Of a stretch of DNA of 45,238 bases, positions 1-45,238 are shown in pieces. Position numbers and translations under genes: made by a program. This stretch comes from a virus. The DNA lies in the IMG/VR virus record IMGVR_UViG_3300037882_003008, positions 1 to 45,238 of that record; one strand, 5' to 3'. Within the stretch, counting starts at the first letter, position 1, and each line of letters begins with the position of its first letter. The notes under the pieces are model-generated. The model was given only the letters and a program-made list of their open reading frames with translations. It was not told the DNA's origin and made no database searches.

Positions 1-1
1 C

Positions 2-91
2 ACGCACGATGGAGCGGAGTTCTATAGCAGCGACTCACACATCCGCGCGGCTGATCACGCCATGACAGTCCTCATGGGAGACGAAGCATGA
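2..91 (+). CDS. C-terminal part of small protein spanning the contig joint
   Basis: This is the 3' part of a gene that starts at 45190. Joining the window ends over the shared 11 bases gives one open frame of 42 codons plus stop. Its TGA at 89-91 overlaps the ATG of the next gene (ATGA), the translational coupling seen elsewhere in this genome. I do not recognise the product; it is small, acidic to neutral, and has no clear membrane segment or motif. The continuous frame over the joint is the main evidence that it is real. It would be the first gene of a short operon running to 690. Confidence 0.7.
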   Translation, partial: THDGAEFYSSDSHIRAADHAMTVLMGDEA

Positions 92-381
92 GCCGCACTC
101 AATTCTTGACAGTCGAAGACGTAGTCGCATTCGCACGCGTTGCAGCCTATCGGGCGATCGGGGACTCACATCCTCGCTCGTCCGAGTTGGACACAGCATA
201 CGCGCTAGCGTTGGTCCACGAACTGGCGTGTCGCACACAGTTAGCGCGGGTCGAGACGTGCTACGATGAATGGGGGGTCGAGTCGCAACGCATCGTTCAC
301 CCAGACGGTCGTGACCTTGCCGAGTGCTGGGTCGAGATCGACAAGGCGTATGGCGTTGCACATTTCTATTGGGAGTCGTAA
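88..381 (+). CDS. hypothetical protein, 97 aa
   Basis: Small acidic soluble protein, not recognised. The ATG at 88 overlaps the stop of the upstream gene and follows GGGAG at 75-79. The N-terminal half is alanine-rich and probably helical; the C-terminal half looks like short strands rich in aromatic residues and ends HFYWES. It is second in a four-gene operon (45190 across the joint to 690) that comes before the late operon. Position after a strong host-type promoter and small size fit an early host-modifying protein, but that is inference. Confidence 0.7.
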   Translation: MSRTQFLTVEDVVAFARVAAYRAIGDSHPRSSELDTAYALALVHELACRTQLARVETCYDEWGVESQRIVHPDGRDLAECWVEIDKAYGVAHFYWES

Positions 382-382
382 C

Positions 383-583
383 ATGATCTTACTATCAACT
401 TTCCTCGGAAATGACGTATGCGACTTCCGCCAGATCACGCCGACCGAGCGTGCAATGCTCCTGCGAGTGCTGCACGACCATTACTACGAGCGAAGGCCGG
501 AGACACACCACGAGCGACTCGCGTTCTTACGCAAAGTCGACCTGGTGCTGCTCGGATACCGCGAAGGGATGAAGCACATATGA
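383..583 (+). CDS. hypothetical protein, 66 aa
   Basis: Begins one base after the previous stop, with GGGAG at 371-375 as ribosome binding site. The product is charged, with no signal peptide: a short hydrophobic start (ILLSTFLG) then a basic, probably helical region. The open frame extends upstream to 266, but that part lies inside the previous gene and has no ribosome binding site, so I take 383. Its stop overlaps the start of the next gene. Function unknown. Confidence 0.65.
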   Translation: MILLSTFLGNDVCDFRQITPTERAMLLRVLHDHYYERRPETHHERLAFLRKVDLVLLGYREGMKHI

Positions 584-690
584 CCGACCTACTAATCCAC
601 ATCTTCCTCTGGACTGCGGGTATCACAGCCCTGATGTCCATCATCGAGTCAACGACAGCGCTCGCTCGCTGGTTCATGGACGAGAGCTAA
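580..690 (+). CDS. 36-aa single-pass membrane peptide
   Basis: ATG at 580-582 overlaps the previous TGA (ATGA), and GAAGGG at 563-568 is a fitting ribosome binding site. After MTD comes about 20 mostly hydrophobic residues (from LLIHIFLW to about LMSII), one membrane span, then a short tail ending RWFMDES. Size and topology resemble small phage inner-membrane peptides that act on the host envelope or help lysis; which of these is unknown. It is the last gene before the terminator at 712-742. Confidence 0.55.
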   Translation: MTDLLIHIFLWTAGITALMSIIESTTALARWFMDES

Positions 691-711
691 GTCACACCAT
701 CACAGCACAGG

Positions 712-742
712 ACAGGGCAGGCGCAGAGCTTGCCCTGTTTTG
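712..742 (+). terminator. intrinsic terminator after the small-gene operon
   Basis: Perfect 8-bp stem ACAGGGCA (712-719) / TGCCCTGT (731-738), 11-base loop, then TTTT. It lies 21 bases after the stop at 690 and closes the operon that starts before the contig joint. Confidence 0.85.
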
Positions 743-1042
743 GTGCGCTAGGAGGGTCGCCATGCTCGCTCACCCGTTGGGTGGCTGCGCGTGCCGATGC
801 AACGTGAGTCTTACTAGGGGCGGGGGGTGCCCCCCCATTGACGGCGGCACCGGGGTCCTTTAATATGAGTCACACACTCTCCGGCAAAATTTGAAAAAAG
901 AAGTTGACTCGCGGCTGTTATTGCCGTTATGTAGCGGGCGCAGGAGACTCAAGGCGTTTTAGGGTTGACACGACGGGGGCGGACTGGCACGGTGACGAGG
1001 CGGGCGCAGGCCCCGCAGTTGAAGGAAAGGAGAGTTTGAGTC
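743..1042 (+). other. non-coding leader before the late operon
   Basis: About 300 bases with no convincing gene. It holds a G6-TG-C6 block at 822-835, an AT-richer stretch at 858-905, two TTGAC-type -35 boxes (904 and 965), and GAAAGGAG at 1024-1031 before the first packaging gene. The GC-rich part from 935 to 1020 has several GGCGGGC-like words that may fold in the transcript. Confidence 0.6.
904..933 (+). promoter_or_regulatory. candidate promoter of the packaging/structural operon
   Basis: TTGACT at 904-909 and TATGTA at 928-933, with 18 bases between. A second TTGACA at 965-970 has only a GC-rich -10 (CACGGT at 988-993). The -35 boxes match sigma-70-type promoters well and the -10 boxes poorly, as is often seen in alphaproteobacteria. 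No other promoter is evident before the 26-kb plus-strand block. Confidence 0.4.
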
Positions 1043-1666
1043 ATGAACCTAGCTAATGTGAACCACGACACACTCTCGACTCAGCTGTCGAAACCTGTGT
1101 CCGAGGTGATGGTCGTGGTGGCCAAGCATCGGGTGGCTGGTGTCAGCTGCGAGTCGATCGCGGAGATGATTGGGTGCGACCCGCACGAGATAGAGGCGCT
1201 GGAATCGGAGCCTCTATACGCCGAGGTTCGCGGAATCATAGGTGCGCTGGCCACGGCGTCGACGGCGGATCAACCGTTCATCTGGGACTCGATTGAGACA
1301 ATTGCTGGGAGGCGGTTGATGGATCGAATCGAACGAGAGAACGACCCGGAGTTCCTGCTGCGTGCTGCTGCGACTGCGAATCGAATGATCCGCCGTAATG
1401 GCAGCACTCTGGGGCAGCCGCTGGAACCGTCGGCTGCTGGTCGATCTGTGGCAGTGAAGTTGACTCGGCGCATGGTCGAAAAGTTCACGCAGGACGGAAC
1501 GCGCATGGTCGCTACGGAAGAGCAGCTTTCGATTCATGACGGCTCGATGGTCAACCCGCAGTTTTCTGAGGTCAACGATTTGCTGGGCCTCAGGCCTGGA
1601 GTCATCCAAGCCCCCGGTCACGCTGATGTTGTCCGGAATCTGGGCCTAGAGGAGATGGACGTATGA
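1043..1666 (+). CDS. terS: probable terminase small subunit
   Basis: 207 residues. The first 60 look like a helix-turn-helix segment (VAGVSCESIAEMIGCDPHEI), as expected for the DNA-recognition part of a small terminase, followed by a helical region and a polar tail. Small terminases bind the packaging start site and present DNA to the large subunit. The call rests on this fold impression and on place: first gene of the packaging operon, two genes before the large terminase. Start chosen by GAAAGGAG at 1024-1031. The stop overlaps the next ATG (ATGA at 1663-1666). No direct family motif is certain. Confidence 0.6.
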   Translation: MNLANVNHDTLSTQLSKPVSEVMVVVAKHRVAGVSCESIAEMIGCDPHEIEALESEPLYAEVRGIIGALATASTADQPFIWDSIETIAGRRLMDRIERENDPEFLLRAAATANRMIRRNGSTLGQPLEPSAAGRSVAVKLTRRMVEKFTQDGTRMVATEEQLSIHDGSMVNPQFSEVNDLLGLRPGVIQAPGHADVVRNLGLEEMDV

Positions 1667-2205
1667 CGACCGCGCGACCCCGCAACACGGTGATTGATCC
1701 GACGACTGGACTCGAATTGCAGATCGTGGAACCAGCGCCGTCAATGCGCCCCACGGGCGGTATATTTGAGGGCTACGGGACTCCGGTCAACAGCGGAGCC
1801 ACGAACCCTGAACCGCTCCCGCCGGCCCCGCGTATGGTGGAGGATGCGATTCGCGCCGGGGTTATAGCAGCGCCGATCAACCCGCCTGACATCTCGAGTC
1901 AACTGGCCGCCATACAGCCGCAGGCCCCGACCCCAGTCATGCAGCCGAGCACGTTGCTGGATAAAGCCATCTTCACGCTGTTCGGCCGGCCTGACTCAAA
2001 GCAGACTGACGAACAACGCGCGCAGAACTCGAGTGACCGTGCGGAGGCCAACGCGGCTTCTAGGTCGGCCGCCGAGAGTCCCGGCGACGCGTTCATCGGC
2101 ATTCCGGCCACAGGCGGCGGGTCAGGTAGTGAGTCGATGGACAAAGTAGGCGGCTTCATCGGCTCACTGGCGCGCACTCTCATGCAGGTTGGGGGTGTCC
2201 ACTGA
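1663..2205 (+). CDS. hypothetical protein between terminase subunits, 180 aa
   Basis: Rich in proline, alanine and serine, with long stretches that look disordered (PEPLPPAPR; PPDISSQL) and a small C-terminal patch of Gly and hydrophobics (KVGGFIGSLARTLMQVGGVH). ATG overlaps the previous stop. It ends 3 bases before the large-terminase start, so it is translated with the packaging genes. No known domain seen; a packaging accessory or minor head protein is possible from position only. Confidence 0.7.
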   Translation: MTTARPRNTVIDPTTGLELQIVEPAPSMRPTGGIFEGYGTPVNSGATNPEPLPPAPRMVEDAIRAGVIAAPINPPDISSQLAAIQPQAPTPVMQPSTLLDKAIFTLFGRPDSKQTDEQRAQNSSDRAEANAASRSAAESPGDAFIGIPATGGGSGSESMDKVGGFIGSLARTLMQVGGVH

Positions 2206-2208
2206 GTC

Positions 2209-3768
2209 ATGTCCGAGGTAGCCGATCGTTTACTGCACGAACTTGAGCGCAAGTATTCGGAGTCGATGGCTGCCGAAGGCGTTGACACGCAATATGCTGA
2301 AATCGACCCTGTGCTGGTCCGGACTCTACTGCGCACCAGCGCCGAGTTCCTGATCGAGTTTTTCTTAGCAGACCAACTGGACATGCCTGTCCCGCAGTTT
2401 CACGCGGAGATTTGGGGCCTACTCACGGATGCCGAGAAAGAGCGAGTCCTGCTCGCCATTCCTCGCGGCCACGCCAAGTCTACGCTGGCCAAGCTGTGCG
2501 TGATCTGGTATTGGCTGTTCACGAGTCACCGCTTCTGCGTCTACCTGTCTAACACAGCCCCCATCGCCAAGGGTGCGTGCCGCGACATCATCGAGTATTT
2601 GAGTCACCCAAATTTCCTCGCGATATACGGTCAGGTCAAGATGGTCAAGCACTCAGAGAACGAGGGGCTGTGGATTTTTGACCTGCCGATGGGCAATGGT
2701 CGAGTCAAGCGCTGCATCCTACGGGCGTTGGGGCAAGGCCAGCAGATGCGCGGCATCAATATCGACAACCAACGACCTGACCTGGCCGTGGTGGATGACG
2801 TTGAGGACAACGACAATACCGCGTCTGAGTCGCAGCAGAAGAAGCTGGACCAGTGGATGTATGGACCTTTCCTGCAAGCACTCGCGCAGCGCAGGAAGAT
2901 TCTGTGGCTCGGTAATATGTTGGCCAAGACTTCGCTGCTGTCGCGCCAGAGTCGTAACCCTGCGTGGAACCCAGTTATATTCGGCTGCCTGATCAAGGAT
3001 GCCGAGGGGAATCTCCGTCCCTTATGGCCCGACAGATGGACAGTGGAACAGCTGACTGAGTCGTTCCGGGAATACAAAGGCATGGGACTCGTCGAGACCT
3101 GGATGTGCGAGATGATGAACATGCCGGGCCACGGAGAGAATGGGTTTACGGCCGATCAATTAAACTATCTGCCGACTCCAGACCCAGCAGATGTGGCCGC
3201 CGCGTGGATCACGATCGACCCGGCGTTCGGGCTGGCCGCCCACAACGATGAGTCAGCAATCGCCGTTCATGTCATCACTCGCGGAGGCACTACGCCGATC
3301 ACCCTACCACCCATACACGGGCACTGGAACGAGTCGCAGCTATTCGACGAGGCCCTGGCACTTGCAATGCATTGGGGTGCTTGGACTTGGGGCATCGAAG
3401 CTGTAGCAGCCCAGCGAGTCCTGCTGCCCTTGTTCGAGATGCTGGCGGCGTCCAAGGGGCTGGCAGGTCGATTCGTGTTCCTGCCACTAATGAGTGGGCG
3501 AGGTGATCCCAAGATAGGTAGGATACGCGCTTACGTCTCGCTGCTCACGTCGAAAGATTGGGCGCTGGCTGAAGAGGACATTGATCTCACGACCCAGATC
3601 TTGAATCTGGATATGCGCCGTAAGGATCAAGTCGACGACATCGCGGATGCGGCGGCGTATGGCCCCGCAATGTTCAAGGAGTTCGAGGGACTCATAACAC
3701 ACCAATTTGCGTCAACCGGCGACTCGGTTGCGCGTGTGCAACACGGAATGGAGGTAGCAGGTGTCTAA
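2209..3768 (+). CDS. terL: terminase large subunit
   Basis: Packaging motor with ATPase and nuclease: it pumps DNA into the prohead and cuts the concatemer. Visible: Walker A IPRGHAKST at about residues 84-92, Walker B with catalytic acids (LAVVDDVED) at about 190-198, and the start of the RNase H-like nuclease (ITIDPAFG) at about 337-344 with later acidic residues (DDIADAAAYG near 480). Length 519 is usual for the family. Start ATG 2209 follows closely on the previous stop; the ribosome binding site is modest. The end overlaps the portal start by 8 bases, the usual terL-portal order. Confidence 0.95.
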   Translation: MSEVADRLLHELERKYSESMAAEGVDTQYAEIDPVLVRTLLRTSAEFLIEFFLADQLDMPVPQFHAEIWGLLTDAEKERVLLAIPRGHAKSTLAKLCVIWYWLFTSHRFCVYLSNTAPIAKGACRDIIEYLSHPNFLAIYGQVKMVKHSENEGLWIFDLPMGNGRVKRCILRALGQGQQMRGINIDNQRPDLAVVDDVEDNDNTASESQQKKLDQWMYGPFLQALAQRRKILWLGNMLAKTSLLSRQSRNPAWNPVIFGCLIKDAEGNLRPLWPDRWTVEQLTESFREYKGMGLVETWMCEMMNMPGHGENGFTADQLNYLPTPDPADVAAAWITIDPAFGLAAHNDESAIAVHVITRGGTTPITLPPIHGHWNESQLFDEALALAMHWGAWTWGIEAVAAQRVLLPLFEMLAASKGLAGRFVFLPLMSGRGDPKIGRIRAYVSLLTSKDWALAEEDIDLTTQILNLDMRRKDQVDDIADAAAYGPAMFKEFEGLITHQFASTGDSVARVQHGMEVAGV

Positions 3769-5725
3769 CTATACGCGATCGAGCATGAGGCACGCGAAGG
3801 TGACTCACCAACGGGCACCAGTATGGCCCCAGCACCCGTTCAGGGATAAGATGAATCACGGGTCTCTGCTGGAGTATCTTTTGCAGCGGCTGGACGTGGG
3901 CAAGAAAACTCGCGACGCCGAACTTAACCGGCTCAAGAAGATCGACCGCAAGGTGTCTGGCGTGATCAAGCTGCGAGATTCAGACGTTGCGCGCGCTGCG
4001 AGATCAGACGAGACGAACGAGCCGCTGCTGACTCACATGAATCTGCCGCTCACGTTCGTTCATTTGGACGACATGATGACCTACCTGGCGGATACGTTCG
4101 CTCCGAGTCGCGGCATGTTCTACACAACAGGCGCCCCTGACGAGATCGACGAGGCAGGGCAGATCGTCACCAAGATGAACAACGACGCACTCTACGGAGG
4201 GTATTACCGCGAGGTGCTCATGACTCTGTTCTCGTGCCTGAAATATAACATGGGCGGGTTCACCGTTTCATGGGGGACAGACAACGGTCCGCAGCTGAGT
4301 CAATCTGGCGGCGATGTGAATGGCCGTGTATTCGAGACCGGTGTTAAGTGGGAGGGGAATCGGCTCAAATCGCTTGACCGCTATAACACGCTGATGGACC
4401 CGTCAGTTCATCCAACGCGGCTGCACCTCGATGGCGAGTTCTGCGCTTACGTGGAGCTGCGGAGTCGTTACTGGGTGCAAGTTCGCGTAGCCAACGGGCA
4501 GTTCTACAACGCCGAGGCCGCGCTGGAGGCTGGCGGTGGTGCAGGGCAGCAGGCACGCTCCGCGTATTACAGGCATCCGCCAGCCGAGGCCAAGCTTGAG
4601 TCGGACCAGTCGCGGAGTGACACTGATTGGGTGGCTATCCTCTCGCAGATGCCGGAAGCAATGCAGGACGGGCACGAGATCACGACTCTGTACATACGCC
4701 TGAATCCTACCGAGTTCGGGTTGGTGCCTGCGGCCGAGAAGGCTTCGCGCAACCGCTATGAGTTGTGGCGTTTCACTCTCCTTGACGCGACTCATATCGT
4801 GGCTGCTACGTGGCAAGACGCGATTCACAATCACCTGCCGTGCTATTTCGGGCTTGTGCACGACGACGTAATGGGCCATGCGCAGCGCTCGCCCGGTGAG
4901 TTGTTGATTCCGTTGCAGGACTTCGCGTCGTTCCTCGTTAACACGCACCAGGAACAGGCACGGTCCAACATTTACGGAACCACATTCTATGATCCGACGA
5001 TGGTGAATCTGGCTGCGGTGCCTAAGGGCGAAGTCGCTGCTCGAGTCCCCGTCGAGCCACGCGCGCAGGGCCGTGACATCAGGACGTTCATTATGGACGT
5101 AAGGGCGAGTCGAGACACCCAGGGCACTATGGACGATCTGGGCAAGGTCATGAGCATCATCGACCAGTTCTTTCCGACTCAGGCATTACCCTCGCAGATC
5201 GCGTCGATTGATCGGGCCGTCACCAACCAAGTCGCGGCTGTGCAGCAAGGCGCGAATCGGCGGCAACAGAAAACAGCCCGACTGCTCGACGATACGCTGT
5301 TCCGGGCCATCCGATTCGCCATGTATTACAACATACTGCAATACCAACCTGATGGGCAGGAACTCACAGATTTCTACACTGGCAAGCAGATCAAGCTTGA
5401 CCTCGCTTCCATGAAGGATACGAATCTACCGTTCATCATTGGGCAGGGACTCAAGGCCATCGACCGTCAGGCCACCATGGAAATGATGCAGCAGTTGATC
5501 TTTGCGCTGATTCAGGCCCCGGCTGCGGCGCAGGGAGTCGATGTGCTCGGACTGATTGACCACTGGACATCCATGATGGACGTCGATGTTGACATGACTC
5601 AGTTCAGGCTGGCGCCTCAGGTGGACCCGGCAGCTGCGACCGCACCTCAGGTGGACGCAGCGGGTAATCCGATTCAGCCTGCAACGAATCCACAATCGCT
5701 GGGGGCGCCGATTTATGGTTCATAG
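3761..5725 (+). CDS. portal protein
   Basis: 654 residues, directly after terL. Portals form the dodecameric ring at one capsid vertex through which DNA enters and leaves. GTG start at 3761 with GGAGG at 3751-3755, overlapping the terL stop. The N-terminal part has a basic helical segment, then a region typical of large podovirus-type portals (THMNLPLTFVHLDDMM, then a long alpha/beta body with many aromatics); the C-terminus is Pro/Ala/Gln-rich and likely disordered. The call rests on size, overall composition and gene order, as no short motif defines portals. Confidence 0.8.
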   Translation: MSNYTRSSMRHAKVTHQRAPVWPQHPFRDKMNHGSLLEYLLQRLDVGKKTRDAELNRLKKIDRKVSGVIKLRDSDVARAARSDETNEPLLTHMNLPLTFVHLDDMMTYLADTFAPSRGMFYTTGAPDEIDEAGQIVTKMNNDALYGGYYREVLMTLFSCLKYNMGGFTVSWGTDNGPQLSQSGGDVNGRVFETGVKWEGNRLKSLDRYNTLMDPSVHPTRLHLDGEFCAYVELRSRYWVQVRVANGQFYNAEAALEAGGGAGQQARSAYYRHPPAEAKLESDQSRSDTDWVAILSQMPEAMQDGHEITTLYIRLNPTEFGLVPAAEKASRNRYELWRFTLLDATHIVAATWQDAIHNHLPCYFGLVHDDVMGHAQRSPGELLIPLQDFASFLVNTHQEQARSNIYGTTFYDPTMVNLAAVPKGEVAARVPVEPRAQGRDIRTFIMDVRASRDTQGTMDDLGKVMSIIDQFFPTQALPSQIASIDRAVTNQVAAVQQGANRRQQKTARLLDDTLFRAIRFAMYYNILQYQPDGQELTDFYTGKQIKLDLASMKDTNLPFIIGQGLKAIDRQATMEMMQQLIFALIQAPAAAQGVDVLGLIDHWTSMMDVDVDMTQFRLAPQVDPAAATAPQVDAAGNPIQPATNPQSLGAPIYGS

Positions 5726-5963
5726 GGACATCTGGGACTCCTACAGCGACGAGGAGTGCACGAAACTGCGGGCTGCGCTGGCATTAATCTCCGGACTGGA
5801 ATTACTGCCCAAGATCATACGACAGGACCTGACGCGAGTCGTGGAAGGCGCTGCCGGTCTGACCAACGAGCAATTGAGTGAATCTATCCAGCGGCATCAG
5901 GCCGAGTCGCTGGGCCTGAGCATGTTACATTCGTTCGGCCTGTCACTTACCCAGGACTCTTGA
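5715..5963 (+). CDS. hypothetical protein, 82 aa
   Basis: ATG at 5715 lies inside the last codons of the portal gene (11-base overlap). The product is helical and leucine-rich (KLRAALALISGLELLPKII) and ends TQDS. Lies between portal and scaffold, where small head-assembly proteins are common. No motif recognised. The stop is followed at once by GAAAGGAG, the ribosome binding site of the scaffold gene. Confidence 0.65.
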   Translation: MVHRDIWDSYSDEECTKLRAALALISGLELLPKIIRQDLTRVVEGAAGLTNEQLSESIQRHQAESLGLSMLHSFGLSLTQDS

Positions 5964-5976
5964 AAGGAGACATACA

Positions 5977-6738
5977 ATGCGTATTAAGCACATGCTTCAA
6001 CACACCACAGGACTCGGCCGTATCCAGATCAACCTCAACACCGAAGGCGTCGGCGGCGGTGATTCAGGTTCTGGCGGCGGTAACGCTGACGTTAATGCCG
6101 ACTCCAATGCAGGTGTAGGCGAAGGTAACAGTGGACAAGCCATCGACGTTGCCGCATTTTGGGCACAGCCGCAGGGCGAGGGTGGATCGCAGGATTCACA
6201 AGCCCCGCAGGTTGACGAAGGGCAGGAGCTAGGGAATCAGCTCGTATCCCAGATTCAGGGATTCAAGGCTGAGGATGTGTTCACGACCGAAGCCTTGAGG
6301 CAGATGGCTGAAGGGGACCTGAGTCCCTTGAACGCCGGGTTGAATAAGGCCGTTCAAACGAGCATGACACAGATGCTCACCATGACGGCCACGATGATGC
6401 AGCGTTTCGAGTCCCACATGCAAGGGCAGATGGACAAACTCGTCGGCGAGCGGATCGACCAATCGCAGACGAGTCAGAAGGACGAACAACTTCTCAAGAC
6501 CTCGTTCTCCGGCTTTGATGATCCGGCACTCAAGCCAGTCATTAATGGCGTGTTCCGTCAATCGCTGCGGCATACTAACGGGGACCGGACCGCTGCCGTG
6601 GCCATGACTCGCAATATGCTGCAGGCGATGGGTAAGTCGGGGTCGGCTGATTTCGGACTCGAGCGGTCTAACCCTGACAACGATCTGAGCGAAGGCCCGT
6701 CGCGGCTGGTTCAGGAACTTTTGGCAATGCGGAGCTGA
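5977..6738 (+). CDS. probable capsid scaffolding protein
   Basis: 253 residues, directly before the capsid gene, which is the usual place of scaffolds. The first 80 residues are a Gly/Asp/Asn/Ser-rich, acidic, disordered region; the middle is helical with many Gln and Met (MTATMMQRFESHMQGQM), and the end is helical and charged. Scaffolds guide capsid protein into proheads and then leave. Strong GAAAGGAG lies before ATG 5977. Composition and position support the call; sequence alone does not prove it. Confidence 0.75.
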   Translation: MRIKHMLQHTTGLGRIQINLNTEGVGGGDSGSGGGNADVNADSNAGVGEGNSGQAIDVAAFWAQPQGEGGSQDSQAPQVDEGQELGNQLVSQIQGFKAEDVFTTEALRQMAEGDLSPLNAGLNKAVQTSMTQMLTMTATMMQRFESHMQGQMDKLVGERIDQSQTSQKDEQLLKTSFSGFDDPALKPVINGVFRQSLRHTNGDRTAAVAMTRNMLQAMGKSGSADFGLERSNPDNDLSEGPSRLVQELLAMRS

Positions 6739-6766
6739 TTCCGTAAAATTGAAGGAGTAAGTTACG

Positions 6767-7951
6767 ATGATTCCTGGTATCTTCATGTCCAACCAAGGGA
6801 TTGTAGGAGACCGAGTCGGCGATTTCGCGTCGGCCATCCTCCAGATCAATCCGACCGGGACTGCACTCATGCTGGCGCTCTCGTCTGGCATGGCGAAGAC
6901 TCCGGCCAGCGACTCCATCTTCACCTGGTTCGAGGACTCGCATCAGGCAGGGCGGACCACGATTGCCAGTGGCGGCACCAGCACCACGATCGTGGTCGGT
7001 GACGGCTCCATGTATGTGGCTGGGCAGGTGTTGTTGGTCGAGGAGACCGGGGAGATCGTCTACGTGACCGGAGTCAACGGCAACTCGCTCACCGTGACTC
7101 GTGGCATTGGCGGCACGTCCATCGTGGCTGTCACCAACGTGATGCACGTGCAGTCGATCGGCAACGCTCACGAGGAAGCCTCGGATCGCCCGACTGCTGT
7201 GACTCAGCTGGGCGTCTCGCGGACCAATGTGACTCAGATCTTCCGCAATGCGTGGGCGGTTTCTGGCACGTCTCGCGCCGTGAAGTATCGGACCGGCTCC
7301 AAGGTGGCGCACAACAAGTCCATGTGCGCGCTCTATCACGCGGAGGACATCGAACGCGCCTTCATCTTCGGGCGTCGCCACGTCGGTTCGCTGAACGGCA
7401 AGCCGTTCCGTATGAGTGACGGGATTCAGTCGCAGCTGAGTCAATACGGTGGTATCGTCGAAGCGGCGAACAGCGGGGGCGCCGGACAGCTCTCGTGGGT
7501 CGACTTCGAGGACTTCATCCGGCGCGTGTTCGCCACCAATGTGAAAGGTCAGCCGACCGAGCGAATCGCGATCGGTGGTGACATCTGCATTGCAGTGCTG
7601 AACGGCATGGCGCGACTCGACGGCACCTACAACATCAAGGCTGGCGAGACTATGCTGGGCATCAAGGTGACGGAAATTGTCACGGCGTTCGGCACCTTGA
7701 AGTTGATGACTCACCCGCTGTTCAACGAGAACCCTGTCTGGCAGAAGGACCTGATGGTGCTGCATCCGGGCGCGATTCGCAAGCGCGTGCTCCGCGAAAC
7801 GCAGGATGAGGGGTATGATTCCAACGGGAATCGGCTCGATGGCCGCGATGCCGACGAAGGCCTCATGACCACGGAAATGGGATTCGAGGTTGGCGCTGCG
7901 TCCACCATGGGTATGCTGACTAACGTCGCAACTGCGGTGGCGAGCGCCTAA
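6767..7951 (+). CDS. major capsid protein (SU10/DUF5309-like)
   Basis: 394 residues, HK97-fold type by family impression. N-terminus GIFMSNQGIVGDRVGDFASAI, then a beta-rich insertion at about residues 70-115 (VVGDGSMYVAGQVLLVEE; SLTVTRGIGGTS) typical of the SU10 major capsid family, then an alpha/beta body with VTEIVTAFGTLKLMTHPLF near residue 305. Strong ribosome binding site GAAGGAG. A terminator follows closely at 7977-8016, as is common after capsid genes, to boost capsid over downstream tail genes. Confidence 0.88.
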   Translation: MIPGIFMSNQGIVGDRVGDFASAILQINPTGTALMLALSSGMAKTPASDSIFTWFEDSHQAGRTTIASGGTSTTIVVGDGSMYVAGQVLLVEETGEIVYVTGVNGNSLTVTRGIGGTSIVAVTNVMHVQSIGNAHEEASDRPTAVTQLGVSRTNVTQIFRNAWAVSGTSRAVKYRTGSKVAHNKSMCALYHAEDIERAFIFGRRHVGSLNGKPFRMSDGIQSQLSQYGGIVEAANSGGAGQLSWVDFEDFIRRVFATNVKGQPTERIAIGGDICIAVLNGMARLDGTYNIKAGETMLGIKVTEIVTAFGTLKLMTHPLFNENPVWQKDLMVLHPGAIRKRVLRETQDEGYDSNGNRLDGRDADEGLMTTEMGFEVGAASTMGMLTNVATAVASA

Positions 7952-7976
7952 CGCGCTCTCCTGGGTGGTGAGGGAC

Positions 7977-8016
7977 CCGGAGGACTCGGCAGCAATGCTT
8001 GGTCCTCCGGTGTTTC
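7977..8016 (+). terminator. intrinsic terminator after the capsid gene
   Basis: 9-bp perfect stem CCGGAGGAC (7977-7985) / GTCCTCCGG (8002-8010), 16-base loop, then TGTTTC. The short T tract suggests partial termination, so that capsid mRNA exceeds tail mRNA. It sits in the 127-base gap between capsid and the next gene. Confidence 0.75.
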
Positions 8017-8078
8017 TGCCTCCCCCTGCTGAGTCGGGGTGAGCCAGAAGCACATTTCACCCAAGAAGGAGAATTGAT

Positions 8079-8405
8079 ATGGCTGAATCAGTTGATGATA
8101 CGGCGGTGGTTTATTCGTCGCACCCCACTGCTCGATTCAAGTTGGGCGCGTTCCAATTCGAGAACGGCTCACTCCGCCTGACAGACCCCGCACAGATCGA
8201 AGAGTTCGATCAGCTGCTTGAGTCGCAGCCGCAATTTATCCGTGTGCGCGTGGCTCGTTCCAGTCGAGCCGAAGCTGACTCGCTGGCAGCCCAATTCATG
8301 CAGTCGCGGTCGGTGGCCGGAATTGACACCACGGCCAACTCGATCGAAGCGCAGACGCCGACGGACTCCAAGCCGCGCGGACTGAACATCGGCAAGAAGG
8401 ATTGA
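8079..8405 (+). CDS. hypothetical head-associated protein, 108 aa
   Basis: Start ATG 8079 after GAAGGAG. The middle reads like a small alpha/beta domain (RFKLGAFQFENGSLRLTD, then a helix ending at QLLES, then a strand QFIRVRVA); the last 40 residues are Ser/Thr-rich and end GKKD. Follows the capsid gene and precedes the adaptor. In related layouts this slot holds head-completion or decoration proteins, but no family was recognised. Confidence 0.7.
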   Translation: MAESVDDTAVVYSSHPTARFKLGAFQFENGSLRLTDPAQIEEFDQLLESQPQFIRVRVARSSRAEADSLAAQFMQSRSVAGIDTTANSIEAQTPTDSKPRGLNIGKKD

Positions 8406-8409
8406 CTCG

Positions 8410-9114
8410 GTGGCCACGTTCAGCGGACTGATTGATGCTGTGTTGGTGGAGGTGGCTAGGCCGGACCTGCTGACTCACGCCACTACGTATCTACAGCAAG
8501 TGATTCGCGAGTGTCACTTGGACCCTGAACGCGGCACACCTGTGTGTCTGTGGCCTAACTACGCCGAGGCGCAGGTGACCGCTGACGCCGAAATAGCGTA
8601 TCAGTGGCCGCTGCCAGACACCACTAGATTCCAGGCCATCAACATGGTGCGCTACGATTCGGTCTGGCGCGACAACTATCAGGTGTTTGCGCTGCCACTG
8701 GCGCGGACTCGCGCTGGCAACGATCAGGAGCACGCCTATCAGCTTGTCGGCGATAGATTGATCTTCAAGGGTTACGGCGGCCTCGGCGGAGTCATCTCCA
8801 TCAGCTACTACCAGTATCCACGCGCACTCAAATATTATCCGCTGCTGAGTCGACCAGCTACTTATGATGAGGAGGCCGGCTACCGCTATCACGCCAGTTA
8901 CGATGCTGACGACGCGTCCCGTGAATCGGCCCGCGAACTCACAACTAACTGGTTGCTGGAGCGGTGGCCCATGGTCTTGGAGGAGGGGCTTCGGGCCAAA
9001 ATCTATAAACGATTAGGGGACGAGACTCGTGCGCGGCTGTGCTACTCATCGTTCATGCAACTTCGCACAGGACTCATAAACTCCGAAATGATAGACCTCG
9101 GAGGTGTTCGGTGA
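8410..9114 (+). CDS. probable head-tail adaptor protein
   Basis: 234 residues, GTG start at 8410 with AAGGA at 8397-8401. N-terminal helices (FSGLIDAVLVEVARPDLL), a central beta-rich part (LVGDRLIFKGYGGLGGVISI) and C-terminal helices (NWLLERWPMVLEEGLRAKIY) fit the four-helix-bundle-with-beta-insert design of podovirus adaptors that join portal to tail nozzle. The identification is by fold impression and gene order. The end overlaps the next gene by four bases (GTGA). Confidence 0.65.
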   Translation: MATFSGLIDAVLVEVARPDLLTHATTYLQQVIRECHLDPERGTPVCLWPNYAEAQVTADAEIAYQWPLPDTTRFQAINMVRYDSVWRDNYQVFALPLARTRAGNDQEHAYQLVGDRLIFKGYGGLGGVISISYYQYPRALKYYPLLSRPATYDEEAGYRYHASYDADDASRESARELTTNWLLERWPMVLEEGLRAKIYKRLGDETRARLCYSSFMQLRTGLINSEMIDLGGVR

Positions 9115-9452
9115 CCACACAGGCTAACACTATGCAAGACTCGTTTGAAATGGCCTTGGCGATCGGCGAGATGCGCGGGCAGCTTAAGGAGCTAGTTCAC
9201 TCCATGAATGGTAAGTCGACTCGGGACGAGGAGTTCGTCCGGGCTATTGCTAAGTTACAGACGCTGCCTGATGATGTAGCCGCGATTCGAGCAAGTGTCA
9301 ACTCGTTGGAGAGTCGCATGGCAGGCATCGAAACCTCCAATGCAGCCCGCAACGGCGAACGTAATTTGCTGTTCGCTTTGTTGAAGTCTCCGCTGTTGGG
9401 CTGGGTGTTCGGTGCGGTCAGTATTTTGAGTCTGCTCTTGCAGGGCAGCTAG
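9111..9452 (+). CDS. holin-like coiled-coil membrane protein
   Basis: 113 residues, GTG start at 9111 overlapping the previous TGA and preceded by GGAGGTG. Residues about 15-80 form a helical coiled-coil stretch (EMRGQLKELV; DVAAIRASVNSLESRMAGIE); residues about 85-112 are a membrane span (LLKSPLLGWVFGAVSILSLL). The pattern (soluble coiled coil, then one C-terminal span) resembles small XhlA/DUF1515-type proteins often annotated as holin-associated. A lysis role is inference; it could also be a virion membrane-contact protein. Confidence 0.6.
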   Translation: MTTQANTMQDSFEMALAIGEMRGQLKELVHSMNGKSTRDEEFVRAIAKLQTLPDDVAAIRASVNSLESRMAGIETSNAARNGERNLLFALLKSPLLGWVFGAVSILSLLLQGS

Positions 9453-9466
9453 ATGAGTGAGGGCTT

Positions 9467-9874
9467 ATGAGCGCAGTTTACCCTAAGTTTCGCGAGCAGT
9501 TGTTGAGTTGGGCGCTTAACGCGAACCCGCCTGCAGGACTCGCGTTCTACGTTGTCGGCGTGGATTCTACTTACGTCTATGACGCAGCTCACAATGATCT
9601 GGCCGACGTAGGCTCCGGGCCAGTGACCATCGCAGAGCAAGCGCTTACCTCGGTCACGATCACCAACGGAGTCGTGGACGCTGCCAATGTCAGTGTGACT
9701 GGACTCGACACCGCTGACTCGCTGGATGCGCTGGTGGTTTATCTGAAGGATGGTGCGGCGGCAAGTTACTTAGCCGCTTACATCGATGAGTCGGTCGATG
9801 GCTCCATCCCGCAGGGTATTGACGCAACCCAAGGCGTAATCAGTTGGGCCGTTGGCGGCATCTTCCGCGCGTAA
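9467..9874 (+). CDS. putative tail/fibre-associated protein, 135 aa
   Basis: Starts 14 bases after the previous stop. The sequence is rich in beta-type residues (SVTITNGVVDAANVSVTGLD) with regular Ser/Thr/Val/Asp pattern, and a short conserved-looking head (YPKFREQLLSWALN). This style is common in small virion proteins encoded beside tail fibres. No named family. It opens a run of fibre-like genes. Confidence 0.7.
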   Translation: MSAVYPKFREQLLSWALNANPPAGLAFYVVGVDSTYVYDAAHNDLADVGSGPVTIAEQALTSVTITNGVVDAANVSVTGLDTADSLDALVVYLKDGAAASYLAAYIDESVDGSIPQGIDATQGVISWAVGGIFRA

Positions 9875-9886
9875 GGAATCGCAGAC

Positions 9887-10954
9887 ATGGCACGCAACTT
9901 CTGGGAGTCGTTCGACTCGTATTCGACTGCCGTAGGTTCTAGGCCTCAGGATCGTGGGTGGATTGCGTCTGGTGGCCTGGGAATGACATTCAGCGTGGGT
10001 AACGCGCGATTCGGCGTTGGACAGGGCATAGCGCTGTCGGACGGCAGCGGAGAGTCAGAGTCACTGTCACGCATACTACCTAACGGCGAATATTTCAACA
10101 TAGCCGTGGCGCACAAGCTAGACAACACAGGGCTGACGTCCATCCGAGTCGGTGGCGGTAGCTCCAACACCACCGCGCATCTGGGCTTGGTGTTCGACCC
10201 AACCGGTCGAGTGACTCTGCGCGCGTTCACATCCACCATCTACAATATTTTCGTCGACTTGGCCTCGGTTATCGTGCCTGGAGTCGCCGTCAATCAATAC
10301 CTGTTCGTGTCGTGCTCCGGTCGCATCCACGCCACGCTTGGAGAGGTGCGAGTCGCAATCAACGGCGTGGAAGTCCCTGGATTGGCTGTCAGTAACGTCG
10401 ATACCCTCAACGTATCCACAGGGCAGTTGTGGGCACAGCTAGGCCCTTACGGGGCCACGTCCGGTGGCGGGACAAGCAACTGGATTTATGACGACTACGT
10501 GGATGACGACTCGGCCTCTGTAACCCTTATACCTGAACGTCGCGTGTATGTCCAGCGCCCCAGCGGTGACGGGGCCACCCTGCTGTTGGTCCCCTCCACG
10601 GGCGTGAGTCACTTCGGCGTGATAGATGAGGGTGTCGTGACCACCACCGACTACCTGTCAGGTAGTGCCGTCAATGACTTGGACCTGATTCTGCTTACTG
10701 ACCTAGCTTATGTGCCCGCCGTAATCGACGGAGTCAACGTAATCGTCAATGCGCAGAAAACCGACGCCATCGCACGATCTATTGACGTTGGGGTGTTGTC
10801 CGGCGCCACGGTGGCGTCCAGCCCCGATCGTGCTCTGAATAGTTCCGCCGCGTTCTACGACTCAGGGCGGTTACTCACTGACCCCAATACTGGGGCTGCG
10901 TGGAGTTTCGCCGGAGTCAACGCACTACAAGCCAGACCGCGTGTCAGCGTGTAG
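9887..10954 (+). CDS. lectin-like tail protein, 355 aa
   Basis: The N-terminal 200 residues look like a concanavalin-type jelly roll (ARNFWESFDSYST; EYFNIAVAHKLD; HATLGEVRVAINGVEV; NWIYDDYVDDD), a fold used in phage tail proteins for carbohydrate contact. The C-terminal part is beta-rich with no known motif (VNDLDLILLTDLAY). Start ATG 9887 lies 12 bases after the previous stop. Likely a tail appendage; the jelly-roll call is inference from pattern. Confidence 0.65.
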   Translation: MARNFWESFDSYSTAVGSRPQDRGWIASGGLGMTFSVGNARFGVGQGIALSDGSGESESLSRILPNGEYFNIAVAHKLDNTGLTSIRVGGGSSNTTAHLGLVFDPTGRVTLRAFTSTIYNIFVDLASVIVPGVAVNQYLFVSCSGRIHATLGEVRVAINGVEVPGLAVSNVDTLNVSTGQLWAQLGPYGATSGGGTSNWIYDDYVDDDSASVTLIPERRVYVQRPSGDGATLLLVPSTGVSHFGVIDEGVVTTTDYLSGSAVNDLDLILLTDLAYVPAVIDGVNVIVNAQKTDAIARSIDVGVLSGATVASSPDRALNSSAAFYDSGRLLTDPNTGAAWSFAGVNALQARPRVSV

Positions 10955-10956
10955 CT

Positions 10957-12801
10957 ATGGCGGGTGAATACAGGTTCAATCATGCCTCGGCTGAAGTTCT
11001 TGGCGCTGGGCTGGCAGCTACTACGGCGCGATTCAATCACGTATCGGCTGAAGTTCTTGGCGCGGGATTAGCGGCTACTACGGCGCGATTCCACAGTGTA
11101 TTCGTAGAAGTTCTGGGAGCTGTCCCGCAGGGATTCTTCCCTACGCTCCTTGACGAGGATATCTCAGAGCCGTTCGTCGGTGGCGTCGACTCGTTCGTGG
11201 AGTTCTACCAGCCAAGTCTGTTAGATGAGGGCGATCAGGTATTCCCGGCTAGCTTCGCCGAGGTCTTCTCGCCCGCTACGGTCGATGACTCAGCCGCTGA
11301 CTTCGCTGGAGGATTTCCGGCGTTCGTCGTGGCGCAAGCCCCTGCAATCCCTTACGAATGGAACCCGCTGCGACCTGACGTCCCGGCGGGACTCGACACC
11401 GACCTGCCGCTATATGCGTATATGCGTGAGCAGGCGGAGATTCTCCGCGAACAGCACGACATAGCGCAGGCTGGCGGCACAACGTTCCCGTGGGAGTTGA
11501 TGACTCGACTCTCCGCCACGCAGCAGTTCCAGCTGGGCGCCATGAGTCGCTTTTATCATGAGCGGCACGGCATATTGCTGGCTCGATACGTCAGGTTCAG
11601 TCCTAGATGGGGCGGCGGCATGCACGTGCCGGTGGGTCACGACTCGCTGCACCCGGATTGGGTGGTTACCGACCGGCTCAACAATAGTCATTGGTCGCGA
11701 TTGGTGGGCGTATCCACCAACTACGAGTCAGATGTCGGGGGCCTCTACGGCTGGGTGCTGGTCCAAGGTCGCGCCCCAGTTGCGTTGCAAGTTGCTGGCC
11801 TGAGTCCAGTAAGCATGGAACCACTAACTTGGGTGGCCGACGGCGTGGCAGGTTACGGTGCGGGCAAGAGCATTGGATTCGTGCTCAAATCTTCGTCCGT
11901 CCGCCCCTCACAGACGACTGATTACGAGCTGCCTGCGTTTGAGTGGGTCTGCGACGTGTCGGGAGTCACTGACGCGCATGTATTGCAGGTCTCGGCTGGC
12001 GCTCTAGATGCACTGGATGATCGAGTCACCGCAGTAGAGAACACGCTGGGCGCCGGATTAGTGGACTATCAGCCTCAAATCGACTCGCTATCGTCACGCG
12101 CCGACAACTTGACGGTTGCTATCGGTGCCGAGTCCAGGCAGCGGTCGATGGTAGACTCTTCGATGGCGGCCCGCATCAACGTGCTGGAGAGCGCAGCTAC
12201 CCTCGGCGTGACTCATGCAGAGTTCAACGCGCTCGATGCTCGTGTCGTGACATTGGAGGCTGGTGCGCTGATTGATACCAGCGCACTAGAAGCTAGCGTG
12301 GTTGCACTCTCGGCCACCTCTGTGAGTTACGGCGGGCGTATCACGACGCTTGAGTCGAATGTGACTGGGTTGACTTCGCTGGCGGCTGGGTTGACGGCGT
12401 CATTCGGTTCCATTGACTCGCTGGGCGATGTCGATACTAGCACGATCGCGCCATCACCCGGTCAACTGATTGGATGGGACGGCTCGTTATGGGTGCCAGT
12501 GAATCCCCCCAGCGGCGGCTCGGTATTGTTCGACGTCATTGAGGTGGACGTAGGCGCGCCTGCCCGGGACTCCGGCTCTGTCACGGTCGGAGGCTTGACT
12601 GGACTGATTGTCGGCAAGCCTGTTGTGATGTGGCAGGCACTGGAGTCGGTGACAGGTAAAGGTGACCTGAGCGACAACGCTGAGTTGGAGGGTGTTTCCG
12701 CGTCCGGAATCGTGTCGTCCGCAACGGAAATCGCAGTTACATGGTGGGCCAAATCGCCTGTGGCCGGAATCGTGAAGTTCAACTATCTGATAGGAGGCTG
12801 A
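10957..12801 (+). CDS. tail fibre protein with N-terminal 19-residue repeats
   Basis: 614 residues, start ATG 10957, two bases after the previous stop. Residues about 7-57 are two copies plus part of a third of a 19-residue unit (RFNHASAEVLGAGLAATTA). The middle (about 130-330) is a compact region with WVLVQGRAPVALQV and WVADGVAGYGAGKSIGFVL; from about 340 comes a coiled-coil or trimeric stalk (DALDDRVTAVENTL; RSMVDSSMAARINVLES), and then a beta-rich C-terminal tip (LIGWDGSLWVPVNPP). This order suits a trimeric tail fibre. Which end binds the virion is not clear. Confidence 0.75.
   Translation: MAGEYRFNHASAEVLGAGLAATTARFNHVSAEVLGAGLAATTARFHSVFVEVLGAVPQGFFPTLLDEDISEPFVGGVDSFVEFYQPSLLDEGDQVFPASFAEVFSPATVDDSAADFAGGFPAFVVAQAPAIPYEWNPLRPDVPAGLDTDLPLYAYMREQAEILREQHDIAQAGGTTFPWELMTRLSATQQFQLGAMSRFYHERHGILLARYVRFSPRWGGGMHVPVGHDSLHPDWVVTDRLNNSHWSRLVGVSTNYESDVGGLYGWVLVQGRAPVALQVAGLSPVSMEPLTWVADGVAGYGAGKSIGFVLKSSSVRPSQTTDYELPAFEWVCDVSGVTDAHVLQVSAGALDALDDRVTAVENTLGAGLVDYQPQIDSLSSRADNLTVAIGAESRQRSMVDSSMAARINVLESAATLGVTHAEFNALDARVVTLEAGALIDTSALEASVVALSATSVSYGGRITTLESNVTGLTSLAAGLTASFGSIDSLGDVDTSTIAPSPGQLIGWDGSLWVPVNPPSGGSVLFDVIEVDVGAPARDSGSVTVGGLTGLIVGKPVVMWQALESVTGKGDLSDNAELEGVSASGIVSSATEIAVTWWAKSPVAGIVKFNYLIGG
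10975..11124 (+). repeat. 57-base tandem repeat (2.6 copies) in fibre gene
   Basis: Copies at 10975-11031 and 11032-11088, with a degenerate partial third from 11089 to about 11124. Each starts TTCAATCA/TTCCACA and contains TGAAGTTCTTGG or its variant. It keeps the reading frame (19 codons). Confidence 0.85.
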
Positions 12802-12802
12802 G

Positions 12803-13450
12803 ATGGCCGTCATTCAAGACCCTGTGATTCCAGTTAACATGCAGCGCATTGAGAATAACGGGGCGGCCCGCGTGCTGGCAATTTCGCGCGGCCATTATTA
12901 TTCGCAGTCGTTGTTGACTGGCATAATGGCGGCCGGATTCACGACAGGCAACACGGCCTGGACTATGCGACTCAATCCAAGTGCGGCAGTGCAAGTCCAG
13001 CTGACTAAGTTGCGCATAGCGTTTACTACGCTCACAGCATTTACTACGCCTGTCACGGCAGGTAGGCGACTCGCCCTGTTTCGCGGCGTCGGGGCGACAC
13101 CCACGACTGGCGTAGCTGCCGGCGTCACAAGTGAGCATGATAGCCTGGCGCCCGCGAGTCAATGTGACGCCGGTCAAGGCGGCGATCAGCGCATCGCGGG
13201 CACATCGACGATTGCAACGGCTGGCATCACCTTCGAGGCCTCGCCCCTGCGGAGCATGACATTGACTCACCTCGGCACCGCAGGTGCTTACGGCGAGAAG
13301 GAGTTCGACTTCCTCGGAGACGGCGGCGCCCCGCTGATACTGAATCCAGGAGAGTTGTTCGCCATCCGCGCGCCAGTTGCGTTCGACGCCGTCGGCACGT
13401 GGCAGCTGGGAGTGGATTCGCAATGGGCCGAAGTCGCTGCGCTTGCGTGA
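12803..13450 (+). CDS. putative tail appendage protein, 215 aa
   Basis: Begins after GGAGGCTGAG, one base past the preceding stop. Contains RVLAISRGHYYSQSLLTG, then a beta-rich body (QLTKLRIAFTTLTAF; RRLALFRGVGATP) and ends TWQLGVDSQWAEVAALA. The style is that of a small beta-sandwich virion protein coded next to a fibre. No named family recognised. Confidence 0.65.
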   Translation: MAVIQDPVIPVNMQRIENNGAARVLAISRGHYYSQSLLTGIMAAGFTTGNTAWTMRLNPSAAVQVQLTKLRIAFTTLTAFTTPVTAGRRLALFRGVGATPTTGVAAGVTSEHDSLAPASQCDAGQGGDQRIAGTSTIATAGITFEASPLRSMTLTHLGTAGAYGEKEFDFLGDGGAPLILNPGELFAIRAPVAFDAVGTWQLGVDSQWAEVAALA

Positions 13451-13548
13451 GTCGATCGCAGGCTGCGGTATAACATTGCGCGTGAAATGGCCTTTGAGCA
13501 TATTACTCTCAACCAGCCGTCACAGTCGGCGCACACGGAGTCAATGCA
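13451..13548 (+). other. short gap before a membrane-protein gene
   Basis: 98 bases without a gene. It contains an AT-richer patch (CATATTACT, 13497-13505) but no strong promoter or terminator. GGAG at 13536-13539 serves the next gene. Confidence 0.4.
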
Positions 13549-13959
13549 ATGGACCTGTCTATCATCGAGTCGTTCATCCCAGACGTAGCCGCATGGCTCA
13601 ACGTGCAGCCTTCAACACTCCTGTTGCTGTGGGCGCTGCTGGCTACTGGCTGCAACGTCGCCAGCCGCCTGATCCCCGCTGACTCAACTGGGTGGCTGAG
13701 GCACGTCCGGGTCGTGACTGGAATCATCGGTGTATACGTGCCAAGCCGAATCACCGCTGGCGGCATTACCACGGAACACGCAGCCGCCGCCATTATCGTG
13801 CAGGCGGGGCAGCTATCGCAGGCAGCGAATCAGGCTGTTGACCGGGCTGAATCTGTGTTGGCAGAAGCTGCCGATGAACTGCGGGTGCCGCAGGAGTTCC
13901 ATGACTTCCTTACCCGGCAGGCTGAGTCTGAGGCCGAGGACCTGGGGAGTCGAGCATGA
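13549..13959 (+). CDS. membrane protein, holin candidate, 136 aa
   Basis: Two hydrophobic segments near the N-terminus: residues about 20-38 (PSTLLLLWALLATG) and about 50-62 (VRVVTGIIGVYV), then a long soluble helical tail rich in Ala/Glu (AADELRVPQEFHDFL; RQAESEAEDL). Two spans with a charged C-terminal tail fit several small holin types. The gene sits among tail genes, and the stop overlaps the next ATG. A lysis role is inference; a second candidate is the protein at 9111-9452. Confidence 0.6.
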   Translation: MDLSIIESFIPDVAAWLNVQPSTLLLLWALLATGCNVASRLIPADSTGWLRHVRVVTGIIGVYVPSRITAGGITTEHAAAAIIVQAGQLSQAANQAVDRAESVLAEAADELRVPQEFHDFLTRQAESEAEDLGSRA

Positions 13960-14420
13960 GAGGCGAGTTTCATCGAGCTGATGGCCTGATCCTGCCCAAC
14001 AACATATCGCTGGCCGGGGCTGGAATCGTCATGGCGGCCGCGTTCAACTTGACTCCCACTGAATGGTGGCTGGCCCTTGTGGCAGGCGCGCCTGCCCTAG
14101 ACATGACCATCGGCGATATGGTGGAGCCTGCCATAGGCACTAACGGCTATGCGCGGCAAGAACTGACTCATGACGCGGTGGGCTGGCCCACAATAGCCGT
14201 CAGCAACGACCAGATGTATGTCGAGTCGGCCGCAGCCACATTTGCGGCGGTCGGCGGCAACTTCAGTCAGTCGATCCAGCGGGTCGCACTGCTGGTGACT
14301 GACACCTACAACGCGGCCAACGTAGTGGTGGCCTTATCGGCGCCGCTGCCCACGCCACTGCTGGTGACTCCAGCCACGCCGCTGGCAAGCAGGCAGTTCA
14401 AGTATAGGGTATACCTCTGA
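13956..14420 (+). CDS. hypothetical virion protein, 154 aa
   Basis: Coupled by ATGA to the gene before and by TGATG to the gene after. The protein is Ala-rich, with a semi-hydrophobic part (LAGAGIVMAAAFNL; EWWLALVAGAPALDM) then beta-type sequence (RQELTHDAVGWPTIAVS; RVALLVTDTYNAANVVVAL). The second half resembles the small beta proteins found beside tail fibres. No family recognised. Confidence 0.65.
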   Translation: MRGEFHRADGLILPNNISLAGAGIVMAAAFNLTPTEWWLALVAGAPALDMTIGDMVEPAIGTNGYARQELTHDAVGWPTIAVSNDQMYVESAAATFAAVGGNFSQSIQRVALLVTDTYNAANVVVALSAPLPTPLLVTPATPLASRQFKYRVYL

Positions 14421-16189
14421 TGGAAGGTCGGTTCGCAGTCCGCGAGATTAAGGGTCTGACGCCGGGAATCGAACCGACCGTCAGTCAAGAGATTTTTGCG
14501 CTCGGCGGACGAAACTACGCTTTCGACTCACGTGGGGTGAAGTCACCTTTCGGCGACCGACTGCTATCGGCAGTCCCACTCGGGTCGCCCGCCAACGTGC
14601 AGGGTGTCAGACTCAGACTTCGTGGCGGCGATAGATGCTTCACAATGACCAGTGACGGGATTCGCGAGTGGAACGAATCTGCTGGTGGCTGGCGCATAAT
14701 CTACGAGGTGGCATCCACGGACGCGACTCCCTACCGGTGGACCTTCGAATATCTGGCTGGTTGGCTATACTTCGCGCATCCGTCCGCAGGCTTGCTGGCC
14801 TATAACCTCGACTCGGAGGTTTGCTACCGGCACGAACAGGTCGGCGTCGGCACCCCCACGCAGGTGATCGCGGTGTCCCTCAACAACGGACGGCTGGGTG
14901 TGCTGACTACAGCTACACTCGCGTGGTCTGCGCCGTCTGATGGACTCAATTTCGAGCCTAGACTTGGCGGGGCCGGCGCTCAATTGCTGGCTGAACGAGT
15001 CCCGGGCGATGCCATAATGGTCACGAGTTACGCTCGCGGCTTCATGGTATGGACTACCGGCGGCGTGATGCGCTCTGAGTTTACAGGAGATGCGGCTGTC
15101 TACAGACACCGGACTCTCAATACGGAATACAGACCGATTAATTCGTTCTGCCTGGTCCGAGTCGATGTTGACACCGTCATAGTCCTGGACGAACGCGGCC
15201 TGTTCATGACTCAGGGCGAACCACTGACGCCGTTCGGGCCTCTGTTCAACGAGTTCTTGCTGGGATTCCTTCAGGAGCGCGACTACCGCTTCTATAACGC
15301 AGTCAGACTCGAATGGGATGACTTACAACGCCGGCTTTACCTGTCGTATTCGGACTCGGTGGCCGACCCTATCTATGAACGGGCGTTCGTTTACTACCCG
15401 CCTCTCGATAAGTGGGGCGAGTTCTCGGAGCCACATTATGGCATCTTACCTGCACTTGTAACATCGAGTCAGCGGGAGGACGATTACTTTGGATATGTGG
15501 GTGCGGACGGATTCTTGCGGCTTTGGCAGTCCACAGGTTCCCGCGAACTGTTTCCCTCGGCTGGCTTCACTGCGGACCTGTTTCACCCGACAACACAGCG
15601 AGTCGCGCAGCTTACAGCCGCCGAGGGGATTCACATAATGCCAGCTGCTGGTCGTCTGCGCGGGTTTGATCCTGCCTCGCGCTTGACCGCCGGGTCACGG
15701 GAGGGGTATTACGCTGTGGGCGCAACTATCCCTCTCGTGCCTGAACTCACGGGCCTCGACTCGCTGGTCAAATTCGGCCTATTCCGGTTGGCAGATCAAC
15801 AGGCGGACTCACTCGCCGAGATAAACTCTGTCGTCGTGCGGTCGGTTCACAGTGGCCCGGAGGTGCAGCTGGCGGAGGACTTCAACTTGGTCCCGCCTGG
15901 AACTTCCGACGAGGATTATGAGTCATTGCCCGCCGAGACGGAAGATTACGGCTTGTCGCCGCTGAACTACATCAATCACGGACTGGCGATCGTAGGGACG
16001 CTGGACGGTGACTCAGATTTCGTGCGCGCAATCCCGCATCTTGAACGATTCGAGCGAGCCGCCCGTTTCTACGCCTGCACGGTCCCCGGCCTGTGGCACA
16101 TGGCAGAGATCAGCGCCTCGCAGGTGGGAGAGTCATATCACGTGGTCACCTTCGAGATGACCGGGACAGTAGCGGGACGACTCCTATGA
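14420..16189 (+). CDS. tail nozzle / propeller-like stabilisation protein
   Basis: 589 residues. Repeated blade-like beta units are visible (GDRCFTMTSDGIREWNES; AGWLYFAHPSAGLLAYNL; NGRLGVLTTATLAWSAPSDG; ARGFMVWTTGGVMRSEF; VDTVIVLDERGLFMTQGE), the pattern of beta-propeller proteins at podovirus tail nozzles (gp12-like in T7). It would form the channel between adaptor and tip. The propeller call is from repeating strand patterns, not from a known signature. Start at 14420 overlaps the previous stop by one base; the end is coupled to the next gene by ATGA. Confidence 0.65.
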   Translation: MEGRFAVREIKGLTPGIEPTVSQEIFALGGRNYAFDSRGVKSPFGDRLLSAVPLGSPANVQGVRLRLRGGDRCFTMTSDGIREWNESAGGWRIIYEVASTDATPYRWTFEYLAGWLYFAHPSAGLLAYNLDSEVCYRHEQVGVGTPTQVIAVSLNNGRLGVLTTATLAWSAPSDGLNFEPRLGGAGAQLLAERVPGDAIMVTSYARGFMVWTTGGVMRSEFTGDAAVYRHRTLNTEYRPINSFCLVRVDVDTVIVLDERGLFMTQGEPLTPFGPLFNEFLLGFLQERDYRFYNAVRLEWDDLQRRLYLSYSDSVADPIYERAFVYYPPLDKWGEFSEPHYGILPALVTSSQREDDYFGYVGADGFLRLWQSTGSRELFPSAGFTADLFHPTTQRVAQLTAAEGIHIMPAAGRLRGFDPASRLTAGSREGYYAVGATIPLVPELTGLDSLVKFGLFRLADQQADSLAEINSVVVRSVHSGPEVQLAEDFNLVPPGTSDEDYESLPAETEDYGLSPLNYINHGLAIVGTLDGDSDFVRAIPHLERFERAARFYACTVPGLWHMAEISASQVGESYHVVTFEMTGTVAGRLL

Positions 16190-17346
16190 CGAAAATTGTG
16201 CAACAGGTCGGCGGTTCCGCTCCAGAGCAAGACGCGTATACAGGTGAGTCACGTCAACTCACGGTAGACACGGACAACTGGAATCTGCGGCTCCATGACG
16301 ACTCCACGCCGGGCGGGCGCATCATCTGCAACATCGACTTCGGCGATCAGCGGTGGCAGGCTAAGTCGGCTGAATTGGACGGGTTCACCTTTAATCCAGA
16401 GGCCAAGGGCTTTCTGACTCGAACGGCCGCGGGTCAATTTCGGCTCCGAAGTCTGGCGGTGAATCCGGCCCAGCTTACCATCGAGCGCCCTGACGGCTAC
16501 ACAGGTAATCCGTTTATCGCGTTGGCGGATCGAATCGAGACGGCGCACACGTTCGGCCTCGACCTGATCATCGAAGGCGTTCTTCAGGTCGACGGCGGCG
16601 TAAACAGCGATACGAGCGGGACTCACTACGGGCCTGTCGAAGGCTCGGTGCAGGGTAATGTGACAGGTGACTTGACCGGCAACGCCAGCGGCAGTCACAC
16701 CGGCAGCTTTACGGGTGACGTAGATGTAAGCGGTGACTCGATTCTATTCGCAGCCGGGCAGATTCCGCTGTCAGCCCTGAACGGGTTGCTAGCTTACGTG
16801 CAGTCGAACTCGATGCCGCTTGGCGTGATCCTGCTCTGGAGCGGCAGCGTCGCTACAATACCAGCGGGATTCGCCTTGTGCGACGGACTGAATGGCACCC
16901 CGAATCTGACCGATAAATTCGTCATAGGCGCGGGGTCGCTGACCTACGACCCCGGTGACGCAGGTGGGACGACGACTCACTCGCACGCCAACACGCTGGA
17001 CTCCGCTGGGACGCACACGCACCCGCTGACTATCGCGACTCACGCGCTTGACCTGACCGAAATGCCGTCGCACAAGCATGGCAATGGCGTGACTGACAGC
17101 GGGTTCAATCTATTCAACCACGGCACGCTGGCTGCGGCACCTGCGACTCCCAGCTCGATAGACGACAACGGCGCGACAGGCTCGATCGAAGGTTACACCA
17201 CGGATACAGGCGGTGGCGCTGCGCATGGCCACGCAGGATCGACGGCGGCCGACGCAGGGAGTCACACGCATACGCTGAATAACGTTGCAGCGTCGGTGTT
17301 GCCGCCATACTATGCCCTATGTTATATCATGCGGGTCGCAATCTGA
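16186..17346 (+). CDS. tail-collar-domain fibre protein
   Basis: 386 residues from ATG 16186, which overlaps the previous stop (ATGA). The C-terminal half has a phage tail collar domain: GVILLWSGSVATIPAGFALC followed by GLNGTPNLTDKFVIGAG at about residues 208-245, then a His-rich metal-binding stretch (TTTHSHANT; GTHTHPL; AAHGHAG; GSHTHTL) and the usual end LPPYYALCYIMRV. Between the N-terminus and the collar is a repetitive Gly/Thr/Ser stretch (GNVTGDLTGNASGSHTGSFT). Such proteins form distal fibres or tips that meet the receptor; trimeric iron-binding tips share this HxH pattern. An open frame extends upstream to 16093, but only inside the previous gene. Confidence 0.88.
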   Translation: MTKIVQQVGGSAPEQDAYTGESRQLTVDTDNWNLRLHDDSTPGGRIICNIDFGDQRWQAKSAELDGFTFNPEAKGFLTRTAAGQFRLRSLAVNPAQLTIERPDGYTGNPFIALADRIETAHTFGLDLIIEGVLQVDGGVNSDTSGTHYGPVEGSVQGNVTGDLTGNASGSHTGSFTGDVDVSGDSILFAAGQIPLSALNGLLAYVQSNSMPLGVILLWSGSVATIPAGFALCDGLNGTPNLTDKFVIGAGSLTYDPGDAGGTTTHSHANTLDSAGTHTHPLTIATHALDLTEMPSHKHGNGVTDSGFNLFNHGTLAAAPATPSSIDDNGATGSIEGYTTDTGGGAAHGHAGSTAADAGSHTHTLNNVAASVLPPYYALCYIMRVAI

Positions 17347-17361
17347 CTCAGGAGACGATCA

Positions 17362-18243
17362 ATGGCTTTCTCGCTCTCGTTCGGCAAGAACAAAACCACC
17401 TCTAATGAGGTCAAGACAACCGACCAGACTCAGGTTCAGAACCAGAACCAGCTGACGGACCAGAACCAGACCGAGACATCCAACACGCTGACTAGCGGGG
17501 CCTCGAATACTACCGGCACCAACACCGGCGCGACTCAGCAGAGCGGCACCTCGCAGTCGTCCACCACCGGACAGCAGCAGCAGAGCGGGACTACCAGCCT
17601 GTTCTCTGGCTCGGTCATGGCTGCGCTTGAGGCTGCCGGTCTCGGGGCGTTGACTCGCACGGCTGGGATGGCGCCCGTCAACACGAGCGTTCTCGGTGGA
17701 TTCAATGCAGGGCAGTTTGTGTCTGATGCCGTGACTCAGGCGGCTGCCTCGGCGGGCCAAGCCCGTGACGTAGCGGAGGGCGGCATGGCTGACTCGCTTG
17801 GCGGAACTGCCCGAGGTAACACGATGGCCGCACTGCTGTCCCAGCAACTCGCGAGTCAGCAGAATGCTGCCGTCGCCGGTGCCCGCAACGAAGCTACCGC
17901 TACGGCCCAAGGCATACTGCGCGACAACTTGCAGACTCAGATGGCTGGGCAGGCCCAGGATCAGGGATTCATGGCCAACCTCATGAACCTGCTTCGCGGC
18001 GGCGTGCAGACTACGTCACAGACCGGCATCACATCCGAGCAGCAATCGCAGGCGACTCAGCAGGTTGGGCAGGAACAGTCCTCCCAGACCCAGACTCAGC
18101 AGCAACAGCAGCAGACGGCAGCGACCACCGCACTCGCGTCCATGATTCAGCAGCTGCTCAGCGGGACGACCGCGCTCACGGGCACTGAGTCCCTTGAAGG
18201 CACCACCAGCAAGAAGGGCGGCGGCTTCGGCCTGTCGCTTTAA
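17362..18243 (+). CDS. Gln/Thr-rich internal virion protein, 293 aa
   Basis: Low-complexity start (QTQVQNQNQLTDQNQTETSN) and end (QSQATQQVGQEQSSQTQTQQ), with a helical Ala/Gly core (AALEAAGLGALTRTAGM; AAASAGQARDVAEGGM). First of three genes that by order match the internal core or ejection proteins of podoviruses, which enter the host envelope with the DNA. AGGAG precedes ATG 17362. The ejection role is inference from order and composition. Confidence 0.65.
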   Translation: MAFSLSFGKNKTTSNEVKTTDQTQVQNQNQLTDQNQTETSNTLTSGASNTTGTNTGATQQSGTSQSSTTGQQQQSGTTSLFSGSVMAALEAAGLGALTRTAGMAPVNTSVLGGFNAGQFVSDAVTQAAASAGQARDVAEGGMADSLGGTARGNTMAALLSQQLASQQNAAVAGARNEATATAQGILRDNLQTQMAGQAQDQGFMANLMNLLRGGVQTTSQTGITSEQQSQATQQVGQEQSSQTQTQQQQQQTAATTALASMIQQLLSGTTALTGTESLEGTTSKKGGGFGLSL

Positions 18244-18254
18244 GGAGTCGACCG

Positions 18255-21200
18255 ATGCCACCCACCAATCCGACGATGCTTGGCGGCGTTGATCCGTTTG
18301 CGCATTTGACTCCACCTCCGCCGCCTCCGCGTCAGCAGCGCGTAGAGGCCGTAGGGGTTGAACCGACTGCAACACCTGCACCTACTCCGGCGCCGCATGC
18401 GAGTCGTTCTGGCGGCGCGCGGGGTGATCGAAACAACAACCCCGGCAATTTGGAGGATGGTGACTTCACCCGATCGCAGCCCGGTTATGTCGGCTCGGAC
18501 GGACGATTCGCTAGGTTTGATTCAGCTGCTGCGGGGGAGGCGGCGCAGACTCGACTACTCACTGTCGGGTCGCGATACAGGGGTCAATCCGTTGCAGGCA
18601 TCATCCGCGCCTACGCACCTCTTGGAGACAATGCACCGGCCTCGATGCGCAATTACATTGGATACGTGGCTGCATCTATCGGACTCGATCCTGACGTTCC
18701 AGTCCCTGATGAGAAGCGCGGGGCGCTGGCTGCCGCCATGCGTGAGTTCGAAAATGGGCGAACCAATCGAATCCAGTTCTCGCCGTATGCGGGCGAGTTG
18801 AGTGCCGGCAGTCAGGCACAGCCAGAGTCCGCCGGCGGTGAGTCGACCCCTTCGTTTATTTCCATCCCGGATACTACCCAAATCCAGGCGACTCCTGCAG
18901 AGTTAACTGCGATGAACACCCCGCGTGATGGCGTGGCAGACCCGTTCTCCGCCGCATTCTCAGGTTCACTTCGGACTGCGCTGGAGACGGAGCAGCAGCG
19001 ACTCGGCACTGCAGAGCGGGTGGTCGACCGCGTGGCTACCGAGTCAGCGCAGGTCCGCGGCAATCTCGTCGCGAATCTCCAGCAGACCGTGGGCGTCAAG
19101 CGCGAGATTAACCAGCAGGTTCTCGACGGCGTGACTCAGCTGCAGCGACTTGCGGCGCCAGCCCTTGAGCGGCAGGAAGCTATCGCGCGTCAACTCCGTC
19201 ACCTCAACGAGATGAATCCGCTTGAGCAGAGTCTCCGGTCTGTCTTTGATCCGAACTATAACCGGCAGGCACTACTCGGTGAAGCCCGCGCGCAGGAGCA
19301 AGAACTGGAGTTGCTCAACGGCGTGTTCGACGAGCGGTATCGGCAAGCGCAGATTCTGAGTCAGCTGGCAACCGCCGACTACGGAGATAACGAAGCCGTG
19401 GCAAACCTCATGCTGCAAAACGGCGGCGAGGATGTGCGACTCGCACTCCAGTCATTCAACTTGGCTGGCCAGAGTATCGACACGCTGCTGGGTAATTTGC
19501 AGGCAGACTCGGCGCTGACCACTGCACGTGCGCAGGCCCGTCAGGACGTCATGGCCGGGTTGACTCCGGGCCAGATCAACGCAGGCCTGGCGGCGGCTGA
19601 GTCCAGCCCAGCCGGAACGGCCACCATCAATGGGGTGCCGATTCGTCACGGTGAACTGCTTGAGGCGCAGGGGCAGGCACAGCAACAGGCACTGAATCTG
19701 GCTAACCTGCACAACGCTGTCGAGAGTGGTAACGCCGAACTCGTTGAGAAGAATAAGCAGGCCGTGCTTGAGTCGTCCACGGAAGCAGCGATCCAATCCG
19801 CTATCCGTAATGGCGGTATGATTGGCGGTTTCCAGTTTGACGTCACGCAACTGGCTGATCGACTCAGCCGCGTGCAAGCCTCGCGTGGTGTGATTGCCCA
19901 GCAGCAAGCGTTGGAGTCAGCACCGCAGGCGTTCATCCAACTCGGGCGGCAACTAGCTGGCATCAACCGAGCCGGTTTGGCGCGGGCGCAGGGATTGCTC
20001 GGCTCTATGCCACAAGAATTAGTGGACACGCAGTCGCAGATTCTCTCGGTCATGAATCGCATAAACGCCGGAATTGGGCCAGCGCGGGAATCGGGAACTC
20101 TGAACCAATACTTGGTCGGCGCGATGCCGGAGTATCAGGCTCTTGTGGAGCAGCACCGCAGTGCAGTGGAGGGGATGGTGACTCGCTGGGCCGGCGGCAA
20201 CGACGACTTGAAAGCCCTCGGCAGTGCCTGGATGGCCGGGCAGCCCATTGAACCCGGAGTGGCTATCCGCTCCATGATCCACTTTGCGCGGAATGGCAGG
20301 CCAGCCGGAACTACGTTCGACGGCGCCGGGGCGCAGTTGATGCGAATCGTGCAGGAGGAAGTCACGGCAGCCGCGCGTGGGTCAAATGCCGCAGGCTCCA
20401 TGTCCGACTTGATCAACTCCACTGGAACTTCAGCGGAGCGCGAGGCTGCATTGGTGAGTCGAATAGCCGCTCGCGTCCAAGGGCAGTATCAGGCCAGCTT
20501 AGGGAGCGAATTGGAGTCAGGCATACCGGACATTGCACGGTCGGCAGGACTTCCGTTCAGGCGAATCAGCAGCGCTGACTGGAGTGCAGCCATTACTGAT
20601 GGCGAGCGAACTGGACTCGAGGCCACCGCAGTCGAACTCGGAATGAGTGGAGACGACTTCGAGCGTATGCTGGCTGATGGCGAGTCAGGTCCTCTGTGGA
20701 CTGCCCGTAAGGACGGCTTGTCTGGGGCCGCCGCTAACTTCTCCTACTGGGAGTCGTCACTGTCTGCTGCCCAGATGCTGGGGGTATACAGGTATCTCGG
20801 CGCCAACCACGGCGACACAGGATTCACGCCGACTTACGAATTGTATCGCGTCGTGTCTAGCCCAGAGTTCGCGGCGGCTGGCCGTAGTCACGAGGTTGCT
20901 AGCGGGAATATGTCGCTGGGCGGATTCATTGCCCGGTCGGCTGGCGGAGGTAATTTCGCCCAGAATGTCCACTCGCAGCAGCAGATGTGGCAGCAAGCCT
21001 ATCAGGCGTATAACCGCGAGACGCAGCAAGCCCGTCAACGGCGAGTCACGTCACTCGTCAATGACCCAATTGCCCGCGCGCGTTACATCTTGGATTTCGC
21101 CGGCGGCCTGTCGGACGCGGAGGAGGCTGCCGTGTTGACTCACATACGTGGATTGGTTGGCATCGAGCAGCAAACGGTAGAGCAATTGCGTCGTGAACGT

Positions 21201-21398
21201 GGATCGAATATTTCGGGCGGCATTACTGACAGGATCGACCAGATGAATCGCACCGTAGATTCATTCATCCTAAGCGGCGGCAACACCGGCGACCCAGAAT
21301 TGGATCGGCTGCTGCGCAGAGTCAAACCTGTGTGGGAAACCTACGCAGGCCCAGCTACGCAAGCGGCCAACCGCGCCGCCGACAGAGGAGCACGTTAA
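18255..21398 (+). CDS. internal virion protein with murein-hydrolase-like domain
   Basis: 1047 residues, start after AAGGAG. Following a Pro-rich head, residues about 55-170 contain RNNNPGNLEDGD and then a G/F/A-rich block (GSDGRFARFDSAAAGEAAQT, SVAGIIRAYAP, NYIGYVAASIGLDPD). This pattern (NNPGN, then FDS..AG) is that of phage structural lytic-transglycosylase/endopeptidase-like domains that open the cell wall at infection. The remaining 850 residues are helical, Gln/Ala-rich, with several long predicted helices, as in podovirus core proteins. Ends TAATG, overlapping the next start. Confidence 0.78.
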   Translation: MPPTNPTMLGGVDPFAHLTPPPPPPRQQRVEAVGVEPTATPAPTPAPHASRSGGARGDRNNNPGNLEDGDFTRSQPGYVGSDGRFARFDSAAAGEAAQTRLLTVGSRYRGQSVAGIIRAYAPLGDNAPASMRNYIGYVAASIGLDPDVPVPDEKRGALAAAMREFENGRTNRIQFSPYAGELSAGSQAQPESAGGESTPSFISIPDTTQIQATPAELTAMNTPRDGVADPFSAAFSGSLRTALETEQQRLGTAERVVDRVATESAQVRGNLVANLQQTVGVKREINQQVLDGVTQLQRLAAPALERQEAIARQLRHLNEMNPLEQSLRSVFDPNYNRQALLGEARAQEQELELLNGVFDERYRQAQILSQLATADYGDNEAVANLMLQNGGEDVRLALQSFNLAGQSIDTLLGNLQADSALTTARAQARQDVMAGLTPGQINAGLAAAESSPAGTATINGVPIRHGELLEAQGQAQQQALNLANLHNAVESGNAELVEKNKQAVLESSTEAAIQSAIRNGGMIGGFQFDVTQLADRLSRVQASRGVIAQQQALESAPQAFIQLGRQLAGINRAGLARAQGLLGSMPQELVDTQSQILSVMNRINAGIGPARESGTLNQYLVGAMPEYQALVEQHRSAVEGMVTRWAGGNDDLKALGSAWMAGQPIEPGVAIRSMIHFARNGRPAGTTFDGAGAQLMRIVQEEVTAAARGSNAAGSMSDLINSTGTSAEREAALVSRIAARVQGQYQASLGSELESGIPDIARSAGLPFRRISSADWSAAITDGERTGLEATAVELGMSGDDFERMLADGESGPLWTARKDGLSGAAANFSYWESSLSAAQMLGVYRYLGANHGDTGFTPTYELYRVVSSPEFAAAGRSHEVASGNMSLGGFIARSAGGGNFAQNVHSQQQMWQQAYQAYNRETQQARQRRVTSLVNDPIARARYILDFAGGLSDAEEAAVLTHIRGLVGIEQQTVEQLRRERGSNISGGITDRIDQMNRTVDSFILSGGNTGDPELDRLLRRVKPVWETYAGPATQAANRAADRGAR

Positions 21399-24300
21399 TG
21401 CCCTACTTCCCTACGTCCGGCGTGGGCGCGAGTCCACTGCGCAACTACTCGGCCACCACCGAGCAGGTCACTTCCAGTGCGCAGAATGTTCTTGGCACGC
21501 GCCAGTTCGGTGCGGCTGAGTCGGCCGGGTATAGCTTGCTTGGCGGAATCTCCGACATAGTCGACATGGGCATCTCGTCCGTTGCGTCCATAATCCCTGG
21601 ATTCGCGCAGGAGCGGGGTGACTTCAATCGCTTCACTTCACGCACACTAGGTCTGCCCGGCATGAACCAATTCATGCGGCAGTATGAGACTGGATTCGAA
21701 GTCAGCAGCGGGATCGCGGCTGTCATTGGCAGTGAATTGATCGCTCGTCGATTCACAGCTCCAGCAGGGCTGGTCATGGGCGCACTCCGGCAGACGCCAT
21801 ACCTGCGTCGAATCGCGGTGCTCGACGAGCAATATACGGCTGCGCTCGCGGTCGTAACGGCTACGCGCCAGCAACTCACATCGCGCGGGTTGCTGGGTGC
21901 GCAGCAACTGAAGGCCGTCGCTCGAGTCGAAGGTGCTACGTTTGATTCTGCTACCGGCACCATGGTTGCCTCGACCCTAACACGGACTGGTCGCGGGGCC
22001 GATCTCCGTGCTCGTGTGCTTGGGGGGGCTGTGGGACTCAGACATGCACTGGTCACCGAAGCCGTGGCTGCCACCGTGGCCAATACGAACAGCTTCCTGT
22101 ATGACGACTCTATGAGTGCCAACATCATGCTAGGGGCCTTGGGTCTGGGCGCTGGCACGGCTATTGACTGGGTCGGCACAGGCTACGTCCTTCGTAAGAT
22201 GGCCAGTGAGGACTCTCTGACCCGCATCATGACCGGCGCTCTTGACCCTGGCGGCGGGCAGGCATCTCGACTCGAAAGCTTCCAGGCCGCGCTTGGGCGC
22301 GATAAGATCGACGAATCCATTGACTGGTTCGGCGGCGCCTTCAGTGACGAACACGCGGAGATCGGACTCGAACTCGCCGCTCTCCGCGCAGCGCCGCTGA
22401 CATCCACCGACAACCCGACCCAGCTTCAGAGTAGCCGCATGGCCTTGATGACTCCGCTGCTGGAAGAGCAGCGTCAAGCCGCGCAGAAACTGACCATCAA
22501 GGGCTTGCCGTCAGATCAGCGCACAGGATTCAGTATGGATGCACCCGGTTACGGGAATCACGTGGACAAGCTGACTCACGATGACCCGCTGGGCCTTTAC
22601 AGGCTGGAGGCTGTTGGCGGGGTGGCACCGGATCAAGACGGGCTGGCTCTACTCGAAGGGTTCACCCGCAGAGTCGAGGCCGATTCGACGCGCATCAGCG
22701 CGGCTATCGACGAAATGATTGAGAATGCCGCAGAGAAGGGCGGCAAGTTGACGCCCAAGCAGCAAGTCCGACTCGCAAGGCTGCAACTCAAGATGCGTCA
22801 ATTGGAGTCCCTGAAATCGTTCTCCTTGCATGGCGTGATTGACGGCGAGTTGGTGCCTCCCTCGGTTCTAGAAACTTACGGTCGATTCACCCCAGTCAAG
22901 GTCTACCCATCGAAGATCGACGCCGAGAAAACTTTCTGGGAGGTGTCGGCTGATTCAGTCCACGGCAAGGGTGTCTTGGTGGGCGACAACCTCGATATCG
23001 TGACTCCTGGAGGAAAAACACTGGACGAGATGGACTACTATGACGTCCTAGCCACGTATCGAATCATGAATACCGCAGTCGAAACACTGGCCCGCCGACC
23101 GGACCATGTGATAACGCTGCCCAAGAATCCGACCTGGACTCAGCTTGACATGGCCGAGCGTCTGCTCCAGAAAACTGACGGGCAGGCTAAGATAAACTTC
23201 CCTGCAGGCATGACTCGTGATAGCGCGCAGGTGGCGTCACTTGTCCAGAAGTCTGCTGTCCTCAAGAAGCTGGAGGCCGAGGCGGCGGCTGTGTCTGAGT
23301 CGGCCGGCCGCAGGACATTGACCGCACGGCAATCAACGCTGCTGCTCATCGACGACTTGATGCAAGGTCAGCGAGCAATTGCGCCCAAGAAATCTAGGGA
23401 CGAACTGATGACTGCGGTCAGCCGTGATTTGACTCCGGCGCAGAAGCAGGCTATAGCTTCGCTGGAGGGTCGCGCTCGCAGTGACTCAGATTTCTGGGAA
23501 ATGTATGACGCTAGCTTGGCTGATATACATGAGGTTATGCGCAATCGGCGAGTCGACCGGGCAGCCGAAATGCACAAGACTCGTGTAAGACTCAACCTGC
23601 CCAAGCTTACGGCTTACGAAGCCGGCTTGCTCGGCGACTCGGACACTTCACTTGAGTTCTTGTTGCGTGGAATCGCTGACCGTGACCCGGAGGCAATGCG
23701 GAAACTCTCGAAGGCAGAGATTGCGGAGGGCATTGCCGCGACTCGCCGGCTGGGGACTGCGGCGCCCGTAACGGCGCGTGACACTGAGTCCCTGTCAGGC
23801 TCCTCGTTCACTTTCATGCTGGACGACAAGGGCCGTGAGATGCGTCCGCTTGTTGCAGTCGCGCGCCCATTCAAGCAAGGCAGCTGGACTCAAGATGCGA
23901 TCACCGACCGGCTGGCCGACCGCAAGCTTAAGGCCATCTCAGTAGCCACGGGGCCGCAGGCCGACCAATTGACGCGCGAGCTTTTTACCGCCATGATGGA
24001 GTCGCCAGACTTCGCGCTGGCTTCAAGGCCGGATCAGCTGCTTGAGTCGCAGATTCAGGGGTCGATCATGGGGTCTGTTCCGCAGTCTTTCGTTGGTGCG
24101 CTGACGAAGGAGTTGAAGCCCTCGGAGCATAACTTCCGCGGCGCAATGCCGATTCTGGCTGCGGGCAGGTTGCGTGACTTGGCGGGGCGCATCACGCGTG
24201 CCCGTATGCAGTCCGTCATTGAGGGGGCATTCGGTGACTCGCTGAAGCTGCTCAAGAACCCGCGCAACGAACCGTCAAAGTTACTGCTGAATCAGTTCCA

Positions 24301-27073
24301 CGCTCACCGGGGTGGCTGGGATTTGGCTGAAGGGGTTGTGACTCGGGCAGAGACGGCTGGTAATAAGTCTGTCACGTCGGTTACCGTGACTCCACCCGGC
24401 GGCAAGGCAACTACCGCTGCCGTCAGCAGTGGTGACTCGGCCATGCGTCAACTCCACGCATTCCCGCTCGAAAAGACTCGCGAGAACGAGGCCCGCTGGG
24501 AGCGTATGTTTGGCGCGCCCATGCCTGAAGGTGCTACGCTGCGCGGAGTCGACGGACGCGAGATTGTCCTCGATGACATAGCGCTGGACCTGCAGAAACG
24601 ATTCAACGTCGCCACCAGCGAAATCCTCAAGATGCAGAACACCATCCTGGCTGCACGTGGCATGGGCACGATTCGCGATCAGCGTTGGTATGTCCCGCCG
24701 CCGGAAATCCAAGGACGCTACGTTGGCTGGATCATGGGGCCGGACAAGAAGCCTGTGGCCTCGGTAATAGCTGACACCGCCGAAGAGTTTGCTGCCAAGC
24801 GCGACTCCGAGATGCGCGCGCTACTTGAGAGCAAGGGCGGCGGGGGCGTCGGGTATGTGTTCCTGACTCGTGAAGAGATCACGGATTTCACCAGCATCTG
24901 GGATAAGGCTCTGATGGACATGGTGAGTCCAGGGACCACCGCCACGCTGCCCGGCAAACGCGCCACTGGAGGGCTGGGATCCGTGCAGACCCGGCTCAAC
25001 GCCTTCTCTGAGTCGCTGCAATCGCTCGAAACCAGAATCCTGAATCATGGCGACGACGTCGTCGAACTACTGTTCCGCGAGCAGATCAACTCGGCCCGGG
25101 CGCGGGCATCGGTAGCTAAGGGCGCCGAGTCACAAGGGGCCATCGGCCGGTTTGCGCCCAAGCACTTCCGCACCGTTCACGATTACTACGTCGAGGCGCT
25201 GCTCGGCATGTCTAAGTCGACTCATCCAGGCTCCATCACAGGCGGGGTCATGCGGAGCATCGAAGGCCGCCTTGACGCTGGCTTGGCGTGGGCGTCCGGC
25301 CCTGCGAATCGGGCATGGCGTGGCGTGACCGAGCGGCTGGCACGCAACGTCGATCGGTGGAGCAAGGAGGAGCGCGCCCGGCGCGACTTCGATTCGTTGG
25401 TCACACAGCTGGGCGAGCACATGCCGTTCAAATCATCAGTTGATCTGGCCGAGGCGCGGCAGTTCGGGACTACGCCGCTGACAATGGCGAAGTTGACGGG
25501 CGGAATCAACCGCATGACGGCGGCATTGACATTGCGAATCCTTGAAACGGCGCACCCTGTCATGAACTTGGCAGGTATCATCAACGCCGCTCCAGCCGTG
25601 ATTCGCCAGATGACTCCGGCTGCAGGAGAGGATGCCGCTGCATTCGCCGCCCGAGTCGGGCACCGCGCCATGATCTTCAACCTCAAAGATGGCAAGCAGA
25701 TGGCCGTCCCTGACATGACCAAGCTATTTGGGCGGGCACTGAAAAAGGCGTGGAGTCGTTCTAGTCACGCAGACTTTGACTTCATGATTAAGCGCGGCTA
25801 CATCACACAAGAAGTGGCCGAGTATAACAAGCAGTTCGGAATCATTGACGCCCCAGGTAAATATGAGGAGCGTTTCAGCAAGCTAATCGAGCTGTCCTCG
25901 ACTCTATCTGACAAGAGCGAGGATTTCAGTCGGAGCCTCGGCCACTTCATCGGACTTGAGGTCGCGGACATTACCGGAATCGTGGGTAAGGAGCGCCGCC
26001 ACGCGTTCGCTCACGACGTCGCCAACAAGATGATCGCCAACTACGACCCGCACAACAGAGCCGAGGTGTTCCAGGGCGCGTTCGGTTCCATGATCGGACT
26101 CTTCCAGTCATTCGCCCACAACTATTACAGTCGTATGTTCCGCTACGTCGAGACAGGCGATATGCGTTCGTTCATGATTCAAAACGCCACGCAGTCGGCG
26201 CTGTTCGGAGTCACCGGTTTGACCGGATTCGATCAAGTGAACTCGCTGGTTAATTGGGCCTCTGACGGCGAACGGAATCCGGCCACGGATATACACGGGG
26301 CGTTCCCGCCGCTCGTCGCCGACATACTGGCAAATGGAGTCTTGTCGCAAATCCCGCGTATGTTTGGTGGTGAAGCCGTCAACCTGTATGACAGAGGTGA
26401 CACATCCGTTCGAATCCCGGGTGTGGGCAGCACTACGCTGCCGGGACTCAGTGCCATCAGCAAGATTGGAGAAGGTATTGCTGATGGGGTGTCAGCGTTC
26501 TGGGCCGAGAACCCCGGACTCACGCAAACTCGCATGGCCGAAATCCTGTCGAACATGGTGGTGAATCGCCCGCTGGCTGGCATGATCGAGCAGGCTTTCG
26601 CCCACGGTAACGACGTGGATCGCTACGGCCAGATCGTGACCGAGACCAAGAGCGGACTCGAAACCTTCTATCGACTGGCAGGCGTCCGATCGCAGCGCCA
26701 GTCGATGGAGTTGGAGTCATATTACGCCGACAAGCGGGCGCAGGAGATTCAGGCTAGCCGTAAAGAGTCGCTGAGACTGCGCACACGCAGCGCAATGCGC
26801 GAAGATCGCGTTGACCTGCTACCTGAAATCTGGGAGGGCTACGTGGAAACCGGCGGCGACCCACGCTATTTCCGCTCGTGGATCAAGCGTAACTACGAGT
26901 CGGCAACCAGCACGGTGGCCACGCGTCGGCTGGACCAGCTGATGAACGACCCCGCTACGTTCAGCAACGCCATGCGTATGATGGATATGGGAGTGGGAGT
27001 CGAGGAGGACGAGACAATTGGGCAGCAGTCAGTTGACGAGGCAGCCCCGCCCCCATTGCTGGGCGAGTATTAA
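21398..27073 (+). CDS. giant internal/ejection protein, 1891 aa
   Basis: The largest gene here. ATG at 21398 overlaps the previous stop (TAATG); an open frame reaching back to 21332 has no own ribosome binding site. The N-terminal 300 residues hold several hydrophobic, glycine-rich segments (SGIAAVIGSEL; ANIMLGALGLGAGTAIDW); the middle is highly charged and helical (PKQQVRLARLQLKMRQL). Around residue 1370 there is an amphipathic region (GGINRMTAALTLRILETAHP, then MNLAGIINAAPAVI). The last 300 residues contain YYSRMFRYVETGDMRSF and a charged end. Size and position fit the largest ejection protein of podoviruses. I see no N4-type RNA polymerase motifs. No enzyme activity can be assigned. Confidence 0.75.
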   Translation: MPYFPTSGVGASPLRNYSATTEQVTSSAQNVLGTRQFGAAESAGYSLLGGISDIVDMGISSVASIIPGFAQERGDFNRFTSRTLGLPGMNQFMRQYETGFEVSSGIAAVIGSELIARRFTAPAGLVMGALRQTPYLRRIAVLDEQYTAALAVVTATRQQLTSRGLLGAQQLKAVARVEGATFDSATGTMVASTLTRTGRGADLRARVLGGAVGLRHALVTEAVAATVANTNSFLYDDSMSANIMLGALGLGAGTAIDWVGTGYVLRKMASEDSLTRIMTGALDPGGGQASRLESFQAALGRDKIDESIDWFGGAFSDEHAEIGLELAALRAAPLTSTDNPTQLQSSRMALMTPLLEEQRQAAQKLTIKGLPSDQRTGFSMDAPGYGNHVDKLTHDDPLGLYRLEAVGGVAPDQDGLALLEGFTRRVEADSTRISAAIDEMIENAAEKGGKLTPKQQVRLARLQLKMRQLESLKSFSLHGVIDGELVPPSVLETYGRFTPVKVYPSKIDAEKTFWEVSADSVHGKGVLVGDNLDIVTPGGKTLDEMDYYDVLATYRIMNTAVETLARRPDHVITLPKNPTWTQLDMAERLLQKTDGQAKINFPAGMTRDSAQVASLVQKSAVLKKLEAEAAAVSESAGRRTLTARQSTLLLIDDLMQGQRAIAPKKSRDELMTAVSRDLTPAQKQAIASLEGRARSDSDFWEMYDASLADIHEVMRNRRVDRAAEMHKTRVRLNLPKLTAYEAGLLGDSDTSLEFLLRGIADRDPEAMRKLSKAEIAEGIAATRRLGTAAPVTARDTESLSGSSFTFMLDDKGREMRPLVAVARPFKQGSWTQDAITDRLADRKLKAISVATGPQADQLTRELFTAMMESPDFALASRPDQLLESQIQGSIMGSVPQSFVGALTKELKPSEHNFRGAMPILAAGRLRDLAGRITRARMQSVIEGAFGDSLKLLKNPRNEPSKLLLNQFHAHRGGWDLAEGVVTRAETAGNKSVTSVTVTPPGGKATTAAVSSGDSAMRQLHAFPLEKTRENEARWERMFGAPMPEGATLRGVDGREIVLDDIALDLQKRFNVATSEILKMQNTILAARGMGTIRDQRWYVPPPEIQGRYVGWIMGPDKKPVASVIADTAEEFAAKRDSEMRALLESKGGGGVGYVFLTREEITDFTSIWDKALMDMVSPGTTATLPGKRATGGLGSVQTRLNAFSESLQSLETRILNHGDDVVELLFREQINSARARASVAKGAESQGAIGRFAPKHFRTVHDYYVEALLGMSKSTHPGSITGGVMRSIEGRLDAGLAWASGPANRAWRGVTERLARNVDRWSKEERARRDFDSLVTQLGEHMPFKSSVDLAEARQFGTTPLTMAKLTGGINRMTAALTLRILETAHPVMNLAGIINAAPAVIRQMTPAAGEDAAAFAARVGHRAMIFNLKDGKQMAVPDMTKLFGRALKKAWSRSSHADFDFMIKRGYITQEVAEYNKQFGIIDAPGKYEERFSKLIELSSTLSDKSEDFSRSLGHFIGLEVADITGIVGKERRHAFAHDVANKMIANYDPHNRAEVFQGAFGSMIGLFQSFAHNYYSRMFRYVETGDMRSFMIQNATQSALFGVTGLTGFDQVNSLVNWASDGERNPATDIHGAFPPLVADILANGVLSQIPRMFGGEAVNLYDRGDTSVRIPGVGSTTLPGLSAISKIGEGIADGVSAFWAENPGLTQTRMAEILSNMVVNRPLAGMIEQAFAHGNDVDRYGQIVTETKSGLETFYRLAGVRSQRQSMELESYYADKRAQEIQASRKESLRLRTRSAMREDRVDLLPEIWEGYVETGGDPRYFRSWIKRNYESATSTVATRRLDQLMNDPATFSNAMRMMDMGVGVEEDETIGQQSVDEAAPPPLLGEY

Positions 27074-28422
27074 CCGGTGTAGTCCGATTTCTCGCTGAGG
27101 AGTCTGATCATGGCGTCCTCTGTATCTTCGCGACGGAAGCGGGCACTGATGAGAGTCGTGCCCGCTTTGTTCTGCGCCTGCACGATCTGCCCTGCCCTGC
27201 TTAGATCTGTGATTACCTCCGCGATGTCTCGACTCGTGGCATCTCTATGGAACATGGCGATGATCTGCTCCATAGTCAGCGGCCCCTGCTGACGGCGCAA
27301 CTCCTCCAGAATCTCCTGCTTGACTACCGCCAGCGGATTGAGTCCGAACTCGCCTAGCGCGTCTGGCATGCCAACCTCCATCGCGCGTAGGATTCGGTGC
27401 GCCTCCTGATAGTCGTCAACTTGGATTACCAACTCCGGTTTCTCGAACGAGCAGCGAGTGGCGGCTAGTGCCATCGCAAACTTGATCACGTGCATATATC
27501 GGCGTTCCGCGTAGAAAGCAAAGCGCGAGTCAGTGATCGGTAGCCTGTAGCTATACAAGTCCTCGCGTAGCTTATACGCTTCCGGTGACTCGGTGAACGG
27601 CCCGTTACCATACCGGTAAACGTCGTGCAGCACACCCTCGACTCGCCGCACTATATCTACGTCAGGCGCTATGGGTGTTGGGATTTCCCTGTATTTTCTG
27701 GCGCCGTAAACCAATATGAATCGAGATAGGATTCCCTGCCCTCCAGCAGCTGGTGGCAGCGCCGTGTTCAGGGACACTGGAGTCGTGGCAGCCAGAATAT
27801 TCATCAACGTATTCTTGAGAGTTATCTCGGTCTGCCGAGTCCGGTAACCGTAATCCTCGCCGTCATATCGCTCGACAAGGAAGTCCAGTAGTGACAGGTT
27901 GTTCTGGCCTATGAATCGAGAGAACTCTGACGCGGCGACGACGATATGATGCGCGTCCAGCATGTGCGGCTCGTCAACCATATCGTCGCCAGTCGCTGGT
28001 CCTAGGTCCATGCTCTCTAGGTCAGACAGGGACATGAGTCCTCCCTGTTTCGTTGCCCGCTCAACCGCCAACTCCAGCCGCCGATCCTCGTCGCCCTCCT
28101 TGCCCATCATGTCCAGTGCAAGCCCCTGCCGCTGTCCGCCGCTATCGCCTGAAGCGAATCTGACTTTGGTGGAGGCTTTAAGCGATCTGCGGGCCATGCT
28201 CAACGCAGTGCTCTTGCGACTCGCTGGTGTGCCGATCAGCAGCATATACATGTTCGGCAGCACGTTGATGTGACCGAACGGCAGCCAGCAGCGTCGCCCA
28301 AGCGCAGACGACACAGCCCAAAGAGCCGCCGCTATGTGGAACACACGCGGCGACTCCGTATTCTCGACCATCTGCATGTAGTCCCGCAGATACGCGGAAC
28401 CAAACAACGACGACTCAGCCAT
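27070..28422 (-). CDS. P-loop ATPase of primase/helicase (DUF3987-like) type
   Basis: 450 residues. Walker A LLIGTPASRKST at about 61-72, preceded by a helical region with FHIAAALWAVSSALGRR, as in DUF3987/RepA-like helicase parts of phage primase-helicases; a later acidic segment (HHIVVAASEFSRFI) suits Walker B, and PVSLNTALP is in the sensor position. The C-terminal 90 residues look like a winged helix (GPLTMEQIIAMFHRDATSRD). No primase (TOPRIM or AEP) domain is visible. It probably acts as replicative helicase or loader. It ends on the same TTAA as the converging plus-strand gene. Confidence 0.65.
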   Translation of the reverse strand: MAESSLFGSAYLRDYMQMVENTESPRVFHIAAALWAVSSALGRRCWLPFGHINVLPNMYMLLIGTPASRKSTALSMARRSLKASTKVRFASGDSGGQRQGLALDMMGKEGDEDRRLELAVERATKQGGLMSLSDLESMDLGPATGDDMVDEPHMLDAHHIVVAASEFSRFIGQNNLSLLDFLVERYDGEDYGYRTRQTEITLKNTLMNILAATTPVSLNTALPPAAGGQGILSRFILVYGARKYREIPTPIAPDVDIVRRVEGVLHDVYRYGNGPFTESPEAYKLREDLYSYRLPITDSRFAFYAERRYMHVIKFAMALAATRCSFEKPELVIQVDDYQEAHRILRAMEVGMPDALGEFGLNPLAVVKQEILEELRRQQGPLTMEQIIAMFHRDATSRDIAEVITDLSRAGQIVQAQNKAGTTLISARFRREDTEDAMIRLLSEKSDYTG

Positions 28423-28443
28423 GCCGTAATCCCCAGATCAGGC

Positions 28444-29046
28444 TTAAAGTTTCCAGCCCATCTGGTTGACGAGTCGACTGTAAAGCCCGCCCGCTTCAGT
28501 GCGAAGATCGTCAAGCGATCCATTGTTAGGGTGCATTGCGATTCCACCTCCCGGATTACGCACCCACTCGCGGGAATCATCCTCGAAGGTGGCGCCGTCG
28601 CGGTGAATCTGGACTGCGTAGAAATTGGCCAGCCCTGCTTGTGCTGCGATGTAATCGGCCTCAATCTGGAAGCCGGTGTCCGTTACCAGTGCGAGGCCGC
28701 TGAAGTTACGCAGCGAGTTCATCAGGATCCAAGCCATTACATCGGGGCCATACACGGGCTTCAGGAACGACTCAGATACGTCGATCATCAACTGCCTGCC
28801 GGTGCGGCCCCCGAACAGCTCGAACCGAGTCGACTTGAACTCGGCGTAGTTCTCGCCCTCGAATCCATCGCCATCGGCACTGCAGGGCCAGTTGACCATC
28901 GAGTAAGCGATATGCCTGAGCGGCGACGATAGATGGACCAACCTGACTGGAATCGTGCAGCCTTGTTGATCCATGTGGTCCGCCAACATCGCAGCCATCG
29001 TGTCTTTGCCGCTTCGTGGCGGTCCATTGAATCCTACGATATACAT
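28444..29046 (-). CDS. deoxynucleoside monophosphate kinase-like protein
   Basis: 200 residues with N-terminal P-loop GFNGPPRSGKDT (residues 5-16), the form seen in phage dNMP kinases (T4 gene 1 type), which turn dNMPs into dNDPs for DNA synthesis. FELFGGRTGRQLMIDVSESF in the middle matches the region that family uses for substrate binding and catalysis. Start ATG 29046 follows CAGGAGTC. Sits between the helicase and polymerase genes, in keeping with nucleotide supply. Confidence 0.8.
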   Translation of the reverse strand: MYIVGFNGPPRSGKDTMAAMLADHMDQQGCTIPVRLVHLSSPLRHIAYSMVNWPCSADGDGFEGENYAEFKSTRFELFGGRTGRQLMIDVSESFLKPVYGPDVMAWILMNSLRNFSGLALVTDTGFQIEADYIAAQAGLANFYAVQIHRDGATFEDDSREWVRNPGGGIAMHPNNGSLDDLRTEAGGLYSRLVNQMGWKL

Positions 29047-29069
29047 GTGTGACTCCTGGGTGGAGATTG

Positions 29070-29300
29070 TTAGAGGGTGTTCGTCGTATCGACCGCGTCG
29101 CGCAAGGCCAGCAATTCAACGCGAAGCTGAGCCGCAGCAAACGGCGACATTTCGTCCAGCATCGAGCCTGCGTTGCGCGGGTTTGGTGATTCACGGACGT
29201 CAGGGTCCGGGATCAGCGCGAGCAGAACGTTGACAGCAGCGGCGTCGTTAGCGGCCCCTGCATAGTTGCCGATAACTTGGATTCCGGAGGTAGCACTCAT
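29070..29300 (-). CDS. hypothetical protein, 76 aa
   Basis: Small acidic protein without Cys or membrane segment. Good ribosome binding site GAAAGGA before ATG 29300. Hydrophobic patch NDAAAVNVLLALIPDPDV, then helix FAAAQLRVELLALRDAV. Position directly after the polymerase gene suggests co-expression. No family recognised. Confidence 0.65.
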   Translation of the reverse strand: MSATSGIQVIGNYAGAANDAAAVNVLLALIPDPDVRESPNPRNAGSMLDEMSPFAAAQLRVELLALRDAVDTTNTL

Positions 29301-29313
29301 ATTACAGTTCCTT

Positions 29314-31971
29314 TCATTCTCTGGCTTTGAGTCGAGCTACGATGTTCTCGATGTCTCGCGGGTTCTTGCCATCCCACTCGATCATCTTCTTACCCCAACG
29401 GATGCCGATTTCTGCCTCCGCGCGGATTCGAACTTCGCGCCCATGTATGATGAGCGGTCGATCCATAACAGTCAACAAGTTAGCTGCTGCCTCGCGCCAG
29501 TTGGGGTGATTCAGGTTGAGTCCTGTCACGAAGTTGTCGTGAACTTGAAGCAGGAATGAGAACCCGTGCGACTCCCAATTCATCTTAAGCGGGCGCTCGT
29601 TGATGTGGGGATTGGGTCCGTCGCGGAATCTCGCAGGTAGCACGCCGTGATCAATCTCCATCTGGACGCGATTCATGTTACCTGCTGTGTCACTCTGGCC
29701 TATGAAGGCTACGGCCTCACGCTGTGTGCCGTTCTCCTTTGGGTCGCCCAAAAACTGCCGAGTCGTGCCGAACGCGTTGGTGACCGTGCCAGTGCGCGTC
29801 ACTTCTTGTGCCACCTCGGCATACCACCCGTTCTTGGTGAGTCGCGGATACCGCTGCCTGTATTTACCCATGAGCATGCCGCAGAAGGCTACCAGCTTTT
29901 CTTCAGGCCAAGTGAAGGCATCCGCGTGGCCCACCAGCTCTGCTGCAGCCACTACCGACTCCCGGCCCATGCTGACCAGCAGCGTGAACCCGGCCATCAT
30001 GAAGTTAGTGCCGTGAACGACTCGCTTGGACAGCTGCCTAATACCCCTGATTGGGTGGACGATTCCGGGATCGCCAGCGCGCTTCCCTGCCACGATAACG
30101 TCATAAGGAGTCCCGAAGAACAACTCACCGTGCACCGCGTGACCGTCTCGCCCGCTCTCAATGACTTTGATCTTCTCTTCATCTTGCGATTCATAACCGA
30201 TGAAGATATCGTCAGACTGTGAATAGTCAACGTCCAGGATTATATGATTCGGATCGGCGGTCAGCCAGTCACGATACGCGCCCCGAATATTCTGTGCGTT
30301 GCCTCCGTCCCAGAGGTTGGACTTCTTGGAGGAGTAACGAGTCGTCTCAGTGCCGCAAGGATTGAACGCTGTCCGGAACCGTCCCGTAGGCATGAAGAGT
30401 CCGCCGCGCACACCATAGGGCTTAGTGTCGTCGGGGTAACCGAAGATGTTGGACAGCTGGACTCGCGGTTCAAGTGCTTCCTCCACCTTGTCGATGATGT
30501 GCCGAAACAGCGGATGCTCGCTCTTGGCCAACTTCATGGGCAGTTTGCCGGCGCTGGGGGCGTTGAGTCCTTTCTTCTCCTTACCGCCCGTGACATATTT
30601 ACCCTTGTCTGTGCGCTCGCGCAACCCAAACAGATCGTATAGCAGCCACTTCTTATGAGCGGACGACGACGGATTGAAGTCGGGTTCGTCCAGCATATAG
30701 CGAATCTCGCTGTTAGCCTTGGCCATGTCGGCAGCTAGTTGCTCGCGGTGATGCTTGAGTCGCTTCCAATCAACCCGCATGCCGCGCATGGACATGCCAA
30801 GCCCGGAGTATGCGCGATACATGGCCTCGATGTAGGTCTGCACGAACACAGCGTTCTTCGGTTGACTCAGCAGTTGCAGCAAGTAGAGCGTGCACCACAG
30901 GGTAGTGTAACAATCCCGCGCATTGTAGCGCCAGTAGGACTCAGCGTTCTGACCGGTCGACGACTGCTCCGAACCTTTGATGTCGTCCTTCCAATACTGG
31001 TGATTATCCAGTAAGGCGGCAGACATGTAGTCGAGTCGCTTGGGCAGCTCCATATACAACGCCCACCACATATACTGTGAGTCAAGCGTGTAGTTACGCA
31101 CCGGAGCCTGGTCTCGAATGAAATACGTGCAGTCATAGCTGCCGTTCTGCATGGTCTTTGGCGCTGGCAAGTCGTTGATGACTCGCATGGCCTCGACTGC
31201 ATACACGTGATCATCCTCGGACGCCCAAAACACATTGTTCGGCTGCGAAGGATCATGAAACGGAATCACGAATGAGTGGCAAGCGCCGTTGGGTAGGAGT
31301 CCAGTATACCCGACGCAGGTAATGAGTGGCGGGTATAGGGCCGTCTCGATATCGGCGGCAATGAGCACTGACTCACGCAGGTATGCGACTGCCGCGTCCA
31401 CATCTTCTCGCGTCCGGCACACCGAATAAGTGAACTCCGGCAGCGTCCGTCGGCGTTCGTTCGCGATTCGACCTACGCGCTGCCAGTCCCACGCCAGCAT
31501 ACGGGCGCCGTCTTTAATTGTGTAAGGCTCCAGGGAGTCAACCTCTCCGTCGTCGTTCGTAACCATACGCGAATCCACGGTTCGGTGAATCGCAGTGATT
31601 GGTAGTGTAACGACCACAGGGATCCCCTCAAAGTCGTAGACCGAGCCGCGCAATTTGTTGAGAGTAGCCGACCGCAGATTCCACTCATTAAAGATACCGA
31701 GGCAGGCCGGGTCCGCTATCACGATCAGGTCAGGGCGCACGGCTCGGACCCTCGACTCGAACGCGCGCTGGATAGCGTCGCGCTGCGCAGGGTCAAACTT
31801 CCACGCGATTTCATTGCCGACTTTCTTTAGTGGCTTGGGCACCAACTTATAGATGTCGGCGTTAATAACTTGATTCCTGTAGACACCGCATTGACGCAGC
31901 AAGTTTGTGAACGCGGGTTCGTATCCCTGCGAGACGCCGAATGAGTCAGTCATGTGCAGGATTCGTTTCAT
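29314..31971 (-). CDS. DNA polymerase A with UDG-like N-terminal domain
   Basis: 885 residues. Residues about 1-130 resemble a family-4-type uracil-DNA glycosylase fold (start ILHMTDSFG, then NLLRQCGVYRNQVINADI, PDLIVIADPACLGIF, IPVVVTLPITAIHR), but the usual catalytic GEAPG and HPS motifs are not there. Residues about 195-360 are the 3'-5' exonuclease: Exo I DIE at 207-209, Exo II QNGSYD at 275-280, Exo III YNARD with D353. Polymerase motif A is VDYSQSD (D582), with RYSSKKSNLWDGGNAQN before it; motif B is RQLSKRVVHGTNF (645-657); motif C is HDN at 811-813 instead of the common HDE. Replicates the genome. The ribosome binding site is weak (TTGGTGAC). Confidence 0.92.
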   Translation of the reverse strand: MKRILHMTDSFGVSQGYEPAFTNLLRQCGVYRNQVINADIYKLVPKPLKKVGNEIAWKFDPAQRDAIQRAFESRVRAVRPDLIVIADPACLGIFNEWNLRSATLNKLRGSVYDFEGIPVVVTLPITAIHRTVDSRMVTNDDGEVDSLEPYTIKDGARMLAWDWQRVGRIANERRRTLPEFTYSVCRTREDVDAAVAYLRESVLIAADIETALYPPLITCVGYTGLLPNGACHSFVIPFHDPSQPNNVFWASEDDHVYAVEAMRVINDLPAPKTMQNGSYDCTYFIRDQAPVRNYTLDSQYMWWALYMELPKRLDYMSAALLDNHQYWKDDIKGSEQSSTGQNAESYWRYNARDCYTTLWCTLYLLQLLSQPKNAVFVQTYIEAMYRAYSGLGMSMRGMRVDWKRLKHHREQLAADMAKANSEIRYMLDEPDFNPSSSAHKKWLLYDLFGLRERTDKGKYVTGGKEKKGLNAPSAGKLPMKLAKSEHPLFRHIIDKVEEALEPRVQLSNIFGYPDDTKPYGVRGGLFMPTGRFRTAFNPCGTETTRYSSKKSNLWDGGNAQNIRGAYRDWLTADPNHIILDVDYSQSDDIFIGYESQDEEKIKVIESGRDGHAVHGELFFGTPYDVIVAGKRAGDPGIVHPIRGIRQLSKRVVHGTNFMMAGFTLLVSMGRESVVAAAELVGHADAFTWPEEKLVAFCGMLMGKYRQRYPRLTKNGWYAEVAQEVTRTGTVTNAFGTTRQFLGDPKENGTQREAVAFIGQSDTAGNMNRVQMEIDHGVLPARFRDGPNPHINERPLKMNWESHGFSFLLQVHDNFVTGLNLNHPNWREAAANLLTVMDRPLIIHGREVRIRAEAEIGIRWGKKMIEWDGKNPRDIENIVARLKARE

Positions 31972-32324
31972 GTCACCAAGTCCAGTTCAGTTGCAATTGC
32001 CAGCGCAGGAACGTCAGGTAAAGGCCGGCCGAACGCTGACGTCCATTCCAGCTAGAACCCCATGTCACTTCGACTCCAACGCCTGCTGTGCGCCGTAGTT
32101 TACGTAAACACATATGCATGCCGGACTCCTTTGATGGACTGAAACCTTTGAAGGGATTTGCGCAACCTGAGCCACGAACTGCTTACCGTAGTGGCGTCGG
32201 TGTCGTTCGCGCTACACAGGCCTAGGGGTCGACCAAACGCTGACTCAATTACCGCGAGTCCCATCAAAGGTGGGGACGATGTATCGTGCAAACGCACACC
32301 GCCCCCAGCTATGTGAGTCGAGGC
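31972..32324 (-). other. non-coding island upstream of the polymerase gene
   Basis: 353 bases. A 65-codon minus-strand frame at 32100-32297 (GTG start) has no good ribosome binding site and no protein-like pattern. The stretch holds an 18-base imperfect direct repeat (32023-32040 and 32227-32244, three transitions apart), each opening with an 8-bp palindrome (GGCCGGCC or GGTCGACC) and ending AACGCTGAC. It also holds the 12-bp perfect palindrome GTTTACGTAAAC (32098-32109) and the 10-bp inverted pair CCTTTGATGG (32128-32137) / CCATCAAAGG (32261-32270). It is the largest gap within the minus-strand cluster, so origin, operator and promoter roles are all possible. Confidence 0.6.
32023..32244. 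repeat. 18-base direct repeat pair
   Basis: Copies at 32023-32040 (GGCCGGCCGAACGCTGAC) and 32227-32244 (GGTCGACCAAACGCTGAC). 15 of 18 bases agree and all differences are transitions. Spacing 204 bases from start to start. Confidence 0.7.
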
Positions 32325-32813
32325 TTAGTGCTTCTTCTCCAGACGCAAACGCGCGTAGCTGACCGACGGGTCGTTGCGATCAGGCTTCTGCTCGATTCGG
32401 CCGCGGAACTGCGTTCCCTTAATGTCACGCACGATATCGCCGAACTTGCCGTCGAGGCTGCCGCCGATGTCAGCGATGAACGCCTTGACTCGCCCGATGG
32501 CCTTGAGTCCTTCTTCTTCCGAGCGATCCGGATAGAAGAAGAAACGCTCGGTATGAGTCTTGCCCGCCATCGCGTCGAGGTTGACCCCCGGCTCGATCGA
32601 GGAAAGCATTTCGAGAATCTTCAGAGTCACTTCGATCTTGAATCGCCGTTCGCCGTCCCGCGCGTCAGATACGAGGTTGGATTCCGCCACTTCAAATTCA
32701 TAGGTGCCCTTCGCCAGCGATTCGAACCGGACTTCCGCGATATCGGTAAGGTCGATGTCGGCCAAATCTGCCAGCGAGAATCCAGTCGACGCATCCAGTG
32801 CTTGTTCATCCAT
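32325..32813 (-). CDS. probable single-stranded-DNA-binding (DUF669-like) protein
   Basis: 162 residues. The layout, a short head, then AKGTYEFEVAESNLV, RRFKIEVTLKILEML, TERFFFYPDRSEEEG, AIGRVKAFIADIGGSLDGKF and a final strand pair (QFRGRIEQKPDRND; SYARLRLEKKH), is that of DUF669/OB-fold phage proteins that bind single-stranded DNA and are coded beside Sak4-type ATPases. Start after AAGGAATG. Lies 51 bases from the Sak4-like gene and is likely translated with it. Confidence 0.7.
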   Translation of the reverse strand: MDEQALDASTGFSLADLADIDLTDIAEVRFESLAKGTYEFEVAESNLVSDARDGERRFKIEVTLKILEMLSSIEPGVNLDAMAGKTHTERFFFYPDRSEEEGLKAIGRVKAFIADIGGSLDGKFGDIVRDIKGTQFRGRIEQKPDRNDPSVSYARLRLEKKH

Positions 32814-32864
32814 GATTCATTCCTTAGTTGTTGTTAGTTTCGCCACTGTGACTCATGAGGAGAG

Positions 32865-33875
32865 TCAGCCCTTCTTGATACCAAGTCCAGCAAAACCCTT
32901 GATGGGAGTCGCGTCATTGCCATCCAGAACTTTCGCGTCCGGAGACGCCTGATCACTTGCCTGCGTGATTGTCAGCCACGAGTCGACGGGCGCGTTATTG
33001 CCTTTGCCGGGCACGCTGCCCCCAAGCTGCTTGATGAGATTACTGAACGAGTATTCGTCGGTCGGCTTCACTGAGTCGAAGTGCCCGCCACCTACTCGGT
33101 CGGCTTTGGGTTTGAAGTCAAGCTGCCTGCGACCCGATGGTGATATGGTGAGCCACGCAACGTCGGTGAAATACTTCGGCAGAATCAAGCCGTGCGGCTT
33201 AGACGTGGACTTGGGAATCAGTTTGGTCCACGCAATCTCCAAGTCCTGCTCTTTCACGTCAGAGACTCGACGTCCTTCCGGAGCTACCTTATGCTGATAC
33301 TCGTCCGGGTGCGCGATCACTATGACGTGGCACGGAATCGACTTGATTACCTGCAACGCAGCCGTAGCCTTCACCCCGCTGGCACCGTAGACAGGGCGCA
33401 TCTGTGGCTGAGTCGCGGTAGTCAAATCCACCGAGTGATCACGCGCAGCCTGCAACATCAGGCTTTCGACGAAGCTGGTCCAGGAGTCAATGACGAGCAC
33501 GCAGTTATGGTCCAGCATGGACGGCACAACCTCCCAGATTTCTCCTTCCGTGTCGCCGCGAGTCGCCATGCGGCCAAGCGTGTCGTTCCACTTGAACTTG
33601 TGGTTACTCATGAATCCCCACAGGGAGCGATAGAAATTGGTATCGCGCATGCCGGAGTTGATCGTGTCGTGCATGGCCAGCAAATAGATATGCCGCTGGA
33701 ACTCGATCGGCAGTTGAGTCAGCGTTTGGCTGCCTACGTCGCCATCCAGATACAGGACGTTGAATCCCTCCCCTGCAGGACTGCCAGCGTAGAAAGTCTT
33801 ACCGGCCTTGCCGTCGGCGATCAGCAAGAGTTTGACGAGTCTGTCGCTTGCAGGTGCTTGGTCCATTCGGGGCAT
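32865..33875 (-). CDS. Sak4-like RecA-type ATPase
   Basis: 336 residues. Walker A IADGKAGKT at about 19-27 and Walker B NCVLVIDSWTSF at about 130-141, in the compact RecA-like core seen in phage Sak4/AAA_24 proteins, which anneal single strands or exchange them with the help of an SSB. AAGRRVSD-like and LEIAWTKLIPKSTSK parts follow; the tail is polar and ends with GFAGLGIKKG. The ribosome binding site GGAAGGACTC directly before ATG 33875 supports the start. Co-coded with an SSB-like gene, a RecB-like nuclease and a helicase. Confidence 0.8.
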   Translation of the reverse strand: MPRMDQAPASDRLVKLLLIADGKAGKTFYAGSPAGEGFNVLYLDGDVGSQTLTQLPIEFQRHIYLLAMHDTINSGMRDTNFYRSLWGFMSNHKFKWNDTLGRMATRGDTEGEIWEVVPSMLDHNCVLVIDSWTSFVESLMLQAARDHSVDLTTATQPQMRPVYGASGVKATAALQVIKSIPCHVIVIAHPDEYQHKVAPEGRRVSDVKEQDLEIAWTKLIPKSTSKPHGLILPKYFTDVAWLTISPSGRRQLDFKPKADRVGGGHFDSVKPTDEYSFSNLIKQLGGSVPGKGNNAPVDSWLTITQASDQASPDAKVLDGNDATPIKGFAGLGIKKG

Positions 33876-34014
33876 CTATGAGTCCTTCCACGAGGTATTC
33901 GAGGTTGAGAGTGCGCTTATCTAGCGGGTTGAGACTGGCCCGGAAGAGTCTGTAGTGCCAGCCCATGTGTGCGATTCGTGGCTGCACCGGCTGGTCGTGG
34001 CCGAGCAAGAACAT
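33799..34014 (-). CDS. possible small overlapping gene, 71 aa
   Basis: Fills the 160-base gap before the Sak4-like gene and overlaps its first 77 bases. Reads MFLLGHDQPVQPRIAHMGWH, then YRLFRASLNPLDKRTLNLEY, and turns basic in the overlap. The first 45 residues look protein-like; the last 25 may only reflect the other frame. The ribosome binding site is weak. Function unknown. Confidence 0.4.
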   Translation of the reverse strand: MFLLGHDQPVQPRIAHMGWHYRLFRASLNPLDKRTLNLEYLVEGLIDAPNGPSTCKRQTRQTLADRRRQGR

Positions 34015-34034
34015 AGTTCGGTGCGGTGCCCGCC

Positions 34035-34418
34035 TCACTGGATCACGAACCGAGGAGTCAGCTTCGTGTAGGAGGGGTGCGGCACGGGCAGTCTGCATGC
34101 CAGCGCCTCCTCTCGCACTTCAGGCCACGCCTTGGCAAACTCGTCAGGCGACTCAAGCCCGTGGATCATGGCCACGCTACGCGCGGTCTGGATGTAATGC
34201 CGGTCCATCCACAGCTCTGTGTCGAAGAGTCCGAACTGATCCTCCACCGAGTTACCTACCATTTCCCGCTGCTTCTCTGCCAGCGTATAGAAATGCCAGC
34301 AGGCTTGGGCACGGGGATCACGAGACAGCGCGCCATGCGGCTGTGTGTGACTCACGAATACCGGCGGCTCCATCGTGAGCACGAGTGAGCCTTGGGCTGT
34401 ATCTATGTTGTAAGTCAT
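34035..34418 (-). CDS. hypothetical protein, 127 aa
   Basis: ATG 34418 overlaps the upstream TAA by one base after GGAGGCTTA. Has a beta-type start (QGSLVLTMEPPVFVSHTQP) and helical middle (EFAKAWPEVREEALA), with several Trp and His residues (ACWHFYTLAEKQREMV). No known family. It lies between the nuclease and the Sak4-like gene, so an accessory role in recombination is a guess from position. Confidence 0.65.
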   Translation of the reverse strand: MTYNIDTAQGSLVLTMEPPVFVSHTQPHGALSRDPRAQACWHFYTLAEKQREMVGNSVEDQFGLFDTELWMDRHYIQTARSVAMIHGLESPDEFAKAWPEVREEALACRLPVPHPSYTKLTPRFVIQ

Positions 34419-35368
34419 TAAGCCTCCACATCAAGGTCTGCGGTGATCCAGGGTTTAAATGAATCAACCACGAAATTGTTGTCACCCAGCGTCAGCCAAT
34501 CCATGATGGCCTTGCGGTCACGGCTCTGGCATGGTTCCAAGAACCTGCACGGTTTACTGTAAAACTCGCACCCACTTTCCGTGCGAGGAAAGTAATCGAG
34601 ACTCGCATATTGGGCGATCTGCTGGAACTGCATCACCTTGTTAAGCGCCCACTCACGGATATCATCGCGACTCTTGCGGAAGGACTCGAACCTAACCTGC
34701 GGATTCAGTAGGTCGATATATGCATGAAGATACAGGACTTCGAATGACTCAACATTACCCTGCGCCACATGATCGACCACGATTCCATAGGGAACCTGCT
34801 GCATATCGAACTTGAACTTCGCATTGAGGTCGCCGCTACGCATGCGAGTCGTCTTGATGTCCATCGTCCGATACGCATCAGTCACCAGATTCTGCATGAT
34901 AGCGTCGGCGTATCCAATGACGCTGAATCGGGCGCCGAAAGGATACCGCTCGCAAGGCGCAATCTCGATACCCCTGAATCTAATCTCGAAGGGCACTTCA
35001 ATCGCTGGCACCACTTCGCCGGCCGGGTTACGAATCGACGCCAGCCTGTAGTCACCTACGCGCGAGCGATCCATCATCTGCTCCAGAGTCGAGAGGGCCG
35101 CTTCGTAGGACCGATAGTCGTTGGTCTGCTGATATTCCAAGTCGAACGGGAAGGCCCGCGTGAACTCCCACACAGCCTTGTCCTCGTCGAAATCGAACAA
35201 CCACGACTGGACTCCGGCATGCAACGCCTTACCTACGTCTGCTGCGTAGAAGTCCTCAAGCGGTCGCTCGATTCGCGGATACAGCTTGTCGAGTTCGAAC
35301 TTGCGCGCGCAGGATGCGAACGTGTTCATCGAGGAGTAGCTGACTCTGATCAACGCTGGCTCGCTCAC
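34418..35368 (-). CDS. Cas4/RecB-like PD-(D/E)XK nuclease with Cys cluster
   Basis: 316 residues, GTG start at 35368 overlapping the upstream stop (GTGA). Starts RVSYSSMNTFASCARKFELD, the usual opening of PDDEXK_1/Cas4 proteins, with C20. Catalytic core GYADAIMQN then TMDIKTTRMR (D-x-K) and QQVPYGIVV. Near the end come three Cys (CEFYSKPC, then RFLEPC), which with C20 would form a 4Fe-4S site as in Cas4/AddB-type nucleases. Likely a 5'-3' or end-processing exonuclease serving Sak4-type annealing. Confidence 0.82.
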   Translation of the reverse strand: MSEPALIRVSYSSMNTFASCARKFELDKLYPRIERPLEDFYAADVGKALHAGVQSWLFDFDEDKAVWEFTRAFPFDLEYQQTNDYRSYEAALSTLEQMMDRSRVGDYRLASIRNPAGEVVPAIEVPFEIRFRGIEIAPCERYPFGARFSVIGYADAIMQNLVTDAYRTMDIKTTRMRSGDLNAKFKFDMQQVPYGIVVDHVAQGNVESFEVLYLHAYIDLLNPQVRFESFRKSRDDIREWALNKVMQFQQIAQYASLDYFPRTESGCEFYSKPCRFLEPCQSRDRKAIMDWLTLGDNNFVVDSFKPWITADLDVEA

Positions 35369-35985
35369 ATCAAATCATCCAGATCAGCAAGGTCTGCCAT
35401 GATCGCGGCAACTGCATCACTCCGCTTGGCCGTCCGAGTCGAAGCCTTCTTCTCTTTGACGATCTTTGTCAACCCCATAGTTTCACGCATCATACGGACA
35501 ATGACTCGAACGTCATCAGGCAATACGTGATCCATGTATTGTTGGTTGTGCTTGAGTTCAATCATCACTTGGCGGATTGCGCTAGAGGCCAACTCCGGCT
35601 CGGGCGTAAGCCTGTGCAGGTGATCCAGATTCTCCACGAATCGAATCACTGCTGCCGTTACATCGGCGGGCAGTTCGCGCTGCGGTGCCGTTGCTGGTAG
35701 GTGGTCGGGGAACGCGACACGAGTCATGGCGTCAACTTCAGCCGCCAGCGCATCAAGCGGGTCAACGTAGGCCACTGCAGCGGGGTGCGCACTTGACTTT
35801 GTAGCAGCTGGCTGGGCCTGACTAGTGCTGCCGCCGATCTTGAAACCGCCAAACGGATTCTTGGCTGATGGCGCTGACTCAGCTGGGTCGCCCTCTGTAA
35901 TCGAGGCAGGGGCTTCATGTGGCAGCGACGCAGAATCAGCCGCAGCCTGCCGCGCCTTACCGAAGATATCTCCTAGCTTACTCAT
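35365..35985 (-). CDS. hypothetical protein, 206 aa
   Basis: Starts at ATG 35985 (MSKLGDIFGKARQ), just after GGAGG and overlapping the previous stop (ATGA); a longer frame to 36075 lacks a ribosome binding site. The first 95 residues are Ala/Pro/Ser-rich and disordered (ITEGDPAESAPSAKNPFGGF). A helical domain follows (DVTAAVIRFVENLDHLHRL; SSAIRQVMIELKHNQQYMD; VRVIVRMMRETMGLTKI), and then a basic and an acidic tail (KEKKASTRTAKRSD; DLADLDDLM). The acidic end recalls SSB-type C-termini; no family recognised. Confidence 0.65.
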   Translation of the reverse strand: MSKLGDIFGKARQAAADSASLPHEAPASITEGDPAESAPSAKNPFGGFKIGGSTSQAQPAATKSSAHPAAVAYVDPLDALAAEVDAMTRVAFPDHLPATAPQRELPADVTAAVIRFVENLDHLHRLTPEPELASSAIRQVMIELKHNQQYMDHVLPDDVRVIVRMMRETMGLTKIVKEKKASTRTAKRSDAVAAIMADLADLDDLM

Positions 35986-36356
35986 GCCGCGCCTCCTGCC
36001 GAGTCGATGTTGTCCAGTGCCAGCATTTTCTCGACCTCCAATAGAACTGTCTGGTAGCGTGACCGAACCAACCACATTACTATGGCGTCGAATCGGACTC
36101 CGCTGTGTGTCTCCTGATGCACTGTCGCATGCAGCTGAAACTCCTGAATCCCACGACCACGCGCCTTAGAGCGCGCTTTGTCACGCTCTCTGGACAGCTT
36201 CATCCTGACGCGATTAATGAGCGCCTGTGACTGACCGGTCGGGCACAGAAACAGGACTCGTCCGTCCTGCATAACCACTCGCAGAATCTCCACGAGAAGC
36301 CGCCCCGTGTCGTTCAGTGGCGGGTTTTCGAGTCGTATTGTCATGGCAATTTCCAT
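35982..36356 (-). CDS. hypothetical basic protein, 124 aa
   Basis: Compact alpha/beta protein: RLLVEILRVVMQDGRVLFLC, then PTGQSQALINRVRMKLSRER, DKARSKARGRGI, EFQLHATVHQETHSGVRFDA and VMWLVRSRYQTVLLEVEKML. The basic middle could touch nucleic acid. First gene after the promoter at 36366-36398. Start may be 36356, only some 7 bases from the expected transcript start, or the in-frame ATG at 36344. Function unknown. Confidence 0.65.
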   Translation of the reverse strand: MEIAMTIRLENPPLNDTGRLLVEILRVVMQDGRVLFLCPTGQSQALINRVRMKLSRERDKARSKARGRGIQEFQLHATVHQETHSGVRFDAIVMWLVRSRYQTVLLEVEKMLALDNIDSAGGAA

Positions 36357-36365
36357 TGAGGTGAA

Positions 36366-36398
36366 ATGTTATCTAACATACTGCACTTGATTTGTCAA
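36366..36398 (-). promoter_or_regulatory. promoter with palindromic operator ATGTTA-TC-TAACAT
   Basis: Read on the minus strand: TTGACA at 36398-36393, 17 bases, TAGATA at 36375-36370 (or, in the alphaproteobacterial style, GTTAGATA 14 bases after TTGACAA). The -10 lies within a perfect inverted repeat ATGTTA / TAACAT (36366-36379). The -35 overlaps the stop codon of the upstream gene. The 12-mer GTTAGATAACAT occurs again at 42035-42046. Confidence 0.65.
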
Positions 36399-36637
36399 GC
36401 CCACGGCGTCATTCTTTTCCTGAATCGCAAAAAGTCTCGCCGGTGCCCATCCTTGACTCGCTGAGGTGCAGGCTCCATGCCCAAGAACGCATCAATCCAA
36501 GGGTGGTTAAAATCGAAATCATCCGAATCGCGAAACCAGTGGACTGCCACCATGCGGCAGCTGTGACATATTGGGAGTCCGCGGACAGTGACTGACGCGG
36601 CAGACTCCCAACACACCTCGCAGTAAATGCGAATCAA
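36395..36637 (-). CDS. small zinc-ribbon-like protein, 80 aa (TTG start)
   Basis: Start TTG at 36637, set by GGGAGG seven bases before it and by the four-base overlap with the upstream stop (TTGA). Opens IRIYCEVCWES and has CHSC about 15 residues on, a CxxC-x15-CxxC pair fitting a zinc ribbon. The rest is charged (HRRDFLRFRKRMTPWA) with FDFNHPWIDAFLGME in the middle. May be a small nucleic-acid or host-protein binder; not identified further. Confidence 0.6.
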   Translation of the reverse strand: MIRIYCEVCWESAASVTVRGLPICHSCRMVAVHWFRDSDDFDFNHPWIDAFLGMEPAPQRVKDGHRRDFLRFRKRMTPWA

Positions 36638-36909
36638 TGCGTGACCTCCCCACCGAGCCAGCGCCAGAAGCGAGTCCACCACTTGACCTTCTGGCTCGGT
36701 GGAGTCGGCGTTGTAGCCGCGACAGAGGGCATGTTGATTCGCCGAACCCTCCAACCGGCGGATCTCAGCGCCGATCGGTCGCAGCCTAGGTATTCCTCCA
36801 GCGCAATCCAAGCCTGCGCTGGCATCACTGAATCCAGCGATGGCAATTGATGCGCACGCCCTGTAGGTGTGGTTACCTCCGGCCTGTATACTACAGCACA
36901 ATTCTTCAT
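36634..36909 (-). CDS. hypothetical protein, 91 aa
   Basis: Short protein with IALEEYLGCDRSALRSAGWR in the middle and a basic aromatic segment KVKWWTRFWRWLGGEVTH at the end that may be amphipathic and contact membranes or nucleic acid. ATG 36909 has AGGAG at 36922-36918 on the minus strand. Ends inside the start of the zinc-ribbon gene. No family recognised. Confidence 0.6.
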   Translation of the reverse strand: MKNCAVVYRPEVTTPTGRAHQLPSLDSVMPAQAWIALEEYLGCDRSALRSAGWRVRRINMPSVAATTPTPPSQKVKWWTRFWRWLGGEVTH

Positions 36910-36937
36910 GTCATTGACTCCTCTTGTCTATCTGCCT

Positions 36938-37546
36938 TCATTCAACCCACTCGAAGTGCGGGCCGTCGATGAAATCACTGCCCGCATGGCGAATCTTGTA
37001 TGCCTCGACTTCGGCCCTATACTGGGACATGTCACCGCCGAAATCTGCTAGGACTCGATCCCAAGCACCGCCCCACCGGACCTGCGCCGCGTGACCCAGT
37101 TGGGTCGCAGCTGCGTCCATTGCACACGCGATTTCGTAGCAGCCATCCCAGTCCCATTTGAGTTTGCCGTCAATGACAGGCACCAGATCAACGGCACGCG
37201 CGTAACCACTCTTATCCGGTAAGTGCTTGGAGTTCATCGTCCGACTCATCTTGGCCAGCACCAACTCCCGCTGCCGCCGCTGTGTCCGCAGCGTTTCGTA
37301 AACAGCAAAGTCCACGCGACTCAACTCGATAGCTAGTTCCGCGCAGTCACGCAGGGGCTTGTGCAGACTGCGGAGTCGATGAGTCGACACGGACCCGAAC
37401 TTGAATCGCGGCGCGGACACCTCCAATGGCTCGCGAATGGCAGTCATTTCCTCGGTGAGGTGCTGCGGCTCAGATACCTTCACTGCGCGGCCAACCATCT
37501 CAAGGATGGATAGCGCCTCTTCCCGACTCAATTCTACTTTACTCAT
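36938..37546 (-). CDS. M15-type endolysin (L-Ala-D-Glu peptidase-like)
   Basis: 202 residues. Residues about 48-200 fit the peptidase M15_4 group: FKFGSVSTHRLRSLHKPLRD, then DFAVYETLRTQRRQ, SKHLPDKSGYARAVDLVP (zinc ligands H108 and D120), WDWDGCYEIACAMD, VRWGGAWD and the final DGPHFEWVE (third zinc ligand H197). These enzymes cut the peptide part of peptidoglycan and serve as phage endolysins. The first 45 residues are an extra helical head with no signal peptide, so release needs a holin. Start after AGGAG. Unusually it lies in the replication cluster, far from the late lysis-type genes. Confidence 0.88.
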   Translation of the reverse strand: MSKVELSREEALSILEMVGRAVKVSEPQHLTEEMTAIREPLEVSAPRFKFGSVSTHRLRSLHKPLRDCAELAIELSRVDFAVYETLRTQRRQRELVLAKMSRTMNSKHLPDKSGYARAVDLVPVIDGKLKWDWDGCYEIACAMDAAATQLGHAAQVRWGGAWDRVLADFGGDMSQYRAEVEAYKIRHAGSDFIDGPHFEWVE

Positions 37547-37564
37547 AACGCATACTCCTATACA

Positions 37565-37591
37565 GGGGGATCAACACATTGCTGATCCCCC
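37565..37591. promoter_or_regulatory. 9-bp hairpin upstream of the endolysin
   Basis: Perfect stem GGGGGATCA (37565-37573) / TGATCCCCC (37583-37591) with a 9-base loop. No T tract on either side, so it is unlikely to be a simple terminator. It lies 19 bases upstream of the endolysin start on the minus strand and could protect or pause the transcript. Confidence 0.6.
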
Positions 37592-37602
37592 ATTACTCCA
37601 TA

Positions 37603-37881
37603 TCAGAAGGTGTCGCCCGCGTCACCCACCAGCGAGAGCATCAGGTCGAGTCCGGCCCCTTTCAGGGTAGTCATGACGACCGGGTAGGCCTGCCCTCCAG
37701 CCGAGTCGGCGGTGGTTGCGATAATCGCGAACTCGATTGAGTCAGCTACGAGGTGCGGGTTGGCCCCTGCCAGCGCCAATTGCAGTGCGACGAACAGGGA
37801 CTCCGGGATCGTCACTGCGTCCTGGTCGCCTTCAGGGAAAGCAGCTGCCATCTGGACGCCAGCATCATCATCAATATCCAT
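37603..37881 (-). CDS. hypothetical acidic protein, 92 aa
   Basis: Two ATGs fit, 37887 and 37881; AGGAG lies 7 bases before 37881, so I choose that. Very acidic start (MDIDDDAG), then helical VTIPESLFVALQLALAGANP and VMTTLKGAGLDLMLSLVGDA. Not enough hydrophobic length for a clear membrane span. Lies just upstream of the endolysin gene and shares its transcript; an endolysin partner is only a guess. Confidence 0.6.
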   Translation of the reverse strand: MDIDDDAGVQMAAAFPEGDQDAVTIPESLFVALQLALAGANPHLVADSIEFAIIATTADSAGGQAYPVVMTTLKGAGLDLMLSLVGDAGDTF

Positions 37882-38065
37882 ATTCATTCTCCTGTGTCCG
37901 AGTCAACTGCCTGCCCCGACTGGCTCGGACGCCCAGTGCGAGGAGGATACGACGCGGCCCAGCAACCAGCCATCCTAGTCGTGATCTTGCCGCCATTAGG
38001 AGACGCAGGATTCCTGCACTTTCCTGCGCGCTAGACTCGAAGCTGCATCCAGTAGGTGCATCCAC
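37871..38065 (-). CDS. possible small basic protein, 64 aa
   Basis: GTG at 38065 or an internal ATG (MAARSRLGWL, 41 aa form). Arg-rich with a semi-hydrophobic stretch (LGWLVAGPRRILLALGV), ends inside the next gene's start. GGGGGGTC lies about 4-10 bases before the GTG. It fills an otherwise empty 200-base stretch, which is the main reason to list it. Confidence 0.35.
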   Translation of the reverse strand: MDAPTGCSFESSAQESAGILRLLMAARSRLGWLVAGPRRILLALGVRASRGRQLTRTQENEYGY

Positions 38066-38090
38066 CGCAGACCCCCCAAGCGTTACTCAT
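38031..38090 (-). CDS. possible 19-aa peptide with CGGC motif
   Basis: ATG at 38090-38088 overlaps the upstream TGA (ATGA), with GAAGGG just before. Encodes MSNAWGVCGGCTYWMQLRV. Coupled start and CxxC pair are suggestive; the tiny size makes it uncertain. Confidence 0.25.
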   Translation of the reverse strand: MSNAWGVCGGCTYWMQLRV

Positions 38091-38578
38091 ATCCCTTCCC
38101 CGCGCAGCAGGCACTCAGGGCCGATCCCCTGCGCCACCGACACCGGGTCCGTTAGCTTGCGCCCGCAGACACAGCACTTGCCTTCATGGAAGAACTCGAC
38201 TCGCGAGGGCCACCGGCACCCCTGATCAAGCGCGTTCCAGCAGTAGGCCAGCCCCTTGAACGACGGGGCTTGGTTGCTGACTCGACTCTTGGCCGTGGTG
38301 TGCAGGTTGTAACTCCCATCCACACTCCGATCAAGCAGGCCCATATAGACGTAGTCCGACTCGCGGCCCCCGCCGACCAACACCGATACGAAGAACCGAT
38401 CCTTGTTGATGTTCGTGGTTGACCAGTCCCTGCTGTCGTCGAGTCGAACTGACTTCACCTTGTAGGTGTATCGGTCGCCCGTCTCCAGCGAGCGTAGGGT
38501 GAAGGCCGCGTTACCGCCCAAGATATAGCGGCGGATTTCGCCGGGAGTCGTGAGCTGTCCTTGTTGATCTTCAGTCAT
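38087..38578 (-). CDS. DUF6011-like protein with Cys-rich C-terminus, 163 aa
   Basis: Start ATG 38578 (MTEDQQGQL) after GGAGGGC; a longer frame to 38608 is less likely. Residues about 20-110 are beta-rich (AAFTLRSLETGDRYTYKVKS; DRFFVSVLVGGG; DYVYMGLL). The end has KCCVCGRKLTDPVSVAQGIG then PECL, the short zinc-binding module seen in many phage proteins (CxxCxRxLtdp.S...GiGp.C). Probably binds DNA or a replication partner; the exact role is unknown. Confidence 0.7.
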   Translation of the reverse strand: MTEDQQGQLTTPGEIRRYILGGNAAFTLRSLETGDRYTYKVKSVRLDDSRDWSTTNINKDRFFVSVLVGGGRESDYVYMGLLDRSVDGSYNLHTTAKSRVSNQAPSFKGLAYCWNALDQGCRWPSRVEFFHEGKCCVCGRKLTDPVSVAQGIGPECLLRGEGI

Positions 38579-38622
38579 GGGTGTGCCCTCCAGCCTATGA
38601 TGATGCAACGCTTGCGCATGAC

Positions 38623-40908
38623 TCAGCGTCCTTTAGACTTAGCAAAAAGTTGACCCAACGTCAGCCCAACAGACTTAGGCTCCGGTGATGAGGGTTGAGT
38701 CGCAGGCTGGTAGGTCAGCATCTTGGGCGTCCCCTCCACAGCATGGCGCAGCGCAACGAGAGTCCGCGCTGCGCCCCAACAAGGAACCGCGATACGAGCG
38801 GTCGGAGGAGGCAGTGCGATCTTGATCGGCGTGAGTCGTCCACCATACACGCTCACAGGTTCATCGACTGGGTCCGGGTCTTGCGCTGGTTCCGTCACGT
38901 GAATGTTGACGTTCACCGTGTGACGGATTTCGACTCGGATACCTGCATCTGGTGCTTCGGACTCGGCCCCTGACTGCTGCTGCTGTTGCTGCTGCCGTTG
39001 ACGGGAGACAAGCTTTGCTAGGCCGGTCGACTGGCTCCCCGCTGTGAGTCGACGTTCAGTCTCCCTGCTGCGATCATCGGATTGAATATCTTGGTCGAGG
39101 ATCGACGGGTAGGGCGACTCACTCACAGGCAGGTTAATGGCTGCGGATGCCTCGTCCACGCCCCTAGGGAACATGATTCGCTGGAACGCCAGCACCTTAT
39201 CGCGCAGTGAACTGCCGGGAATGGCCTGACGATTCAACGCGATGCGCAGGCCACGATCAGTATAGACTAAGATGCAGTTCTTGCTGGCGCGGGTAATGGC
39301 CGTGTAAAGCCATTCGCGGGAGAGTGATCCGGAGTGCGACTCGTGCAGCACGATCACTACAGTGGGGCACTCACCGCCCTGCATCTTGTGGCAGGTCATG
39401 GCGTAAGCCAATTGCAGTGTTCCCACCTCGGCCAATGATTCGAACACTTTCTGGAACGCAGCGTCGCCGGAACCGAACTCAATGACCACACTATGTGACG
39501 CAGGGCCACGATCACGTGACTCCTTCGCTGCGGGCGCCTTCTTGGCGTTCTCGTTGATGGAATCGACCATCGAGTCAAGATCGTCCAAATCCACCTCATC
39601 TTCTGGCAGGCTGCCAGCACCGCGCGCGAATCGGGCGTTGACTTCCGCCAGCGTGCCGTAGTGCATCCGACTCCCGGTGTAACCCGCGTTCTCGATAATG
39701 TCCACGATATGCCCGGTCATGCCGTTGGTGATTCCGCTGGGCCAATCGTTCTTGGTGGCCATGACCTTGTCACCAACCGCGAACAGCTTCTTCTCGCGCC
39801 CACCGTCGATCACGAATCGTGGATGCGCGTTCTCGGAACCGAACATCATACTCAAGTGTTCGTTGAGGGGGTAATCACCTAAGGCTGCTCCGGGGCCGGG
39901 ATTGATCCCGTGAATCGGCGTGATGATCACGTCGCGCAGAGGCTTGTAGACTCCCAGCGAGTGCAGCTTCCGCGCCAGCGCCCGCACGTATGATGAAGCC
40001 TTGAGCGACTCAACTGGCATCTCAACCATCTTGAATACGCCTTCGGTTTGCGGGCGGATGCCGTGAATGACTCGCCACGCGTTGTCCACGATAGGGTTGT
40101 TAGTCCCGGCCTGCCGGTGGACCTCGGCCAACTCGAAAGTGGGCCAGCGAGCCATTGCGAATCCGAACACGCTCTTACCGTAAATGGGTGCAAGCTGGTC
40201 GATGTCACCGATCATGTAGATTCGGACAGACGGCTTACAGGCCGCGATTAGCTGGTGCCACAGGTCGAGTCCCAGCATGCCAGCCTCGTCAATGATAATG
40301 ACATCCCAAGGCAGCAATAGCTGCGCGTTGTAGGTGGGCACGAATCGCATCTTGTTCTTCCAGACCCCTGACTCGGCATCGTAATCCTCGTAAGTCTCCG
40401 GCACGAACCCGAGCAATCGGTGAATCGTCATGATGTTGCCGTGCCATGAAGTAGGGAAGTTGCCCTTGATCTGCTGTGCGGCCTTCCCAGTATAGGCGCA
40501 CATCGCGATGGACTCGACAACTGACTCCCCGTCAACGGAGTCATACTGATCGTCCGCGTCAACGGGGGCCGCGTCGGCTTTCCAGTAGCCGCTCAAATCG
40601 ACTCGGCCAAGTGAGGCCACGTCCAGTAATTCGTCCACGAACCGCTTGGTAGTCGTGGTTTTGCCCGTGCCTGCCGCGCCGGTGAGACACGCGAATCGCG
40701 ATGCAACCATCCCGGTCACGGCGTTTAACTGCGACTCGTCGAACGGGAAATCGTCCGATACAAGGCGGACGCGCGCGGAGGGTTCCTCGGTTGGTGAGTC
40801 CAATGCAGCGGACCTATGCGCAATTTCGATCAACTCGGTTGATTGGGCGTCTGCCACGATTCCTTCGCGGACAGCGGACTTTGCCGAGCCTAAGGTGAAG
40901 CCAGCCAT
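38623..40908 (-). CDS. RecD/Dda-like superfamily 1B DNA helicase
   Basis: 761 residues. Motif I LTGAAGTGKTTTTKRF at about 75-90, motif II VIIIDEAGMLGLD, a Gln motif (FDESQLNAV at about 56-64), the UvrD_C_2-type part YAMTCHKMQGGECPTVVIVL and motif VI LYTAITRASKNCIL. This is the RecD2/Dda 5'-3' helicase pattern. After about residue 600 comes a disordered tail with a run of Gln (RQRQQQQQQQ) and a short conserved-looking end GLTLGQLFAKSKGR. Start after GGAAGGACTC. Likely drives replication restart or recombination. Confidence 0.9.
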   Translation of the reverse strand: MAGFTLGSAKSAVREGIVADAQSTELIEIAHRSAALDSPTEEPSARVRLVSDDFPFDESQLNAVTGMVASRFACLTGAAGTGKTTTTKRFVDELLDVASLGRVDLSGYWKADAAPVDADDQYDSVDGESVVESIAMCAYTGKAAQQIKGNFPTSWHGNIMTIHRLLGFVPETYEDYDAESGVWKNKMRFVPTYNAQLLLPWDVIIIDEAGMLGLDLWHQLIAACKPSVRIYMIGDIDQLAPIYGKSVFGFAMARWPTFELAEVHRQAGTNNPIVDNAWRVIHGIRPQTEGVFKMVEMPVESLKASSYVRALARKLHSLGVYKPLRDVIITPIHGINPGPGAALGDYPLNEHLSMMFGSENAHPRFVIDGGREKKLFAVGDKVMATKNDWPSGITNGMTGHIVDIIENAGYTGSRMHYGTLAEVNARFARGAGSLPEDEVDLDDLDSMVDSINENAKKAPAAKESRDRGPASHSVVIEFGSGDAAFQKVFESLAEVGTLQLAYAMTCHKMQGGECPTVVIVLHESHSGSLSREWLYTAITRASKNCILVYTDRGLRIALNRQAIPGSSLRDKVLAFQRIMFPRGVDEASAAINLPVSESPYPSILDQDIQSDDRSRETERRLTAGSQSTGLAKLVSRQRQQQQQQQSGAESEAPDAGIRVEIRHTVNVNIHVTEPAQDPDPVDEPVSVYGGRLTPIKIALPPPTARIAVPCWGAARTLVALRHAVEGTPKMLTYQPATQPSSPEPKSVGLTLGQLFAKSKGR

Positions 40909-41696
40909 TATGAGTCCTTCCGAGCAATAACAAATGCGACTTTGCCTGTCACGGGAGCGGGCGCGGGCGCGGGCGGTGACGCTGGCGAGGTCGAGTCAAA
41001 ATCTGCTAGGGCCGACAGGATGCCCCACGCCATGCTAACTTTCTGCGCGCTGGCCCGCTTCTTCTGAGTCGTGGGTGAAGGGCCAAACTTCCGTTCAACG
41101 GCGGCGCGTCGTGCTCCGCGCTTCATGCGCAGGACTTCAGCGTGAGTCTCGATGGCCTCAACCCGACGGCGCCGGGCAGCCTCCTGCCCCGTTTCATCCC
41201 GCGATTCCAGCCAGCGGCGCATTGCGCTTTCGTGGCGATTCGCCTCTTCTTTGGCGGTGTCAACTTGCATGTGATAGCGCAGCCACCGCGACTCAATTTC
41301 GTCCCCGTCCAGCCCGGACAGTTCGACGTAACGCTCGATTCGAGCCAGCATTTCGATCACGAAATCGCGGCCCTTGGCGATTCCCTTGCCGCCGTTTAGC
41401 ATATACGCCAGCGCGTCGGCAGGCATGTTGATTTTGAGAGTCGAGATGTCTTCGGTCCTGAGGTGATTCCAGAGCAGGCCGGGCCGACTAGAGGCCAGCA
41501 CGCGGCGAGCCAATTCATGCGCGCGGGACTCAGGTGTGGTGCCGCGTAGCATGGACAGGAGCAGGTTCCATTCCTGTGACTCAATCTCTGCTAACGGTGC
41601 GCCCGTGAACAGGCAGTAGATGTAGCCCGGAGTCATGAACGGATAAGCCTCTGCGAAGGCTTCGATTGTCTCTGCTTGCGTAGTATCGTAGGTCAT
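40908..41696 (-). CDS. hypothetical protein, 262 aa
   Basis: Start ATG 41696 (MTYDTTQAETIEAFAEAYPF) after GAAGGG; a frame reaching 41816 crosses the end of the previous gene. N-terminal 120 residues are helical with YIYCLFTGAPLAEIESQEWN. The middle is a charged helix (AKEEANRHESAMRRWLESRD; ARRRRVEAIETHAEVLRMKR) and the end is Pro/Ala-rich (SPASPPAPAPAP) then VAFVIARKDS. May be DNA-binding by charge. Its stop overlaps the helicase start by one base. Confidence 0.65.
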   Translation of the reverse strand: MTYDTTQAETIEAFAEAYPFMTPGYIYCLFTGAPLAEIESQEWNLLLSMLRGTTPESRAHELARRVLASSRPGLLWNHLRTEDISTLKINMPADALAYMLNGGKGIAKGRDFVIEMLARIERYVELSGLDGDEIESRWLRYHMQVDTAKEEANRHESAMRRWLESRDETGQEAARRRRVEAIETHAEVLRMKRGARRAAVERKFGPSPTTQKKRASAQKVSMAWGILSALADFDSTSPASPPAPAPAPVTGKVAFVIARKDS

Positions 41697-41719
41697 TGCT
41701 CGATTCCCTTCAGGTGGGT

Positions 41720-41938
41720 TCAGTTTGATTCGGCGGCGGCATTGGTGAAGGTTAAGGGACGGATAAGCACGGCCTGCCCGTTGTTCACGGCCCAATGTAG
41801 GTGATTCGTGAGCCATTTGCGGTCGCTGGAATCGTTCCAGTCCACCACTTTCGAGTCTAGCGGGGTATCATCACGGAGTGCGCGCAATCCGTCTGCGCGG
41901 GACAATCCCCCTGTTAAGACGCGGATCATGTGTTGCAT
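41720..41938 (-). CDS. hypothetical protein, 72 aa
   Basis: ATG 41938, with AAAGG some 10 bases before; a second ATG at 41929 is possible. Contains VLTGGLSRADGLRALRDDTP and WLTNHLHWAVNNGQAVLIRP. First gene after a promoter-like TTGACA at 42031-42026. Function unknown. Confidence 0.55.
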   Translation of the reverse strand: MQHMIRVLTGGLSRADGLRALRDDTPLDSKVVDWNDSSDRKWLTNHLHWAVNNGQAVLIRPLTFTNAAAESN

Positions 41939-42002
41939 GAGTCAGGTGCCTTTCTATTGGCTGCGAGTCAAGAGCGACGAACAGAGCTGTTCGCCAAGGG
42001 CG

Positions 42003-42046
42003 AGGTTACGACATTCTGGCCGTGATGTCAAGAGGTTAGATAACAT
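42003..42046 (-). promoter_or_regulatory. promoter and operator-like element before gene at 41938
   Basis: Minus strand: TTGACA at 42031-42026, 17 bases, TAACCT at 42008-42003. Just upstream of the -35, at 42035-42046, lies GTTAGATAACAT (plus-strand reading), identical to the operator core at the 36366-36398 promoter. The gap between the genes here is 150 bases. Confidence 0.5.
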
Positions 42047-42088
42047 TTATTTGTCGATTCCGGTGATGATGTCACGGCCCCGAAGTGG

Positions 42089-42583
42089 TTAGCCCTGCAA
42101 CGTGAGTCCGGCAAGTAGCGACGGGTAATGCTTTTCGACATACTGCAGCAACGACTCGTATTCGAGAGGGTCGCTCTTAGAGTATAGCCGGGCAGATGCG
42201 TTCATGTGGACGAATCTAGCTGCTTTGTCGTCGCCAAGCCACGGCAGCTGCGGTTCACCGAACGACTCGTTGCAAAGGTATCGGGCCATATCTTCCGCAC
42301 CATCGAAGTGCTGCACGAGTCGCAAGTAGTAGGACTGCCAGTCATCGTCGTCTCGCAACGCTGGAATCTCTGCTGCCGGGGCCAGCCCATGGCTGTTTGA
42401 GTCAGGACTGGCGGCGGCTTCGATTGGGCGGCGCGAACTCCTAATGGTGAAATCGCCCGACCTCTGCCCGTGGATGAACACCGTGATCCGAGTCATAGCT
42501 GCGTGGAAGTCACCGTGTATCCGGAACGGCTCGGCGACGCCGCTGACTCGAACCTCCCAATACCTGTCTGCGCGCAAATCCAT
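42089..42583 (-). CDS. hypothetical protein, 164 aa
   Basis: ATG 42583 overlaps the previous TGA (ATGA). N-terminal 45 residues look like a small beta unit (RYWEVRVSGVAEPFRIHGDF; AMTRITVFIHGQRSGDFT); the rest is acidic and helical (DWQSYYLRLVQHFDGAEDMA; EYESLLQYVEKHYPSLLAGL). Second gene of the minus-strand early operon. No family recognised. Confidence 0.65.
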   Translation of the reverse strand: MDLRADRYWEVRVSGVAEPFRIHGDFHAAMTRITVFIHGQRSGDFTIRSSRRPIEAAASPDSNSHGLAPAAEIPALRDDDDWQSYYLRLVQHFDGAEDMARYLCNESFGEPQLPWLGDDKAARFVHMNASARLYSKSDPLEYESLLQYVEKHYPSLLAGLTLQG

Positions 42584-42921
42584 CAGTCTGACTCCTCGTT
42601 GGGTTGATAGGGTTGGGCTGGTTGGGCTGGTTGGCAGGGTTCGTGTGGGGACTCAAGCCCAGCCATCAGCGCCGCCAACCCTTCCGCGAACGCCTCCTGC
42701 TCCATCACCTTCGAAGTCCGGGCTGCTGAGCCGGCGGCTGACTCACGCTCCTCTGCCGAGCGCGCAATTGTAACCCGGATTGAATGCCCCATGGCCGTGT
42801 CGGTGATCCATTTCGCGAGTCCGAAAATGACTTCACTGACGGGAATCTCGTCCAAGTCCTGTGTAGCCATCGGCTTACCCTTCGACTCGAATCTCGCAAA
42901 CACTAAGGTTGCCGGGCGCAT
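42583..42921 (-). CDS. hypothetical protein, 112 aa, first gene of minus-strand cluster
   Basis: ATG 42921 has AGGAG nine bases before it; an upstream GTG at 42927 is too near the ribosome binding site. Contains PVSEVIFGLAKWITDTAMGH and a charged helix (ARSAEERESAAG). Ends with a Gln-Pro-Ala repeat (CQPAQPAQPYQPNEESD) coded by repeated GGTTGGGCT units. Being first after the divergent region, it is likely expressed early. Confidence 0.65.
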   Translation of the reverse strand: MRPATLVFARFESKGKPMATQDLDEIPVSEVIFGLAKWITDTAMGHSIRVTIARSAEERESAAGSAARTSKVMEQEAFAEGLAALMAGLESPHEPCQPAQPAQPYQPNEESD

Positions 42922-43026
42922 ACTCACTCACTCCTTCCATTTCAGCTTCCCGCCCTGCCCCCGGTTTCGGTTCCGGTTCCGAGTCCACCGCAGCAGGGCA
43001 TCGGGTTTAGTCTTGTTGTGTGGGGA

Positions 43027-43055
43027 CTCTAGCATTTTACGGATTGTTATGTCAA
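43027..43055 (-). promoter_or_regulatory. promoter of the minus-strand early cluster
   Basis: Minus strand: TTGACA at 43055-43050, 17 bases, CTAGAG at 43032-43027; the overlapping GCTAGAGT is close to the alphaproteobacterial -10 (GCTANAWC). About 100 bases lie between this and the first start codon at 42921. Confidence 0.55.
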
Positions 43056-43078
43056 TGTTATTGTCCGATTATCCCACT

Positions 43079-43100
43079 GTCCACGTGTCCACGTGTTCAC
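43079..43100. repeat. tandem 8-mer GTCCACGT
   Basis: Two exact copies (43079-43086 and 43087-43094) and a partial third (GTTCAC, 43095-43100), each holding a CACGTG palindrome. Lies upstream of the minus-strand promoter's -35, where activators or repressors bind. Confidence 0.6.
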
Positions 43101-43612
43101 CACGCGCACGGCGTCACCTCACCCGCTCCCACGCCTTGCATCGAATTGCATTTCCCCTGACTCATGCAATCACACCTCAATCATCCGTCCCTAGGATTCA
43201 TACCATGTTACGGACTCTAGACCCCTCCCTTATGAAAAATCTCGATAGCAACTATAAGGGGGCGCCAGGACTGCGGACAGCACAACACATCGCAGGCGCA
43301 ACGGCAATGGAGCCGATCACGACTCGCTCGCGCGCGCGCACGATAGAGGGAAAGGTGTGCGGCATCTGCTATAGGGGTGAAAACACGGGAGGGGAGGCTA
43401 TTGCGTCCTGCGGACAAGTGGGCATGCGGACAAACGGATGGCCGGGCAGTTATCGGGTCAACGTGGCAGCAAACCCGATTGTCTTTGCGTTTTGGACTCA
43501 AACCGGCGGAAGCCGCGGGGCGCGGCAGCGAAGCGACGAACTGGGCAGGGCCAGCCAATCCACCGAACCCGTGGCTAGGCGCATAATGGCTTGCGCGGGG
43601 CGCTTAGGGCGC

Positions 43613-43641
43613 TTGACACTCGCACCCGTTTCCTTTACCGT
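43613..43641 (+). promoter_or_regulatory. promoter of gene at 43697
   Basis: TTGACA (43613-43618), 17 bases, TACCGT (43636-43641). The -35 is overlapped by the second copy of a 9-base tandem repeat (GGGCGCTTA, GGGCGCTTG; 43598-43615). Transcription would begin near 43648. Confidence 0.6.
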
Positions 43642-43647
43642 GCAAGC

Positions 43648-43674
43648 ACGGCCTGCAACCCCGCAGCCGTTTTT
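43648..43674 (+). promoter_or_regulatory. hairpin plus T-run at the transcript start
   Basis: ACGG-CTGC pairs with GCAG-CCGT (one bulged C, six-base loop), followed by TTTTT. It begins at the predicted transcript start, so it would form a 5' cap hairpin or an attenuator for the gene at 43697; it could also stop read-through from upstream. Confidence 0.5.
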
Positions 43675-43696
43675 AACCTTCGAAGGACTCAATACC

Positions 43697-44626
43697 ATGA
43701 CCACCGACACCACCCAAACCGCTGGCGCACTCAAGCCCACTGTTGAACTTGTCACAGAACGCCGCTGTTATCCGACTCTTGAACTTGCGGGGGTGGCACT
43801 AGCCGCGATTGCCGCGCAGGCCTCAGATTTTGATTCGATTACCCTTGTTGCGCCGGGCGCTTCATTCGTCGAAGGCGAGTTTACACCCACCGCGCCGGAA
43901 TGGACGAGCGAGAGTCATGAAATCATGCTTGCCCCGCTGGCCACGAAGGCCGCCCGTGATTCCGCCGGCAACGTGACGAAACCGGCCCGCCTTATTGCAC
44001 TTGTGCTGGCTCCGATTCCAACCGTGGATGCTTTGAGCGCGGACACGAAGGGACTCGAAACCCTTGTAGAAGTATGGCGCAAGGAGGCCAACCACCGCGC
44101 GGTGCGGAAGTTGCGCACCGCCGAGAACGTGCTCGCAGCCGCCAGCGAGATGCCGCTATCTCTGGAATCGTTCGTTACCAGCCAGAGCGGGGGCGGAACC
44201 AGTGGCTTGACTGCATTCGACGCGCATTGGCTTGTTTACTCGCAAGCATTGGCCGCGAAAGTCCCGGCGTGGGCCGCTCGATTCCCCGGCGGCAAAGGCA
44301 AGGCCGCGATCCGAGGCGCTCTCGAAAATGCCGCACGCGCCGCCGCGCTATTCAGCGAACTTGAATCTTGGGGGGGCAAGGGTGAATCGCTATTCGCCCG
44401 CATGATTCGCGGCTTGATTGCACAGGCGACAAAGGAGGCCCAGCCTACCGAGTTGCTGGAATCGTGGCTTGCCACCCGTGATTCGCAGACCTACGATGCA
44501 AGCACATCATCGAGCGCAGATATTGACCTCGACGACTTGTTCGCCGATATGGAAGGCGAGGGCGAGGGCGAGGGCGAGGACGGCCCCGGCGACTCGGACA
44601 ATGAGGCCGAACCCGCCGCCGAGTAA
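43697..44626 (+). CDS. acidic-tailed protein, 309 aa, possible SSB-like function
   Basis: Start ATG 43697 after GAAGGA at 43682-43687; the frame is open upstream to 42791, but that part is the regulatory region. Residues 1-110 are beta-type (YPTLELAGVALAAIAAQAS; ITLVAPGASFVEGEF; PARLIALVLAPIPTVD), about 110-250 helical (WRKEANHRAVRKLRTAENV; AIRGALENAARAAALFSELE), and the last 45 very acidic (IDLDDLFADMEGEGEGEGED). An acidic tail is typical of phage SSBs such as gp2.5, but the body was not recognised. It stands alone on its own promoter and terminator, which suits an abundant early protein. Confidence 0.75.
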   Translation: MTTDTTQTAGALKPTVELVTERRCYPTLELAGVALAAIAAQASDFDSITLVAPGASFVEGEFTPTAPEWTSESHEIMLAPLATKAARDSAGNVTKPARLIALVLAPIPTVDALSADTKGLETLVEVWRKEANHRAVRKLRTAENVLAAASEMPLSLESFVTSQSGGGTSGLTAFDAHWLVYSQALAAKVPAWAARFPGGKGKAAIRGALENAARAAALFSELESWGGKGESLFARMIRGLIAQATKEAQPTELLESWLATRDSQTYDASTSSSADIDLDDLFADMEGEGEGEGEDGPGDSDNEAEPAAE

Positions 44627-44645
44627 TCACTCGCGCAGCAAGACC

Positions 44646-44684
44646 GAAGGGGCCGAACTCGCAAGGGTTGCGGCCCCTTCTTTT
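44646..44684 (+). terminator. strong intrinsic terminator after the acidic-tailed gene
   Basis: Perfect 10-bp stem GAAGGGGCCG (44646-44655) / CGGCCCCTTC (44671-44680), then TTTT. Nineteen bases after the stop codon. Confidence 0.9.
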
Positions 44685-44715
44685 ATGTCCGACTCGCGCA
44701 ACAATATTACCCTCC

Positions 44716-44748
44716 CAAAAAATTTTCTGTCCCTGCGGGCCAGAAAAT
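44716..44748 (-). terminator. intrinsic terminator facing left
   Basis: Stem ATTTTCTG (44722-44729) / CAGAAAAT (44741-44748), extended by CCC/GGG across one mismatch, loop TGC. On the minus strand the stem is followed by six to seven Ts (A run at 44717-44722). It would end leftward transcripts arising between here and the contig joint, but no clear minus-strand gene lies there. Confidence 0.75.
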
Positions 44749-45047
44749 AGAAGAGAAGATGAATGGCTTGTCGCCATGAGTTTTGGTTATAGTGAGTCGG
44801 CTGGTCGCCGACGTGTTTTGTGTGGGGGGTCTGCTGGGCGGGGCGGGGGCCTCCACACACAGCAAACTCCGCCCCCTGAACCCCCTCGGCTGCCTATTAC
44901 CACAGATGAACCGGCGCGAGTCACTCAGCTTCGCTTCGTGTCCGCGCCTACGATTTGTCAAGTCCTGCGGACTTCTCCACTGCACAAGATTATTTCCGTT
45001 CTGATGCGCGTGACTCACTGTGGTCACTGATTAATAGAGGAACCCGC
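44749..45047. other. non-coding right-end region
   Basis: About 300 bases without a convincing gene. Contains G/C-rich blocks (44825-44851, and CCGCCCCC near 44870) that can pair, a TGTGTGG / CCACACA pair (44819-44825 and 44853-44859), a minus-strand TTGACAAATC (44962-44953), and the left arm of the inverted repeat at 44988-45077. Candidate for regulation, a small RNA, or a DNA-handling site. Confidence 0.5.
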
Positions 45048-45077
45048 TTGACTCTAGCGCGCGCATCAGAAATAATC
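44988..45077. repeat. large imperfect inverted repeat around a promoter
   Basis: Left arm 44988-45010 reads GATTATTTC, then four extra bases, then the TGATGCGCG part; the right arm 45060-45077 is CGCGCATCAGAAATAATC. The arms pair over 18 bases with a four-base bulge. The 49-base centre includes GTGAC...GTCAC. The right arm holds the -10 (AATAAT) of the plus-strand promoter; the left arm places the same AATAAT on the minus strand. Confidence 0.75.
45048..45076 (+). promoter_or_regulatory. sigma-70-type promoter of the small-gene operon
   Basis: TTGACT (45048-45053), 17 bases, AATAAT (45071-45076): the best promoter match in the window. The predicted transcript has a leader of about 107 bases with a GTGGCA / TGCCAC pair (around 45126-45166) before the start codon at 45190. 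Confidence 0.75.
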
Positions 45078-45189
45078 GTGTTCCGTTACGGCCCTGCGGG
45101 TGACAAATCGTTTCATCTGTCGTGAGTGGCAGCGTGGATTAAGGGGGCAGAGTCGCTCCGTGCCACGTAACTCTTGAAGGAATTGCATC

Positions 45190-45238
45190 ATGAACGATTA
45201 CCTCCTCATCACAAGATCACTAGAAGGCACGCACGATG
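45190..45238 (+). CDS. N-terminal part of small protein spanning the contig joint
   Basis: ATG 45190 after GAAGGA at 45176-45181, a normal ribosome binding site. The first 16 codons read MNDYLLITRSLEGTHD, and the frame continues at the window start (GGA at 11-13 once the 11-base overlap is merged) to TGA at 89-91, giving 42 residues. First gene of the operon that runs to 690. Product not recognised. Confidence 0.7.
   Translation, partial: MNDYLLITRSLEGTHD

Follow-up and report, generated by a model that had tools for sequence, protein, structure and literature searches.

Evenly spaced GANTC sites across the genomes of a phage lineage

HIP1 and the alternative highly iterated palindromes (HIPs) of cyanobacteria are over-represented words that are gained and lost among relatives and are targets of known DNA methyltransferases (PMC4390886); their density in these cellular genomes, which usually encode the methyltransferase, is about one per kb. 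In the CcrM/GcrA system of Alphaproteobacteria, GANTC is depleted genome-wide, at least 2-fold in genomes with CcrM, and over-represented in intergenic regions (PMC3973325), and in pelagiphages the word is avoided, with a frequency that follows phage phylogeny (PMC9516812). Among proteins that cover DNA, p6 of phage phi29 is small, organises the phage genome at 24 bp per dimer and reads bendability, not a specific word (PMC10899789), while the known Sac10b proteins, which bind as dimers and cover DNA in a cooperative manner, have no sequence specificity (PMC3325275). Polar signals such as Chi and primase words are oriented and read on one strand.

We analysed a stretch of 45,238 bp, hereafter the window, comprising positions 1 to 45,238 of IMG/VR virus record IMGVR_UViG_3300037882_003008. 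It resembles HIP genomes in carrying one short palindrome in gross genome-wide excess, the CcrM/GcrA system in the identical word with any centre base, and the pelagiphages in a GANTC frequency that follows phage phylogeny. However, the full GANTC-rich genomes are those of phages and hold 12–18 sites per kb, with a quantised spacing for which we found no counterpart analysis in PMC4390886; GANTC is in excess rather than avoided, is enriched everywhere and missing only upstream of one gene, and is palindromic with its orientations about equal, unlike a polar signal. A literature search found no description of such GANTC tiling.

GANTC occurs 677 times in positions 1–45238, in coding and unannotated DNA and on both strands, whereas 166 sites are expected (4.07-fold; zero-order expectation, whole window). 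With reverse complements collapsed, GACTC+GAGTC (436, 4.5-fold) and GAATC+GATTC (241, 3.5-fold) rank first and second of 512 5-mers by the same expectation. GANTC alone is in strong excess among the 16 palindromes of the form XXNXX (runner-up 1.62-fold), and GTNAC, proposed beforehand as a control, reaches 1.29-fold. All four centres are frequent (119, 122, 203 and 233), with orientation near balance (203 GAGTC, 233 GACTC), and density along the window is uniform at about 13–17 per kb. A codon-shuffle null, in which protein and codon usage were held fixed, gave 236 ± 11 sites against 574 observed (z = 30), with a surplus in each of the three frames; unannotated DNA holds 99 sites against 26 expected. 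Maximal-order Markov ratios are just 1.33 and 1.39, yet they carry the two highest z scores among all 5-mers; the ratio understates a dominant word because the maximal-order model absorbs its inflated sub-words. These results confirm, and exceed, the genome-wide excess claimed in the preliminary description from hand counts (68 S-centred and 35 W-centred sites in 7.2 kb, matching the true density), including its sites in every codon frame and in non-coding DNA, and they support its view that selection acts at the DNA level; only the Markov ratios were modest. That description had missed the even spacing, the preferred distances and the restriction to one lineage.

Sites in the window have a mean spacing of 66.7 bp with a gap coefficient of variation (CV) of 0.51, as against 0.989 ± 0.038 for random placement (2000 draws), and the longest gap is 192 bp, compared with about 470 bp at random (null maximum at least 301 in 2000 draws). 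Pair correlation revealed preferred separations of about 25, 33, 51, 59–60, 77 and 84–85 bp, and values of 0.25–0.4 at distances below 22 bp; the main peaks recur in four sub-lineages. The gap CV is 0.48–0.56 across the window and seven full relatives of ~48 kb, whereas control words give 0.88–1.29 (window and one relative). Codon shuffling, with the correct genes, flattened the pair correlation and lowered the density from 16.3 to 5.8 per kb. Consecutive gaps are nearly independent of each other, and the spacing rule is a soft one, since the hazard of meeting another site remains finite past 80 bp. With 10.5 bp per turn, the preferred distances do not fall into one rotational phase and hence do not imply a simple same-face array; direct analysis of helical phasing at 10.5 bp gave a weak, unclear signal. 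Hairpins pairing adjacent sites were rejected since complementarity was absent, and greedy motif sets performed no better than block-shuffled controls.

Relatives were located via the terminase large subunit (positions 2209–3768, plus strand; PHROG 38, E 2e-54), and a tree was built from the major capsid protein (6767–7951, plus strand; PHROG 1328). GANTC is 2.7–5.2-fold over-represented in 54 related viral loci, extending to related phages what had been claimed for the window; these are independent contigs from many metagenomes, with terminase identity of 53–75% and GC of 0.48–0.59. Sister phages that share the core genes stand at 0.02–1.4-fold, and the excess is a lineage trait. Some arrays are looser (L130/L025 at 2.7-fold; G008 with a gap CV of 0.71). 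Site sharing among homologues is 0.27 versus 0.11 when shuffled, which is not above the effect of the higher density itself; individual sites, for which we found no conservation beyond this effect, therefore turn over while density and spacing persist. The proteins of the lineage permit 5.8 GANTC per kb, compared with 4.0 for sister proteins with the same codons. A pattern scan found no such array in unrelated phages among the matches listed; G022 has GANTC in a local cluster only. With a four-base word kept at steps of about 60 bp through all genes, the lineage is a rare case of a DNA-level code that lies over a whole protein-coding genome and alters even its proteins, and natural contrasts inside the lineage (G016 versus G017) are useful for finding the cause.

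The only consistently GANTC-poor place is the 5′ region of a lineage-conserved gene at 43697–44626 (plus strand), which encodes a ~309-aa protein with an acidic C-terminal tail and no assigned function. The second-largest gap of the window (191 bp, 43495–43686) lies immediately upstream and is directly preceded by another large gap (43321–43495). In all 12 genomes carrying the ~300-aa gene, the gap 5′ of it ranks among the genome's three largest, and 100-bp bins upstream hold 4–5 GANTC per kb versus 17–18 at other gene starts. Inside the gap, alignment places a promoter-like element, TTGACACTCGCACCCGTTTCCTTTACCGT (43613–43641, plus strand), whose TTG is invariant in 10 genomes; most of the other copies resemble TTGACA-17-GACTAT, while the copy in the window, with its weak −10, escaped a consensus scan. 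The recurrent gap covers this element wherever it is alignable. Ordinary promoter constraints could also give rise to a gap at this position.

Palindromy, a free centre and equal orientations indicate a word read on duplex DNA, and of the reasons offered in the preliminary description, a motif for a DNA-binding protein best fits the spacing data. Our tentative reading, which we place slightly below an even chance, is that GANTC is the word of a DNA-binding protein of symmetric build that covers the phage genome throughout in a chromatin-like manner. Such a protein would be dimeric and bind double-stranded DNA about every 60 bp, and selection would keep density and spacing rather than single sites: a new site would be favoured where the previous one is far off and useless within about 20 bp, and the best distances (about 25, 33, 51, 59, 77 and 85 bp) would reflect the geometry of adjacent bound units. 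These distances come near the p6 period in their ~25-bp step, but against a p6-type repeat of ~24 bp the peaks fall not only at 25, 51 and 77 but also at 33, 59 and 85 bp. The promoter-like region before the ~300-aa gene would stay site-free like a nucleosome-free region, possibly protecting transcription, and the array may serve to compact or protect the phage DNA. The fuller proposition, a phage chromatin programmed by sequence, in which the coding and non-coding DNA of the lineage and in part its proteins have been rewritten for quantised GANTC tiling with one promoter left open, is possible but leans towards the doubtful side. Should a protein indeed read GANTC, the lineage would offer a tailed phage whose sequence encodes a nucleoprotein array along its full genome, which would point to a factor, from host or phage, that repays such a cost.

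The reader might be encoded by either partner. A phage-encoded candidate, as coat or reader, is a basic 124-aa early protein (35982–36356, minus strand) that its predicted structure likens to Alba, SpoVS and IF3-C. Its predicted β-α-β-α-β-β(-α) topology (AlphaFold pLDDT 86) agrees with the β-α-β-α-β-β fold of Alba, and its top Foldseek matches are Alba and SpoVS (probability 0.93–0.97). The likeness is structural only and modest, with VIA Z scores of 5–7.2 (SpoVS 7.2, Sso10b2 6.3, IF3-C 5.8), all below 8, and with no Alba profile match in Pfam (E 0.05). GANTC-poor sisters also carry the gene, which means that having it is not what settles the trait. For a second candidate, the product of 43697–44626, a fold search gave no convincing match. 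The sole gene family of the window that tracks the trait is a tail-fibre-like gene (10900–12801, plus strand) with a conserved N-terminal domain and a coiled-coil stem, present in 13/13 GANTC-rich and 0/8 GANTC-poor genomes (iterated HMM), which hints at a host-encoded reader; a search found no relatives of its domain beyond the lineage.

An unlikely, though still substantial, competitor is that a CcrM-like host methyltransferase marks the phage DNA and that a host nuclease or surveillance system sampling ~60–100 bp spares marked DNA, the phages being selected for a mark in each stretch. GANTC with a free centre is the exact specificity of CcrM and HinfI, long gaps are selected against, and the trait follows the tail-fibre-like gene rather than replication genes, as if imposed by the host. 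No phage methyltransferase would be necessary, and, in line with the preliminary description, Pfam scans found none in 20 window ORFs and PF01555 had no match in 18 genomes, 13 of them GANTC-rich. However, CcrM hosts, being at least 2-fold depleted in GANTC (PMC3973325), would fail the test on their own chromosomes, Caulobacter phage Kuura, a distant relative, stands at 0.31-fold, and GANTC is depleted in about half of the pelagiphages (PMC9516812). The excess is thus not automatic in a CcrM host, and preferred distances do not follow from protection. No usable host emerged when bacterial and archaeal genomes were scanned: the single hit lay in a MAG and was a contig of a GANTC-poor sister phage. 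The loci scanned held no tRNA genes as a host clue.

The main rival to the array reading, though rather improbable in our estimate, is a mutational ratchet that limits itself, of the kind put forward for HIP in cyanobacteria, in which methylation-directed repair keeps GANTC-creating mutations until each repair-range neighbourhood has one, leaving the array a by-product without function. It has been published as a model for palindromes whose over-representation follows methyltransferases (PMC4390886), and it accounts for even spacing, uniform density across gene types, site turnover and the way the trait comes and goes. Yet repair would have to act over about 60 bp where the HIP model assumes about 1000 nt, host repair has little time in lytic phages, and the model explains neither the preferred distances nor the gap that recurs in front of a single gene. 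If it did hold, the array would argue strongly that iterated palindromes arise by mutation, a question debated since HIP1.

T7-type primases recognise GTC, and the preliminary description had raised a primase or packaging word. We think it very improbable that GANTC is the recognition word of a phage primase, a packaging motor or a Chi-like polar signal, although the phage encodes a primase/helicase-type replication protein (DUF3987; 27070–28422, minus strand), a RecD-like helicase and a PD-(D/E)XK nuclease. Signals of that kind have a polarity and are recognised on a single strand, whereas this word is palindromic with balanced orientations and even spacing; A/T-centred sites, which lack GTC, are enriched too, and the genes concerned are all common to GANTC-poor sisters, as is the Family A DNA polymerase (29314–31971, minus strand). 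An artefact of composition, codons or assembly has next to no chance and was rejected, given the z of 30 over the codon shuffle, the agreement of independent contigs across many metagenomes and wide ranges of identity and GC, and the normal counts and spacing of other words.

Sister groups A, B and E are rich in TGCA or TGNCA (1.6–2.2-fold excess after codon shuffle); a 25-bp rhythm in them was not significant under the codon-shuffle control, so we dropped the claim of a shared rhythm. An origin of the low-GANTC region of G018 from GANTC-poor relatives was likewise rejected, the region's gene being no closer to those. The terminase, portal, capsid, polymerase, primase and helicase have homologues in PaP2 (Fredfastierviridae, PaP2-like podophages), with tblastn identities of about 24–28% for terminase, polymerase, capsid and primase.

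An excess of GANTC, claimed across the window in the preliminary description, was confirmed by counting: 677 sites were present against 166 expected, GACTC and GAATC were the two most enriched of the 512 collapsed 5-mers, and GANTC alone among the 16 XXNXX palindromes was in strong excess. Unannotated DNA in the window carried 99 sites against 26 expected, and codon shuffling of the window genes, with proteins and codon usage kept, left 236 ± 11 sites compared with 574 observed (z = 30). A maximal-order Markov model returned only modest ratios (1.33–1.39), because it itself includes the inflated sub-words, yet these two words gave the highest two residuals among 5-mers.

We observed that the sites are also evenly spaced, with a gap CV of 0.51 and a largest gap of 192 bp in the window, whereas 2000 random placements gave a CV of 0.989 ± 0.038 and a largest gap never below 301; control words in the same DNA had a CV near 1. 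Pair correlation pooled over 30 sequences was 0.25–0.4 at distances below 22 bp and peaked near 25, 33, 51, 60, 77, 84, 108 and 135 bp, with dips in between. These preferred distances are pooled statistics, and the main peaks recurred in four sub-lineages, each analysed on its own. They lie near multiples of 8.5 bp (3, 4, 6, 7, 9 and 10 times), a description without a physical model, and successive gaps were almost independent of one another. Codon shuffling with correct gene frames flattened the distance pattern and left 5.8 sites per kb in place of 16.3; the pattern therefore resides in synonymous choice rather than in the proteins, as expected from the earlier claim of selection at the DNA level. 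The lineage's proteins have shifted as well: same-codon rewriting gave 4.0 per kb for proteins of GANTC-poor sister phages versus 5.8 per kb for its own, to which differences in amino-acid composition may contribute.

The 45,238-bp record of this uncultured virus encodes a terminase, portal, capsid, primase/helicase, family A polymerase, RecD-like helicase and PD-(D/E)XK exonuclease, a core gene set that makes it a distant relative of PaP2-like podophages, Polaromonas phage Tiera and EBPR podovirus 3 (about 24–31% protein identity). Repeating the count in related phages, all of them metagenomic contigs except the named isolates, we found GANTC at 2.7–5.2x in 54 loci from terminase and capsid searches (GC 0.48–0.59; some are overlapping pieces of one contig), nearly all evenly spaced, whereas sisters with the same core genes showed 0.02–1.4x and a CV near 1. 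Outgroup values were 1.15x (EBPR podovirus 3), 1.13x (Tiera), 1.46x (PaP2) and 0.31x (Caulobacter phage Kuura; L033, L066). Kuura's remaining sites are mostly G/C-centred, and its avoidance is what an alphaproteobacterial host with methylation or another use of GANTC could lead one to expect.

On the capsid tree the trait required two changes (17.8 with shuffled labels). GANTC-rich phages formed one weakly supported group of 25 rows (82/56) plus L133/L134, which grouped with GANTC-poor L136 amid poor sisters, indicating that the trait was gained twice, or gained once and lost twice. Site sharing between homologous genes (0.27 versus 0.11 in shuffled codons) was that expected from the threefold higher density alone, which leaves no special conservation of single sites; selection appears to target density and spacing. 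One rich genome, G008 (L062, L063), strongly preferred A/T-centred sites (340, against 111 G/C-centred) with looser spacing, and thus the centre preference can drift. Sister lineages (L086, L087, L139, L155 and G010) were enriched in other palindromes, TGNCA (about 2.1–2.2x over codon shuffle) or TGCA (1.6x), none with significant regular spacing.

We propose that a protein decorates the phage genome as an array by binding GANTC; such an array would explain why the word is a palindrome, and also the even spacing, the exclusion at short range, the preferred distances and the open gap. Protection by methylated GANTC shielding phage DNA would fit the choice of word and selection against long gaps, but leaves the preferred distances unexplained, and CcrM hosts are themselves GANTC-depleted (PMC3973325). 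The preliminary description had reported no phage methyltransferase gene, and this held: PF01555 (N6/N4 methyltransferase) was absent from 18 genomes, 13 of them GANTC-rich, Pfam identified no methyltransferase in 20 window ORFs, and PF02086, sought in five GANTC-poor genomes, had no match. A repair ratchet, the model put forward for HIP sequences (PMC4390886), fits even spacing and site turnover; however, its range would have to be about 60 bp, and neither the preferred distances nor the recurrent gap follow from it. A primase word, suggested previously, or a Chi-like word is disfavoured by the symmetry of GANTC. No earlier description of a GANTC array in phages was found in a search of open-access papers, in which the matches for GANTC in phages dealt with avoidance or with unrelated topics.

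As a reader of the array, the best phage-encoded candidate is a basic 124-aa early protein with a predicted Alba/SpoVS/IF3-C arrangement (pLDDT 86). It also occurs in poor sisters and could therefore matter only through changed specificity. The Alba-type proteins described to date show no preference for particular sequences (PMC3325275). Replication genes are common to rich and poor phages; the only window gene family tracking the trait is a tail-fibre-like gene (10900–12801), whose conserved domain was present in 13/13 rich and 0/8 poor genomes by iterated search. As the trait changes just twice on the tree, the association is suggestive rather than conclusive, but that a host-range gene should follow the trait hints that the host imposes it. 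Host searches in bacterial and archaeal genomes matched solely one phage contig, from a sister poor in GANTC (L115, JALUTR010000202.1; apparently the same contig as L138) placed in a Neomarinimicrobiota MAG, a doubtful host assignment, and scanning for tRNA genes as a host clue found none.

The 5' end of a ~300-aa gene with an acidic C-terminal tail (window 43697–44626, plus strand) coincided with one of the genome's three largest GANTC gaps in 12/12 GANTC-rich genomes carrying it, and the two 100-bp bins upstream held 4–5 sites per kb (pooled) compared with 17–18 at other gene starts. Across 10 aligned genomes, the gap contained an invariant TTG within a TTGACA-17-GACTAT-like element, promoter-like by sequence; the window copy (43613–43641) has a weak second half and drew no call from a consensus scan. 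We read the gap as a region kept clear of a bound factor; ordinary promoter constraint is a possible cause. In G018 the gene itself lies inside 1.8 kb of DNA where sites are very sparse (38479–40302, equal to L137 1–1836), around which the array is regular.

Deoxynucleoside monophosphate kinase genes are frequent in phages with modified nucleotides; the window carries one (28444–29046; PHROG 139, E 1e-28), and no modification genes were recognised. A small ORF of unassigned function (41720–41938) has a strongly conserved core (SSDRKWL..H..WA..N) and occurs in 6/9 full relatives. GTAC was virtually missing from the window (1 versus 166 expected), absent in G004 and at 0.4–0.9x in the lineage's other full genomes, which would represent a restriction-avoidance signature that varies among relatives. 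CCWGG (40 versus 134 in codon-shuffled genes) and AGCTC/GAGCT (20 versus 84) were depleted in the window and are possibly further avoided targets. The relative L003 wholly lacked GATC (0.00x) although its GANTC stood at 4.5x.
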